Made by a program: the position numbers and the translations under genes
In this document: positions 1 through 64,000 of the stretch, piece after piece
Layout of the letters: each line of letters opens with the position of its first letter
Position numbering within the stretch: the first letter of the stretch is position 1
Assembly (NCBI GenBank): GCA_947179485.1
Contig: OX359245.1
Location: 73,147,067-73,211,066 of the forward strand
Reading direction: 5' to 3'
DNA from: Allacma fusca
Lineage: Eukaryota > Arthropoda > Collembola > Symphypleona > Sminthuridae
DNA length: 64,000 bases
The notes under the pieces: generated by a model
What the model was told of the DNA's origin: nothing
Database searches by the model: none
Seen by the model: only the letters and a program-made list of their open reading frames with translations

Positions 1-42
1 TGAATTGGACATTGGAGAGGTTACAAATGGAATGGTTTATAC

Positions 43-3000
43 CTGTAATAAGTTCTTCTGTCGATCGAGACGACTCCGTGATATTTATATTTTGCTCTTC
101 AACTTTCCAGGTTCTGATTGTACAACTAGGCCATCTGAGTACTGAAATGTTTGCTAATTTGTTGAAGTTTACAATGGAGCTAACCCCTAAGCTGGACGAG
201 GATTCAGTAATTTTGGATATTTCTTTGCCGTGCATCAGAACATCCGTTAAGTTTATTTTGAGATTTCCTGTAACACACGTTGTGCAAAGAGATTTTGTTA
301 AGTCAGAAGAACGAATTAAATTTATATGCGTTGAACGAATAAACGAACTTTAATGAAATAATTTGTGACTGTAATCACCTAGTGGCAGGGTTGCTGATTT
401 TTTTGAAAAAAATACAAAAACGGATTAAATTGATTTAAATCGTATTTTTTGATTGAAATCAACATTTTATGATTTTAATTCAGAATTCTGTACGATTGAA
501 TCACCGTACAAAATTTTGGATTTTTATTGTCATAATAATATTGTGCACTGTTAGTACCAATGAAACTTGAATAATTAGTAACAAATATTGAGAGAAAATT
601 GCAAAAGCAAGCCAATAAATATGAATACAAAGCTGGCTGCGTATCAATCAAAAATATCAAAAATATTTTTATGAGTTTTGTCTTTGAAGTCAAACGCTGT
701 GTACGACAAATAACAGCTGTCTCATTTAAATTTTTATTGCTTAGATATAATTACATATGGTCAGTACTATCGGGGTAGAAAAATTATTCGCAATTTTGGA
801 ATGTTCAGTTTAAACAAATGTGGATATCTGTCGGCACAAAATTCCAACATTTAAATTGTGCCACTTTCAAAACGGTACTTATTAAGAAATATTGGATGTT
901 GGGATGTTTTTGTAGATAATTGTTTATTTTCCGGATGGGATAATTTTGGGACGGGATCGAGATACAATCATACTTTTGTCCCTGGATTTCTAAATGAAAC
1001 AGATTTTTCTGTGGGACAAAACAAGCATCCTCAGTAGAACTTCTAGTATTATATAGTATTTCAAAACTCACTTGTGTGCAATTTTTATGGCACCGTGACA
1101 TATTATATTCGTCATTGATATGACGCTTTACCGATACTTTTTAGGATCGATCGACGATCGGCATGAGCATTTAATACAAATTGTAAAACTACTGCTGAAT
1201 TTTCGTGCCATCTAAATACTTAGTTAATGGAGCAATAGCATTTTGTCGATATCTTACCTATGAATTCATACTTGGGAATAACTTTATTATAAGGTCCATC
1301 GCGTCTCAAATTTGTTCCTTGTCCGTTGAGTATTCGTCCATATTCTACATGAAATGAACGATTGACGTGAAAGGTGGTACTTATATAGTAGTAGAAGAAG
1401 AGTGGACGAGTATGGTTTTCGTTCTCATATTCAAATTGCAAATTAATCAACATAACTTGGGAGTCCGACGAACTCTCTTTGCTTATTGATTCATTTGTTT
1501 GTCCATCAAGAAACGCTGGAATTGCCAGACCCAGTACGTCATCATTTTCTTCTTGTAGTTGTTTACGCAAACTCGCTATCTGAATTGTTTGCCAGGATCT
1601 AAAGAGAGCCCCCTCAAAACGTAACAAACGAGCTTGAATCATTTCGGATCTATTTAGTGGCCCTAATGTGTTTCGGAGTGTAGTTGTGTCCCTGAAATGT
1701 TTCCGCTTTCCCAATTTCGCACCAGGATTAAATAATCTCACAAGATCTGGATGAAAACTTCGCAGTTCCGAATTCTTTTGAATAAATTTGGGGATCATTT
1801 TGTTCAAAAAACCCCCTGAAAACTCGTTTTCCAGACATGGTCCAATCGACATAAAGGACACATGTCGAGGAAGTTCCAGTCGGTGAGAGTTTGAGCATCC
1901 TGGGTAAACTGCCAGTGACCAGCCTTGGCACCTTTCTTTTTGAAATAATCGAATGCATTTACCAAACGTAAAGACAGATTTTACTGTGTGTTTCAGTTTG
2001 TTTATTGCTGTACACATTCTGTCATATGTTCTCCATTTACTCTGTAAAAAATGGTAGTTTTCAATATTCCCTGCAAATAATCACAATTTAAATCAGATAG
2101 CTTCTCATTGAATGAACAACTGGAGATTATTCCATCAGTCCATTTATGGAGATCCTGTCAACATGAAATTACGTATTCGTTTATGTTCTTTGGGATAACT
2201 TGTTTGGACTTGCTGAAACTTTAAAGAAATTATGTTTAGCTGAAAAAATTGCGTAAATACAAACATTATTCCATAATAGTCATAAAAAATAATGGGGTAA
2301 AATTTTTATGGTTGTTTACGCTTTTATTGGGAATTTGGCTTGGAATATGCTCGTTGTAAAAACTTACCCGAATGGTCTTCTGCGTTAAAAAGTCTCGCTC
2401 TTGGGTTGTCTGACATTTCTGTGGAAAATTAGTTTTATTTTTGTTTAATAATTGTTTACAATAATAGAAATTTTTTAAAGCTTTTTAGCTCATATATTGT
2501 AATCCATTGTACCAACACGTATCTTCTGAGTCATTGTATAACGAAATAAAAACCAACAGTTATAGATATTTATTATAAAACCAACGAAAATAATCTTCGG
2601 AGAGCAGTTTTAAATGGTTGTGCTAGCTTTCATTTAGCTTGTGCGAGCTAAATGGAATGTGAACGAACCATGCATTGTAGAATTCAGGACAGATTCACAT
2701 CCATAGTCGTGGATCAGTCTCTGGTTTTGTTCCACACTCAAAAAAGAAACATTCTGACACGAGATTCTGTAATTGCGACGATTGTTGTAGTTAATAACCG
2801 TTGACAGATTCCTGTGTTGGATAGAAATGAACTGATTTGCGAAGCCAGTTTTGTAGCTATTTTGCAATTCGTTCAGCCAGTGAGGTGAAAACCCTAAACA
2901 CGAAATTAACCACAAATTTATTTCCAAATGGAATTATGTGCATGTTGTAATGATTTAAGTGGGAATTATGCAAAATTAATATTGGTCTGATTTGGAACTG

Positions 3001-3128
3001 AAACAGCAAAACAAAACTGAATTGTTACTCAATATCTTGTTTTCCCAGGAAGGCCCAGAAGTTTCCTGATTTTCCAATGCGAAAACGAATATGGAGGGCC
3101 ATATAAGAATATACCCAAACAAAATCAT
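43..3128 (-). CDS. secreted two-unit crystallin-like/nuclease-like family protein, copy A (3' end outside window)
   Basis: Minus-strand spliced gene; I infer five exons: 3128-3029, 2893-2669, 2418-2368, 2070-1258 and 267-43. All introns have GT/AG ends and all junctions are phase 1, so the frame stays open. Exon 1 starts at ATG 3128 and encodes a hydrophobic signal peptide. Exon 2 is a 75-residue module with one Cys. Exon 3 is a 17-residue linker (EM.DNPRARLFN). Exon 4 holds a beta/gamma-crystallin-like stretch (CIRLFQKERCQGWSLAV, later SIGPC) and a segment recalling DNA/RNA non-specific endonucleases (LGLAIP, then FEYENENHTRP). Exon 5 starts the second unit; exons 6-7 should lie left of position 1. 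The nuclease-like segment has lost the GGP motif kept in the intact copy at 35905-40465, and there is no His at the expected catalytic position. Family identity is inferred from motif spacing; enzymatic activity is unlikely. Confidence 0.7.
383..1101. repeat. composite insertion in intron 4 of copy A
   Basis: The paralogous intron of copy B (near 22170-22190) lacks this stretch, so it was inserted here or deleted there. The left end reads TAGTGGCAGGG, like the hAT-type ends elsewhere in the window, and is followed by degenerate ATTTAAATC-like words. Around 935-1020 there is a second type of sequence with GGGACAAAA words. I could not find a matching right end or a clean target duplication. I see no credible coding region inside. 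Confidence 0.45.
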
Positions 3129-4639
3129 GTTTATCTTGTTCCCATGCGGATTCCTTCACTGGTTTTTATTAGTTACTCTCTGTCGAGAATCCGAACATTT
3201 TATGGATACAATTCCGGAAATCTCCAACCTTTCAGTAAATAGCTTCCAAGGTCTTCGACCTTTAGAGGAAACAGTCAGGTAATAATTACAAAATACAACT
3301 ACACTGGAACCAGGAAGTAATAGTGTTTATAGGAACATTGTGAATTTCTGGAAAAAAACAGAATTCCTGTTTTCCATATTATTTTTTATATTTCCTAAAG
3401 AAGCTTTACATTAATATAGATGTAGTTTTATTTTTCCTTAAGACGATTTGCATAAATATAGATAAATGACGCAAATCATGTAGTTCGCTTTGAAAAAGGC
3501 ATTAATAAATTATGTAACATTCAATCGATTTAACAGTATGTAAGTATTTTTTTTTTCATTATTATTAAACCCAAACCATCAGATTCTTGTGTAACTTCTT
3601 ATTAAGCGACACATAATTTACCATCCATAAAATCACCATTATTTCTCTCTTATTCTTAACAACAATTCCCCATTGTGACCACAGCACACTTCAACCAATA
3701 TAGGCCGCAATTAGTTTTTTGGCCTCATATTGCTCAATATTGGTAACAATTAGTTTTTTTCGATTCAGATAGATGTAGAAGCTCATCAAAAAGAATTTCA
3801 TCATGCAGGTTTCCGAGACAAAATTTAATTAGTTTGATCGGGAGCGTAACATGATTTGTAGCCCATTATGAGAAAATTAAATCGTCCCATTGGCAGACAA
3901 TGAAATTTAGTTTTTTGTGGAAATCTGAAAATTTCCATTTCTTATGGAAATTAAACTTTTTATAGATTCAATCAGAAATAGTGCTAAAGGAAGCTCCAGA
4001 TGTTTTTAAAATTGTTTATAAGCAACGTATTAGAACTTCCGGATTGATAATTATTTGTCTGCATAGAAGTTAGCCTGTAGTATCCCACCAACGAATCAAT
4101 AGGTCGAGTGGACGTCCGCAGAACTCTTGTGTACTTCAAATATTAATAAATTAAGCGCTAAATGTGATTGAGATATGTAATTTAAAATTAACAAATAAGT
4201 AGCTTATAAAACGGTTCCAAAATAATATTTCCCGGTTCTGTTATGTATTTACTGTTTTTTTTCTTTCTACGAAAAATCTGTAAACCTTGTGTATGAGCAC
4301 GCTCGAAGACATAATAAATATAAATACATACATACATAGCATCACACTATTGTTATTTTGAGATGGTATCTTTTCAAACTGATAAGAAAAGAAACCAAAA
4401 CTATCAAATGTCATAATTTTTATGAATCTTGAGTGCTTCCATTTGATTTACTGTGTACAAGCTGACTGCATCCAATATCCATGGTTATTGATTTACAATA
4501 TGCAAACGTGTAAACAAAATAAAGCTAAAATTTGTTGTACTTATTCAAAAATGGCAAGCTTTAAATGAGGGAACCTTACATATCGCACATTTTATGTACG
4601 TACTTTTCGGGTAATTTTACTTAAATAAAGCTGTAGTTA
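3129..4639. other. 5' flank of copy A; no gene seen
   Basis: Non-coding AT-rich sequence that resembles, piece by piece, the region to the right of copy B (about 25170-28250). The block at 4330-4560 matches 27140-27310 joined to 28204-28260, so it shows the empty site of the element at 27316-28203. Near 3728 it carries a single unit of the word that is amplified to a minisatellite at 26618. No open frame here shows coding features. Confidence 0.5.
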
Positions 4640-5675
4640 GCTGATAGTCGTCAAGGCTGAACAATACTAGAAGTAAAAACATTATGCTGGTTTGCGTTCC
4701 AAAGGATCATGCGATGATCCACATAGTCAACTATGAAGTATTTGTTTAGTGTCATCAAATGAGCTTATTGAATTGAAATTTATTCAGGAATCTTTTCGGG
4801 CAGCGCCCATATCATCCATATCATATTGCTATACAGTTACTTACATATCATCAAACAAATAAATTCTTGTTGTACAATTGTAAATGAATTTGAATATATC
4901 ACATAAAAAATCGCTCGAAGGGTCTCTGAAAAGACGTTGTAATGAGGTGATGTTATAAAATTTAGAAATATTATATTTAAGTTCAAGGAGTATTCTGGGG
5001 GTTTCAAAAATGCGGCATCTAACTAACAAATGGAGTAAGTCATTCGGTTCTTGAAGGTTACATTCGTTACATATATCTGGTGAGGTAAGTTTGTATTTAG
5101 CTTTTATCGTATACAAGGAGTTTGAGCCCAACCGAATGTTAGCGAAAAGACGGATGTATTTGAAAGGAATATAGTAATTTAGGTAATTTGATGTGGAAAA
5201 ATGATTTTTTACTAGTTTGTAATTTGGGCGCCAGGAGGAGTTAACAACTTTATCAAGATCTTCATTTGTCATTGAGTCAAAGACCACTGCCATAATATTT
5301 TGATAAAAGCCTGCCGTGTATTCAGCAGACTGAAACTCCCATACAGAAGCAAATCCGTATTTACATAACGTTTTCCGGATGAAATTAGTCCACAGTGGTG
5401 TGGCTGGACTTACTTTGTTGTTCCCTGTCATAAGTAGTCTGTTATAGCAGATTTTTACAATCCGGGATTCTGGCATGGCAAGAATTTTACACCAAAACCG
5501 GAGTGCCAATCCTATAACCTTGTAAAGAACTTTAATTCTTCCTGTTTCTAGTCGTAGTGAATGGGAAAGCGTCTCGTCCGGAAGCCAGAGTAGCTTTCTG
5601 AGAAATTAATAATAAATGAGCTTATTGCACCATTACTATCTAAGTCTCCAAATAATTGGATGATTCCGGTGCAGA
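4640..5675 (-). pseudogene. ionotropic-receptor remnant (3' part), split by a LINE
   Basis: The stretches 4640-4770 and 5614-5675 match the 3' part of the IR pseudogene at 28345-28927, and more weakly the intact IR gene at 30155. Shared landmarks are the ATTATGCTGGTTTG segment and the GCACCATT.CTATCTAAG segment. A LINE fragment sits between the halves. The right side is cut by the word-array repeat that begins near 5688. Nothing here can encode a receptor. Confidence 0.6.
4771..5613 (-). mobile_element. 5'-truncated LINE with 14-bp target-site duplication
   Basis: The insert is flanked by an exact 14-bp direct repeat, AAATGAGCTTATTG, at 4757-4770 and 5614-5627. On the minus strand it encodes the C-terminal end of a non-LTR reverse transcriptase protein (from about 5594 to 4841), including the usual late Cys-containing segment (SPDICNECN, then DLLHLLVRCR). 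It ends at its 3' side with GAATAAATTTCAATT and no long poly-A. The ORF is open over 222 codons but lacks the endonuclease and catalytic RT core, so it is a dead insertion. The clean duplication suggests it is fairly young. Confidence 0.85.
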
Positions 5676-5687
5676 CCTGCGTTCGGG

Positions 5688-5945
5688 TCAAGTATTTTGA
5701 GGATCCGAACTTGAACTTGACACTTGAACTTTCAAGTAGATATTTGTCAGTACCCGAACTTGGCGTTTCGGGTCACAGGAATTACTTGTCACACCAAGTC
5801 CTATCTTGCAAGTAATCTTTCCTAAACCCGAACTTGATCTGATACTTGAATGTTGGGTCCATAAATCTTGAGAACCGAACTTGGAATTGACTTGAACCCG
5901 AACTTGGATTTCAAGTAATTACTTGAACCTTGCAACTTTGTTGTA
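5688..5945. repeat. word-array repeat built on CCGAACTTG / CAAGTTCGG
   Basis: About 260 bp of degenerate copies of CCGAACTTG and ACTTGAAC in both orientations, with little other content. It abuts the broken IR remnant on its left. No matching terminal repeats or target duplication could be fixed by eye. It resembles the subterminal arrays of the hAT-like elements in this window. Confidence 0.5.
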
Positions 5946-6200
5946 TGAAGTTGTAAAACCATTCCACCGGGTGGAGATGAGATTTTCAATTTCCGTCGTC
6001 TTTATTAAATTCAGATTCGGGTTCACTCATGGTTTTTTCTTTTTTTTACAGTCTTACCGGACAATTTACTTGAACAGTTTTTCAAAAAGATGAAAAGTTA
6101 TAAGAACAGTTTTAAGCACGACGATTTACAGAATACACAACAGTCACTCCAAATAAAAGTGAGTTCCAGTTTCTGTGCATATCTCGGCAGGCATGGTTTC

Positions 6201-6385
6201 TAGTAGGGATGCCAATGGTCTAGTCCGGTCTGGTCCTAGATTTGTACGGTCTGGTCCCAGATTTGTACGGTATGGTCCCAGGTTTGTCCGGTCTGGTCCG
6301 GTCTGATTCAACACTTGGACCACACCAGATGCAACTGGTCCAGTTTCAGGACCAGACCAGACCTGACCTCAAGACCATGGTCTCA
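6201..6385. repeat. word-array repeat built on GGTCTGGTCC, hAT-like left end
   Basis: It begins TAGTAGGGATGCCAATGG after a possible target octamer ATGGTTTC, then carries repeated GGTCTGGTCC-type words and their complements. A right terminal repeat with the same octamer was not found, so the element may be truncated. Reading frames that cross it are products of the repeated word. Confidence 0.5.
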
Positions 6386-6969
6386 AACGTACGCAAAATA
6401 AAATTTTATGAGTTAACGAAATCCCATGGAACAAATTAAAACTGACATTTCGGGGGATAAAACACATAACAGACTCTCTTGACGTACAGACGTGTTTTTT
6501 TGCTACGGTCCTCGTTTCTCTCACGAATATTGTGCCTATGTGTACGTACGGCGGTGAAAATAATACCATTGGATGGAGATTTTGAAATTCTTACGCAAGC
6601 ATGTGTGTACAGTTTTTACAACTCTAGTTTACGTGCTTTTTTCGTGAAATTTTGATTTTTCCAAGGAAAAGTTCTATTCACCATTCAGTGAATGCAGGGA
6701 CCGTCAATACAATCATTCAAATCTGACAGGAGTGATAACCTTTAAATAGAAAAGGTATAGAAAATACACCTTGGGTTAGCCTTCTCGTACAAGCAGTGGT
6801 CACCACTCGAGCCTGGCAGCTAGAAACACATGCACCGCTGAATATTGCATTAGCTTAGCACTAAGCTGGCCAGGCGGCCTAAACAGATAAGTCTATTTTT
6901 ACTATTCCTGTTTATTGGCAGTTAAATTGTGAGTCTCAAATGCTCAAGTAAAGCGACTAACAAGAAGTT

Positions 6970-7845
6970 ATGCCTTTAGGACATTCTCCAGTAGAACGTT
7001 GTTCAGCTGAAGCAAGAATGGAAACCAATGGGACAGGCAATGCAGACAATGGTCAGAGAGGCAACGGTGATATGACCATACAGGATATGTATGCGAAACT
7101 ATTAGAGCATCAGATAGGTAATAAGGCCGACCTTCATAAAAGGTGCGAAGTACTGGAAACAAACAGCAATACAGTTGTCAGAAGACTTGAGGAAAACACA
7201 GCGGCACTAATGAAACGAATTAACGATGTCGAGACTGCACAGAAGAGACTCAATGATGAACAACGCAAGCTAAATGAACAGCAAGGCAAGATTAAAGAAG
7301 ACCTCAACTTGCACATTCACGAGGTTCAAGGAGCAATTTCAAATATGGATAATGCAATGGTACGAAAAATCCGAGACGAAATCTTTGAGATGGATAGACG
7401 AAAGAGCAAACTAAATAATTTCCTAATAATGGGAGTGGAACAAAAGTCAGAAGAGGAGGACAGGAAATTTGTTTTGGAACTGGTCGGGAAGATATGCCCT
7501 GGAGAGTCAACCGGTGTCAAAACACAACGAATCGGAGAATCGGGAAATTTTCGTCCCATCCTAGTTTCAACGGAAAAGGTTAGAGACAAACGACGTGTAA
7601 TAGATGCATCCAGAAAAGAGCTTGGAAATTTTCCAGAGTACTCACGAATTTACATAAAGCCAGATTTAACAGTAAAACAACGGGAGGAACTGGGGAGAAA
7701 AAGAGCAATCAAAAGTGGATCAACCTCTCCAGCGCAACCAAAAAATGATACGCCTTACCAGACACCGGCTGTAGTTGGAAAGAGAAAGCTAGCTTTTCGC
7801 ATCCCAGCGAAAGCGAAACATCCCAAACTTAAACCTAAGCAATGA
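6970..7845 (+). CDS. LINE ORF1-type coiled-coil nucleic-acid-binding protein
   Basis: A 291-residue ORF starting at ATG 6970 (a second Met is 17 codons on). Residues about 40-140 form a long charged coiled coil. It is followed by an RRM-like stretch containing KLNNFLIMGV and FRPILVS, then RIYIKPDLTVKQREELGRKR and a basic tail. This arrangement is typical of ORF1 proteins of non-LTR retrotransposons, which coat the element RNA and form trimers. ORF1 ends with TGA at 7843-7845, and ORF2 continues in the same frame directly after that stop. The frame is intact even though the element is truncated downstream. Confidence 0.75.
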   Translation: MPLGHSPVERCSAEARMETNGTGNADNGQRGNGDMTIQDMYAKLLEHQIGNKADLHKRCEVLETNSNTVVRRLEENTAALMKRINDVETAQKRLNDEQRKLNEQQGKIKEDLNLHIHEVQGAISNMDNAMVRKIRDEIFEMDRRKSKLNNFLIMGVEQKSEEEDRKFVLELVGKICPGESTGVKTQRIGESGNFRPILVSTEKVRDKRRVIDASRKELGNFPEYSRIYIKPDLTVKQREELGRKRAIKSGSTSPAQPKNDTPYQTPAVVGKRKLAFRIPAKAKHPKLKPKQ

Positions 7846-8136
7846 CTGACACCCCTTACTCTTTATTACACCAACATAAACAGTATTAACAACAACGTGG
7901 ACGAACTGATGGATTACTGTAAAATTCACACACCTGACATTGTATGCCTAACAGAGACCTGGCTAAAAGAAATTGACCAACATATTAATTTTCAAGGATA
8001 TGACATTTACAGAAAAGACAGAGCGTCCAAGAAAGGTGGCGGGGTTTGTGTAATGGTGAAGAATACATTAATTTCATCAGTTTGTACAATCAAGTTTACT
8101 GAAAGTGAGTATGTATGTGTAGATATAACAGTGTAA
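7846..8136 (+). pseudogene. LINE ORF2 fragment: start of APE-type endonuclease
   Basis: Translation right after the ORF1 stop reads LYYTNINSINNNVDEL, then DIVCLTETWL and KKGGGVCVMVKN. These are the first conserved blocks of the apurinic-like endonuclease domain of LINEs: the N of the first block, the E of LTETW, and the glycine-rich strand. The frame ends at 8134-8136 at the junction with unrelated sequence, so most of the endonuclease and all of the reverse transcriptase are missing. Confidence 0.8.
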
Positions 8137-8368
8137 CTTTTTTCTGTTTCTGTGTCTATTTCAGTTTATGTTTTAACGAAATAAGTGTTTTCGTTCAGAA
8201 GCCATTCGATCATATTTTCCGTTATTAACATTTTCCAACCCTGTTTCTAAGTACAATTTCAATGGCAAAACCCGGATCATTTATAAAAACCCATCCAACC
8301 CTTGCGAAAATTTAAATTTTTACTTTAATAGATTAAATTTAACTAAAACAAAAAATTATTTAAATTAC

Positions 8369-8548
8369 CACGAATAAAGTCTGTCACGGGAGTCAATTGA
8401 AATGCCTTTGGGATATTATCCTTTGACTCGGCAATAATCTTGTTTAAATGTTTACAGCTATGCAATTTTAATAGTGACATTTCTGTCTTTCTGTTGATTT
8501 TAATTTTGGAATAATTGCTAGAGGGGGGTTCCATTATTTTGGGAACTC
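8369..8548 (-). pseudogene. exon 5 fragment of the secreted two-unit family
   Basis: The minus-strand translation (EPPSSNYSKIKINRK, SLLKLHSCKHLNKI, LTPVTDFIRG) closely matches exon 5 of the intact copy at 37782-38006, and the GT donor near 8368 is kept. The 5' part of the exon is missing right of about 8548. The following intron is homologous down to about 8137, where it meets the LINE. No other exons of this copy are next to it. Confidence 0.7.
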
Positions 8549-8569
8549 CTTGGTATTTCTATATTATAT

Positions 8570-8750
8570 ACCAAAGGTTTACTTTATGAAGTATTCACAT
8601 ACATAACAACAAATTTTGAACGGAAGAATTCCCATATATTTTCATTTTTACAGCAATAGTACGCTGTCGAGGAATTTTATCTATTCCCGATGAATTTTTC
8701 CGTCCCGTCACGAAATCTTCGGGACAAAAATTACTTACTTTTCCCACAAA
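8570..8750. repeat. fragment of the GGGACAAAA repeat family
   Basis: Shares GAAGTATTCACATA, AGCAATAGTACGCTGT and ACGAAATCTTCGGGACAAA with 16460-16640 and, in inverse orientation, with 17550-17720. It is therefore a dispersed element of one family; element ends are not defined here. Confidence 0.55.
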
Positions 8751-8754
8751 TGTA

Positions 8755-8895
8755 TATAATATGCCCAAAATGCCTGCCCTACGCGGATTATGCCAAAAAT
8801 GCCGAAAATGCCATGAATTGAAAATGCCCAAAATGCCCGGGCATTTTCGGCAGGCAAAATGCCCAAAATGCTATGGCATTTTCAGTTGGCCAATC
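8755..8895. repeat. word-array repeat built on AAAATGCCC / GGGCATTTT
   Basis: At least ten degenerate copies of ATGCCCAAAATGCC in both orientations in 140 bp. A short related patch lies at 32700-32770. No coding content. Ends not defined. Confidence 0.5.
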
Positions 8896-9364
8896 CTGTA
8901 TCTATGTAATGTATAATCAGTATTTTAATGTATTTAGATATATGTTCTTTATCGGAGCATACCGTTATAAGAGCGCTTTTGGCGTGTTTTTATCGGTGCT
9001 CTTATAGCGAGAGTGCACTGTAATTCAAAATTTCTCTTAATAAAACCTGTTTATTTAGTTCAATGGTTTTCTGAATCGTGGTCTTCGATCTGGTTCGAAA
9101 AACTGAGCCAGATCAATGGTGTTGTCTGACCTTTTGCTGTCTACGCTACAAAATATTGGGCCCTGAAAGTGAGGGAAGTACTTTATAAAGGTTCCTGAAA
9201 ATTCAAGAATAGCGAGATACGAAGAATTGTATACTCCGTTTGCTTTTTCTTAGTATACATATGATATAATTACTTATTGTCGAATTAGTTAAGCATAAAA
9301 TGTAGAATGAAAATAATTATAAAAAATGAAAGTAAAGTTATTAATACTACAATAATTATATCCG

Positions 9365-9531
9365 CGCGAACTGAATGGTTTACGATTCAGTTCAGTTCAA
9401 TAGGTCAAATTGAACTGAACTGAACTGTGTTTTATTGAACTGAATTGAAAGTTCAATTTCGATTTAGTTTGCCTAGAAAACTGAACTGAATCAAAAATTA
9501 TGAACCAAACTGAATCGTTCCGACCACTAAT
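9365..9531. repeat. word-array repeat built on GAACTGAAC, one hAT-like end
   Basis: Degenerate GAACTGAACT / AGTTCAGTTC words. The right end read on the minus strand is TAGTGGTCGGAACG, close to the terminal repeat at 14801, and is followed by ATTGTGAC, which in the paralogous intron at 21400-21410 occurs once without insertion. The left end seems deleted together with family exon 7. Confidence 0.55.
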
Positions 9532-10782
9532 TGTGACCAGTTAGAACTATAAGATAACAGTACTTTATTTCAATTAGTAGTCTCTGCGGGATGTTCGAAA
9601 TCCGCTTTTACATTTAAAAGGTAAGCTCAATTATCCGGACGTCAAATTTTAATGATTAAGCGCGTTGTATTTTTTGAAATCAATAACCATCAAAGTCTTC
9701 ATCCGTGAATACCCGAACCATTGGCCACCAGATCATTTCTGGCGAAGAATCAAATTAGTATTTAAATACATATTAGTAATAAAACATAATAAGGTCCAAT
9801 TTTTATTTTTATTCACGCTTTATTCGGAAATTAGGTTGAAAACATGCTTGTTTTAAAACTTACCCATATGGTCTGCTTCGTTGAAAAGTATTGCTCTTGG
9901 GTTGTCTAACGTTTCTGTGGAAGACCAGTTGTATTCGTGTTAATTCATTTTGTATAAGACTTTAGGCAAACAAGAAAACTTAAACATATACGTCTTTTGG
10001 TGCTAGTCAATCAAAACTAGACAATTGTACCCGGATTTTATGACTGACTGCGAATGAAAAATGAAGGATTTATTTTAATATTTAGGAATAGCTTTTAATC
10101 AAATTTTAATATAATACTTAATACGAACTCCTAATGAGGTTGTAAGGGCCTAGGCCCAATGATCGAACTGAATAAAGAGTTTTATTATTAAAAGGCTTTA
10201 GGGACTTTTCAAAGCTTTTTAGTTTATATATCGTAATTCGTTATACCAAAACGTATCTTCTCAGTCAGAGTATACCGAAATAATACAAAAAGATTAGCAA
10301 AATTAATCTTCCGAGAGCAATCGTAAATGGTTTTGCAAAAAAAAAAGATATATGAACGAACCATGTAATGTAGGATTTAGGACAGATTCATATCCATAGT
10401 CGTAAATCAGTCTCTTGTTTTGTTCCACACTCAAGAAAGAAACATTCTGACAAGAAATTTGGTAATTACGACGATTGTTGTGGTTTATAATCGTTGACAA
10501 GTTACTGTATTGAATAGAAACGAATTGATCTACGAAGCCAGTTTTCCAACTTTCTTGCAGTTCGTTTAGCCAATAAGGTGAAATCTCTAATCACGAAATT
10601 AACCAAAATTACATTTCCAAACGTAATTTTGTCTGCTGTAATAATTTCAACGAAATTTATTTTCAGTCGTAATTAAAACTCAAAGACCAAAATCGTAACG
10701 GAATTGTCACTGAATATCCCGTTCTCCCCGCATGTCCCTTAAGCTTCTTGATTTTCCCATGCAAAAATGAATATGGAGGACC

Positions 10783-13700
10783 TAAGGTTCTCAACGAGTC
10801 GGTTAAAATCGGATATCCGCGGGCCGGATATCCGAAAATACGGATCGGATGGGAGGTCCATCCGATCCGATGCAAACTCGAACGGATCGGATGAGTGTTA
10901 ATCATCCGATAGAAAATACGAGTCGAATCGGTTAATTTTTATCTACTAACCGTTCGAATCGGATAATTTCATCGGATGATCCGCGGATTTCCAAGTTTAA
11001 ATTTTGCGCAAAATTCCCAAGCTAATCATATTGCTTTTCATTTCCCCAACCGCCAGCAACACACAAACAGACGTCAACCATGAGTTAACAAAGCATGCCT
11101 TTCTGAGTATACAGTTCATCTCATCGGGTATTTTCCTAAATTTTGCTCATCTTTTTTATCTGAATGGTGTAAAAATTTGACAGCATGACGGCCTACGGTA
11201 ATAGTGATTTAATTGACTATCACGAATCAGAGTCAGAAGCTGAAGATGACAATAATTCATTACCTCAAGAACCTGCAGAGAAAAAATTCAAGAGTGGAGT
11301 ATGGGATCATTTTGAAATTGTAGACGACGACCAACGGACACAATGTAAATACTGCAAAACGTAAGTATTTTTAAGAATCGATACTTTCTGTAATTTTCAA
11401 AATATTAGAGTATAAAATTGAATCTGCTGAATTGTAATACCCGAAATGCTGCTGCTGCAAACAATAATGTAGTTACTATATTAACTTTGAATTGAATTGT
11501 CCGTATTTTAAATGTATGTATAACATGCATGTTAACCGTATAGTTTGTGTACTATACTACATAGGAAATGCAATATCAATATCAATTAAATTATTTCCGT
11601 CACTTTCACAGAAAATATAAAATAATAAAAGGAGTGGGCAGTACTACAAACATGCGGAATCATTTAAAGAATCGCCACAGTGGAAAGTTGAACGATGATC
11701 CTACCGAAAGTGCAACAAACAGCGCCTCCAAACCATTGCTGGATTTTTTTCAGATAGGTTATTTGACTTGATAGATATAAGATTTAAATTGATTGAAAGA
11801 TATACGTTTTATAAGTTGATCAAATACAGTGACAGTATTATGCATGACGGTGGGCATTATTCCCGCGACTACTTCCCCGTTTTCATTTATTCCACATTTT
11901 TACGATAGTGTTTTATTCCCACAGACAAAAGTACGCCACATGAATATCATGCATCCTTAATTCTTTGCCCATTCTATATAACCCATTCTGATAAGTACAC
12001 TCCCAATTATTTGTCCCAAATATTACTGCCCGAAATAAACTTGAAATAATTCTCCAAATTATACAGAAAATAATTCCAAATTCAATGCCCCTTCAAACCC
12101 CAATGGTTCCTAATATCAATTTTTGACAAAATTAAACATTAAATTTACAACATTTAAAATTTGAAATTAAATCCATTTATCCAATGATAATATCATAGCA
12201 ATAGCTTCTTATAATGATTATCTATCCTCGGGAAAAGTTAATCAAAATGGCATTTCGCCTGCGTCAACTTGATTATTTGAATTACCTTGGGTTATTATTA
12301 ACCTTTCAAAATGTATAATTTATGAAAATATTGGTTACGGTCAAAACTGTACCAACCATACAAGTTTAAAAAAAGATTAAAACTCCAACAGGGTTTTCAA
12401 GAATCAAAATTTCGCAAGCTTCTGATCAAATGGATAGTGACATCTAATCAACCTTTCTTGGAAGCCGAATCACCAGAATTTCGGGAACTCGTGTTGTACC
12501 TGAATAAATATGCTGCGGTTCCTTGTGCGAATACTGTCCGGAATGAAATTATGAATGAATACAAAAAGTTAAAAACTCTGAAACAGTTGGAGTTGCAGGT
12601 ATTTATAGCCTTTCATTATATTTAAATATTCTAGATAAACATGCACACCCGCGAGTTGAGCATACCAAGACAATGTTCTTATTTGCAAATAACTCGACTT
12701 TCCAGAATCTGAAGGGAAAATACAGTCTTGGACTGGATACGTGGACCTCCCCAAATCAGTTGCCGTTCCTGGGAGTGACCATTCATTTTCTTGACGAGAA
12801 TTGGAAACGCAAGTCAATGTTATTAGAATTCAAGCTTTTGCCAGGAGGTCACACTGGACAGCTGCTTTGCGACACGCTAGTTAATATATTGAGGGATTAC
12901 GGACTTCAAATAAATAATTTAATGTCAATAAGTTGTGACAACGCTACAAACAACGATGCAATGTTCCAGGCTTTACATGATTATTGTGTGAAGAATGATA
13001 TTCAACTGAAACCAACGGAGTGCCAGTTTCGTTGTTTAGGACATGTTTTCAACCTGTATGTGCAAGAAATTTTAAAATTTTTGGATGCTGCCCACTTGAT
13101 GACCAGATACCTTCATTTGAACAAGATTCAAATCCAGAAATTGTGAATCCTGACACTGCAATCGGGAAAACAATCTCTCAGTTGCGGCGATTAATGAAGA
13201 AAGTGAAATATTCTAATTCCCTGAGTGAATCGCTACATACACTCTGCAAACAGTTTGGAATTAAAGAGTTGCGCCCTGTAGTTGATGTAAAACACAGGTG
13301 GAATTCCACGTTCGATATGATTGAAAGGGCTCAAAAACTAAAAATGCCACTTAATTCACTGTGTGCGAGTGAAAAGTCTTTGGGGAAACTGATAATAACT
13401 GAGTCTCATTGGGAGGACCTGATGGACTGGAAGGATATTTTGAAGACGTTTTCAAGTGCTACCCGTCGTGCCAGCTGTGAAAATGCGACCACCTCTATGT
13501 ATATACAACTGTATTTGTGGTTACGTGATAGTTTGAAGAGTGTTGAAAACCGACACACAGGATCTTTGAAACAAGCTCTGAAGAGTGCTCTGATGAAACT
13601 AGAACAATATCGCCCAATGATTGAATCATAGCCACTGCTGTTTGTGGCAACTGCTCTTGACCCAAAATACAATATTCAGTACTTTAAAGACCACGGTTAC

Positions 13701-14604
13701 GACAAGGCATCCGTTACTAAATTAAAGGGTATGATTGTAAAACTCTTCAAAAACGTTTCACCAGCTGAGAATGATTGTGAAGCCGACAAACATTCTCCGG
13801 ACGACTTTGAATGTCACGTTCGCGAATCTCAAACTCACAGCTCTGAATCGGAAGTCACTAAATATTTTAAAGAAAGCTCTGAGTTATTGCAATCTGACAG
13901 CAGAATTTGGTGGAAGACGAATTTGCATCGTTATCCAATCCTATCAAAAATTGCCCGAAATTACTTGACATCAGTTCCAACTTCCGTTCCTGTTGAAAGA
14001 GAGTTTTCTGGAGGTGCTGATCTGATTTGTCCGACCAGGGGAAGATTAGAAGCACCAATGATATCTGCATGTATGACGCTGAAAAGTTGTGGAAGTCGGA
14101 ACTAAGCTCGTGAATTGCAGTAAAATCTGTTTATAACGTAATCGGAAATGTTTTTTGGCAGGTACACACAGTATTCCGTTATGTGATTATAACAGATATT
14201 ATATGCTTACTCAGCTAGTTTTGGTGTGGACGAACAAATGTGTCAGGTATAATGAGAATTTCGTTAAGAAGCTGCCGTTACAAGGAGATTTTACTGTACT
14301 GCTATTTTTAATGAATACATTTTTCTACACATTTTATCAGAATAAAATTTAAAAAATGCTTTCCTGCGTTTTTTGACCGACGTAATAATTTAAATCATAT
14401 TGGTGTCGGATGCCGGATATCCGCGGATCGGATCGGTTTATAAGACAATCCGGTCCGTCTTCTGACGGATCGGATCGGTTTAGCAAAATTTTTCATCCTA
14501 GTAACACGGATCGGATCGACTAAGCATAATATTTGATCCGATAATTTCGGTTCGGATCGGTTTCGGATCGGATGAACAATTTATCCGATCCGCTGAGAAC
14601 CTTA
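10783..14604 (+). mobile_element. hAT-superfamily DNA transposon with 8-bp target-site duplication
   Basis: A 3822-bp element with terminal inverted repeats beginning TAAGGTTCTCA, flanked by the exact octamer GGAGGACC (10775-10782 and 14605-14612). Both subterminal regions (about 10790-10990 and 14400-14595) are crowded with degenerate CGGATCGG / CCGATCCG words. The interior carries a broken transposase with BED finger and hAT C-terminal domain. It interrupts exon 1 of copy C, and paralogues at 3100 and 25140 show the empty site. Confidence 0.92.
11185..14104 (+). pseudogene. hAT transposase (BED finger, RNase-H-like core, dimerisation domain), decayed
   Basis: From ATG 11185, exon 1 (to 11360, donor GTAAGT) encodes an acidic leader and half of a BED zinc finger (VWDHFEIV, CKYCK). 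The exon from 11612 supplies the His half (NMRNHLKNRH). Further coding blocks are at about 12392-12598 (WIVTSNQPFLEAESPEF) and from about 12670 (LGLDTWTSPNQLPF, ISCDNATNND, CLGHVFNLYVQ). Near 13080-13140 the frame shifts by one, and a stop at 13629-13631 precedes the last block with WWKTNLHRYPIL, ARNYL and VPVEREFSGG. These are the conserved steps of hAT transposases, which excise and reinsert the element in the nucleus. The frameshift and stop make it inactive as it stands. Confidence 0.85.
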
Positions 14605-14800
14605 GGAGGACCCAATAAAAATAGGTTCAAATAAAATCATCTTTTTTTTCATGCAGTTTCGTACACTGGTTTTTACAAGTTATTCTCTGTTGAGAATACG
14701 AACATTCAATTGATACAAATCCAGAAATATTTACCCTTACTGTAAATAGCTTTCAAGGTCTTCCCAGGTTTAGAGGAAACTGCTAGCTATTAATTACAAC

Positions 14801-15656
14801 TAGTGGTCCCGATCTTTCAATTCTGAATCAAAAAAACTCGATTCGATTCAATTCAAATCAATTCTGATTCATCATTTTTCGATTCAATTCAAAAGATGAA
14901 TTGAATCGTTTCATTCAATTAACTTCATGAATGAAATCACGCGAAATGCCTTGAATCGCGATTCAAATGATTCACGTGCATCGTATTTGTTTGCATATCC
15001 CGCTAAAAAATGCAGCTAGAAACGCACCACGTTAAAAGACTTGCACGTGTTTCTGATACATTTTTGTTGGAAAAACGGTTAGTCAATTATTTCGTAAACA
15101 ATAATTTTTATACATTAATTACGTCATTTAATATTAATTATTATTACAGCATTTACTAACGGTAGAATTTAGGTCATAATGGGACAATTAATTAGCAGGA
15201 TATTCAACTCGAATTCGCTAATGTTACAGTCCACTCTCGGTAAAAGGGAAGCTCGTGTCATCGGAAAAATTTGTCCCTTATAAACAGTGTTATACATTGT
15301 GTAAATGGGAATCGGTCTGTAAAACCCAATCCCTTATATCAAAAAATTCCTTGTAAGGGTATCCCTTATATAGCGAAGGTGACTGTATTGACAATTTTAT
15401 TGATAGTGCAACTGATTTATATTCTTCCGCTGTTTTATGTAGTCATTATAAAATCCTTCAATAAAATGTTTATGTTACCACCTCTTACTGTCTGAATGAT
15501 TTGAATCATCATTCGATTCAATTCAGCACGCAGAAATGAATCAAATGGAATCCTGTGAATCGTGAATTGAATCGAATCATTGTATGTCATTCAATTCATA
15601 AGCTGAATTGAATCAAACCGAAAATTTTGAATTGAATTGAAAGATTGGGACCACTA
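14801..15656. mobile_element. non-autonomous hAT-like element, GAATTGAATC word family
   Basis: An 856-bp element with inverted ends TAGTGGTCCC(G/A)ATCTTTCAATTC and an exact 8-bp target duplication ATTACAAC (14793-14800, 15657-15664). Both ends are filled with degenerate GATTCAATTC / GAATTGAATC words for about 170 bp. The AT-rich middle has no transposase. It sits in the 5' flank of copy C. Confidence 0.9.
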
Positions 15657-16069
15657 ATTACAACATACACCCACGTTGGAGCAAGGAAATACTAGTGTTT
15701 AGAGGGACATTGGGATTTTTTGGACAAAATTAAATTAATGTTTGCCTTAGTATTTTTATAATTGCTTAAGATGCTTTACATTTTTGTGGATGGTTGAGGT
15801 AATTTACATATGTAATTCGCCTGGAAAAAGCATTAGAAAGTTGTAGGCAATTAAATCAATGCAACACAAATTAGTACGACACAACTTTACCGTAAGTAAT
15901 AATAAAATTCTTTCTTGGACATTTTTTCAAATTTAACTCTCGTTAGGTACGTTTTCTCATGATAATGAATACATCTAGTTTTTATTAAAAATACAACCTT
16001 ACACGTTACAAAACTTTCTTAAATACACAATTTGTGATGATCCTCACCCAACGATCAATCACTCTGTCC

Positions 16070-16243
16070 AATTCAGGACAGATTCATATCCATAGTCGTC
16101 GATCAGTCTCTTGTTTTGTTCCACGCTCAAGAAAGAAACGTTCTGACACGTGATTCCGTAATTGCGCCAATTGTTGTAGTTAATAACCGTTGACAAGTTC
16201 CTGTGTTGGATAGAAATGAACGGATTTGCGAAGCCAGTTTTGT
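16070..16243 (-). pseudogene. exon 2 fragment of the secreted two-unit family (copy D)
   Basis: Minus-strand translation gives TGFANPFISIQHRNLSTVI, then ITCQNVSFLSVEQNKRLI and DDYGYESVLN, almost identical to exon 2 of copies A and B. The 5' end is cut at 16243 by a hAT-like repeat beginning TAGGGCTCCTA. The 3' end has lost the donor region. No other exon of this copy lies nearby, since what follows is the 5' flank of copy C. Confidence 0.7.
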
Positions 16244-16640
16244 AGGGCTCCTAATGGGAATAATTCCGTCCCGTCCCGAATTCGTCGGGACAAAAATGTG
16301 TGTCCCCATTTCGTCCCGAAATAACACGGGGACAAAAATTTTGTCCCGAAACTATCCCGGTTCCGATCCCGAAAACCTCGGGACGTCCCGTACCGATCAT
16401 AATCCTGTCTTAAAGGGAATGCTCCAAATTCCAATATTTCTATAACAGCACCTCCAATTATACCGAAAGTTTACATTATGAAGTATTCACATATAGAGTA
16501 ACACATTTTAAACGGAAGAATTCCCATACATTTTTGTTTTGCAGCAATAGTACGCTGTGCAGGAATTTTTTCCTTTCCCGATCAATTGTTCCGTCCCGTC
16601 ACGAAATCTTCGGGACAAAAATTACTTACTTTTCACACAA
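16244..16640. repeat. GGGACAAAA-family hAT-like repeat
   Basis: Starts TAGGGCTCCTAATGGG directly inside family exon 2. The first 150 bp carry GGGACAAAAATTTTGTCCC-type words; the rest (16450-16640) matches 8580-8720 and the inverse of 17550-17720. A right terminal repeat and target duplication were not found. Just right of it (16660-16730) is a GC-richer stretch of unknown origin. Confidence 0.6.
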
Positions 16641-16989
16641 GTAATATCCACAAACAATGTCATTGAAATTGGACCAGCGGTTTTTGAGTTATCGTGGGGA
16701 GGGACACACGGGCGTACGGACAAGCCTATTTTACTAGGGGCTGACGCCACCCTAAGAAACTTGAGTTTCGGATAATCAAGCTGATATCTTCGGTCATCCG
16801 CGGATAATTTCATCTGCCATCTGTTGCATACTTCCCCAACTTTTGAAGTTAAAGACCGGAGAATTTAAAGCTTCGAATATGATTACCATCGCAAAAGCAA
16901 TGGCAGGGTGTTCCACGAAACCAGTGAACATGCATTCTTATTCATTTTAAATATATTTTGTACCAAATTGTACTTTTAATACACGATAA

Positions 16990-17230
16990 AAGTTCTGATT
17001 CTCAAGTACCGAAACATGTTCAGGTCCGGTTCAAAAATACACGGGTTTCAGGTCGTCTTTTGGGTACTTTTTTTGGGTTCAGACACTAATCAGGTGAGGG
17101 TAGTGCAAAAACATAATTGGGTCAGGTTCAGGATCGAAAAACTTCAACCTGCTAAATGGGTAAATTTTCAGGCATAGGTTCACACTTTTGAGGTACCCAA
17201 AGTTTGGGTCCAGGTACAGATTCGACTATT
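16990..17230. repeat. word-array repeat built on GGGTTCAGG / GGGTAC
   Basis: Degenerate GGGTTCAGGT and GGGTACC-like words over about 240 bp, without an open frame of note. Ends not defined. Confidence 0.4.
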
Positions 17231-17463
17231 TTGAACCCCATGCGATGCAATACTGATTGCCATGGTGAATGCGATTAGGAAAAGATGAAAAGGAAAAAGA
17301 AATCAATTTTTTCTTCGATTGAATCGGATGACTAAATTCGGAGTGAATCTATGTGTACATCCACAATTATTCTTGTTTACCAAACACTGCGATTGAATTG
17401 TTTGATTTACCGATTCAGTAGCTATAAGTCCTATCTAGTCGAATATTTCGCATATCTAAATTA

Positions 17464-17910
17464 GGGCTTCTGTTCGGGACGGGACCGGGAAAGTTTCGGG
17501 ACACAATTTTTGTCCCCATGCTATTTCGGGACTAAATAGGAACAAACGTTTTTGTCCCGAAGATTTCGAGATGGGACGGAACAATAGATCGGGACAGAAA
17601 ATATACCTGTACAGTATACAATTGCTGTAGAAATGAATATGTATGAGAATCGTTGCGTTTAAAATTTTTTGTTCTATAGATATGTGAATACTTTTGAAAG
17701 TAAACCTTGGCAATGAAGGTATTCTTATAGAAAAAGGTGAATTTGGAGCATTTCTTTTGAGACTGGGATTATAATCCGGACCCCCCCGGGTCCTAGGTTT
17801 TTGGGACGGGGGTTCGGGACAGTTTTGGGACAAAATTTTTGTCCCCATGTTATTTCGGGACTTAATGGGAACGAACTTTTTTGTGCCGAGGATTTCGGGA
17901 CGGGACATTT
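17464..17910. repeat. GGGACAAAA-family repeat, opposite orientation
   Basis: Its left side starts TAGGGCTTCTGTTCGGGACGG, and the interior is the reverse complement of the sequence shared by 8570-8750 and 16450-16640. GGGACAAAA words fill both sides. The right boundary near 17910 is uncertain. It abuts the next element, whose target octamer starts at 17973. Confidence 0.6.
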
Positions 17911-17980
17911 CGTTTCATTTGTTTTCGATTCTGAGATCTAAATACGTTTAAAAATTTTAATTCCGATAAAAAATACGAAT

Positions 17981-19774
17981 TAGTGCCCCTCATGGGTACA
18001 AAAATCTTGTACTTGGACCTGGTCCTGTCCCCATATAGCAGGTACTTCAAAAATGTGTACCTTGACCCAAACCTGTACCCATATTAACAGGTCCACATTT
18101 TTTGTACCCGTACCTGATCTCAATTTAAATATATGTACCTGTACCTGAAATGTACCTGTACCCAAAAACAACCCAAATACTGGACCCATTGATACAGGTA
18201 TCTGGACCTGTACCCAGGTCCTTCTTTTAAGATTCTCAGAATTTGTTATAACTAATATTTCAATTTGTAAGAAAATTATTCGTTGAAATCAAACTTCATG
18301 ATTTGCAGCTTTTCTTTATGCACTCTTTTATGTTCAACTGTCAAGTATTGTAGTACTGTCCGATTACTCCTAAAGGATTCCATTAAAACCATCTTATTTG
18401 TTAATGATTAATTTTACATTTTATATCGCACACATACTATTTTATTCTATTTTGGTTAGGTTGGATTTATAAGGTGGCGAAATCCTAAATTAAATTGCAT
18501 TTGTGGCTTTTTTTGTTGACCCATACTGAGTGGTTATTAATTTGTGCAATGCATACGGCAGCTGTCACATTAGCCCATACACATAAGTTACGGAATAAAA
18601 TATTTGATTCCTTAATTTTGTAGCAAAATTCGTATCAGGTTTTTATAATACCATATTTGGAATACGTTATACTGTTGATTATTGACACTTTGTATTTCCG
18701 ATATTACCACTTCCTCCTAAACAAAGTAACTTCGGACTCTTGAAATAGTCAAAATAAATTTCACATTAAATTCCATCAAAAATTTGGAATAGCTTGTCAA
18801 GTAAATTTGTTCGAATTCCCGTAAAACAAAGGCATAAACAATATCTATGAGAATGAAGAATCTACCACCTATTAGATACTATAAAATAAAAGAAGGCTGC
18901 ATCCAGGAAAAAATTCAAATGAGGTTCATGAAATATTAAATTTGTGTTGCGCTCTACTCAGCACATGTTGTAGAGTAGGCTGATTTTATGATTTTACGTT
19001 TTCATAAAAGTACTCAAATATTTCAGGTATTTGGAGATCAGGTACAGGTATTTCAAACACTCGTACCTGTACCTGATCTAATCGGTTTAAATAGGTATTT
19101 CCCCGTACTAGTGTTTCTGTTCGGTATCGGGAATTCCCGAGGTTCCGGTTCGGTTTCGGTTCCGGTCCGGTTTCGGGTCAACGTTTTAAAGAACCGTTAC
19201 ATTTCGGTCCGGTTTCGGGTCATCGGTTTATGAACCGTCAAATTTCGGCCCGGTTTCGGGTACAAAAATCAAAACCGAAAGTTTTCGGGAAGGGTTTGTT
19301 AAAGCTGCTGTTTTGGATGAAAACGCGAAACCTGCATTTGGCCAGCATTTGTCAACTATTATTTGAAAAGGCGACACAATTTTGACTTCCATAAAAATGA
19401 ATCATATACATTTTCTGTCGGTTCGGAAAGGAACCGGAACCGGTTCGGGAACCGCTTTTATTTTCCGGATCGGTTCCGGGAAGTCAAAAATGTCCCGGAC
19501 TCGAAAATATCGGTTCCGGTTTCGGGAACAGAATTGGGATTTTTTTCGGTTCGGGAAAACGAGTCGGGCCGAGTCCATGTTTTGGTACCGTTCAGAAACA
19601 CTACCCCGTACCCGTCCCCATACCCGTACCTGTACCCAACTTTGCGGGTGCAAATTGTGTGTACCCAGAAAGTACCCAAAATGTTTGGGTACAAAGTTTG
19701 TGTGCCCATTTTGTACCTGTACCTGTACCTGTACCCAAATACCCGGGTACTACCTGTACCCATGAGGGGCACTA
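17981..19774. mobile_element. non-autonomous hAT-like element, TACCTGTACC word family
   Basis: A 1794-bp element with near-perfect inverted ends TAGTGCCCCTCATGGGTACA and an exact 8-bp target duplication ATACGAAT (17973-17980, 19775-19782). Both ends carry arrays of GGTACAGGTAC-like words (17990-18230, 19020-19090, 19604-19770). A second element (19109-19603) is nested in its right arm. The AT-rich interior 18240-18990 holds no transposase that I can see. Confidence 0.92.
19109..19603. mobile_element. nested non-autonomous hAT-like element, TTCGGTTCCGG word family
   Basis: A 495-bp element with ends TAGTGTTTCTG(T/A)(T/A)CGGTA and an exact 8-bp target duplication CCCCGTAC (19101-19108, 19604-19611). 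Almost all of it is degenerate CGGTTCCGG / CCGGTTTCGG words. It is inserted in the TACCTGTACC array of the larger element, so it is the younger of the two. Confidence 0.9.
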
Positions 19775-19782
19775 ATACGAAT

Positions 19783-20439
19783 GCAATATTCTAAATCCGA
19801 TCGTAGTGAGCAGCCGTGGTACATGCGAAATTTTACATTTGTAACATCTGTGCGTTAATTTTAATTTCCGAATTTATTTGATCAACACAACCGAGGTCTA
19901 ATTTACTACTTTGTCCACTTTTTTACTGTATCTTAATTGTTTCTTTCATTGAATGTTGCAATATTTTTTCCCATATTTCTTGAAATTTGCCTTTGACTTT
20001 TCTGTATTATTAATACCAATTACACATATAAATTCCATGCCACAAAAGGATTGCTCAAGCTTAGGGTATACTCGCATAAAACATGTTCCTTCCGTAACCG
20101 CAAATATTTTAGTCGGTATTACGGAAGGAACTAAACGGAAACATTCCAACCGCTTGCGAACCGACACCTCACATTCACACTCACGTTAGTAATTACATAC
20201 ATACGGTCTAAACTTATGTGAGAGGTCTCTCTGTAACGGAAAAAAATTTAATTGCACGGACAATACATGATTTATGTGAGTACACCCTTATACTGTAAAA
20301 ATCACGTAGATAAAGCCACGAGTTGCATAAAAATATGACTTCATAGTTTTTATTTTCGGAGCAATTAATGTTTGGAACTGAATTTCCCAGCACCAAGGTT
20401 CTCTTAGACATACTTTAATAGAATATTTATATCCATTGT
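19783..20439. other. intergenic stretch with a 13-bp inverted repeat; no gene seen
   Basis: AT-rich sequence downstream (3' side) of copy B. It contains a perfect inverted repeat, GTTCCTTCCGTAA at 20085-20097 and its complement at 20119-20131, with a 21-bp loop. No coding region is supported. Confidence 0.5.
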
Positions 20440-23400
20440 TTAGTTAGTAAATCGTCCGTAGTATATTTCCACACCAGAATATATGTAAACTTTAAAATGA
20501 TAATAGACAAACTGAGGTCTACTTTTGTTTTCATTTTCGTACACAAATTGCAATTTCATTCTAAAAAAGAATTTATCATCAGGCTCGGTGAATTCGATTG
20601 GGAATATTTGAGCCCACTCGTCCAACTTGGACCGACTCGTTGGAAAAATATTGAATGATTCATTTTGGGGTCCCCGGAATCCTAGGGGAATGGCATAACA
20701 CGGAACGTCCCATTCATTTTTGTCAAGTGATTTGTAAAATTCTGTTTCTTCGACGTTGAAGGTATCTAAATGCTGTTCGGACGCAATTCGAGATATCCAA
20801 GTGGAGATGAATTCAGTTCGACCTTTAGGTCCTAAAGCGTATTCTATCATGTCTATATCATTTGTTGTGAGTGTTTTTTTGTCTAATCTATCTAAATGTG
20901 GAAATTGGGCAACATCTGGAAAGTAGTATCTTGAATCTAGATCCTTAACCACATAATGCTTTATATTATTGTCGATAAATGAAGCGTTGATAAATTCGTC
21001 TTCAAGACATGGCCCGATTGAACTAATCCGTTTCAAGCTATCAAGTTTTTGATTTGTATTTTTCATTTTTTCATAAATCGCCACCGACAAGCCTAAACAA
21101 AACTTGTCTTCAAAAACTCGAATGCATTTACCAAATGTTAACGCGGATTTAATGTTTCTTGAATGCAGATTACTATAACAGCAGCCTTCGAAACCGTTTG
21201 TCTTTCCAAGATGATAATTCTCAGAATCCCCTGTAATAATTCACCAAACAGATAGAGAAAACTTGCCTAAAAGGAATTATCAGACGATTTGACAAATTGA
21301 GGAAACAAAACACTAGAACATGATCACGATGTATAAATGTTTAGTGTCAAAATTCAGTTTAAGAAAACTGTTATTGGTTTTACCCTAATAAAAAGAGTGT
21401 ATTGTGACCAGTTAAAACTATAGGATGACAGTACTTCATTTCAATTTGTAATTTCTGTGGTATTTTCGAAATCCGCTGTAATAGTTGAAAGGTAAACTAA
21501 AATATCCGGTTGTAGAATTTTAATGATCAAACTCGTTGTGACTTTTGAAATAACTTACCACTAAAGTCTTCATCAAAGAATAATCGAACCATTGGCCTCC
21601 GGATCATTTCTAAAAAACCAAATTGGTTTTGAAAAGTCAAAAATTACAAATATTCTCAAAATATTTTCTTTAATTAAATAGACTTTGGAAAGTCTAAAAA
21701 AACACACAAAATATTTTTAAATATTGTAGATGAAAAAAATGTGAAAGCACAACATGAGTTGATAATATTAACACAGGATATTTCATTGGAAGTTTTTGAT
21801 TTGGACATTGGAATGGTTACAAATAGAATGGTTTATACCTCTAATAAGTTCTTCTGTCGATCGACACGACTCCGTTATATTTATATTTTTCTCTTCAACT
21901 TAACAGGTTCTGATTGTACAACTAGTCCAACTGAGTACTGAAATGTTTGCTATTTTGTTGAAGTTTACAATGGAACTAACCCCTAAGCTGGATGAGGATT
22001 CAGTAATTTTGGATATTCCTTTGCCGTGCATCAGAACTTCCGTTAAGTTTATTTTGAGATTTCCTGTAACACACGTTGCGCAAAGAGATTTTGTTAAGTC
22101 AGCAAAACTAATTAAATTTATATGCGTTGGACGAATAAACGAACTTTAATGAAATAATATGTGACTGTAATCACCTAGCGGTTTATATTCATCATTGATA
22201 TGACCCTTTACCGATACATTTTAGGATCGATCGACGATCCCCATGACCATTGAATACAAATTGTAAAACTACTGCTGAAATTTCGTGCCATCTAAATACT
22301 TAGTTTAGGGAGCAATATCCTTTTGTCGATACTATCTTACCTATGAATTCATACTTAGGAATAACTTTATTATAAGGTCCATCGCGTCTCAAATTTGTTC
22401 GTTGTCCGTTGAGTATTCGTCCATATTCTACATAAAGGGAACGATTGACAGAGATGCTTATATAGTAGTAGAAGAAGAGTAGAAGAGTGGGCGAGTATGG
22501 TTTTCGTTCTCATATTCAAATTGCAAATTAATCTTAATAAATTTTAAATCGTCTGACGAACTCGCTTCACTTAGTGATTCATTTGTTTGTCCATCAAGAA
22601 ACGCTGGAATTGCGAGACCCAGAACGTCATCTTTTTCTTCTTGTAGTTGTTTACGCAAACTCGCTATCTGAATTTTTTGCCAGGATCTAAAGAAAATCTC
22701 ATCGAGAAGTAGAGCTTCCTTCGGGTTTCCGAAATCCCGAAGTTCCGTGTTCGGAAACGGAACGGAACAATTTCGGAACATTCTTTTTGGTTCCGTCATT
22801 GAATCGGGACAAAACCGGAACATGAGCACTTGTACCGGTAATATTGGGACCGGGACTGTTCAGAGCATCGGTACGAAAAATGTCTCATATAATTTATGTC
22901 ATCGGAAAGCGGAATCGTTCTGTTCCGTTCCGAACCGATCCCGGTACAATTTCTGAATTGTCGCGCCATCGTTCAACTAGAATGGAAACACCTTTCTTAT
23001 CGCACTGGCTTGTAAGCAGTTTTTTGCCAAAATAACGAAATTGGATGAACACAGATTTAATTTACGCAAGTGCTTATATGTAATGCGAGTATCGTTTTCC
23101 ATGAAAATCAACCGAATAACTAATTTGTTTAATATACATAGGCATGGGCGATTTTTCTCGAAATGAAAATTCTGAAATCGAAATTATTACCAGCAATGAA
23201 GCAAGCTTGCAGGAAATTAACACTGTTAGGCCATTGAAATCCACACGCTACAAATATTTATTGCTAAAAAATAATTAATAATAATTATATAATACTGCAC
23301 AGTAGTTCTTTTCATATGGCCTAATTATTATTAAATCTTATTTTATATAATTAAATAATAGCATTCCCTAGCATTCAATCTATTAAAAGTATATCCTGTA

Positions 23401-25169
23401 TATTAAGTTGTCAGTAATTTGTACACGCATTTCACGTATATGTTGTGAACAATTCCGGGATATTTCGGAACGGAACGGGTTCGGAACGGAAAAACTAGCA
23501 TAATACGGAACGGAACACAACCTGTAACGGAAAAAATACTACTTTACTCCTTTGTTCCGAACGGTGTCAGTTCAAATGTTCCGATGTCCCGACAGCCGGA
23601 ACGGAACCGGGACCAATATTATTTGTAGGTTTCGGAACGGATCGGAATTTCCTACGGAACAAAAATGTTGAACACATTGGAAGCTCTATCGAGAAGTTAC
23701 AAACTAGCTTGAATCATTTCGGATCTATTTAGTGGTCCTAATTTATTTTGAATTGAATCAAAGGACCCGATCCTTTTCGGTTTTCCCAATTTCGCATCAG
23801 GATTAAATAATCTCACAAGATGTGGTTGAAACGTTCTCAGTTCAGCATCCTTTTGAATAAATTTGGGGATCAATTTGTTCAAGGAACCCCCTGAAAACTC
23901 GTTTTCCAGACATGGTCCAATCGACATAAAGGACACATGTCGAGGAAGTTCCAGTCGGTGAGAGTTTGAGCATCCTGGGTAAACTGCCAGTGACCAGCCT
24001 TGGCACCATCTTGTTTGAAATAATCGAATGCATTTACCAAACGTAAAAACAGATTTTACTGTGTGTTTCAGTTTGTTTATAACTGTACACATTTCGTCAT
24101 ATCTTCTCCATTTACTCTGCAAAAAATGGTAGTTTTCCATATTCCCTGCAAATAATCACAATTTGCATCAGATAGCTTCTTATAGAATGAACAACTGAAG
24201 CATATTCCAACAGTCAATTTATGGAGATCCTGTCAACATGAAATTACGTATTCGTTTATGTTCTTTGAGATAACTTGTTTGGACTTGCTGGAACATTAAA
24301 GAAATTATGTTTAGCAGAAACAATTGTTTAAATAAAAACATTAATACATGATATTAATAAAAAATAATGGGGTAAAATTTTTATGGTTGTTTACGCTTTT
24401 ATTTGAAATTTGGCTTGGAATATGCTCGTTGTAAAAACTTACCCGAATGGTCTTCTTCGTTAAAAAGTCTAGCTCTTGGGTTGTCTAACATTTCTGTGGA
24501 AAATCAGTTTTATTTTTGTTCAATAATTGTTTACAATAATGGGGACTTTTCAAAGCTTTTTAAATCATACATCGTAATCCATTGTACCAAAACGTATCTT
24601 CTGAGTCATTGTATAACGAAATAAAAACCAACAGTTAGCGAAATTATTCTTCAAAGAGCAGTTGTAAATGGGTTTGCAAAACAAAAGCTAAATGAAATGT
24701 GAACGAACCATGTATTGTAGAATTCAGGACAGATTCATATCCATAGTCGTGGATCAGTCTCTTGTTTTGTTCCACACTCAAGAAAGTAACATTCTGACAA
24801 GATATTTTGTAATTACGACGATTGTTGTAGTTAATAACCGTTGACAGATTCCTGTGTTGAATAGAAATGAACTGATTTGCGAAGCCAGTTTTGTAACTAT
24901 TTTGCAATTCGTTCAGCCAATGAGGTGAAATCCCTAAACACGAAATTAACCAGAATTATATTTCCAAATGGATTTATGTGCCTGTTGTAATGATTTAAAT
25001 GGAAATTATGCAAAATTAATATTGGTCTCAATTGGAACTGAAACAGCAAAATCGAAACTGAAATGTTACTCAATATCTTGCTTTCCATGGATGGCCCTGA
25101 AGTTTCCTGATTTTCCAATGCCAAAACGAATATGGAGGGAAAAATAAAAATATACCCAAACAAATTCAT
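20440..25169 (-). pseudogene. secreted two-unit family, copy B, disrupted in unit 1
   Basis: All seven exons can be traced: 25169-25070, 24933-24709, 24493-24443, 24145-22341, 22063-21839, 21609-21559 and 21230-20440, with GT/AG borders and phase-1 junctions as in the intact copy. Exon 1 encodes a signal peptide (NLFGYIFIFPSIFVLA). Unit 1 is damaged three times: a 979-bp hAT-like element inside exon 4 (22710-23688), a frameshifting small duplication near 22475, and a TAA in exon 5 where copy A has a Lys codon. Unit 2 is open to its stop and keeps KCIRVFEDKFCLGLSVAIYE and IPLGFRGPQNESFNIFPTS. A product of unit 2 alone cannot be excluded, but it would lack the leader. Confidence 0.75.
22710..23688. 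mobile_element. non-autonomous hAT-like element in exon 4 of copy B, GGAACGGAAC word family
   Basis: A 979-bp element with inverted ends TAGAGCTTCC and an exact 8-bp target duplication TCGAGAAG (22702-22709, 23689-23696). Both subterminal parts (22720-22960 and 23450-23670) are dense in GGAACGGAAC / GTTCCGTTCC words. The middle is AT-rich and non-coding. Copy A shows the uninterrupted exon. Confidence 0.92.
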
Positions 25170-27315
25170 CTTTCTTTTTTTCCATGCAAATTCCTTCACT
25201 GGTTTCTATTAGTTACTCTCTGTAGAGAATTCGAACATTCAATGGATACAATTCTGGAAATTTTTAACCTTGCTGTAAATAGCTTCCAAGGTCTTCGTGT
25301 TGTAGAGGAAACTAACAGCTAATAATTACAAAATACCACTACGCTGGAACCAGGAAATAATAGTGTTTAGAGGAACTTTGTGATTTTATTGAAAAAATAG
25401 AATTCCCATTTTCCGTAGCATTTTTAATATTTCCATAGGACGCTTTACATTAATAAGGATGGATTAGGTAAATCACGTATCTCCCTTTGAAAAAAGCATT
25501 AGGTAATTTAATAATATTCATTTAATGTAACACAATATCCGTTGTTAAGCGAATCTTGCTTTTGAAAATTAGAGAGGAATAAATGGGTTTTCGTAGTTTG
25601 TTATTTTAGCATAAAGTAAGATTATTTGGTGAAATGTAGAGAATGTAGTTGATGGTAAAGGCATTCTCGCGGAAATGATTTTCTGGAACTGGGGCTATGT
25701 GTAAGTGCCCCAAAATAAATGTAAGTATTCAGATAAATTAGGAATATTCACGCACGATTGTAGAGCTTACATAGCTCCTTTAAGGCAGTTTCATCATTAA
25801 TACATACATACATATGTAATCAAATACTATATTTTAATATGTCAAAATTTCTGGATTGTTTCGTCATAATATTGGAAAGAGTAGTAAATTTCTGTGTACC
25901 AGTTAGAGTGGACAAAATTGTTTTGCAAAGAATTTTCAACATTCAAATTTATATTTCTAAGCAATACGAATGGATTTCGAAAGATTTTGTAAATAGTAAT
26001 AAAATAAATGTCCCTGCTAAATCATGAACACTGATAACCCACGTAGTAACTACCTGTATACTCCACAAGCTAAAATAATGCTTAGATATATAGGTAATTA
26101 TATAGATATCTACATATATGCAAGTTCTAGCTGGTTGAAAATTTTGACCCAATTTTGCAAGATTTTTTTCGTAAAAAAGGAATGATCTTGAATGGAAGGA
26201 GTTTTGGTTTCAACCTCAACGTGTAAATAATTCTTTAATGAATGTCTTAAATAAATTTTAAAAAATCATCCGTTATGAGCTCAATGCTAAATGTATAACT
26301 AAAAATTAATTCGAAATCTAATCGTAATGAGTTTCCATCCACTAAATTTAAAAAACAACTACAATACTAATCAATTTATATAGTGAGAGCTCAACCGGCT
26401 CATGGAAAAGACAATTTATTATTAACGACAGATCCGACTATAGACGGCGCAAACTTGACTTTCCAAATTCGTAAAAGACTGTCTTAAATAGCTGTTAAAG
26501 GTAATTAGAAACCAATATTGATCACTGCTGCTTCTTGATTTCGGGTTGATTAATACTTGTTACAGCAACCTTCTGGACTTGTGACCAATATTAGCCAAAA
26601 TTATGTTTTTGCCTCATATTGGTCAATATTGGTCACAATTTGTTTTTTCGCCTTAAATTGGTCAGTATTGGTCACAATTAGTTTTTTTGCTTTAAATTGG
26701 TCAGTATTGGTCACAATTAGTTTTTTTGCTTTAAATTGGTCAGTATTGGTCACAATTAGTTTTTTCGCCTCAGATAGATGTAGAAGCTCATCAAAAATAA
26801 TTTAATCATGCAGGTGTAAGGGCCCCCTGTATCAGCTGAAATTTGAGGTGAAATTTGACTGGCTAAACTGCTATATGCAACTTTCCGCTATATGTACATA
26901 TAACCTACCGTTCTAGCAACAATACCTGAAAAATATTGCATGAAATCCTCCCATTGGCTCACAATGAAATTTAGTTTTTCGTGGAAATCTGAAAATTCCC
27001 ATTTCTTATAGAAATTAAACTTTTTTATAGATCCGTTCAGAAATAGTGCTGAAGGAAGCTACAAATGTTTTTAAAATTCTTTATTAGCAAAGTATTAGAG
27101 CTTCCTGATTGATAATTAGTTTTCTTTATACAAGTTAGCCTGTAGTATCACTCTAGTGTTATTTTGAGATGGTATCTTTTCAAACTGATAAGAAGAGAAA
27201 CCAAAACTATCAAACGTCATAATTTTTATGAATCTTGAGTGCGTCCATTGGATTTATGATTTACTGTTTACAAGCTGACTGCATCCAAAATCCGTGGTTA
27301 CTGAAACATGCAAAC
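25170..27315. other. 5' flank of copy B; no gene seen
   Basis: Non-coding sequence homologous in parts to 3129-4500. The stretch 26090-26480 is also repeated at 34370-34860, so this flank has been copied more than once. It contains the minisatellite at 26618-26772. No open frame shows conserved coding features. Confidence 0.5.
26618..26772. repeat. 39-bp minisatellite, four units
   Basis: Four head-to-tail copies starting at 26618, 26657, 26696 and 26735. Each contains ATTGGTCA(G/A)TATTGGTCAC followed by a T-rich spacer. Units 2 and 3 are identical or nearly so. The homologous site near 3728 has a single unit, so the array expanded after the flanks were duplicated. Confidence 0.85.
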
Positions 27316-28203
27316 CAGAGCTTCTGTTGGGGACAAAATTCTTGTCCCGTCCCGTCCCGTCCCGATATTTTTTAAAAACCTTTGACCCCAGTCCCGTCCC
27401 GACAATCGGGACACGGGGACAAAAACCATGTCCCCGTCCCCAAAAATTTATAAAAACGTTGTCCCCGGTCCCGTCCCGAAAGTCGGGACATGGGGACAAA
27501 AATCTTGTCCCCGTCCCGTCCCCAAAATTTTTAAAAAACGTTGTCCCCGGTCCCGTCCCGAAAGTCGAGACATGGGGACAACAACCTTGCCCACGTTCCG
27601 TCCCCAAAATTCAAAAAAAATATTGTCCCCGGTCCCGAAAATCGTGGCATGTGAACAAAATTCCTGTACCGTTCCGGCAATTACTGAAAAACTGAACTGG
27701 TCGACATTTTCATACCGAAAATCCGAACATGAGGAAATTTTCGTACAAAATATATTTATACCAAACACATAAAAAACACATTTATTGAATCGTGGCTCCA
27801 AGATTCTTCCTTAACTTTTTGAGCAACAAGACTCTATTTTCTACAACTTAAAATCGAATGTCTTACATTCGGTGAAATAGTGTTCACAGAATAGTTTACT
27901 CATGAACATTAAAGCTGAAACGTTATCCTTGTTCGTGTATATGCTTGCTCGTCCCGTCCCGTTATATACAATACCAAAAAGCATGTCCCGTCCCGAATAT
28001 AATCGGGACATTGTTTTTGTCCCCGTCCCGTCCCGAATATAGTGGGGACAATTTTTTTTGTCCCCGTCCCGTCCCTGATATAATCGGGACAATTTTTTTT
28101 TGTCCCCGTCCCGAATACGACATGGGGACAATTATTTTGTCCCCGGGGACGTCCCGTCCCGGTCCGTCCAGTGTCCCGACGGGACGTCCCTGTCCCCGGC
28201 AGA
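27316..28203. mobile_element. non-autonomous hAT-like element, GGGACAAAA / CCCGTCCCG word family
   Basis: About 888 bp between exact octamers ATGCAAAC (27308-27315 and 28204-28211). The homologous site at about 4500-4520 has the octamer once, which confirms the insertion. The ends are imperfect (CAGAGCTTCTGTTGGGGAC and, inverted, TCTGCCGGGGAC). Both arms are arrays of GTCCCGTCCC and GGGGACAAAA words, and reading frames in them are artefacts of the repeat. Confidence 0.85.
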
Positions 28204-28344
28204 ATGCAAACTTGTAAACAAAATGAAGCTAAAATTTCTTGTACTTGAAGTGCCTAAAAAAGAGCACGTACTTTTCGATAAATTTTACTTAAATAAAGCT
28301 GTAGTTTATCAGTTTATCGAAGATATTTTGGCAAAGGCTTAATA

Positions 28345-28927
28345 AAATTGACAGTTCATGCCTAAACTCCCACAGTTGACACAATCCATCAAGGCCGAAC
28401 AATACTAGAAGAAGTGAAAACATTATGCTGGTTTGCGTTTCAACGATTCCAAAGGATCATGCGATGATCCAGATAATCTTTTTGTGGATTAATCTTTGAA
28501 GAATTTGTTTAGTATAATCAAATGAGCCTACATATTGCACCATTCCTATCTAAGTTTCCAAATAATGTAATGATTTCAGTGGCAAAGAACTGATGTGCAA
28601 TAGAATACAACAGGGCTATACTTTGATGACAAAAAATCCAAACCAAAGGTACAGGAAAAATTGTTTTTTTTCCTGCAAAACAGTATAGACCCAGTGTGAG
28701 CAAAAAACGATTTTTCTGAAGCATTCAGAGCCAGTTGACAACCCCTGATTATGTTGATGTCCTCGGTTCATAGCTTCATTGTAGTAGAGCGAAAGAGTTT
28801 CACAAGTTTCTAGTGGAATGAAGAAGTTAAACCGAAAATTTTGTTGACGTTTGTATGAGCGGGCATTGTAAAGCGAACAAATTCCTATCATGTGTAAATG
28901 AAGTCGCACACGTCGAATTTGACTCAT
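28345..28927 (-). pseudogene. ionotropic receptor remnant with large internal deletion
   Basis: The N-terminal part starts at a Met near 28927 (RRVRLHLHMIGICSLYNARS, then LETCETLSLYYNEAMNRGHQ) and matches the start of the intact IR gene. Near 28700-28735 it jumps, with a frame change, to the part just before the last transmembrane helix (LGLYCFAGKKTIFPVPLVW, then LLYSIAHQFFATEIITLFGN). About 1.4 kb of the receptor is missing: most of the ligand-binding region and the first two membrane segments. The 3' side then matches the remnant at 4640. Confidence 0.8.
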
Positions 28928-30154
28928 GTTGATTAAAAAATGCAGCTTTTCCGAAAATTTCAATTTAAATGTCGAAGAACAGAAAAGCAGCTAGTATTTG
29001 TTGGTTCCCAAAAATTGTATGTCTAGTGTACTCAATTGCATGATGCTGGCAGTTGCATGAGTCCCAGGCCGTTTTGTAAATCAAGCAGACGTAATCATGT
29101 CGTCGTTTAAGAAGGAAATTAAACGAAATGCATTTTTGATTAGCAGCAAGCAAATAGAAATTTTAGGTAGCATAAAAGTGGTTTTTATACATCATGTCGT
29201 TTTACGAGCATAGAATAGAAAACAGCTATCGCGAGCTCAATTTGTCTTTAAACGAAACGTTTGTAACGTTTTTAATTTGAATGTCCCTTTAGCTTTAGTT
29301 TACCTGTTAAGGTACAGTTAACGGTTTTAAGCCAACATATAATTGGGAATTTGCCCTGGCGCTTAAAAAATTAAAAAAACGCCAGAGTCTCCTGAAAAAT
29401 CAGTTTAATGGACGATTTAACACATAACGAGTGACTTCAATTTTTACCCATCTAGCCGACAAAAGAATGTTACTTATAAATTGCTCAGTTCTCTCCGTTT
29501 AATGTAAGTAACGCTCATTTTCGAAATATTGCAATATTCAGGAACTATACGACGATATTTTATTTATGCGACATTAGTGTAGATTAAAAGATGATGCAAG
29601 GTTGAAGTTTTTTAATGATTTTTGATGTTTTACATGTGTTTATTTCAACATACAATCGAAGTTCGGAGTCTCAGGAAAATGAAATTCAAGACAAAAACTT
29701 CTTACAGGTCATGTCAACAATTCTCAACGTAGGAACCTGCGTCAAAAGATATTAAAGACAAAATCGTGTTGACAATCAATTTGTCATTGCAAGTTTTTAA
29801 AATAATTTTGATTTGCACATTGGAATGGTTATAAATCCGATGCCGTTTTTACCTCGAATAAATTTTGCTGTCAATATATAAATAAATACCACGACTCCGT
29901 GGTAGTAGAAAAAATTCGAATTTGTTCACATTTCTCTTTGAACGCAAAAACATGGCCGAGGTCAATAAAACTGAATTTGAACTGAAATAATCAGCTTATT
30001 AGATTGTGTTTTGTAATTCAAGTAGGTATGAGCACGCACATACAGAAAAATATGTATTACAATAAAGCTGATTTCCCAATCCTGACCAATATTAGGTACA
30101 CGTGCTAAAGCTTGAAGCAATCCAATTGATACATTTAATAATAATTACTGATAA
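28928..30154. other. intergenic; possible trace of family exon 5
   Basis: AT-rich. Around 29810-29920 there is weak similarity to the 3' end of family exon 5 and its intron (TTTGCACATTGGAATGGTTA on the plus strand, CGAG|GTAAAA donor on the minus strand), probably a decayed copy. Nothing else is recognisable. Confidence 0.35.
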
Positions 30155-32134
30155 TTAATGAATCACTTCTACTTGAAGATTTAATTCATACCAACACTGC
30201 CACAAATGACATATTCCAGAAATGCAGAACAACGTTACAAGCATCAAAAAAATTATGCTGGTTTGTCTTAGTGACAAGGGTTTCAGAGGATCCTGTGTTA
30301 AATCGGATAATCGTTTTGCTGCTTCTAGTCTAAAGAAATTTTTTACAACTAGTTTATCAAAAAATTTCATTACACCAATATTATCCAATCCCTCAAATAA
30401 TTGCAGGACTCCAGTTGCAAGGAACTGATGTGCAATAGAATACATCACTGCTGCATTGGGACTAAAAAATGCCCAAGCAATTGGCAGAGGATTAATTGGT
30501 TTCTTCCCTGCAAAACAGTATAAACCCGGTTTTAGCAAAGAAAGACTCTCTTCAACCATCCCCGTAAATAAACTGCTTTCCAATCCGCATGCTTTTTTCG
30601 TTGTCATTAAGAACTCAAAATAATCCTTGCTCCCCATAGTATCAATTTCCGAGAGGACTTTAGTCCTGTTCCGGAGTCCATCAATGTAAGGTAGAGCCCC
30701 GGGCAGATAATTATTATCATTCAAGAAGTACGCATTCGCATACGGCAAGGGAACTGCAGGTGTGAAACCTTCTTGAAATAATTCTTTAAAATCCATTATT
30801 CTCTTTGGCAATGATGGTGACACCAGGAGACTCTCAATAGAACCAGAATACACATTGCAGAGTATAAATACAGTAAAATTCCATAATATTAATAATCCAG
30901 TCAATATAGATGGCGTTCTGGGTTGAGACAGCAGGGCAGCCACAACTACGAACAATGGTTCCTTGAAAAGAGGGACGAAAAATTTTAATACGAACATCAA
31001 TGAATATGCTGAGAGAAAAATACAGGCCCAGATAGTAGCCTCAACTGGTTGAAAGAATCCCATTGGGTTCACTTGTATGCTCTGGGTTTCGTTTATAAAA
31101 TAAAAAAAATTGAAATATTCATAATATACCACAAATTGCATTGTAAAATTAAACTCTTGATCCGGCGTTGCTAAATAAATACTTCCTTTTATTCCCCCAA
31201 TTACTTTTTCATCGTTTGATGTTTTTTGGTGGACCCCGCTTGCATTTAAAAACTTGGTAATTGAAAGGTACACGATAATTTTATTTAGATAAGGTATGTC
31301 GGCCACGCGTTTGTGGATACCTCTCATATTGATTCGCTCATATTGTCGATGCAAGTTAGTCTTTGTGTATGCATCGGTGTCAACAGTTTGTTGTGTTGCT
31401 AAAAAGATTTTATGGCGATTGTAGTTATAGCGTCGTTGTGATGACCGCTTAAATGTGGCGTCAAAATTTAACAACCACTTCCTGGTATCGGTCCCGGGCT
31501 TCAAGTCGGTCAGACACGTTTGTTTTAGACATAATACCTGCGTAGGCGTACAGTAGACGTGAAGGACAAAGACTCTTGAGATTTGGGCTGAGTCTGGTTC
31601 CCATTCTACGAAAAGCATGTTTTCCGGGAATGCAATTCTATGAAATGAGAATTTCAGATCAATTTTGGTTGTAAAAATATCAAGAGCCATCACGTTAAAT
31701 TCCTTGTTACTTGGGTACAGCAACATTACGAAGTCCCGCTCTGGTTTGCATGCTAACGCAACTTCGTTGATATTAGGCTCCTTGGTTAGAGTGACGCGAT
31801 TATTGCTCAACATTTGAAACCCTTTTACGACTATGTAAAATCTGCAGTTATATTTTCCTAGTTGAGGGATTAAATTAAAGTCTAGTAAACCGGCTTTGGT
31901 GATAAATTTGACTGGGTGAATAATTGTGTTAGCTAATTTTATGATTGAAAACACCTGATTTTGTTGATGTCCGTGGTTCACAGTTTCTTGGGAGAGTAAA
32001 ACCGTCTCACAAGTTTCTAGCGAAACGAGGAAGTTAGAAAGAGAAATGTCGGTAAGTTCGGATGAACGGACATTATAAAAAGAACAAATTACTATTTGTA
32101 GTAAATGAAGACGTGCACAGTGAATTAATTTCAT
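30155..32134 (-). CDS. divergent ionotropic receptor (iGluR-like), intact
   Basis: A single-exon ORF of 659 residues from ATG 32134 to the stop at 30155. The frame is open further upstream but without an ATG. The first ~25 residues (LIHCARLHLLQIVICSFYNV) look like a signal peptide. Membrane segments are M1 at about 362-385 (ATIWACIFLSAYSLMFVLKF), a short pore-loop-like stretch before SQPRTPS, M2 at about 406-430 (GLLILWNFTVFILCNVYSG) and M3 at about 616-640 (IIFLMLVTLFCISGICHLW). This is the layout of arthropod divergent IRs, ligand-gated cation channels of chemosensory neurons. The ligand cannot be read from sequence, and I do not see the full glutamate-binding signature. Two decayed relatives lie at 28.3 and 4.6 kb. 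Confidence 0.8.
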   Translation of the reverse strand: MKLIHCARLHLLQIVICSFYNVRSSELTDISLSNFLVSLETCETVLLSQETVNHGHQQNQVFSIIKLANTIIHPVKFITKAGLLDFNLIPQLGKYNCRFYIVVKGFQMLSNNRVTLTKEPNINEVALACKPERDFVMLLYPSNKEFNVMALDIFTTKIDLKFSFHRIAFPENMLFVEWEPDSAQISRVFVLHVYCTPTQVLCLKQTCLTDLKPGTDTRKWLLNFDATFKRSSQRRYNYNRHKIFLATQQTVDTDAYTKTNLHRQYERINMRGIHKRVADIPYLNKIIVYLSITKFLNASGVHQKTSNDEKVIGGIKGSIYLATPDQEFNFTMQFVVYYEYFNFFYFINETQSIQVNPMGFFQPVEATIWACIFLSAYSLMFVLKFFVPLFKEPLFVVVAALLSQPRTPSILTGLLILWNFTVFILCNVYSGSIESLLVSPSLPKRIMDFKELFQEGFTPAVPLPYANAYFLNDNNYLPGALPYIDGLRNRTKVLSEIDTMGSKDYFEFLMTTKKACGLESSLFTGMVEESLSLLKPGLYCFAGKKPINPLPIAWAFFSPNAAVMYSIAHQFLATGVLQLFEGLDNIGVMKFFDKLVVKNFFRLEAAKRLSDLTQDPLKPLSLRQTSIIFLMLVTLFCISGICHLWQCWYELNLQVEVIH

Positions 32135-34025
32135 GCTAAGCTGACGGGTAGAACGAAGTTGTCGGGAAAACTTGTCTTGAAGAGTCAGACGTTGCTGTGA
32201 ACTACAAGTTTTCCAGAGTTTCAGTTTTAATTGTTTTTCGTGACCAAACAATTTGATAGCGTAGATCGCACATGCACTGGGTTCCAGATGAGAATTTAAA
32301 CAATCACTAGTTAAACAACGGTAAATATTAGAAGGTTTGAGAATTCAGTTTTACATGAAGCTTCAAGGTAAGTTCGTGTTAACAAATTGAAAAGGGAATA
32401 TTTTCATAGTTAAGATACCCTCTAGTGCTTGTGCAGTGTGTAAGTCCATGCCACTGGGAATTTAAAGAATTTGCATAAAGCTTTTCCAGAGACCCGGTAG
32501 TTTTGTTGATTTAGCATGCGTGGTGAATAATAAAAATATATCGTCGGGGAAGTTGGGAAGTTCAGAGGCATAAGATAAATAAAGAGTACAACGCTGCAAC
32601 GAAGAAATGCGGAAAAGGGAAATTATAAATACAAATTTCTAGCAATAATCCATGTATAAAAACGCCTTTTAAGCACGATTTGGATACTCACGGCAATTGA
32701 AAATGCCATGACATTTTGCATTCTCATTTCATTGCATTTTTGGCATCTGTGGCACTTTGGGCGTTTTGGGTATATTCAACCGATGGCTGGCATTTATGAC
32801 ATATTCGCTCAAACCTTTTACTTTTAGGAACTTACACATGCATTGTGCACATTATTTGTTTCAAACCCAAAATCTATTTTATAATAATTACATCATAGAT
32901 GAACAGGCAAAATGGTCTGTGCTTTGTATATACATATATGCTTTTGTATATCACTTACAATTAGACCATTTTGAAACTTGAGCGACGATATATTCTTAAA
33001 TCTTTGCAACTTTATTGGGATTTCACATCTTTTAAGGATTATTCAAATCCTTAAAAACCACCGGCCATAATTAACGAATTAGGAGAATGCGTTATTTAAA
33101 AAAATCTACAATAATATTTTCTAAAACTGGATGGGTTTGATTATGGTATGAAAAGTTCCCATAGATACGCCAAAGGGGCAATAATGGTAATTGTGAATAG
33201 ATATTTTTGTCAAAATCCCCAAATTGCACGGCATTTTCCGTGTAAGGCAGGTGTAAAACATTGCGTTTTGCTGTAAATGAAACGAACAGTTTTTTGTTTT
33301 AAAAAACTGATGTTAATCCAAATTTCCTGGCGCATTTATATAACACTCTGTGTATATTGGTGCTCTTTACGGTGGTTTTTTTTCTATTGTGAGGCCTGTA
33401 ATTATCTTTCCCTGAATTTTTCCATGAATAAGGTTGTAGTGAGGTGAAGCATTCGCAGGGAAAACTAAGCTGCAAGATAGGACAACAATCATCACAATAT
33501 TTCAACATTCTCCCCTGTTCCATTCCAGCAAAGCCAGTCCAATAATAATGCTTAAATAATTAAATAAAAGCTAGAAAGATGAGTTGATAATGATGATCTG
33601 CAGTGATGTGGAACCAGTACAAATTGAGACTCAGGACTATGGATCGCTAACAATAACGAAGTGTTTATCACCAAATAACAGTTCGATAGCTACTTCTAAT
33701 TCCAGGTCTTTACAGTGGGAAGATCTGGATTTACTGATGCCGTCTAATGTTAATCAAGGATTGCACTCCGTTACAAGGTTTACCGAAGCAAAGTCCCCGT
33801 GCAATGGTTTTGCTATATAGTGGTCACCAAAATATAATTATTAGATCAACACATGCATGTTCCATGTCCAAATGTGAGGATCAATTTTAGTAGTAAAATA
33901 CGACCAGGTTTTGTGTTTGAAAATAAAACTTCAAAAATGCTGACTCACGTGTCAGCAGTCCACTCGGTAATCATAAACATACATTAATCATTGCATGCAA
34001 TGAAAATTTGACTCACTGAGCAAAA
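32135..34025. other. intergenic; IR upstream region, no gene confirmed
   Basis: Around 32480-32660 there is faint similarity to the 5' part of the IR gene. At 32700-32770 there is a short patch of GGCATTTT words. Short frames at 33299-33523 (minus, Cys-rich) and 33584-33820 (plus) have neither homologues in the window nor clear splice context, so I do not call them genes. Confidence 0.4.
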
Positions 34026-34195
34026 TCAACTAGGTTGAAATGGAATCCTTGCAGGAGTGTCATGCAAACGAAGCCCCGAAATTTGGTTGATTTTTTTGAA
34101 ATTTCCAATGGAATTACAGATGCAGAAGGATTCAATCGTTTTGGAAGTTCCTTCGAAATTGTCAAACATTTCCGTCAAGTTTGGTGTGGAATTTC
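34026..34195 (-). pseudogene. exon 5-like remnant of the secreted two-unit family
   Basis: Minus-strand translation GNSTPNLTEMFDNFEGTSKT aligns with the exon 5 start of copies A, B and F (pattern N-L-T/N-E-V/M-L/F). The acceptor AG of the paralogues is replaced by GG here, and a stop follows within the exon. No other exons of this copy are recognisable. Confidence 0.5.
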
Positions 34196-34369
34196 CCGTA
34201 AAATCCATTTTTCAAAGAGAAATGTTTTAGTGAGTAAAACAGCTTCCACGGGTTGCTGACATGAGATAGATATCTTTGTAGGGGTTGCTTAGCACAAAAA
34301 AATCAAAAACTGTTACTTTTTATTGATTAAATTAACCTTAATTTCTACAAAAAATGAATATCATTGGGA

Positions 34370-34860
34370 TAATCTCATATATCAGTTGTCAGTTTGTCAA
34401 CACCTTGACACAGTTCTAGCTGGTAGAACTTTTTGCATGCATAAATATACAAAATTTTGACTCAGTATTTCAACATTTTTTTCGTAAAAAACGAATGATC
34501 TAGAATGGAAGGAGTTCTGGTTTTAACCTCAACGTGTAAACAATTCTTTAATGAATGTCTTGAATAAATTTAAAAAATAATCCTTGATGAGCACTACGTG
34601 CTAAATGTATAACTAAAAATATAATTAAAAATTTATTCGTAATGAGTATTCATCCACTAAAATTTAAAAACAATTAATTACAATAATATTCAATTTACAT
34701 TGTGCGAGTTCAACCGGCTCATTGAAAAGACAATTTACTGTCAACGACAGATCCGACTTTAGATGGTGCAAGCTTAACTTTCCAAAGATATCGATCGGTT
34801 CTGCAGATTCGAAGCCAGCGTGTCTTTAATAGTTAAGATTCGTACTAAAAAGACTTACAA
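34370..34860. repeat. duplicate of the segment at 26090-26480
   Basis: Long shared stretches such as GAATGGAAGGAGTT.TGGTTT, CCTCAACGTGTAAA.AATTCTT and AACGACAGATCCGACT show that this block is a diverged copy of the 5' flank of copy B. It supports repeated segmental duplication. Non-coding. Confidence 0.7.
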
Positions 34861-35904
34861 ATTAAAAGTTTGTATGTGTCGGTGAAAGTCTGCTCTTATA
34901 TCGCAGAAGAAAGGTATAAATTATGCGGTTAAATCTAGACCTTCGAAACTATTGTGAAAATGAAAATACTTCTTCCCTGCCGTAAAGCCTATTGTGCAAG
35001 TCCACTCATTTGGGTTAGGGATAGAAATTGCTAAAATTCCATGCATGAAATGTGGATAATGATTTGGAGTTCAATAAAATAATAATAGCGACAGAATTAC
35101 ATCAAGCACGCGTTAATCAATAAGAATGTCAGTCCAATTATCAGGCATGAAGCTAAACATGGGCTTGCATTTTTTAGAGATACACATTCAAACGCTCGTA
35201 CAAAAATCCCCTAACAAATAAGTTTAAAACAAGGGAACGCTACAGCAACTCTGCAATGTATGTCCTACATTTAGCAATAACATTGCTTTGTCGACTGGAC
35301 CAAACTGCAATGGCTTACTATTATCAATAATTTTACACTCGGCCACTCGCTGTAACAACTGTCGCATAAACGAAAAAAAGATAAAATGGAATTTAAACCT
35401 AAATACAATCTGGTGTACTGTATATGAATGCGATCGACGGTGATGATATTGCATTGCCATGAAATTTATAGCAAGTATCTGTGGACATGTGTGAAAGTTT
35501 TATAAATAAATGAAGTTGATGAATGAAGGAAAACTTTCCTTTGGATAAAGGCTGAAGGGAAAGGCTGAATTCATTTAAGAATTAAAGGAAGGCCTAGGGA
35601 AGGCAATTAATTCGAAAAACTTCATTCGTCCATTGGAAGAAGAAGGATTTTTTTCAAACTGAATTTCTAAGGCTTGAAGGAAGACAATTTTATTTCAAAT
35701 ATAAATGAAAATATTTTAAATTTATTTATACAGCTCTGAATGTATAGGGCTACAATTTTAGCGGAGCACCTTTGGACAAAATATGTAAATAGTCATTAAC
35801 TAAAACCAACCACTTTGCATAACACATTCCAATATTTTCAGCTCACATTTAAAAGTTTTAGCCGAAATGAGTTTCTGAAGACAAATAGAAATTTAAAAAA
35901 AATG
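34861..35904. other. 3' flank of copy F; one GGAAGGC word patch
   Basis: AT-rich. At 35520-35700 there is a patch of degenerate GAAGGAA / GGAAGGC words similar in style to the other word-array repeats. A 78-codon frame at 35224-35460 (minus) has no recognisable domain and no paralogue here. Confidence 0.35.
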
Positions 35905-38900
35905 TTAGTTAGCAAATCGACCGTACTGGTATTTGAAATCATAGTCAAATAAAAAATGATAATAGACGTATCGAGGTCGGCTACAACTTACGTTTTCGTA
36001 CACGAAATACAGTTTTACACGGAAATCAGGTGCTTCATTAGCACCGCCGGTTATGCTGGGAAATATTTGATCCCAGTATTCAAAATTTGATTTACTAGTT
36101 GGGAAAACATTGAATGATTCATTTACGGGTCCACCGAATGCTAGCGGAATGGCGTAACATGGTGCGTCTCCTTCTTTTTTGTCAAGGGATTTGTAAAAAT
36201 CGGTTTCTTCAACGTTAAAGTTTTTCAAAGACTGTGTAGGCACAGCTTTAGTAATCGATGTACGGATGTACTCAATACGATTTTTAGGTCCTAAAACGTA
36301 ATTTATTTCTATATTATTCGTTCGCACCCATTTTCCGTCAAATCTGACGACAGCTGGAAATCTAACAAGATCTGGAAAGTCTGAACTTGAATCTATATTT
36401 TTATTCACGAGTTCCTTTGATTTGTTGCTAAAGGATGCGTTGGTGAACTCATCTTCAAGACAAGGCCCGACTGATTCCACTTGTCTCAAGATCAGGTCTA
36501 TCCTTTGATGTAGGTTACCACTTTTTCCATAAATCGCTAGCGACAAGCCATAACAATCCTCTTCTTCAAACAATCTAATGCATTTGCCTAAGGTTGCTGC
36601 GGATTTAACTTTCCTTATTTTTTTGAGTAAATAACAGCCTTTTAATTTGTTGTCCTTTCCGAAATGATAGTCTTCAAAATCCCCTGTTGATAAACATTCA
36701 ATTTTAAATACAAAGAACTTAATCGCGTGATAATTAGCGAAGCCGGTATTTTTAACAAAAGTATTTAGTTCCTTTTAGTTCTGCAATTCTTTCTTCAGAT
36801 GTTTTTTCTATCGTTACGAACAAAATTCATCCAAATATTGTTAGAATTAATGGACTGATTAATTGTGTTTTAATTGACTCAGGGCTTTCTGCAATTTGTT
36901 CATAATAATTTATGAAGTGTTTGTATTTTCTAAACTAACTTCTCAATAGCCACTAAAGTTAAAAATTGTTCAGAAAGGATTAAATTTTCGCATTCACTTA
37001 CCAGTTAAGTTTTCACCCGAGAATAGCCGAACCATCGGCTTCTGAATCATTCCTTAAAAACATCAAAAGTTTTAAAAATCCAAAAATTTGAAATGCTCAC
37101 AATACATGTATTTTTTGGATTAAATTTAATCCTAGGGATATTCTGTATACACAGGGTTGGAAAACAAAATAATAAAGTTTTCATTGATCAATCTCAGGGG
37201 TTGGATTTTTGTAAATCTGCCTGGAAGATCATTTCTAAATTTCCCTGCTGGGAAAATCACTGAAGAAAAAAATTAAATAATTTCCCTACAAGACGTCAAA
37301 TCCCTATTGAATAAGGTCAACCAATCTAAAAATACCTCTGTTTGCCTAACAAATTTCCCTGAAACATGCCAACAAAATTGAAATCCCTACCAAAAAAGAT
37401 CGACGAATTTTACAATCCCTGTTTGTTAAATAGCATCCCCACCCTTTGTGATTTTTCCTGCCAAAAATATTTTTTCCCCGGGAAGAATCTACCCACCAAA
37501 ATCCGACCCCTGGCCATTCTTTGTGTCATAGTTTTTCTCTTTTCGTTTTTGCAATTTACCATATTTTTTTCTGTTTCTGTATTTATTTCAGTTTAAGTTT
37601 TAACGAAATAAGTATTTTCGATCAGAAGCCATTCGATCATATTTTCCTTCAATAAGGTTTTCCAACCCTGATTCTAAGTACAACTTAAATGGTAAAACCC
37701 GGATTATTTATAAAAACCTTGTGAAAATTTAAATTTTTACTTTAATAGATTAAATTTAAATAAAAATATTAATTTAATTACCACGAATAAACTCGGTCAC
37801 TGGAGTCAATTGAGATGCCTTTGAGATGTTATCCTTTGACTCGGCAGGAATCTTGTTTAAATGTTTACAGCTATGGAATCTAAGTAGTGGCATTTCCATC
37901 TTTCTTTTGAATTTATGTTTGGAATAATTGCTGAAGGGGGGTTCATTTATTTTGGAGAATCCATGGAGATGCTTTAGAACTTCGTTTAGGTCTAATGTAG
38001 TGCTTCCTGTAACGTAAGTATTGCAATGAGATATTTAGCGCATTAGCAAAAAGGTTTTTAGGGTAACTGGGAGAGGCTGAACAGGTTATTTTAAGAAGTG
38101 AATTGTCAGCTCATAACGCTTACCTTCAATGACATCATGGCAAGAGAAAATGGTATTATACTATTAAATTTTTTAATGATGTTACCTAAGAATTCGTATT
38201 TGGGAATACGTTGAATGAAAGGTGCTTCGCGCCTCTTGTTTGGTCTGCGTCCATTGATAATTCCACCATATTGTACATACTTGTTTGAGGAAATGTCGCG
38301 ATCTATCCAGTAGTAAAAGAATAACGGTCTAGTTTTATTTTTGTTCTCGTATTCGAATTGCAGAATAAAGTACAACGGTTTTGAATCCTCAGATAAAATA
38401 TCATTCCATTTTTCCAAAGCGGATTTATCTACGACGAATACGTTAAAGGCTTCATTTGATGGTCCACCCATATAAGTTGGAATTGCGAGACCAAACACGT
38501 CTCCGTCTTCCTTTTCTAATGATTTATGAAATTCTCCTTCTTCGACGTATGTATTTTCCTGGGAATTATTCCCATCTCTTGTGGAAAATGATCTTAACAT
38601 TTCAGCTCGATTTCTTGGCCCCAATTTACTTCGGATTAATGTTTTATTAAAACGTTGAAGCTTCCCCATTTTTTCGTCCGGATTAAATACCCGGATTAGA
38701 TCGGGTTGAAAATTGCTCAGCATGGGATTCTTCATTACGAATTTTGGGAACGTTTTATTCAAAAAACCCGCCGAGAACTCGTTTTCCAGACATGGCCCAA
38801 TCGACTTGAGTGTCACATGTCGAGGAACTTCAATTCTGTGGGATTTCCCTGTACCCGGATAAATAGCTAGAGACCATCCTCTGCAATCTTTCTTTTGAAA

Positions 38901-40465
38901 CATCCGAATACATTTTCCAAACGTAAAAACAGATTTCACTCGTCCTTCCAACTTCAATAGTTCCGTGCACATTCCAAATCGTTTACTCTTTGCGAAATGG
39001 TAGTCTTCCGTATCTCCTGAAAATAAATGTCAATAGTAACCATGTCAGTACAAGGTTCAGAAATATTTTTTCTGCTCCCTAAGAAGTAATTCTGATTTTT
39101 TTTAAAAAAAAACTAAGATTATAGAGTGCATTGTAATAAAATTAATATCGCATTAATCCTAACAACTCAAACAAATAATCACTTGAGAACGTTATCAACT
39201 TTAAATACATTTTTTGCATATACAAAATTGAGTAAAAAAAAAGACGCGTTCACTTTAAATGTGTTCGTAAAATATTAGTAATCAGAACGAATACCCCAGT
39301 TGTCTTCCTGGTTGAAAAGCCTGGCTCTGGGGGTGTCCAACATTTCTGCGTCAAATTCATTTTTGAGTTTAGCATTTCTCTATGTTCGCAATCGTTAGTG
39401 TCAAATGAATAATACATGATTGTTGATCATTTTTGATAGAATGAAAACCACTTATAAAATATTTTAGTTTATACATCTTAGTTAGATCTGTAGTTATCAC
39501 ATGCGAGTCATAGGGCAAGGTAAGGCAAACCGTTGTGAGCAAACATGAAATCCACAGAAATGTAATTAATTACCAGAGGTATGGAAAACATTTTTATGTA
39601 CAAATTATTAAAACTCCAGAAACCTGAAAATACAAATACCAGAAGTAGCTTATTGTCAGTGTAGATACGGTATTTGAAATTCAAAATATGCACATGTTGA
39701 AAATACTCTCAAATTGAATAAATATCTATCAATCATTTTATCATCAATCTGCATGAGTCTCCTAGATGATTTAGCCAAACAAATCGATATTCAGAAACCA
39801 CAATTTATTTAACAATTGTAAGATTACACGCACTTGAGTAGAGTTTAGAGTTGTGCAATTGTGTCGATCAAAAATGATTAGCATGGTAACTGATACAAAA
39901 TACCTTACAAATACGGAATGTTTTTCAAATGCAATATTTCAAGATATTCCACACCTTTTTTGCAAAATAAATGTTCTTGGAATATACATAAATGAAGGCA
40001 AACCTTGTATTGTAGAATTAAGAACTGAGTCGTAACCGTAGTCTTGGATTAATCTTTTGTTTTGTTCCACACTCAGAACAGATATATTCTGACACGAATT
40101 TTCGTTGTAGCGAGGATTATTGTGGTTTGGGACAATTGACAAATTACTGGATTGGGTTGACCTAAATCGATTTGCAAAGCCATCTTTGAAGCTTTCTTCC
40201 AGTTCCAGTAGCCAGGCTGGAGAGATTCCTACATACGAGAATTCACCTGATTTATATTTGTGAGTACATTTAGAACGTTTTCTCATTACATTGAGTAGAA
40301 ATTATGCTGTAAGTATTTATTTTATGAATCTTAATTATCAAAATCAATGTTTCTACTTAATATCTTGTCAGCACTGAATGATCCAGAATTTCTCGGATTT
40401 GTATTTCCAAAAACGGAGCTCGTAAATAAACCAACAAAAATACAGAGGAAACCATTGTGCAACAT
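35905..40465 (-). CDS. secreted two-unit crystallin-like/nuclease-like family protein, copy F, intact
   Basis: Seven exons: 40465-40357, 40228-40004, 39345-39295, 39016-38186, 38006-37782, 37052-37002 and 36683-35905. They total 2271 bases (757 codons with stop), and every junction is GT/AG and phase 1. Residues 1-20 are a signal peptide (MLHNGFLCIFVGLFTSSVFG). Unit 1 (about 37-405) and unit 2 (406-756) repeat the same order: a 75-residue module with one Cys, a 17-residue linker, a beta/gamma-crystallin-like stretch (KCIRMFQKKDCRGWSLAIY; KCIRLFEEEDCYGLSLAIY) ending SIGPCLENEF or SVGPCLEDEF, then a segment like DNA/RNA non-specific endonucleases (GLAIPTYMGGPSNEAFNVF; CYAIPLAFGGPVNESFNVFP). Where such nucleases have GH before the hydrophobic triplet, unit 1 has GL and unit 2 has CY. 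I infer a secreted binding protein that is not an active nuclease. The exon structure is well supported, the fold assignment moderately. Confidence 0.75.
37195..37512. repeat. word-array repeat (AATTTCCCT) in intron 5 of copy F
   Basis: Ends read CAGGGGTTGGATTTT and, inverted, CAGGGGTCGGATTTT, a hAT-like start. Between them are repeated AATTTCCCT / AAATCCCT words. I could not find a matching target octamer. The homologous intron near 8137-8340 shows sequence on its 3' side only. Confidence 0.45.
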
Positions 40466-41123
40466 TATCTTGCTGTGCTTTTGGAAATTATTATATTACT
40501 TGTTACTTTATTACTTCTACTTGACAGTTGTTTTCCTAAGTAATTTCAAACATACAATGATGTAATTTCATTGAAACATATATTTTTATAATTTATTGTA
40601 ATTTGTAGGCGCCTGCTGGAGGAAAATCCCTTAACATTACATGACTTTGTTATGACTTACTAACTAAATGCATGCAGCCATATTCAAGCTGGAAAATCCC
40701 AGTGTGGAAAACAACGGTATTTATAGGAATTTTGGATTTATTGTTTTCTAGTAGTTTTTGTGTGCTTCCTTCATTAGACTCGTGTTTACGTGTCTAAGAA
40801 GAAAAACAACTTCATGGTACACACGTGCTAGTTAGCAAAATTATTTGAAAAATCAGGAACATTTCGGATAAATTATTCGTACAGTTTTTTCTGTTACTCT
40901 ACCTTGTATAACAAATTATTAAGCGTATCTTTTAACGATTGCATGGCAAAGATGGGCCTTTTAATTCACCAATCCTATTTCCTTCCTATAATTAAACTAA
41001 CATAATGCGTCTCCCTGTTTGCAATAATTATAATCCTCGCACAAGTTATCTCCCCCTTTTAAGGAAATGCTCAACCAAACGGCTTCCTTAAATCCCATAA
41101 AGGCAACACGAAGTTCCTTCCTA
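40466..41123. other. 5' flank of copy F; no gene seen
   Basis: AT-rich sequence upstream of the signal-peptide exon of copy F, with no convincing promoter motif and no coding region. It ends at the (TAA)n tract that closes the LINE on the right. Confidence 0.4.
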
Positions 41124-42307
41124 TATAATAATAATAATAATAATAATGTTTATTAGCCATTAAATGCATACACACAACTAGCACCTTTACAAATGATATT
41201 AGGTAGCTAGCATGAAGATAGCAATGACGTACTATTACAATCTTAAATACTAAAGTAACTTAAGACAGAAAGAACTTAATTCATACCTCATATTCAGAAA
41301 ATCTTTTTCAATCAGATCTAGTTTGTTTAGTTCCCTAGTCAGATAAGGAACAGTTGAGTCAAAATATCTTACATTTTTGCAAATTTTTTCAACTAACAGG
41401 CAATTTTTCCAAGTTTTTTAAATCTCAAGCACATGTGGCCTAAGGATATACCTAAAGCTAGGGGATTTGAACAAGGATTTCCCAAACTTTAACCATTGAT
41501 TTTTCATACGGGTTAAAATTAGTTCAAGTTTTAATATATGAATGGCATGACTATAGTTGTACCTATTTACAGTTTTGCCAGTGATTATGCTTAAGCATCT
41601 CTTTTCGAAGCGGGTTATTCTAGTTTTTTCCTTATTTTTTAGACCGGAGTACCATACCGGAGAGCCATACTCTACAATGACTCCTACATAGGCCTTATAC
41701 ACAATTATTTATTCTCTTTGGTTGAAATTAAAGTGCTTTAATTTCCTTAACATGAACAACCGTTTACTTGCTTTTTGAAGAGATAGATTAATATGAGAAT
41801 TCCATTTGACATTTTTGGATATATATACACCAAGTAGTTTACTCTCGTCACATTTCCGTATAATTTCATCATTAATAGTAAAGTCTTGATTGGAGAATTT
41901 CTTGTTTCTACTTAAGTCTATAGTTAACTGTACACACTTTTTGGGATTCAGTACCATTTTGGACTCATTAAACCATTTATTGACCTCATCAAGCAAGCTT
42001 TTCATTTTAGGAACACTGCCATATTTAACAACTTCAGCAAGTGCTACATCATCAACGAATATTGTAGTCAAGTTCGATGTGCTTTCATTGAATTTCGAAT
42101 TAATTTTTTGGAGGATTGAATTTATCAAAATTACAAATAGTAACGGCGCTAATTTGGTCCCTTGTGGAGTACCGTTAAAAATTGGATACTTATTAGAAAG
42201 AACTTTGCCATCACGACAACATTGTTGTCTTTCTCTGAGAAACTCACATATCCATAAAATGTCATGACTATTTACATTAAGTTCAACAAGTTCATTAATC
42301 AGTATAT
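41124..42307 (-). mobile_element. LINE 3' part with broken reverse transcriptase; target of the LTR element
   Basis: Minus-strand translation gives the RT blocks GTPQGTKLAPLLFVILIN (near 42170-42120), then FVDDVALAEVV (a variant of the catalytic xxDD box), LNPKKCVQLTI and LLGVYISKNVKWNSHI. After a frame break at about 41705 comes AYVGVIVEYGSPVW and the C-terminal region to 41418. The 3' UTR ends in a (TTA)n microsatellite at 41124-41147, as in many CR1/L2/Jockey-like LINEs. At 42307 the element is cut by the LTR of the large retroelement, so the rest should lie beyond the right edge of the window. Confidence 0.8.
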
Positions 42308-42450
42308 TGTTACGTTGCTATCACCCGGGTATTGATGTTGTGTGGGTAATAGACAATGTAGCCTAGGTTCGGGCGTTCCATTCCCCTGAATTATGGTTTC
42401 GATGTTGGTGAAACTCATGAATAAATGGAACTATTGATTCTGTTGTGTAG

Positions 42451-42487
42451 TTCTTTTATTTAACTTTGGGCCAATTTATTGTTCCTA
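42451..42487 (-). terminator. LTR polyadenylation signals
   Basis: Two minus-strand AATAAA motifs (in ACAATAAATTGG and TTAAATAAAAGA) about 25 bases apart, in the second half of the LTR where the R region would end. Cleavage position not determinable. Confidence 0.55.
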
Positions 42488-42853
42488 GAACTGATACAAT
42501 TTACACTGAACAATTAATATTTAACACAAGATAGAATTTGAAGTCTGAATCTCTTCTTCCTGAAATTCTCCGAATTTCATGTTGCCCCGCTTGCTACCCG
42601 TGGAGATCCATCCCGGAGGGAATGGACTCTAGGTGCGGCTCCTCTTGATGTTGCTTGCTTGAAGTCGAGATTAGAACTTGTACTTAATCTACGTGTCTTA
42701 ATCTAAATCTAATCTTATCCTATTCTTAGTTTATTGTTTATTAAATAATCTGAATCATTTCCTTATAATTATGTTATGTCAGCGTTTGGCGTCACGTAGC
42801 CTCTGCTTACGACCTTCCAAACTATTTGCTGACTTAGATTATGCTTATTCTAC

Positions 42854-42863
42854 TCTATTTATA
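42854..42863 (-). promoter_or_regulatory. TATA-like box of the LTR
   Basis: TATAAATAGA on the minus strand, 14-24 bp from the LTR start. If used, U3 would be extremely short, so regulatory sequences may lie elsewhere. A plausible match only. Confidence 0.45.
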
Positions 42864-42877
42864 ATATATCCGTAACA

Positions 42878-42888
42878 TTCCTCTTCTG
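42878..42888 (-). other. polypurine tract (plus-strand primer)
   Basis: CAGAAGAGGAA on the minus strand abuts the TG of the 3' LTR, the required position for the RNase H-resistant primer of second-strand synthesis. Confidence 0.8.
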
Positions 42889-45507
42889 GGTAATTGTCGA
42901 CCTCGACAATGTCATCTGTCGAAGTTCAAGTTCATATTATTCCTAAGGTATACTACTTTTTATTTTTGTTACCGTACTTTGTAGCTTATTCTTGGTCGTA
43001 ATAGTAATGGTTGGTCTTTGTAGCATGGTCGTAATGGTATTCATGGGCATTATTATTGTTACGAATAATTGATAATAGTCAATCAGAGAATAAAAGGCAT
43101 TTCATACAATTATCATACATGTTCATCATCATATGTGTGTATACGTTTTGTAATGCTGTACAATTTTGATGGTGTTTTTGTTTGTATTTTTCTCATAAGA
43201 CAATTATCGAATATGGAAGACATTTTCTCTAGATCTTACAATCGTTACACAACATAATATAGTTGTTACTTTTACAATTTGCATAATAACAATTACATCT
43301 ACAATATTTTTATGGGCTATGTAAGATTAGAAACATCGTAGCAGAATTGAAATTTTGTGAAAGCGGCTGCAAAGGATGAGTGGAAAATCTACCTGTAGAG
43401 CAAACCGTCTTATCACATGTCAAGTGTTTCCTGATGGTATAATTTTGTGTACACATATTTTAAAAAGAATTTGTTTGTGAAAAACTATCAAGAATACTTG
43501 AAAGCAGATATGAAACATTTTCCTGTGTTTCTATTCTCATATTATTTCTAATTATCTGATACCAAATGCTAGTTGTTGCAACATTGTGACTATTTTTACT
43601 TATTGTTGCTATTAATTCAATATTTGAATGTCGCTTAAGGGTTATTGAACTTATTAGAAGGGTCAACATCTTGAAGAAAAGATCAAAGCTTGTAAAATCC
43701 CGTGAGTTTCCTTGTGAAACAATTTAATATGTTACCGACGAATCGTTGGGAAAGAAATATAGGGTTCGAAACGGAGAAAATGTAAACGCAAAATGTCGTT
43801 CACTAATACAAAAATATTTTGTGGGAAGAATTGTTCTTCGGTGGCTAGATTAGGAATTATGTCCTTCTCATGCACAACTGTTGGCAATTTCACCAAATGT
43901 GAAAACATCATGCTCCATGAAGTTCAGTAAGTAGTTCTTACTACTCCATAAGACAAAATCATATTGTACCGTGAACTATTTCCTCAACTGAGATAGGAAT
44001 GTATTTTGGCGATAATCATAAATATATATATATATACCTTGATCTGTAAAAAATCCTGTTTGATGGGACGGGTCGAATTTGTAAGCTAAATTTTCTATTT
44101 AAAATTTCTTTCAGGATTGTGTTTTCTTAATACAATTTGTCTTGGGAAACTATGGAATATAACAAAGCTAATAAGACGTTTGATCTTTTAAGATTTAAAA
44201 CTGATCCTTTTCACTGGATGTTGAAGTTAATCATTGTATATAAACGAAGTGAATTTAATGATTCCGTAAACCTTTTGTCATGTATGATGTGTATTCAAAA
44301 TTGTAAAAAGATGTCAACACTGTTTGCACTGTAATTTTCATTGCCTCACAATCCTTCTTAGGAATGACAGGATTTTTCCGCAAATTCATAAAAATTTACA
44401 GTGTTTGCGATCCTATCCATTACTGTAATTTTCTTACTTTTTATATTTTTATTTAAAGTTCCTCCTACCTATCCGTAGTATATTTTTTTGTCTATTTTTC
44501 TGGTCCCTCTAGGAGATCTAGTGCTCCTAGGATCCTTCAGATCTGGGCACATTCATGTCAACTTTCATTTAAAATGCGATACATTTTGCAAGTAAATAAT
44601 TTAGTAAAGTAGAATGTCCTACATAATAGGTGAATGTACTGTGCTACCATTTAACAGACATTCTTTTGGAAGAATCTATCCTTTGGACTTCCGTTTTACT
44701 TAATCTGTCTTTCTAGGTACCTAAAATATTAGCACGTCTAGCTAAGTAGATTTTGTTGAACTGAAGTTAAAAGGCAAACTGATCCTGATCGTAGAGAACT
44801 TGCTTATACAGGGTTCTGATTTTTGCTGGAAATTTGTTATCCCGCTCATCCCAAACGATGAGTAGGTTAGAAATATAAATTTATCCTTCTCATATGGAGT
44901 TGAATAACCTAATAAAGTCACAAGGCATTACAATCATCACTCATTGGCCGTTGAGTTAACAAGCCTCAAGGAATTATGATATTGCCTAAAATTTTGGTTA
45001 GAACTGAACCTTATCTTGAAACATTTTTCTTCTCGTTAACAAATAAATCTTTGTTTTCAAAACATAGCCTGCCTTGATAGGTTGACATTCGATGAAAATC
45101 TAATCACTGGAATCAATGTGGTGGAAAGAAAATTGGAAAGAAAATGGATAATGAATCCATCGAGACACGAAAGATATATTGATTTGAATCACATAATCTT
45201 TAGATTGTTCTCACTTTTTCTCCTATTGGGAATCTGCCTCTTTAACTAACTTGAACTTTTCGTTTGTTATTTGAACTTTGTTATTTTCATTTGCATTTTT
45301 ATATTTTTGTTATATATGAACTTGGTTTTTCTATATTTTCTTTTCCTAACCTTATTCTACTTATAACTACTTATTCTATTGTTTTATTAATACTATCTTA
45401 TAATTTATAAATATTTTTTAAATATTTTTCCATACAATTTTTATGGTTTTGTATATTTTTCTTCATTGTTTTCTTTCTTGCGTTGGTCCTTCCCGGTTGG
45501 GTTGGTG
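42889..45507 (-). other. long 3' noncoding region of the LTR element
   Basis: About 2.6 kb between the last ORF and the polypurine tract, AT-rich and without a convincing open frame on either strand. It differs in composition from the coding part of the element. It could hold regulatory sequence or the remains of lost ORFs; I see no recognisable motif. Confidence 0.5.
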
Positions 45508-46254
45508 TTATAGTTGTACAGTTGCTCTGGTTGTGTGTCGGCTGGCCTGTGGTTGTATGTTGGGCCTCACTATTCTGCATCCGACTAACTGCTCTACAGA
45601 ATTTTGGACTAATGCCGCTGTATCTGCAACATTGTCTAATTCTTTCTCGTTCGCTGTTTGTTGATCTGATTTTCTTTTCTGCATTCGAATTCGGTACAGT
45701 ATTACTGTGAATATAAATATCACTACTGTGGTAATACAACCGAATGAACTAATAATGACTACGGTGTAATCCGTGTCTGATGTTGGAACCTCATTGGATT
45801 TCCAATCAATTTCGTTGAATTGCTCCATCCAAGGTGGTCTGCTATCCCTCAGCATGGTGGGCTGTTGGTTTTGTATGAATTGTTGTTGGGGTTGTATAAA
45901 TTGTTGTTGGGGTTGTAGTAAAGCCACTTGTTGGTTTCTCTCCATGATTCTCTGGGCTTCCACGTTTGGGTCGTTCGGGTCATACTGCACTATGGCTAGT
46001 TTCCCGTCCTCTTTATGGTGTAGTATATGTACTACTGGGTCCTTTTGTGATAACACTGATGCCGTAATGGCTCCGCTTCCGACTGTTAAGGCTGGTACCA
46101 TGTAATTTGCGAACCATTTTCCGACCTGGGTTCCTAAAGCTGCTACTAATGGTCCTCCCCATGGTTCTGGACTTGGTTGTGCTATCGGCCTGGTTTCGGA
46201 AACGTCCATTGCAATTAGAGTTATTGCAAGGCTCAAAAGATTTTGGCACTTCAT
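45508..46254 (-). CDS. small type I membrane protein of the LTR element, envelope-like position
   Basis: From ATG 46254 this is a 248-residue protein; the frame is open upstream but lacks another Met. Residues 1-16 (KCQNLLSLAITLIAM) form a signal peptide. Next come a Gly/Ala-rich hydrophobic stretch (about 45-70), a Gln-rich repeat with FIQPQQQ, one strong membrane span near 170-192 (VVIISSFGCITTVVIFIFTV) and a basic, then acidic cytoplasmic tail. As the last ORF before the 3' LTR it occupies the place of env in retrovirus-like elements, but it is far shorter than known gypsy env proteins. I see no furin site or fusion peptide in it. It could be a viroporin-like or accessory membrane protein. 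It may be expressed from a spliced RNA. Confidence 0.6.
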   Translation of the reverse strand: MKCQNLLSLAITLIAMDVSETRPIAQPSPEPWGGPLVAALGTQVGKWFANYMVPALTVGSGAITASVLSQKDPVVHILHHKEDGKLAIVQYDPNDPNVEAQRIMERNQQVALLQPQQQFIQPQQQFIQNQQPTMLRDSRPPWMEQFNEIDWKSNEVPTSDTDYTVVIISSFGCITTVVIFIFTVILYRIRMQKRKSDQQTANEKELDNVADTAALVQNSVEQLVGCRIVRPNIQPQASRHTTRATVQL

Positions 46255-46827
46255 TTTCACTGTGTGAAAAAACCTTTTGTGTAACTGTTCTTTATCCCTG
46301 AGTAGTCTCAAGTATTTGAGTTCTCTGTGGGTGTTGAGGTTATAATGAGTACTCTGTTTCAAGAGTCTCGTATTTATATCAATTAATTGTTTGTGTTTTC
46401 ATCTTCCGATTGCGAAAGAGAATTCTTTTCCTAATTCCGATGTTGTAATCCGTATGTCCCACTTCCGGTGACATAATCTTTTATTAGTATTTCTATCCTA
46501 TGAACTCTATGAAATGTGTTAGTAAGTAAAATATTTTTGTTTTGTTTTCTATTTTGTATTTATTTTTATTTGTTTTTCTTTTCTAACTATTCTGTTATGG
46601 TGATCATTATGTAACATCCGCCGTAATCCCGATGGTTGATGCTGCATAAGATCTTAAAAATGTTTTATCGTAGATCCTTTCTTGCGAAATAATCTACACT
46701 TTACATTCCCTTCGGGAATTTCTTCCGTCATCAGGTAATTTTGGCTTCTGCTTTTCCCCGCTAGTTCTCTTTCTCTTTATACCATGACCTGGATGGTGTG
46801 GTCAGGTTATTATCCTCTGTGACGTTT
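46255..46827 (-). other. spacer between accessory ORFs of the LTR element
   Basis: About 570 bp between two ORFs of the element. The downstream ORF's frame is open to 46362 without an ATG. No motif stands out; a splice acceptor for the small membrane protein would be expected in this area. Confidence 0.35.
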
Positions 46828-49614
46828 TTAATCGTCTTCCTCGGACGGCCCTCTGAGGGTGCCTGTCTCCTCCTCTCCTTCCGCTAGTGTTCGGAATGAT
46901 ATGACTGCGAATCTATTCTCGGATAAAATCTCCGGGTCCCATCTTGCACGTGATGATCTTTCCCATAACTGATCCATTAGCCTTCTGTGCTCTACAGGGT
47001 TTGTTATGGAAAGGTAGCTGGTTCTCTGTTGCGTCACTGGGTCTCTCCTGAGTTCTTCCTGTAAAAAATCATGTCCGAGGTCTCGGAAAACTATTTCAAT
47101 TCCTGTTCGACCTCTGAGGGTTCGTATGAGATTTATTAGATCAGGTTCATCTGGTCTTCCATCAATGACAACTGATCGCCATTGTGCTGTTTGGAATCGG
47201 TCTATCGCGCTTGGTACCATGTGTATTGGTGTTATTCCTGGTCGTCTCTCATTTCTTGGAGATAATTGATATGGTTTGTAACTTGGTCCGTCTCCACGGT
47301 TACTGATTTGCTCCCGAATCCTGTGAAAGTGTTCTCTTTGCCAGATTCGTATCGTGACAAGTTCGTTCAGGTCTCTGAAAGAACCTGTTTTCCGGGGTTG
47401 TCTTAGAGTGGCTACTCCTCCTTTTAGTTTTCTAGCGTATAGGGTAGTTGGCTTTTGGCCTTCTCCCGCTAGTTTCATTGCGAATATCCAGTCTTCCCAT
47501 TGTCCTAGTTCTTCCTCTATATCGTCAATTGGATTGGGTTGACTTCCGCTGCTCTGGTTTATTGCTCCGAATTGTCGCCACTCCTGAATTGCCGCGTCCT
47601 GATGATAAAGATTTATGATCCTTTCGGTCATACTCGCAAATTCTTGAAAACTTAGCATGTGTATTGGTATACTCGCTAGTTGCTGTAAAGCTTTCTCTCC
47701 ACGTCCGGTGATGGCGTCTCCTCTGAGTAGGAAACTATTTATCCATATTTCCTGCTCTCGCCAGGTTGGTTGAATTCCTATGTCGAACCACATCTGAGTA
47801 ATCAATCTGCGTAGCTCGGTTCCCGTGAGCCCTTGCATTACTCCCAGATGTTCCCGACATGTTAGATATGTTGGTACTTGGTGATTATCAATACCTCTCT
47901 GACCATTGAACAATGTTGTCCAAAGTCTCGGTATCATTTCCCCTGGTGAGATGTTCATGTCTCCTGCCATCGTTTCCAGACGGGTGTTTTCCATTGGTAC
48001 GTTTCTTCGACTTTGCCCGTATAGGATGAGCAGGTCTCGCTCCCTTGGGTCTAGTCTGCGATAATCTGTGGGATGGTCCATTGCATCATACAGCAATGCC
48101 CTTCTTTCCCGGATTAACTCTCCGTGATTGTTGTAGTCTATTCCTGCCTGGTGTTCGGCGTATTCTATATTTGATTCATGAGCGTCTGTTCTGGGCTCGC
48201 TTAAGGTGCTAAGCGCCCTTTGTAACTGCTCGAGTCGTAGTTGAGGTGGTTGAGTAGGTTGTTGGTGGATGTTAAGTCTCTCGATAAATGTCTTCCTGTA
48301 CATTCTGTTGAGCCATCTCACTAAATTTTGTTCTGGACTGTTGGTTGAACGATGTGAGATATTATACGTTGGAAATCTCTCTGGGTCGATGGTGGATTTC
48401 TGATAACAATGAGGACACATGGTGGATCTTTCCCTGGTGTCCATGTTGTTGCTGAAGTAGTTGGTCCTCCTGGAGTACTGTGCTTCTATCTGGCTATGGC
48501 GTTCGTCTCCAGATATATCTTCCAGTACTTGATCCAGAAATCTAGGCGGTGAGTGGTCCAATGGGTCATTGGCCCTTTCCACCATATTTCTCACTTGAAG
48601 TCGTACCGGATCCAGTTGGCTGTATAACTGTGTCTCGTTCGGGTTGGTAAAGATGACTATTTCCGCATCTTCTTCTTCCCAACTTGGTGCTACCATCCAT
48701 CCACGGACTCCTATGTAAAATGATACGTGAGCTAAATCAACGAATCTTACGTCAGGTGAGTCGGGTTGTGTCAGTGGATCTTCCGGTGCTGCAGTTGGTG
48801 GGTTTTCCTGGCGTTCTTCCTTAAACTCCACCTTTCGTTGACGTTGTCTAGCTCGTCTGGACTTCAGTCTGTCTTCTATGGGTTGTATAGGTTGTCCCGC
48901 TATCGTGGATGGTCCTGGTGATGGTGACCTTGATCCTCGTCTGTCCCTAGTATCGTTGAATATTACAGTCCTAATGGGTGAGTATACTCTAACCCTGGGT
49001 CGTTCAATTTCTGGCTCTGGACCTCGTTGTCGTCCTCTATACCGGAATGTACAGTTTGGAGCATTGTCTCTTCCGTACAATCTGTCCAACTCTGGTCTGC
49101 TCCTTCGGATGTATTGTACAGGTATATCCTTTTGTCTTTGCCAAGCTTCATGTGCTGCTAACTTGGTCTTTGGTCTTACGGGTGGCTTGTGGCCGTGTTT
49201 GAGTGGGCAGTATTCACATCTGGTCTTCACCCACTTGCTGTTTGTCTCGTTGTCTGATGAACTATCTACCTGGTGTTCTGATGGTGGCTTTTCCTCGTCG
49301 TCCAAGACTTCTTCCTTAATTACTTTTGATGATGTCCCGGCTCCTTCTTCTCGAGCCTCTACAGCTTGTTCCGTTGGCACAGCCGGTTCCTCTTCTGAGG
49401 TCAAAACCGGTCCTTCTGCTCCCTCTGTCCTTCGTGGATGACTTCTTCCCGGGTCTCCTTTCCGTATAGGGTCTTGGTTCCCTCCGAAGTCCATTCCAAC
49501 GGACGTGCCAATATAGATTACCATTCGGAGGGTAAATCGTACAAGCTGCTGAATAATTCCTATTGGTCTTCCTGACGATGAGTGAGCCTCCTCTTCCTCA
49601 ATCCGTGCCAGCAT
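46828..49614 (-). CDS. accessory ORF of the LTR element, 928 residues, function unknown
   Basis: Starts at ATG 49614. The same frame is open back to a single TAA at 49780-49782, which is the stop of the preceding 1204-codon ORF. Residues 1-140 are acidic and disordered. Two possible metal-binding clusters occur: CEYCPLKHGH (about 133) and CPHCYQKS (about 395). The middle is rich in Arg/Glu, and a long alpha-helical-looking region follows from about 430 to 900 with conserved-looking aromatics (WREQEIWINSFLL, EWRQFGAINQ, RFQTAQWRSVV). I recognise no known family. The helical region followed by small Cys clusters could suggest a capsid-like or RNA-binding role, but this is speculation. The ORF is intact over 2.8 kb, which suggests selection. 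Confidence 0.6.
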   Translation of the reverse strand: MLARIEEEEAHSSSGRPIGIIQQLVRFTLRMVIYIGTSVGMDFGGNQDPIRKGDPGRSHPRRTEGAEGPVLTSEEEPAVPTEQAVEAREEGAGTSSKVIKEEVLDDEEKPPSEHQVDSSSDNETNSKWVKTRCEYCPLKHGHKPPVRPKTKLAAHEAWQRQKDIPVQYIRRSRPELDRLYGRDNAPNCTFRYRGRQRGPEPEIERPRVRVYSPIRTVIFNDTRDRRGSRSPSPGPSTIAGQPIQPIEDRLKSRRARQRQRKVEFKEERQENPPTAAPEDPLTQPDSPDVRFVDLAHVSFYIGVRGWMVAPSWEEEDAEIVIFTNPNETQLYSQLDPVRLQVRNMVERANDPLDHSPPRFLDQVLEDISGDERHSQIEAQYSRRTNYFSNNMDTRERSTMCPHCYQKSTIDPERFPTYNISHRSTNSPEQNLVRWLNRMYRKTFIERLNIHQQPTQPPQLRLEQLQRALSTLSEPRTDAHESNIEYAEHQAGIDYNNHGELIRERRALLYDAMDHPTDYRRLDPRERDLLILYGQSRRNVPMENTRLETMAGDMNISPGEMIPRLWTTLFNGQRGIDNHQVPTYLTCREHLGVMQGLTGTELRRLITQMWFDIGIQPTWREQEIWINSFLLRGDAITGRGEKALQQLASIPIHMLSFQEFASMTERIINLYHQDAAIQEWRQFGAINQSSGSQPNPIDDIEEELGQWEDWIFAMKLAGEGQKPTTLYARKLKGGVATLRQPRKTGSFRDLNELVTIRIWQREHFHRIREQISNRGDGPSYKPYQLSPRNERRPGITPIHMVPSAIDRFQTAQWRSVVIDGRPDEPDLINLIRTLRGRTGIEIVFRDLGHDFLQEELRRDPVTQQRTSYLSITNPVEHRRLMDQLWERSSRARWDPEILSENRFAVISFRTLAEGEEETGTLRGPSEEDD

Positions 49615-49779
49615 AAGCTGTAGCTGTTGTTTTAAGAATTGTCTGCTATAACTGACGGGTGACCATGCGTTGGTCGGTCCTACGAATGCCTCTCGTCTCT
49701 GCCGTTGTCTGGCTGCTCGTTCCGACGTTCGCTGGAAGAGTGGGTGGGTTTGTGAGACGTTGGCGTGTGCCGTTGTCTC

Positions 49780-52700
49780 TTATCCCTTAAGTTCTTCCTC
49801 TTCAAGATGGTCAACGCCGTTGTATATGTGTGGTATGAGCAAAACTATCGTCCAGTTTGCTTCTGTGATTGTCGTTGCTAGTGCGAAGTGTACAACTTCA
49901 CCTATTGCAATTTCCTCAGTGGGGTGAACATAGTCTTCTTCTTTCGTAATAATGTGAGGGTTGTCTTGCATCTGGCGTTGTAGGTTATTTATCTGGTCTT
50001 TTGCCAAGATACTTCGCCTGGTGCGTGTATGTGTGTTTTTAAGTCCCAGAATTTGGATGACTTTATTGATGAATTTCCCGTACTGTGTCTCGTACTCCTT
50101 CCAAATTTCATATTTGGTTTGTAGTGGTAACGGGATTGGTTTTGTTAGTAAGTCCATTGCGACTGATTGTAAAGTTTTAGTTGTTAGATGGTAACCGTCA
50201 CGTATTGCTTGTGACATTAACCAAATAGCTTGCGGTAATTTCCGTTGGTCTCGAATCTTTTGTCGTCGTTCCTCTTCCTCCGAAGTGGGTTCAGGAGCAT
50301 GTCGTCGCTCTCTCCCGTTTTCGGATTCTTCCGCGTCCACTTCTTTGCCTAAAGCTTGGTTCCATACTTTGGCTACAGAAGTTTCGTTGAGGTAATGAGC
50401 ATTCCTTTGGATATCACCTGGTAATGCTATTAAGTTCGGGGATATTTCTGTTGCTGTTGGATCTTCCTTAAGAAAATCTTCTAACTCTTTTTCCTCACTG
50501 GCATTGACGGGCATTATCATCCAGATAGGTCGTTGGTCTGGTAGTTGGGACTCAATGAGTACCCAGTCCTGTGGTATTTTGACTGTTTTTAGTGGTTTGT
50601 TCCATCTCCTGACTGCGTCTAGGATTGAGCTGGTATAGACTCCTACTATGACCATTCCCGTGGTACACATGCCTACGGCTCCTGCTACTCCTCGTACTAC
50701 TCCATTCTGCCAGAGTCGGTGCGCTGTGGCTGAACCGAAGCCTTGGTACCGTACGGCTGAGTTTCCGACCGGTGGGCATTCCCGTTGGCCGTAGGGGTCA
50801 TAGTGTCCAATTTCCTCCGAGTCTTCCTTATTCTCAAAGTCTGGGCCGACATGGCCAACGCCTCTTGGACTGGTTGGGTTCTCGGTTTCCAATCGGGTCC
50901 ACCACTGGTAATGTGATACCCGGGTTGTTGGATATGGTCCGTAGTGTCCCGTCAATTCCTTTCTCAAATTGGATTGTCCTACAGCGGATGTAATTAAACC
51001 GAACATTAATAAAAATGATAACCAACTGTTACCAAGGTAAGGTATGGGTCCTCCTCGTCTTCCTCCTCCTCCACGTCCCATATCCGGTGTGTGAGGTGGC
51101 GTTTGAATTGAAGAGGTTGGTTGTCGTGGTTCCTCGTCTTCACTGAGGATGACGGTTCCGTCCTGGGGTGAGTTGGCAAAATCAGCCAATGAAAGCTGGT
51201 GGTGATTAACAATTTCTGTTGTATCCGAAGTTATTGATGACTCTCGATCTTTGGGTCTTCTCTTTGATCTGATCACCTCGAAATCCTCTGAGCTACTGCT
51301 CTGGTCGTTGTGTTGCTCGGCTATAGATAGCTCAGATGTTGCAACTTCGACGTTTTGTCCTGGTGAGGGTGGCATTTCCGTTGCCATTCCTGTTGGGCTT
51401 GCAGTTTCTGGACCATTTCGTTTTTCCTGAGCGAGCAAACGCTCTAGCTCTCCGGATGTAGCTGTTGACGTTGGAATGTTCGTTGGTTCAAAGTGTGCTG
51501 GAGGCAATTCCCTGGTCTGAAGGTCTATCTTTGACTCAGCACATACCAAGTGAAAGTCGTTATCATTTCTCCACTTTATCCATTCCTGGCGGTGGCGTAC
51601 TAATTCCTTCATTAATCCTTCCTTTTGCTTTTTCGCGCTGTCTGCATTGACGTTTTGTCTGGCAAGGTTGCGGATGATTTCCCCGAGATCTTTTATTCGG
51701 TTTACCATCTCCTCATGCTTCCCTGCCTTCCTGGAGTCCTCTCCAATTTTTACGATGTTCGACTGCCATTTCGCCGGTGGTTGGGCTGGTACTGTGCTCT
51801 GTCCGAATAGCTCTAAGATGGTCATCTGAGCTTCCTTCTTGACCTTCTTCTCCTTCTTTGCACGTTTCTTTGCATGATGTTCACATTCCTGTTGTATCAC
51901 TGGTCCACTGTCGGTTGCAATTACTTGTCGTACCCTTTTACATCCTTTCCTACTACAGGTTTGGATAGGTACTGTCTCTTCCTCTTCTGAATCTGAAGAA
52001 GATTCATTAGCGGTATCTCTGTCCGCTGTTGTAGCTCTGTCCGTAGCAATTTCCTCGCTCCATAATGTCACAGCTACTGATGGTGGAGTCACTACAGGTA
52101 CTTCCACTGGTCTTTCTCTTTGAGCGATGCAAACTGCACGCTGTGGTTTAGGTGGTTCACTATTAACCGGTATTGTTGGCGGTGGCATCTTTGTGACCGC
52201 GGTATAGCTTAAGGCTGGAGCTGCTATGGGTACTGTCAGTATTGACTCCCTCTCCATTCGGTCCTTGTAATCTCTCGCTGCTGGCGATAGAAATGGCGAA
52301 GGTGGTGGGGTTGACTCTCTCCTGCTCCTTGACCGCGCTGGACTGTCATAGCGGCTCCTTGACCTGTCGTCCTCCCGTCGCTTCTTCCTCTCTGATGACG
52401 ACTCTGTCTCCCGCTTCCTGGTCCTGCTGTCTTTAGAGCTGTGTCTTTCCCTTGAACTTTCTCTTGAGCTCCTGTGTTGCCTGCCCGAACTTTCTCCATT
52501 GGTGATGGCCCGCCCGCGGCCTCTCCCGGCTGGTACCATATGTGCCGAGTAGGCTGCGAATCTCGGAGGCTCCCTTCGTCGGTCCTCCAAGTTCCCTCGT
52601 CTCAGATCGGGTCCATAGTTGTCGTCAATACGTCTACCGATTCTATGGGCTACGTCCTCGACCTGTTCCTCTTGTTGCGGTAACCATTCACTGATTTCGG

Positions 52701-53394
52701 GGATGTTGACTCGGGTTACTCCACAAATAGGGTCGGCTCCCATCACTTTCCGAGATGAGCTTCGACTTGTCTTGCCTCGTTCATATTGAAGGCCTGGAGT
52801 AAATGCCCATGGATCATGGTCATAATCTCCCCTTGGATTCTTTTGTCCGGGCACGTCCTTTTCTTGCCTATAATTTTGGACTAGCCATGGATCATCTGGC
52901 TGTCTATTACGTGTTCTACAGATAGGGATCTGTCGTCGTATGGGAGTGGGATTAAATTCTTGTCCTTTAAAAAGGTAAACAAGATCATCTGGCGCTCGCT
53001 CGCCTCTATCTACTTCCAGTTGTTGTTCCGGAAAATTTATTGACCCGCAAAAGTGCGGTTCTCGTCGTAGTATACTATAATCTATAGTTAACTCTCGAGG
53101 TTTTCTGAGAGCTCCAATTAGTACTGAATGGGTTACGATCTCTCGCCCATCTCGTCCTTGGACGATGATCCTATGGGGTAACTTCCCGTCTACTCTAAGA
53201 ACAACTTCCAGTCGTCCCGTATCTGAGTTTGGTAAAATTTTTGCTTGTGGTATTTCCACTTCAGTTTGACTCACGTATTGGGTCCAATAACGTGGTCGAT
53301 CGTCGTCGTCCCTGTCGACGGCGGGTAGGGCGTCTTGGCGTGGAGTCTCGTTGGTTCGAGACCCGGATGCACGTGACCCTCTGTTCTCTGACAT
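49780..53394 (-). CDS. accessory ORF of the LTR element, 1204 residues: RS-rich N-terminal half, membrane-like C-terminal part
   Basis: ATG 53394. Residues about 290-370 are an RS/RE-rich domain (RSRYDSPARSRSRRES) as in splicing regulators. Near 500 is a Cys/His cluster (CSRKGCKR, then CEHHAKK) followed by a Lys-rich nuclear-localisation-like stretch. Around 790 there is an internal hydrophobic segment (SWLSFLLMFGLITSAVGQ) that looks like a signal peptide, and near 890 a second (VAGAVGMCTTGMVIVGVYT). The rest has potential N-glycosylation sites and RTRRS, a furin-type site, near residue 1115 before a short helical stretch. The C-terminal part is thus envelope-like in outline, while the N-terminal half looks nuclear. 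Splicing could separate the two. It ends in a TAA, after which the frame continues into the next ORF. Confidence 0.6.
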   Translation of the reverse strand: MSENRGSRASGSRTNETPRQDALPAVDRDDDDRPRYWTQYVSQTEVEIPQAKILPNSDTGRLEVVLRVDGKLPHRIIVQGRDGREIVTHSVLIGALRKPRELTIDYSILRREPHFCGSINFPEQQLEVDRGERAPDDLVYLFKGQEFNPTPIRRQIPICRTRNRQPDDPWLVQNYRQEKDVPGQKNPRGDYDHDPWAFTPGLQYERGKTSRSSSRKVMGADPICGVTRVNIPEISEWLPQQEEQVEDVAHRIGRRIDDNYGPDLRRGNLEDRRREPPRFAAYSAHMVPAGRGRGRAITNGESSGRQHRSSRESSRERHSSKDSRTRKRETESSSERKKRREDDRSRSRYDSPARSRSRRESTPPPSPFLSPAARDYKDRMERESILTVPIAAPALSYTAVTKMPPPTIPVNSEPPKPQRAVCIAQRERPVEVPVVTPPSVAVTLWSEEIATDRATTADRDTANESSSDSEEEETVPIQTCSRKGCKRVRQVIATDSGPVIQQECEHHAKKRAKKEKKVKKEAQMTILELFGQSTVPAQPPAKWQSNIVKIGEDSRKAGKHEEMVNRIKDLGEIIRNLARQNVNADSAKKQKEGLMKELVRHRQEWIKWRNDNDFHLVCAESKIDLQTRELPPAHFEPTNIPTSTATSGELERLLAQEKRNGPETASPTGMATEMPPSPGQNVEVATSELSIAEQHNDQSSSSEDFEVIRSKRRPKDRESSITSDTTEIVNHHQLSLADFANSPQDGTVILSEDEEPRQPTSSIQTPPHTPDMGRGGGGRRGGPIPYLGNSWLSFLLMFGLITSAVGQSNLRKELTGHYGPYPTTRVSHYQWWTRLETENPTSPRGVGHVGPDFENKEDSEEIGHYDPYGQRECPPVGNSAVRYQGFGSATAHRLWQNGVVRGVAGAVGMCTTGMVIVGVYTSSILDAVRRWNKPLKTVKIPQDWVLIESQLPDQRPIWMIMPVNASEEKELEDFLKEDPTATEISPNLIALPGDIQRNAHYLNETSVAKVWNQALGKEVDAEESENGRERRHAPEPTSEEEERRQKIRDQRKLPQAIWLMSQAIRDGYHLTTKTLQSVAMDLLTKPIPLPLQTKYEIWKEYETQYGKFINKVIQILGLKNTHTRTRRSILAKDQINNLQRQMQDNPHIITKEEDYVHPTEEIAIGEVVHFALATTITEANWTIVLLIPHIYNGVDHLEEEELKG

Positions 53395-53587
53395 CTGGCT
53401 GAAGATAGAATACCTTACAGTAATCTGTTTTAATGATTGTGTACGTACCTACGTATCGGACTCTCCTTCGACCTTGTCGTATAAGATAACTAATGAGATT
53501 TATACGGTCTCCAATCTTGAGATCAATCTCGCTTTGACCAAAACTAACACAGTTTGGTATTGTTGTTAAGTATCTGGTGGTGCTCAT
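53261..53587 (-). CDS. small basic SH3-like ORF of the LTR element
   Basis: 108 residues from ATG 53587, whose ATGA overlaps the stop of the preceding coiled-coil ORF. IDLKIGDRINLISYLI and VRYVGTYTIIKTDYCKVFY are reminiscent of the small beta-barrel at the C-terminus of retroelement integrases. The tail is very Arg-rich (RRPTRRRQGRRR). A nucleic-acid-binding role is a reasonable inference. Its end overlaps the start of the 1204-codon ORF by 134 bases in another frame. Confidence 0.5.
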   Translation of the reverse strand: MSTTRYLTTIPNCVSFGQSEIDLKIGDRINLISYLIRQGRRRVRYVGTYTIIKTDYCKVFYLQPDVREQRVTCIRVSNQRDSTPRRPTRRRQGRRRSTTLLDPIRESN

Positions 53588-53847
53588 TCGCTTTCAGACT
53601 GATCCAAATCTTCTCGTCCTCTTTCGGGTACGAGTTGGGTATCGTCTACTTTCTCCGGTTTCTTCAGCGCTTTCTCCTTGAGATGTTTCGCCTGCTTCTG
53701 TAACTCCCGAATTTCCTCCTGAACTTGTTGAAGTTCCTGTTGGATTTGTACTCGTCGGGTTCTGAGGGTCGCTGAATGTTTCTCGGTGATCTGACGTATT
53801 TGTTCTAATTCTTTCAGGCCTTCTGGGATTGTCTTTCGTGAAGACAT
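53584..53847 (-). CDS. coiled-coil mini-ORF 5 of the LTR element
   Basis: 87 residues from ATG 53847, nearly all predicted coiled coil (QQELQQVQEEIRELQKQAKH) with an acidic tail. Its TGA overlaps the ATG of the next ORF as ATGA, the arrangement used for termination-reinitiation. It is in the same frame as the four preceding mini-ORFs and is overlapped by the 439-codon frame. Confidence 0.55.
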   Translation of the reverse strand: MSSRKTIPEGLKELEQIRQITEKHSATLRTRRVQIQQELQQVQEEIRELQKQAKHLKEKALKKPEKVDDTQLVPERGREDLDQSESE

Positions 53848-54913
53848 CCAATGACCTGTCCTCTTCTGTAGAAAATTCTACAGGTGTATTAATGGCTTCT
53901 GTATGCGTATCTACAGAGTCTTGTCCGTTTTCGTCTGCTAAAACCTCCTGGAACTCTTCGTCCTCTTCTGTAGAATTTTCTACAGGGACTTTTCGTTCCG
54001 TGGGTTGGTTGAATTGTTGGCTAGCCTGTTGGCTGCTCGAATTTGATTTTTCAGAGTATTCTTGACTCTCTCGGTTTGTTCTATCTCTCTCTCCACTCGT
54101 GCTATTGCTTCTCGGATCCGACTGCCTTGCGCTTGTAGGCTTTGCAGTGTTTGTCTCTGAGCTTCGCTGGGTGGGCTTGGTGTTGAGTTCCACAAAGGGG
54201 GGCTCTTCCAAGGCCTTTTGCTCATCTGAGTGAAGCAATTGTGTCGAAATATCTGCCTCTACTGAGGGCCAACGCACCTCAACTCGTGAAGTCGCTTCTG
54301 AAGGTCCTTGATTTCCTGTTTCAATTTGTCCAGGTCTCCCTCTCTCTGTCGTAGGCGGTTGATTAATTCTCGGTTCTGATCCCGAATTGTAAGAATCTGT
54401 CTCTCTATACTGACTGCTGTCGTCCACATCAAATTCTGTTGGACTTATCCCTGAACTGCTTAATTTCTTAAGTGTTTTAAAGTCACTTTCGTCAATTAGT
54501 GGTTGAGTTTCTTCCTCACCTTCTGATGTTACACCTGAGCTGTTTTCAGCTGGTTTATTAAATCCGAAATATCTTCTTTGGCTTTCTGAGTTTCCTGGAG
54601 GGTTGCTTTGTGATCTCCCTCGAGTTGTTTCCGTTTGCTCAGTACTTCCTCCTGTTCCGCAATCTGATGTAAAATTCTTTGTTGGAGACGAATTTCGTTC
54701 TCCTTTGCCTTGATTAATTGGGCTTGTAATCCCTGGATGATTAGGATTAATTCTCTCTTTGTATGTGTCATCAGTTACTCTGGTTGCACCTCGTCTTGTG
54801 ATTTCTCCACTTGTGGGCAGAAACTTGACGTTTGAGGTTTTGTCTCTTGAATTAGCAGTTCTAAAGCTGCGATTCTCTGTTTGATGTACTCTTCCTGAGC
54901 TGCGTACTTCCAA
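53594..54913 (-). CDS. 439-codon open frame without Met, overlapping the mini-ORFs
   Basis: An uninterrupted frame, rich in Ser, Thr, Glu, Asn and Pro with no hydrophobic core, that contains no methionine codon. It could be translated only by frameshift or splicing from an upstream ORF (it is the gag frame, +2/-1 relative to pol), or it may be a by-product of coding in the overlapping frame. The C-terminal end is basic (YPTRTRKRTRRFGSV). I call it possible, not proven. Comparing synonymous rates in both frames between element copies would decide. Confidence 0.3.
   Translation of the reverse strand: MEVRSSGRVHQTENRSFRTANSRDKTSNVKFLPTSGEITRRGATRVTDDTYKERINPNHPGITSPINQGKGERNSSPTKNFTSDCGTGGSTEQTETTRGRSQSNPPGNSESQRRYFGFNKPAENSSGVTSEGEEETQPLIDESDFKTLKKLSSSGISPTEFDVDDSSQYRETDSYNSGSEPRINQPPTTERGRPGQIETGNQGPSEATSRVEVRWPSVEADISTQLLHSDEQKALEEPPFVELNTKPTQRSSETNTAKPTSARQSDPRSNSTSGERDRTNRESQEYSEKSNSSSQQASQQFNQPTERKVPVENSTEEDEEFQEVLADENGQDSVDTHTEAINTPVEFSTEEDRSLDVFTKDNPRRPERIRTNTSDHRETFSDPQNPTSTNPTGTSTSSGGNSGVTEAGETSQGESAEETGESRRYPTRTRKRTRRFGSV
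53980..54225 (-). CDS. coiled-coil mini-ORF 4 of the LTR element
   Basis: 81 residues from ATG 54225. After a Pro-rich start it has a charged coiled coil (RIREAIARVEREIEQTERVK). Same frame as its neighbours; 33 bases separate it from the preceding stop. Confidence 0.5.
   Translation of the reverse strand: MSKRPWKSPPLWNSTPSPPSEAQRQTLQSLQAQGSRIREAIARVEREIEQTERVKNTLKNQIRAANRLANNSTNPRNEKSL
54259..54429 (-). CDS. coiled-coil mini-ORF 3 of the LTR element
   Basis: 56 residues from ATG 54429 to TAG at 54259-54261, mostly heptad-like (DQNRELINRLRQREGDLDKL, then KQEIKDLQKRLHELR). Short enough to be missed by length filters. It is in frame with the other four mini-ORFs. Confidence 0.5.
   Translation of the reverse strand: MWTTAVSIERQILTIRDQNRELINRLRQREGDLDKLKQEIKDLQKRLHELRCVGPQ
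54529..54771 (-). CDS. coiled-coil mini-ORF 2 of the LTR element
   Basis: 80 residues from ATG 54771, only three bases after the stop of mini-ORF 1 (TAACTGATG). Long coiled coil (LILIIQGLQAQLIKAKENEI, then QQRILHQIAEQEEVLSKRK). Such a short stop-start spacing fits reinitiation. Confidence 0.55.
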   Translation of the reverse strand: MTHTKRELILIIQGLQAQLIKAKENEIRLQQRILHQIAEQEEVLSKRKQLEGDHKATLQETQKAKEDISDLINQLKTAQV

Positions 54914-54987
54914 ATTTTTATTTGGACTAAATTCCTCTGTTGTTTCAATCCCCTTATCTCGTCCCTGATTTCCTCTAGAGTGTTCAT
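54775..54987 (-). CDS. coiled-coil mini-ORF 1 of the LTR element
   Basis: 70 residues from ATG 54987. The ATG overlaps the pol stop as ATGA. Coiled coil (NTLEEIRDEIRGLKQQRN, then IKQRIAALELLIQE) with a polar tail. The coupling with pol argues that it is a real downstream cistron of the genomic RNA. Confidence 0.55.
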   Translation of the reverse strand: MNTLEEIRDEIRGLKQQRNLVQIKIWKYAAQEEYIKQRIAALELLIQETKPQTSSFCPQVEKSQDEVQPE

Positions 54988-57900
54988 TTACTTTCGAGCG
55001 AGTGAAATATGGGTAATTTTAAATCTAAAAATTCCCGATTATCTGAATAATTTTCTAACGAAAATTTTCCTACTTGTGTACTTGACTGCTTAGTAGTACC
55101 TTTTCCTCCCTGAGTGTTATCTTTGTGTTGATGTAGTCCCTGGTTTGGTTTCCCTCCTTCACTTGGGGTGATTTGAGAGTGTGAGTAATTTTTGTCACAA
55201 AATTCTCCTCTCTGTTGTACTGGCTGAGTTTTGTCACTTGCACTGTCTGAGTAATTTTCAGATGAAAATTCTCTAGTTATTTCTTCGGTTTGAGCAGGTT
55301 GAACTTTAAAAGTCACCTTCTTGCTCGTAGTTGAACTGTTATCTGAACTGGTCGAATTCTTAAGAATTGACCGTGGCTGACTCACTGTAACTTTTCCACA
55401 CTTGTTCCAATTTCGTTTTGTCACCAATTCCACTATATCGGAATCTAAATCATAACTATACTCGTCCTCAATGTGTTCTCGCTGCAGGCACTTCTTAAGC
55501 CTTTCCACATGGACTTTCTGTCTCTTTTTAGAATTCCTAAGGTCTTGAATGATATAATTGTCTTTGGCTAAAACTTCTATGACTACAAAGGGTCCTTTGT
55601 AAGGGTGAAGAAAGCGTTCGCTCTTTCCAACTATCCTGGTCGGTGTAAAGACTCGCACTGTGTCTCCGATGTTGAATTTAACGAACCTTCTTTTCCTATC
55701 ATACCAATCCTTACTGTAGTCCTGACGTTCCCTTATCTTAGCAATAGCTTTTTCTATTCTAGTAGTGGCTTCCTCAGCACTCATAAAATTTGTGTCGACG
55801 CTGCTTAAACACAGTTGTAAGTTAAAATCATATATAGGTTGTCGCCTAAACATCATAAAATAAGGAGTTTCTTTGGTCACGTCATGGTGACTGCAATTGT
55901 TAGCATTTATTAGAAACGGTAAACAACTGCACCATAGTGCTTGCTCTTTTTGAGTATAATGACTCAGCATAGTGCTTATAGTCTGGACCATTCTTTCTAT
56001 TTGTCCAACACTATTATGTCTTAGTGCTGTAGATGTAGAGTGGTTCATGCCTAATCTGCGAAGTAATGCTTGAGTGATTTCCGCTCTGAATTCGGATCCT
56101 CCGTCACTCAGCAAGTTTTTAAACAGTCCGTATTTTAAAACCACTTTGTGAAGCAAAAACTCTGCTATCCTGTCAGCAGTTTTATCTGGAATTGCTTCTG
56201 CGATCACGAACTTTGAAACATAATCCTGTGCGATTATAATGTACTTATTCCCTTTTATGCTAATTTGCATGGGTCCAATGAGATCAATACATAATGCATC
56301 TCCTACATTTTCTATCCTGATTGGATGAAGCAGTCCTGCTGGCTTCATTCTCATGGATTTAGCTGCTTGGCAACTTTCACATGACATGACATATTTTGCT
56401 ACTGAGACGTTCATTTTTCTCCAAAAATAATTTTTGTTGAGTCTATGAAGAGTTTTCTGGAATCCTAAATGTCCTCCGCATAGGATCCCATCATGAGCTT
56501 TTGATAGTAGGAAATTTCTAAGTACTCGGGGTACGTATAGCTTACGTCCATCTTTATGTACTATAGTAAGAATCCCTTCTCCATCAATTTCATATCGGCT
56601 ATACTTTTCTTTGTCCTTCCAATTTAACGTATGCCGCATCTTTATTTTGTCCATGATGAATAAACAATCTGGATCGTCCCTTTGCATCTCCTGCATGTTA
56701 TGTTCCTCTAACATAGTAACTTGCTCTTCATCTTCAAGTATCCTACACACAGGCTTGTGTGTGGAAAAAGTATCTTTGCTCCCTTCGCACCCCTTTAGTG
56801 CGTGAGCTCCTGGAACAAATTTTATTGCTCTATTTAATGACATGTCCTCAGTTTTCTGAGCGTCTTTATTTCTTTGGTCTTCATCCTGTGAAAGACATAG
56901 TGAATGTGACGTCCTTTTACTTGTCACAACACCCTGCCCTTTCAAAGGTTGAATCTTCCATGATCTTCCATCGGTGAATTTAATTTCACCTTCCTGGATA
57001 TTTTTCCTCAGCTCTTCTACTGTGGTCGCCAGTAGAGAGTAATTATTTTCATTAACTGGATTCTCTGTGGATATGTACGTATGCGACGGCGGAGGGTTTT
57101 TGTTTTCCTCCGACTCGCATGCTGCAGATCTTCGTTGGATATTTTTCATCCATTCATCCACATCTCTGGAAATTTTCATCGCCTTGATCCGCTGTGGGGT
57201 ATCAAGATCCGGATTGTTAACATATCCTGGACTTTCTGCATCAGGAACTTGATCAGTCTTCCTGGCAGATTGTGCAGTGTATGTCTTCAATTGCGAAATA
57301 ACTTCCTGTTTGAGCTTCCATTCATCTCCTTTTGCTGACGTTGGGTTCCTCCAAGTCTCTTCAAATGCAAACCATTTCTCCTCATCTGTGGGATCGTGTC
57401 CGGATGGAATGTGATTTTCCACACTGAACTTTTCCTGTTTCAGTGTCGGTTGGTCGCATTCCTTTTGGACGTTCCTATCCTCATCCGTGAGTACCAATTT
57501 CTTGGCCTCTTTAGGACTGGCGGGATGGGTGGGCGGGAAAGTTGAGGACTTCTTTTGTGTAGTCTCAGCTGCCTGGCTCACCAGATCCGCTGTTTCCTGA
57601 TTCTTCAAAGTTTGGTCATGGACTTCCGTCTCGGAGTCTACAATCATGGCTGGTGGTAGATGTACAGCTTTTGTTTCAGCCTCACCTGCCCCATCCATTG
57701 TTGTGAATTCCATTGTACTCCGTGTCATCTGCCCTAGGGATTTTGGTGAATCAATGTCAACCTTCCCATTGGTTGGACTTTGTGACGTTATTGCTGTCGT
57801 TGAGTTTGGAGTAGGAGACCAATCAGTCCCCATTCCAATGTCAGTGATAGTATTTCTGTCAAAATCTTCATTTTCATTTTGAACTTGAGCTTTCCTTGGC

Positions 57901-60791
57901 GATAGAAATTCTTTCATATCTAATTCATTTATTGTTGCATTGTGGCGCTCTATATCTTGTATTAGTTTGAGATTTTTCTCGTAGATATACTCATTGGTGT
58001 ATTTCCAGGTATTTTCATCCTCTAGTGGGTCATCCTCCCGAAATTCGTGGATTGTAATGATGTCATCTACGGATAATTTCCATTCTTTGAGCGCTGAGTA
58101 GCTGTGTGTTACTTCATTTACACGGCTCTTTACGCTCATTGTATGGTTCTCCCAATCCGTTTCCTCCAAATTCGGTTGAGGTACTAAAATTTCCACTTGT
58201 GATTTGACTTTACGCCTGGGTTGACCTTTCAATCTTCCTGACCATGGATTTTGTCGCTGTGGGATTATGGCTTCCTCTTCGTCTGAGGATTGACTTTCGT
58301 CATCCGTCCAATATTTTCCCTTATAGCTTTCCCTGGTCGTAAGGCTGGCTGCACACTCTAGTGGTGGCATTATTATGTTCCCCTGAGGGATTTGTTTTTG
58401 CTCTTCCAAAGCAATTTTGTGTTCCTTGACCGGGTCTGGTTCGAATTCGATCACTCGGTCCTCTGTATCCTCTAAATCTTCCTTTGTATAGGGTAATGGA
58501 GCTCTGGATAGAAAGTCTGCATCCAAGTGTAATGCTCCTTTCTTGTATGTGACTTGAAAGTCAAATTCTTGTAGTTTATTTACAAACTTACTTATTCGGT
58601 GGTTTGGATCTTTTTGTAATCGTAGGTAGCATAATGCTAAGTGATCTGATCTAATTAAAAATTTTCTCAAATAAAGATATTGTCTGAATTTGCGAACTGC
58701 ATATACGACTGCTGCTAGTTCTAATTCTGTGACTGAGTAATTCTTTTCTGATTGAATTAGTGTCCTTGAAGCATAAGCTATTGGATGTTCTCCTCCATCA
58801 TCTTGAAGTACACAGCATCCTAGTCCTGAAATTGATGCATCTGTATGCAGTATGCAATCCAACTCTGGGTTGAAATGAGCTAGAACTGGCTGTGTCATTA
58901 ATTTGGTTTTGAGAATGTTGAAGGCAATTGTTGCATCTGCACTCCATTGGAAGCATCTTATGCGTTTTTGTCCTTCAGATTTCCCTTTACTTCCAATCCA
59001 TGATTGTGAGATGGGACTAGCAATTTTTGCGAAGTCCTTAATGTATTTTCTGTAGAAACTGCATATTCCAAAAAATCTTCTAGCTTCTGTTTCGGATTTT
59101 GGTATTGGCACATGTCTAATAGCGTCCACCTTTGCAGGATCTGGACTGGTGCCTTCCCTGGATACTTTAAATCCTAAAACAATTACTTCAAAATATCCGA
59201 ATTTGCATTTCTTTGGCTTGAACTTAAAGTTTTTGTTGCTGGCTCTTAACATCAATTCTTCGAGAGATGCTAATTTGTCCAAAAGATGAATTCCATAAGA
59301 GATTACATCATCTAAATATACCATGGCTCCCCTAAATTTGAGTGAACCTAGCATTTGATCTGCTGCTCGCTGAAAAGCTGACGGTGCAATCTTGACTCCC
59401 ATAGGTAGTCGTTTGAATGCATATAATCCATCCTGTGTAATGAAAGAGGTTATAACTTGGTCATCCTCATGTATTAATAATTGAAAGAACCCTGACTCCA
59501 TGTCAAGAGTGTCGAAAATTGCAGATTTTCCAAATTGCATAAGTATGTCATCTATTCTGGCTAAAGGATAAACCTGATCTGTGATGGTCTTGTTTAACGC
59601 TCGATAATCCACAACTGATCTAAATGTTCCGTCTTTCTTTTTGATGAGGAATAGTGGACTGCTGTAAGGTCCGTTTACTTCCTTAATGATGTCCGCATCT
59701 AACATCTTTTGTACTTCCTCACGTACTTTTTGTCGCTCCATAGGTGAGCAAGGGAAAGGTTTTGCCTGAACGGGTGGATTATTTCCCGTATGTATCCGAA
59801 TGGGATCAATCCACGCTGGTTCTTTCAAATCTCCCTTGTTAAATGCGAAACATTCTGGATATCTTGTCAGCAATGCTCGGTATTTAGCTCTTCCTTCTTC
59901 GTCGAGCTCTTCGTTGACGTCGAAACAATCGAGCTGTTCTTGTGTGAGCCTTTTGTGAGCATCACGTAATTGATTTCGCTTGATTTTGATGAGATCAAAA
60001 TTTTCCTCAGCATGACCTATAGCTGTACGTCCATACATTGTCTGTGGACATGGAGCTGGATTAAATACATATGCGAAAGGTTCTTCATTTGGTACTACAC
60101 CTGCGGCTACTAAAAGTCGCTTGCTGGTGTAAAGCTTTTCTGATGGTTGTAAATAAAAATCCTTTTTGATGCGTTTTGGAATGTGTATGGGCACTTTCAT
60201 GTGTCCATAGGCTGGTATTGTGACTGCTTTTCGAGTCCTGCACATCATGTTCTTCGGTCCTTTAATTTCATGAAATGAAAATATTGACCTGACAAATTCT
60301 ATGTCGGCCTTTTTCTCCCCGACATAGAGATGAGTGTCTCTAGTCATTGGAACTGTTTGAAATCGATCACTCCGTATTTCATTATTCTTGTAATCCAACG
60401 TTATTCCATAACGTGATAAAAGATCTTCACCTATAATCATTCGTGGTTCTAGTGTTTCCATCACTAGACCTTTGAACAAAAGTTTTTCACCTTCAATCAT
60501 CATTGTGAATTTGGTGAGACAAATTGGTTTTACCAATTCTGCATTTGCCACTGCTACTCGCAGAGCGCTTGGAACTTCTTTTATTTCCGCGCATCTTGGT
60601 ACTAAGTTTCTTTGGATACAGGATCTTGTTGCTCCTGAATCTAGTAAAGCTGGTATCATCATACTGCATATTTGTACTTGTAAAGTGGACTTGTTGCCGT
60701 TTGATAAACGACATGGGTTGAGATCAATAATTTCTAATTCTTCGTCGTCTTTTGACTGACTTTCTACTCTAGTTGCTATAATTGCATTCAT
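54984..60791 (-). CDS. pol: Pol polyprotein: protease, reverse transcriptase, RNase H, integrase
   Basis: 1935 codons from the first ATG (60791), but the frame is open to 60857 and is most likely entered by -1 frameshift from gag at 60839-60845. Domains in order: aspartic protease with LLDSGATRSCI (about 50-59); RT with SPLFLIKKKDGTFRSVVDYR and catalytic YLDD near 489; RNase H with LHTDASISGLG near 645; a 600-residue low-complexity acidic linker; integrase zinc finger (HDGILCGGH, CESCQAAKS near 1475); catalytic core D in IDLIGP near 1502, D in LLSDGGSEF near 1560, E in QIERM near 1594; and a GPY/F-like module (HPYKGPFVVIEV). The domain order is that of Ty3/gypsy elements. Typical pol proteins are much shorter; the extra length is the linker and a ~200-residue tail. 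All catalytic residues seen are present. Confidence 0.93.
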   Translation of the reverse strand: MNAIIATRVESQSKDDEELEIIDLNPCRLSNGNKSTLQVQICSMMIPALLDSGATRSCIQRNLVPRCAEIKEVPSALRVAVANAELVKPICLTKFTMMIEGEKLLFKGLVMETLEPRMIIGEDLLSRYGITLDYKNNEIRSDRFQTVPMTRDTHLYVGEKKADIEFVRSIFSFHEIKGPKNMMCRTRKAVTIPAYGHMKVPIHIPKRIKKDFYLQPSEKLYTSKRLLVAAGVVPNEEPFAYVFNPAPCPQTMYGRTAIGHAEENFDLIKIKRNQLRDAHKRLTQEQLDCFDVNEELDEEGRAKYRALLTRYPECFAFNKGDLKEPAWIDPIRIHTGNNPPVQAKPFPCSPMERQKVREEVQKMLDADIIKEVNGPYSSPLFLIKKKDGTFRSVVDYRALNKTITDQVYPLARIDDILMQFGKSAIFDTLDMESGFFQLLIHEDDQVITSFITQDGLYAFKRLPMGVKIAPSAFQRAADQMLGSLKFRGAMVYLDDVISYGIHLLDKLASLEELMLRASNKNFKFKPKKCKFGYFEVIVLGFKVSREGTSPDPAKVDAIRHVPIPKSETEARRFFGICSFYRKYIKDFAKIASPISQSWIGSKGKSEGQKRIRCFQWSADATIAFNILKTKLMTQPVLAHFNPELDCILHTDASISGLGCCVLQDDGGEHPIAYASRTLIQSEKNYSVTELELAAVVYAVRKFRQYLYLRKFLIRSDHLALCYLRLQKDPNHRISKFVNKLQEFDFQVTYKKGALHLDADFLSRAPLPYTKEDLEDTEDRVIEFEPDPVKEHKIALEEQKQIPQGNIIMPPLECAASLTTRESYKGKYWTDDESQSSDEEEAIIPQRQNPWSGRLKGQPRRKVKSQVEILVPQPNLEETDWENHTMSVKSRVNEVTHSYSALKEWKLSVDDIITIHEFREDDPLEDENTWKYTNEYIYEKNLKLIQDIERHNATINELDMKEFLSPRKAQVQNENEDFDRNTITDIGMGTDWSPTPNSTTAITSQSPTNGKVDIDSPKSLGQMTRSTMEFTTMDGAGEAETKAVHLPPAMIVDSETEVHDQTLKNQETADLVSQAAETTQKKSSTFPPTHPASPKEAKKLVLTDEDRNVQKECDQPTLKQEKFSVENHIPSGHDPTDEEKWFAFEETWRNPTSAKGDEWKLKQEVISQLKTYTAQSARKTDQVPDAESPGYVNNPDLDTPQRIKAMKISRDVDEWMKNIQRRSAACESEENKNPPPSHTYISTENPVNENNYSLLATTVEELRKNIQEGEIKFTDGRSWKIQPLKGQGVVTSKRTSHSLCLSQDEDQRNKDAQKTEDMSLNRAIKFVPGAHALKGCEGSKDTFSTHKPVCRILEDEEQVTMLEEHNMQEMQRDDPDCLFIMDKIKMRHTLNWKDKEKYSRYEIDGEGILTIVHKDGRKLYVPRVLRNFLLSKAHDGILCGGHLGFQKTLHRLNKNYFWRKMNVSVAKYVMSCESCQAAKSMRMKPAGLLHPIRIENVGDALCIDLIGPMQISIKGNKYIIIAQDYVSKFVIAEAIPDKTADRIAEFLLHKVVLKYGLFKNLLSDGGSEFRAEITQALLRRLGMNHSTSTALRHNSVGQIERMVQTISTMLSHYTQKEQALWCSCLPFLINANNCSHHDVTKETPYFMMFRRQPIYDFNLQLCLSSVDTNFMSAEEATTRIEKAIAKIRERQDYSKDWYDRKRRFVKFNIGDTVRVFTPTRIVGKSERFLHPYKGPFVVIEVLAKDNYIIQDLRNSKKRQKVHVERLKKCLQREHIEDEYSYDLDSDIVELVTKRNWNKCGKVTVSQPRSILKNSTSSDNSSTTSKKVTFKVQPAQTEEITREFSSENYSDSASDKTQPVQQRGEFCDKNYSHSQITPSEGGKPNQGLHQHKDNTQGGKGTTKQSSTQVGKFSLENYSDNREFLDLKLPIFHSLESK

Positions 60792-60811
60792 TCTTTCTTG
60801 GATATCTTCAA

Positions 60812-63800
60812 TTACTGGGGGTGCGTCCCCCTCTGTGAGTTTCCCGACGGATATGGGCTAGACTGTCTTTTGTGTGGGCAATTTCTCCTCAGGTGGCCCA
60901 TCTCTCCACATCCGAAACACTTTAGGTCGGTTTGAGTGGATTCTAGCGCCAATTGTCCCGGTATCGGTTGTGACTGCTCCTGGCGGTCTGGTTGATTTTT
61001 CCAGGAGTTGTTTCTGTCGTTGCTTTGGCTGTTCCGGTCCCTGGAGTTAGTTCTACTCCTGTTGTTGTTGTTGTTGTACTGTTGGGGTCGTTGCCCTCCT
61101 TGGTTATTGTTTGGCTGATAACCCTGGTTGTGGTAACCTTGTGGGTTGGCCTGAATTTGTTGCATGCCAGGGTTGGCGTACCCTGCATTTTGTCCTTGAC
61201 CGTATCCTTGAGATGGTCCATACCCTTGGGTGGGTGCATAACCTTGAAACGGTGCATAACCCTGTTGTGGTGGGTATCCTTGATTCGGGTTAAACCCTTG
61301 AGGTGGCATGAAGCCTTGAGTTTGATTAAATCCTTGGTTGTTATAGCCGTTGTAGGATTGGTTGTATCCTTGGTTCATCTGTTGATCATTCCATTGACGA
61401 TTTCCCTGGTTGTTAGGGTTGTTGTTATAGTATTGTCGGTTCGGACTTTGTCTAGATCCGAAATTTTGGTTCCTCTGAAGGTAACCTTGGTTGTTGGAGT
61501 TGTTGCCATCATTTCTATATTGAGGCCTGCTCCTATCTTGATTATTGTAGAATCTCTCAGGTGTTGGAGATCTACCTCGGTTCCCATAATTCCTTCGGTC
61601 ATCATAACCTTGATTGTTACGTCCCCTGTCTGGGTAGTTATTATTATTGCTGTAACCTGGACTGGAATTTCGTGAGTTATTGAAGTTCCCCTGACCTGGA
61701 CTTCGTCCTCGTTGGTCATTAGGTTTATTTTCAGGTCTCCGATAGTCCTGTTGTTCTCTTATTGCCGCTACTTTGACGACGGTTGTTTCCGTTGGAACTG
61801 GTTTCATTCCGGAGGTCAATTTCTCCAACATTTCTTGGACTTTGGCAAATCTTGTCTCAATAGATTCCGCGCCGTCCGTCTTTCGGTCTTCATCATACTG
61901 CTTGATTCCCTCTATGAAATCTGCTACAGTTCCTGCTGTCCATCCTCGGCAGAAAACTATGTACTCGGATGTTAAACCTGCGCGTAAGAGTCTGATTTTC
62001 TCCAGTTCGGGCATAAATCTGTCGACTCTATTGATTAGTGCTAATTTCGCATCTATGTATGCGCATGGATCTTCATCTGTATTCATCTTTCGCTTTTCCA
62101 TTAGTGTACGTATCATTTGGTCGGTGATACTGTACCTTATTAGAAATTCCTCCCTGAATTCGTCCAAGTTAATGGTGTCGTAAGGTAGTTCCTCATGTAG
62201 TCTTCGTTCGGCAATCCAATTTCTGATCCAATCCCTGACGGGTGGGTCAAAGATGATCTGTACGTATTGCATCCTGGTTATGATGGTATCTCCTCCGAAC
62301 CTGTTGGTCTGGAGTTCGGCTGTTGCGAAGGCTGTCTCTGGGTCATCTACACCCAGTTTGAATTCTACTTTGGGAAACATGAGGGCGGTCATGTCGTCGT
62401 CCAGATGTCTCCTTGGAATTATTCGTACCTGTTCTTGGTCTGCAACTTCCTCAATACGTATCCCCTGATTAGGGTTAATTGGTACGTATGGGTTGATGAT
62501 GTTAACGTTGACCTGGTTGAAGATGTTATTTCTGTTTACAATCTGTCTATTCCTCCAGTTGTCGAAGGCCTCGAAGTCGTGAGGGTTACTTGAGTTGCTA
62601 CTACTGGAGCTGGATGATGAACTACTTCCTCCGGAACTTCCGGGGTCACTCCTTGCTCTCTGTCTGCCTCCGATGTGTCTACCTCCTCTTGAGCCTCCTC
62701 GACCTGGATTTGACCTTGATTGAGATGGTCGCTGGTTGTGGGAATTGTTGTTATTAGCCCCTCTCGACTGGTTTCCTCTCCCTGATCCACTTGGTCCTGG
62801 GCCTGGTGGTCTGGGTTGGTTATTTCCAATTTGACGGCGTGCTCGTAAGGGTTTGCGTCTCTTTCTGACTTGAGTGAGTACAACTTGAGTTTCCGGACTA
62901 AGGTCTCGAAGTCGGATTCTTGGGAAGAAGTGAGTTTCTCCGGTATTGTCCACAAATCGGACTTCCTCTTGTATTTCTTCGTCTCTTTCAATTGCTCTGA
63001 ACGCTGCGTCGTAGGCGTCGTCTATAGAGATTCTTACAGTAAATTGACCTGGTACTTCTGGAATAATGAAGTCCTCTTCGTCAACTCCAATAAAAATGTG
63101 GTCTGTCTCTTCACTAGACTGTGCACTGTTATGCTGACCACTCTCTCGTCTCGGAGTGTCTCTCTGTACAACCTGCTCTTCTTCTTCCTCGCTGGATGTG
63201 TCACTCAAGATTTCCACGTTAGGATCGTGAATTAATCTGTTCAATGCCTCCTGGTGGTCGTGTTCGTTCTCGATGTTTTCCAAGAAGCCTGGTGGTACCC
63301 TTTGTCTGCGAACGCCGTTCGGTAGACTGATGTGTCGATGGTAAAGTCTGAAGTTGGGTGCGATGTAGCTGGAGATCTGCCCTGGATCTAAGGATCTTCG
63401 GGTGATTATATTCCAGAAGGTAAATATCGGGTGTTCACTCAGAACAATTTCTTCGTGTTCAGCTCTTGTAGCTGCAAACGCTTCAAAGTTTGAGTCTCTT
63501 GCTGGTCGGAACCTTCGTTGTATGATACCGTCCCTCCTGTCATAGTAAATCAGGCGTCTTACTTGACCTGTCCAAGTTGCTTCGTTTTCTACCCCCTGAT
63601 TTCTGAATCTGTCTTGTTTTCGGGCGATCTTAGAGTATTGTCTTACTGTTATCCTGCTTGGTACTAACTCGTCTTCGGTTGCTTCGTTCTCGCTGGTGTA
63701 TACTCTGCCACTTGGTCCTGTCCATATATTTACTCCGTATTGTAAGTCATCAAGCCAATTGACTGTACCTTGACTTGTGGTTGGAGTTGTTGTTACTCGA

Positions 63801-64000
63801 GATGGTCCTGCTACTGCTGAATTTGGTCTGACGGGGACAGCTGGAGCTGTCGGTGTCGTTGGTCGGTTTGCTGACCTGGTTATAAACCTTCCAGTTGGTC
63901 TAACTGGTACTGCAAAAGTCGTTGCTGCGCGTGTCGTAGATGCAGGTGTTGCTGTCCGTGACCTTAAGGTGTCACCTTGGACGTATGACTCGTTGCTTCT
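60812..64000 (-). CDS. gag: Gag polyprotein with CCHC zinc knuckle (5' end outside window)
   Basis: The frame is open from the right edge of the window to TAA at 60814-60812, at least 1062 codons. The N-terminal part in view is Pro/Thr/Arg-rich. It is followed by a region with RVYTSENEATEDELVPS, a folded, capsid-like helical region around 62400-61800 (WIRNWIAERRLHEELPYDTI), and then about 300 residues of Asn/Gln/Gly/Tyr-rich repeats (NQGYN, PTQGYGPSQGY). Near the C-terminus is a CCHC knuckle, CFGCGEMGHLRRNC, which binds the packaged RNA in Gag proteins. Gag makes the particle shell of the retroelement. It is unusually long. There is no ATG between the right edge and 63283, so the true start lies outside the window. 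Confidence 0.88.
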   Translation of the reverse strand, partial: RSNESYVQGDTLRSRTATPASTTRAATTFAVPVRPTGRFITRSANRPTTPTAPAVPVRPNSAVAGPSRVTTTPTTSQGTVNWLDDLQYGVNIWTGPSGRVYTSENEATEDELVPSRITVRQYSKIARKQDRFRNQGVENEATWTGQVRRLIYYDRRDGIIQRRFRPARDSNFEAFAATRAEHEEIVLSEHPIFTFWNIITRRSLDPGQISSYIAPNFRLYHRHISLPNGVRRQRVPPGFLENIENEHDHQEALNRLIHDPNVEILSDTSSEEEEEQVVQRDTPRRESGQHNSAQSSEETDHIFIGVDEEDFIIPEVPGQFTVRISIDDAYDAAFRAIERDEEIQEEVRFVDNTGETHFFPRIRLRDLSPETQVVLTQVRKRRKPLRARRQIGNNQPRPPGPGPSGSGRGNQSRGANNNNSHNQRPSQSRSNPGRGGSRGGRHIGGRQRARSDPGSSGGSSSSSSSSSSNSSNPHDFEAFDNWRNRQIVNRNNIFNQVNVNIINPYVPINPNQGIRIEEVADQEQVRIIPRRHLDDDMTALMFPKVEFKLGVDDPETAFATAELQTNRFGGDTIITRMQYVQIIFDPPVRDWIRNWIAERRLHEELPYDTINLDEFREEFLIRYSITDQMIRTLMEKRKMNTDEDPCAYIDAKLALINRVDRFMPELEKIRLLRAGLTSEYIVFCRGWTAGTVADFIEGIKQYDEDRKTDGAESIETRFAKVQEMLEKLTSGMKPVPTETTVVKVAAIREQQDYRRPENKPNDQRGRSPGQGNFNNSRNSSPGYSNNNNYPDRGRNNQGYDDRRNYGNRGRSPTPERFYNNQDRSRPQYRNDGNNSNNQGYLQRNQNFGSRQSPNRQYYNNNPNNQGNRQWNDQQMNQGYNQSYNGYNNQGFNQTQGFMPPQGFNPNQGYPPQQGYAPFQGYAPTQGYGPSQGYGQGQNAGYANPGMQQIQANPQGYHNQGYQPNNNQGGQRPQQYNNNNNRSRTNSRDRNSQSNDRNNSWKNQPDRQEQSQPIPGQLALESTQTDLKCFGCGEMGHLRRNCPHKRQSSPYPSGNSQRGTHPQ
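60817..60845 (-). promoter_or_regulatory. -1 programmed ribosomal frameshift signal between gag and pol
   Basis: On the minus strand a slippery heptamer GGGAAAC (60845-60839), in the gag phase G GGA AAC, is followed by a 7-base spacer and a GC-rich hairpin with a 5-bp stem GGGGG/CCCCC and a loop of ACGCA (60831-60817). The pol frame is open from 60857, just upstream of the heptamer, and the gag stop is at 60814-60812. The phase is correct for a shift of one base back into pol. Confidence 0.85.

Follow-up and report, generated by a model that had tools for sequence, protein, structure and literature searches.

A giant Ty3/gypsy element with overlapping small genes and a large additional ORF downstream of pol in the springtail Allacma fusca

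The stretch of DNA analysed here (the window, 64,000 nucleotides from chromosome 1 of Allacma fusca, a springtail) carries on its minus strand a 28,743-bp LTR retroelement of the Ty3/gypsy group, whose 5' 7 kb fall outside the window. In this element, the end of pol is overlapped by a tract of small ORFs, and beyond it come one very large ORF (ORF3) and a membrane protein. It is probable that the element belongs to a new, recently amplified giant Ty3/gypsy lineage with accessory genes; in the architecture and the lineage as described our confidence is high, and the functions proposed below for the small proteins, ORF3 and the membrane protein are tentative analogies. The original prediction, made from the letters of the window, had read it as an undescribed lineage whose 3' half is complex and virus-like. 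This is upheld for the architecture, since other copies and a sister family keep the ORFs, and the term virus-like is supported in the sense of small overlapping genes that sit between pol and one large ORF, with a single-pass membrane protein after them. The element is mostly coding and lies far beyond the size limit of about 10 kb that, in the available text of PMC6431247, is traditionally set for LTR elements by transcription, RT processivity and packaging.

Limits, copies and sister families of the element

The 3' LTR (570 bp, TG...CA) occupies 42308..42877 on the minus strand, exactly at the boundary of 42308 that had been predicted for an LTR retroelement larger than 21 kb. The full size of 28,743 bp, with an internal region of 27.6 kb, follows from the location of the 5' LTR outside the window, at C1:73217547-73218116. 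Comparison of the two LTRs had been suggested as a check, and they match in 570/570 bases; the insertion is young, its LTRs being identical. The LTR ends are flanked on both sides by the 4-bp target-site duplication ATAT (42304..42307, with its partner adjoining the 5' LTR beyond the window), within the 4-6 bp of Metaviridae. The element interrupts a LINE reverse transcriptase fragment (41709..42307, minus strand; RVT_1 match in Pfam with E 2.9e-17 on ORF 41709-42317), the host of the insertion. Directly upstream of the 3' LTR lies a polypurine tract, AGAAGAGGAA (42878..42890, minus strand), as is also characteristic of Metaviridae. A standard tRNA primer binding site starts with TGG; the sequence after the 5' LTR starts with TGATGTTTCTGCC instead, and a search for a self-priming match of 9-12 bases at the 5' LTR found none. 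Ogre elements carry an additional ORF ahead of gag, downstream of the 5' LTR, whereas the 3,120-nt leader of this copy holds no forward frame longer than 62 aa wholly inside it. At the other end, the 3' region of about 2.6 kb from the membrane ORF to the polypurine tract (42891..45507, minus strand) has, in the ORF listing, a sole minus-strand frame of at least 90 aa (45398-45748), which overlaps the end of the membrane ORF. In total, about 74% of the element length lies within the described reading frames.

Genome searches with the SH3-like ORF, the ORF3 N-terminus, the membrane protein, mini-ORF2 and the gag N-terminus each returned more than 100 close copies. With this number of copies per gene query and a mostly coding internal region of 27.6 kb, RNA of element length must be copied. 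The original prediction had pointed to copies lacking the post-pol ORFs as the finding that would speak for a private insertion or several nested elements; the opposite was found, as the ORF3a query was covered over its full length in 38/38 scored copies, the window copy included. Among 40 scored LTR matches there were 18 LTR pairs, 12 of which span 28.6-28.9 kb. The size is far over the usual Metaviridae range, for which an internal region of 3 kb to >15 kb is given (PMC7879559), and two of the 18 pairs are longer still (33,985 and 39,059 bp), as might be expected if foreign sequence had been inserted into an ordinary gypsy element. However, the copies, the LTR spans and the gene order of the sister family described next are all against nesting or a private insertion, and this explanation was rejected as extremely improbable.

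Another finding is that the genome holds a sister family, B, with about 40-56% protein identity and the same order of gag, mini-ORF2, mini-ORF5, SH3-like ORF, ORF3 and membrane ORF. This order was hand-matched at no fewer than 24 loci across the membrane, SH3-like and ORF3-N searches. Family B keeps the gag N-terminus; for mini-ORF2, the SH3-like ORF, the membrane protein and a stretch of 220 aa from ORF3, conservation in it extends along the whole query or most of it. A third family, C, with about 40% identity, keeps ORF3. The ORF3-N and membrane matches, among those listed, can be assigned by identity to families A (that of the window copy), B and C or to fragments. LTR elements can acquire ORFs downstream of pol, according to the available text of PMC6431247, so that the 3' half might consist of captured host genes carried as passengers. 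This is very unlikely, because neither Pfam nor, among the candidates scored, protein searches gave an annotated homologue, the listed ORF3-N and membrane matches all fall within the three families or their fragments, and ORF3 is under strong purifying selection.

The claim that the ORFs are mostly intact does not hold for the window copy, which is disabled in gag (two stops), in the pol tail (a frameshift) and in ORF3 (a stop); the other copies are mostly open for each gene.

gag, pol and the overlapping small ORFs

The window contains the C-terminal half of gag with its CCHC knuckle (60812..64000, minus strand), identified by Pfam and by the genome copies. The full gag ORF starts at the equivalent of position 67360. 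Other copies have some 2,200 codons in it, and this copy has two in-frame stops, both beyond the window end. In the gag pieces Pfam gives the zinc knuckle only, and a capsid domain was not detected by it. The nonsynonymous/synonymous ratio of the gag part is 0.095.

The pol frame (53594..60857, minus strand) encodes protease, RT, RNase H, a spacer of about 640 aa, integrase and a C-terminal extension, as judged from Pfam and the copies. The predicted pol is thus present, with RVP at residues 56-154, RVT_1 at 405-565, RNase H at 638-765, integrase H2C2 at 1442-1501 and rve at 1520-1611, the last of these slightly below the Pfam cut-off (32.5 vs 32.6 bits), and the order PR-RT-RNase H-IN is that of Metaviridae. 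The frame is 2419-2420 aa long in 21/24 scored copies, three of the 21 including one stop that was read through; in this copy a one-base frameshift near the tail ends it early. For RT-RNase H, the best PDB match is Ty3 Gag-Pol (E 2e-102), followed by an 'Enzymatic polyprotein' (2e-44) and a next match at 3e-30, and by sequence the RT is Ty3-like rather than retroviral or caulimoviral. In an RT tree of 120 rows taken from the element's own database matches, the element forms a long branch. The nonsynonymous/synonymous ratio is 0.035 for RT-RNase H; at residues 1801-1940, just upstream of the mini-ORFs, 15 silent and 21 replacing changes (ratio 0.44) indicate weak constraint.

Five coiled-coil mini-ORFs had been predicted to follow pol. 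All five are on the same strand (minus) and, pooled, under purifying selection, but they do not lie beyond pol: they overlap its extension of about 470 codons, in another frame of the same bases. They are mini-ORF1 (54775..54987, 70 aa, from its ORF and selection counts that omit the first 39 bases), mini-ORF2 (54529..54771, 80 aa), mini-ORF3 (54259..54429, 56 aa), mini-ORF4 (53980..54225, 81 aa) and mini-ORF5 (53584..53847, 87 aa). Mini-ORF2 and mini-ORF5 are further supported by selection and the sister family, and mini-ORF3 and mini-ORF4 by selection and the copies. As the overlap with the pol extension recurs in other copies, independent genes 3' of pol are ruled out. The coiled-coil label was assigned by eye; against Pfam, every match of the mini-ORFs fell below the cut-off. 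Of their ten pairs, only 2-3 and 3-5 stand out in mutual similarity, each being equalled in 4/500 shuffles.

Selection was counted in 28 of 30 loci, two (L035 and L037) being left out for a poorly aligned outer flank. Inside the mini-ORFs, the mini frame has 53 synonymous and 36 nonsynonymous changes (pooled ratio 0.22), the pol frame has 15 and 74 (ratio 1.68), and the third frame gives a ratio of 0.91. Between the mini-ORFs the pattern reverses, with 0.27 for the pol frame and 0.94 for the mini frame; the contrast of frames inside versus between the mini-ORFs has Fisher p values of 7e-5 and 0.002. Hence each frame is under purifying selection in part of the overlap tract, and constraint on pol exactly inside the mini-ORFs rests on family B together with the gaps between the mini-ORFs. 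Avoidance of stop codons was dropped as a test for the overlapped pol frame, as it does not discriminate: within the mini-ORFs, the pol frame avoids stops no better than the third frame.

The open frames by themselves are weakly surprising, because 29/2000 codon shuffles of the pol tail reach an equal ORF length in another frame, and the mini-ORFs could in principle be no genes but a side effect of the codons that the pol tail uses. This would leave unexplained the largely silent changes of the mini frame, but not of the pol frame, inside the mini-ORFs and the reversal between them. The ATG starts of mini-ORFs 2-5, the four whose start is covered by the alignment, are kept in 28/28 copies, and each of these ORFs is intact in 26-27/28 copies. 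In family B, where mini-ORF2 and mini-ORF5 were compared, mini-ORF2 has 40-47% identity and an open frame of mostly 87 aa, and at one locus mini-ORF5 and the pol tail are both kept, as two frames of the same DNA. A mere by-product is therefore very improbable. The element thus offers overlapping genes in a Ty3/gypsy element, in three divergent families of one genome, with selection measurable per frame.

The basic ORF predicted downstream (53261..53587, minus strand, 108 aa) proved to be a same-strand ORF under purifying selection (ratio 0.15) and conserved in family B. Its ATG and the mini-ORF5 stop share bases (ATGA), and the ORF also overlaps the start of ORF3. The predicted label 'SH3-like' is weak: the modelled structure has a pLDDT of 54, a structural search returned nothing at E <= 0.001, and the pattern resembles that of the integrase C-terminal domain, but 143/1000 shuffles score equally well. 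Against an integrase C-domain profile of 82 sequences, it was outscored by 3/200 shuffles.

ORF3, the membrane protein and a possible envelope

Two ORFs of 1204 and 928 codons had been predicted after pol. They are a single frame, ORF3 (46828..53394, minus strand), as the ORF alignment across copies shows: the stop at their junction is private to the window copy among 30 aligned, and two separate ORFs are rejected. Other copies have an ORF3 of about 2,206 codons, with a range of 2,200-2,340 codons across copies, and its frame is open over 2190-2345 aa in 78/116 of the family A rows listed, 2 of the 78 having a stop in the queried stretch that was read through. The nonsynonymous/synonymous ratio of ORF3a is 0.12.

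The predicted 248-residue membrane protein (45508..46254) is likewise found on the minus strand, is under purifying selection (ratio 0.20) and is kept in family B. From its hydrophobicity, it has a hydrophobic N-terminus (signal-like by eye), an ectodomain, one strong transmembrane segment and a cytoplasmic-type tail. An acceptor-like T-run...(C/T)AG lies immediately 5' of its ATG in 7/7 copies.

These features raise the question of whether ORF3 and the membrane protein are a true envelope with an unrecognised fusion protein, and the lineage a virus that is or recently was infectious. ORF3 is in the env position, has hydrophobic segments near residues 787 (signal-like by eye) and 899, and contains N-glycosylation sequons and RX(K/R)R motifs; the 3' membrane protein is type-I-like with its acceptor-like site, and the insertion is young, with identical LTRs. 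On the other hand, the suggested comparison of the post-pol ORFs with known proteins yielded no ORF3 homologue among the candidates scored from a database of 5.8 billion proteins. Neither in ORF3 nor in the membrane protein did Pfam detect a fusion domain, and it detected no known envelope domain, so that infectivity is not supported by domains. Cysteines are few, the membrane protein has no N-glycosylation sequon, an AlphaFold2 model of ORF3 residues 772-1204 made without an alignment is unusable (pLDDT 37), and germ-line spread by itself could account for the copies. No related locus turned up when IMG/VR was scanned with ORF3a and pol, and PHROGs (phage families) gave no match. We regard an envelope as rather doubtful. 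The same holds for the broader view of an endogenised reverse-transcribing springtail virus whose genome would measure about 28 kb and which would have evolved retrovirus-like complexity independently, with several regulatory genes that overlap and an envelope module, as yet unrecognised, in ORF3 and the membrane protein. The internal region is larger than that of any of the compared LTR elements, as far as their available descriptions go.

Proposed expression and comparison with related elements

For a giant Ty3/gypsy lineage with accessory genes, the following scheme may be proposed. Like other Ty3/gypsy elements, this one would package its full-length RNA and reverse transcribe it, and ribosomes would presumably enter pol from gag by a -1 frameshift. 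Translation of the small ORFs could depend on splicing or on termination-reinitiation, and splicing could also supply the RNA for the membrane protein. A role as RNA-export or assembly adaptors, like that of CERV for Cer1 and Rev for HIV, may fall to the small coiled-coil-like and basic proteins; complex-retrovirus-like regulation would then have arisen independently. For ORF3 and the membrane protein, particle egress or membrane association is a possible role.

Complex retroviruses (lentiviruses) have, between pol and their large 3' gene, small regulatory ORFs that overlap; the likeness is one of layout, and for the extra genes no relation in sequence was found. Errantiviruses, the gypsy group of Drosophila, likewise have gag, pol and a third downstream ORF, and some have ATAT-type 4-bp target duplications, but they are far smaller, and the element here has no fusion glycoprotein domain by Pfam, a diverged one being possible. 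A literature search gave no matching counterpart; with this result and no ORF3 homologue among the candidates scored, the lineage appears undescribed.

Among giant relatives, Burro of planarians is likewise a Ty3/gypsy element of >25 kb with thousands of extra codons and many copies; its internal region is described as up to 25 kb and its total as >30 kb, compared with 27.6 kb and LTRs of 570 bp here. In the available account of Burro, MATH, BIR, ankyrin, BCL2-like and env domains lie between gag and pol in one polyprotein, whereas here the extras follow pol as separate and overlapping ORFs, and Pfam found none of these domains in the gag pieces, pol, pol tail or ORF3. Ogre of legumes, in the same available text, is also a giant Ty3/gypsy element, of up to 25 kb, but owes its size largely to LTRs of 1.9-6.5 kb, those here being 570 bp (PMC6431247 for both elements).

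Cer1 of C. elegans is a Ty3/gypsy element encoding, partly in another frame, the small protein CERV with a predicted leucine-zipper motif, and it shares with the present element a splice acceptor or acceptor-like site before a downstream ATG. By what is available of PMC10309623, CERV is one protein from five exons, whereas here there are five mini-ORFs, the SH3-like ORF and the 2,200-codon ORF3; CERV may be a functional analogue of the small proteins. Vesta, Juno and TelKA of bdelloid rotifers are LTR elements that also have added downstream ORFs, env-like or not, but in the available part of PMC5408684 these are single ORF3s, several of them identifiable enzymes or env, with no multi-gene overlapping tract. 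Finally, Troyka is described in the available text of PMC12440569 as having CG...CG termini and 3-bp duplications; the element of A. fusca has TG...CA termini and the 4-bp duplication ATAT.

Extent of the element and its place among giant retroelements

The window copy, in the stretch at C1:73147067-73211066 (C1, a genome contig) of the Allacma fusca genome, ends in a 3' LTR placed by LTR comparison at 42308-42877 (minus strand). The partner LTR at C1:73217547-73218116 is the sole other 100% match among 40 scored LTR matches (278 candidates); 0 of 570 positions differ between the two, and ATAT flanks the copy on both sides. Because this second LTR is identical and ATAT-flanked, the whole element is assigned 28,743 bp (minus strand, window-equivalent 42308-71050), which bears out the original prediction of an LTR element larger than 21 kb and places its 5' LTR outside the window. 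The insertion host is a LINE fragment (RVT_1 match). Grouped by position, the 40 scored matches form 18 pairs and 4 singles; the pairs span 23,824 to 39,059 bp, with 12 of 18 at 28.6-28.9 kb, and within-pair LTR identity was measured for one of the 18, the window copy.

The internal region is 27.6 kb, compared with up to 25 kb in Burro, which the available text of a giant-element review says breaks size records (PMC6431247). For Metaviridae, the ICTV gives an internal region of 3 kb to more than 15 kb (PMC7879559). A description of this lineage was not found in the open-licence literature searched; a Repbase entry or preprint could exist. The leader that separates gag from the 5' LTR (3.1 kb; window-equivalent 67361-70480, locus L043, beyond the window) contains no long forward ORF.

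Gene content and relatives

In the window copy, a 629-aa frame, a 239-aa frame and the frame entering the window constitute a single gag frame of 2,183 codons, counted from the first Met, interrupted by two stops. Among the matches listed for the gag N-terminus query, the frame measures 2193-2251 aa in 75 of 109 rows at ≥94% identity (hand count; one of the 75 has a stop read through), the commonest length being 2202 aa. The frames of gag and pol share 46 bases, with the offset of a -1 shift, and pol would accordingly be expressed from gag through such a shift; judging from the enzymes of the element, a replication cycle may likewise be proposed. The order within pol is protease, RT, RNase H, a spacer of ~640 aa (window about 56555-58460, minus strand; no Pfam match), integrase and a long tail, whose stop sits two codons upstream of the SH3-like ATG. 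Across 24 scored copies, pol measures 2419-2420 aa in 21 (three with one internal stop), 2163 aa in one, and 1957 aa in the window copy and one other.

Five closely consecutive mini-ORFs of 70, 80, 56, 81 and 87 aa, which overlap the pol tail in another frame, are followed by a 108-aa basic, SH3-like ORF; the stop of mini-ORF5 overlaps its ATG (ATGA), and ORF3 starts within it. ORF3, originally read as two ORFs of 1204 and 928 codons, is a single frame of ~2,206 codons divided by a stop in the window copy, a stop absent in 29 of 30 aligned copies. The membrane ORF (45508-46254, minus strand) has one strong TM segment and a start that resembles a signal peptide by eye, and an acceptor-like T-run plus (C/T)AG precedes it in 7/7 copies. 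The window copy thus carries two gag stops, one ORF3 stop and a single-base frameshift close to the pol end, and its LTRs are identical nonetheless; either this damage is very recent, or other copies supplied the proteins that mobilised this one. Each gene has open copies.

The closest PDB match of RT-RNase H is Ty3. When RT is searched against 5.8 billion proteins, with 3,879 candidates scored, the top matches are mostly gypsy-type, from the pseudoscorpion Cordylochernes and metagenomes, at 32-45% identity among the best 120 of 663; in a 120-row tree, the window RT forms a long branch adjoining three database proteins (P0028, P0034 and P0048; support 94, quick method). In the same database, neither ORF3 query gave a match at E ≤ 0.001 (ORF3a, 7,986 scored candidates; ORF3b, 7,994), and no locus related to ORF3a or pol was found in IMG/VR. 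The mini-ORF, SH3-like and membrane proteins were searched against Pfam, partly PHROGs, and within the genome. In three metagenomic gypsy-type polyproteins (P0038, P0070 and P0096), a Monjiviricetes fusion glycoprotein domain (PF24664) precedes the protease; the review text available terms this layout, with env ahead of pol inside a single ORF, a first case in Burro (PMC6431247).

Other copies and diverged families

The post-pol ORFs might have been a private or nested insertion lacking from other copies, as the original prediction allowed. This is ruled out by the ORF3a query, which matches at full length and 95-100% identity in 38 of 38 scored copies (560 candidates; window copy counted), and by the same gene order in a diverged family, B. 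Shorter queries detect more distant copies than ORF3a. With ORF3-N, a 220-aa piece of ORF3 (best 150 scored of 207), family A, which includes the window copy, has at least 116 rows at 77-100% identity (frame of 2190-2345 aa in 78 of the 116 listed, 2 of the 78 with a stop read through), family B at least 26 at 50-56% (5 with a frame in that size range), and family C at least 6 at 40-42% (5 with a 2200-aa frame); two further rows come from a single family-A locus that is split. Families B and C may have more members than appear among the 150 matches listed.

Similarly, the SH3-like query (best 150 of 168) gave at least 114 rows at ≥89% identity (hand count) and at least 32 at 47-59%, including several partial ones. 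Most listed family-B rows have a stop, usually one TGA, within the stretch aligning to the 108-aa ORF, so this ORF may terminate sooner in family B than in family A, or be read differently. The membrane query (best 150 of 214) gave at least 28 rows at 50-54%, and the mini-ORF2 query (best 150 of 155) at least 29 at 40-47%, 24 of these 29 being without a stop, mostly in an 87-aa frame. Among the gag matches listed, family B keeps only the first ~140 aa of the 249-aa N-terminal query at 48-54% identity, and the gag frame is near 2261 in open family-B copies. At least 24 family-B loci are common to the membrane, SH3-like and ORF3-N listings with the order unchanged (hand comparison), for example gag at C8:9283880, mini-ORF2 at 9296924, SH3-like at 9298369, ORF3 at 9298709 and membrane at 9306128; for family A, gene co-location rests on LTR spans and aligned pieces. 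A second copy of the element family lies at C1:73233285-73255117, ~15 kb past the 5' LTR of the window copy, and matches the membrane, SH3-like, mini-ORF2, ORF3 and gag queries. At C1:79.6-80.1 Mb, an intermediate subfamily (75-84% identity; membrane, gag N-terminus and mini-ORF2 queries) has three copies within 0.5 Mb.

Selection, overlapping frames and possible roles

Silent and replacing changes were counted in 28 copies (30 minus loci L035 and L037), a change being scored if present in at least two. ORF3a shows 275 silent and 98 replacing changes (ratio 0.12; 2.7 and 2.2 in the two unused frames there), and the SH3-like ORF 11 and 5 (0.15). In the pooled mini-ORFs, the mini frame has 53 silent and 36 replacing changes (0.22); the corresponding counts are 15 and 74 in the pol frame (1.68) and 21 and 63 in the third (0.91). 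The pattern is reversed in the gaps between mini-ORFs, with 18 and 15 in the pol frame (0.27) and 8 and 23 in the mini frame (0.94); the Fisher values for this reversal, 7e-5 (pol frame) and 0.002 (mini frame), serve as guides because related copies do not provide independent sites. Of the 134 sites in the SH3-like/ORF3 overlap, one varies in at least two copies; counting single copies raises this to 11. The aligned part of the second half of ORF3 has 122 silent and 76 replacing changes (0.21), and the membrane ORF 63 and 39 in seven copies (0.20). For the pol regions and part of gag, all changes in eight copies were counted: 27 silent and 0 replacing in the protease, 85 and 9 in RT-RNase H, 32 and 7 in integrase, 15 and 21 at pol aa 1801-1940 (0.44), and 143 and 44 in the gag part (0.095); the pol spacer, with 60 and 57 (0.29), is under weaker selection.

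In L050, a 440-base piece of a family-B locus, the pol tail is matched in one frame (score 240, against 79 for the best of 300 shuffles) and mini-ORF5 in a second frame over the same stretch (143, versus 68 for shuffles). This two-frame conservation is the strongest single result for overlapping genes. Against overlap, codon shuffles yield open mini frames on their own in 29 of 2000 cases, and in the mini-ORF tract stop avoidance fails to single out the pol frame. The family-B comparison of mini-ORFs covers mini-ORF2 and mini-ORF5.

In Cer1, the available text describes CERV as having a predicted leucine zipper, lying partly in another reading frame and being needed for unspliced RNA to leave the nucleus (PMC10309623). 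Since the same export problem would confront a 28-kb RNA containing splice sites, our first guess is that the small coiled-coil-like and basic proteins could be export or assembly adaptors. As a second guess, ORF3 and the membrane protein would form a putative membrane or envelope module.

Elsewhere in the window, a locally duplicated family encodes ~290-aa proteins (1220-2080, 20440-21240, 35905-36774 and 38106-39029, minus strand), whose one scanned member, 38106-39029, had no Pfam match above the cut-off, and a 729-aa ORF (30155-32344, minus strand) resembles an ionotropic-receptor-type membrane protein by eye. Tandem repeats at 26567-26800 and 27356-28133 comprise 39-bp units (TATTGGTCA...) and repeats of ~41 and ~80 bp that are rich in CCCGTCCCC.
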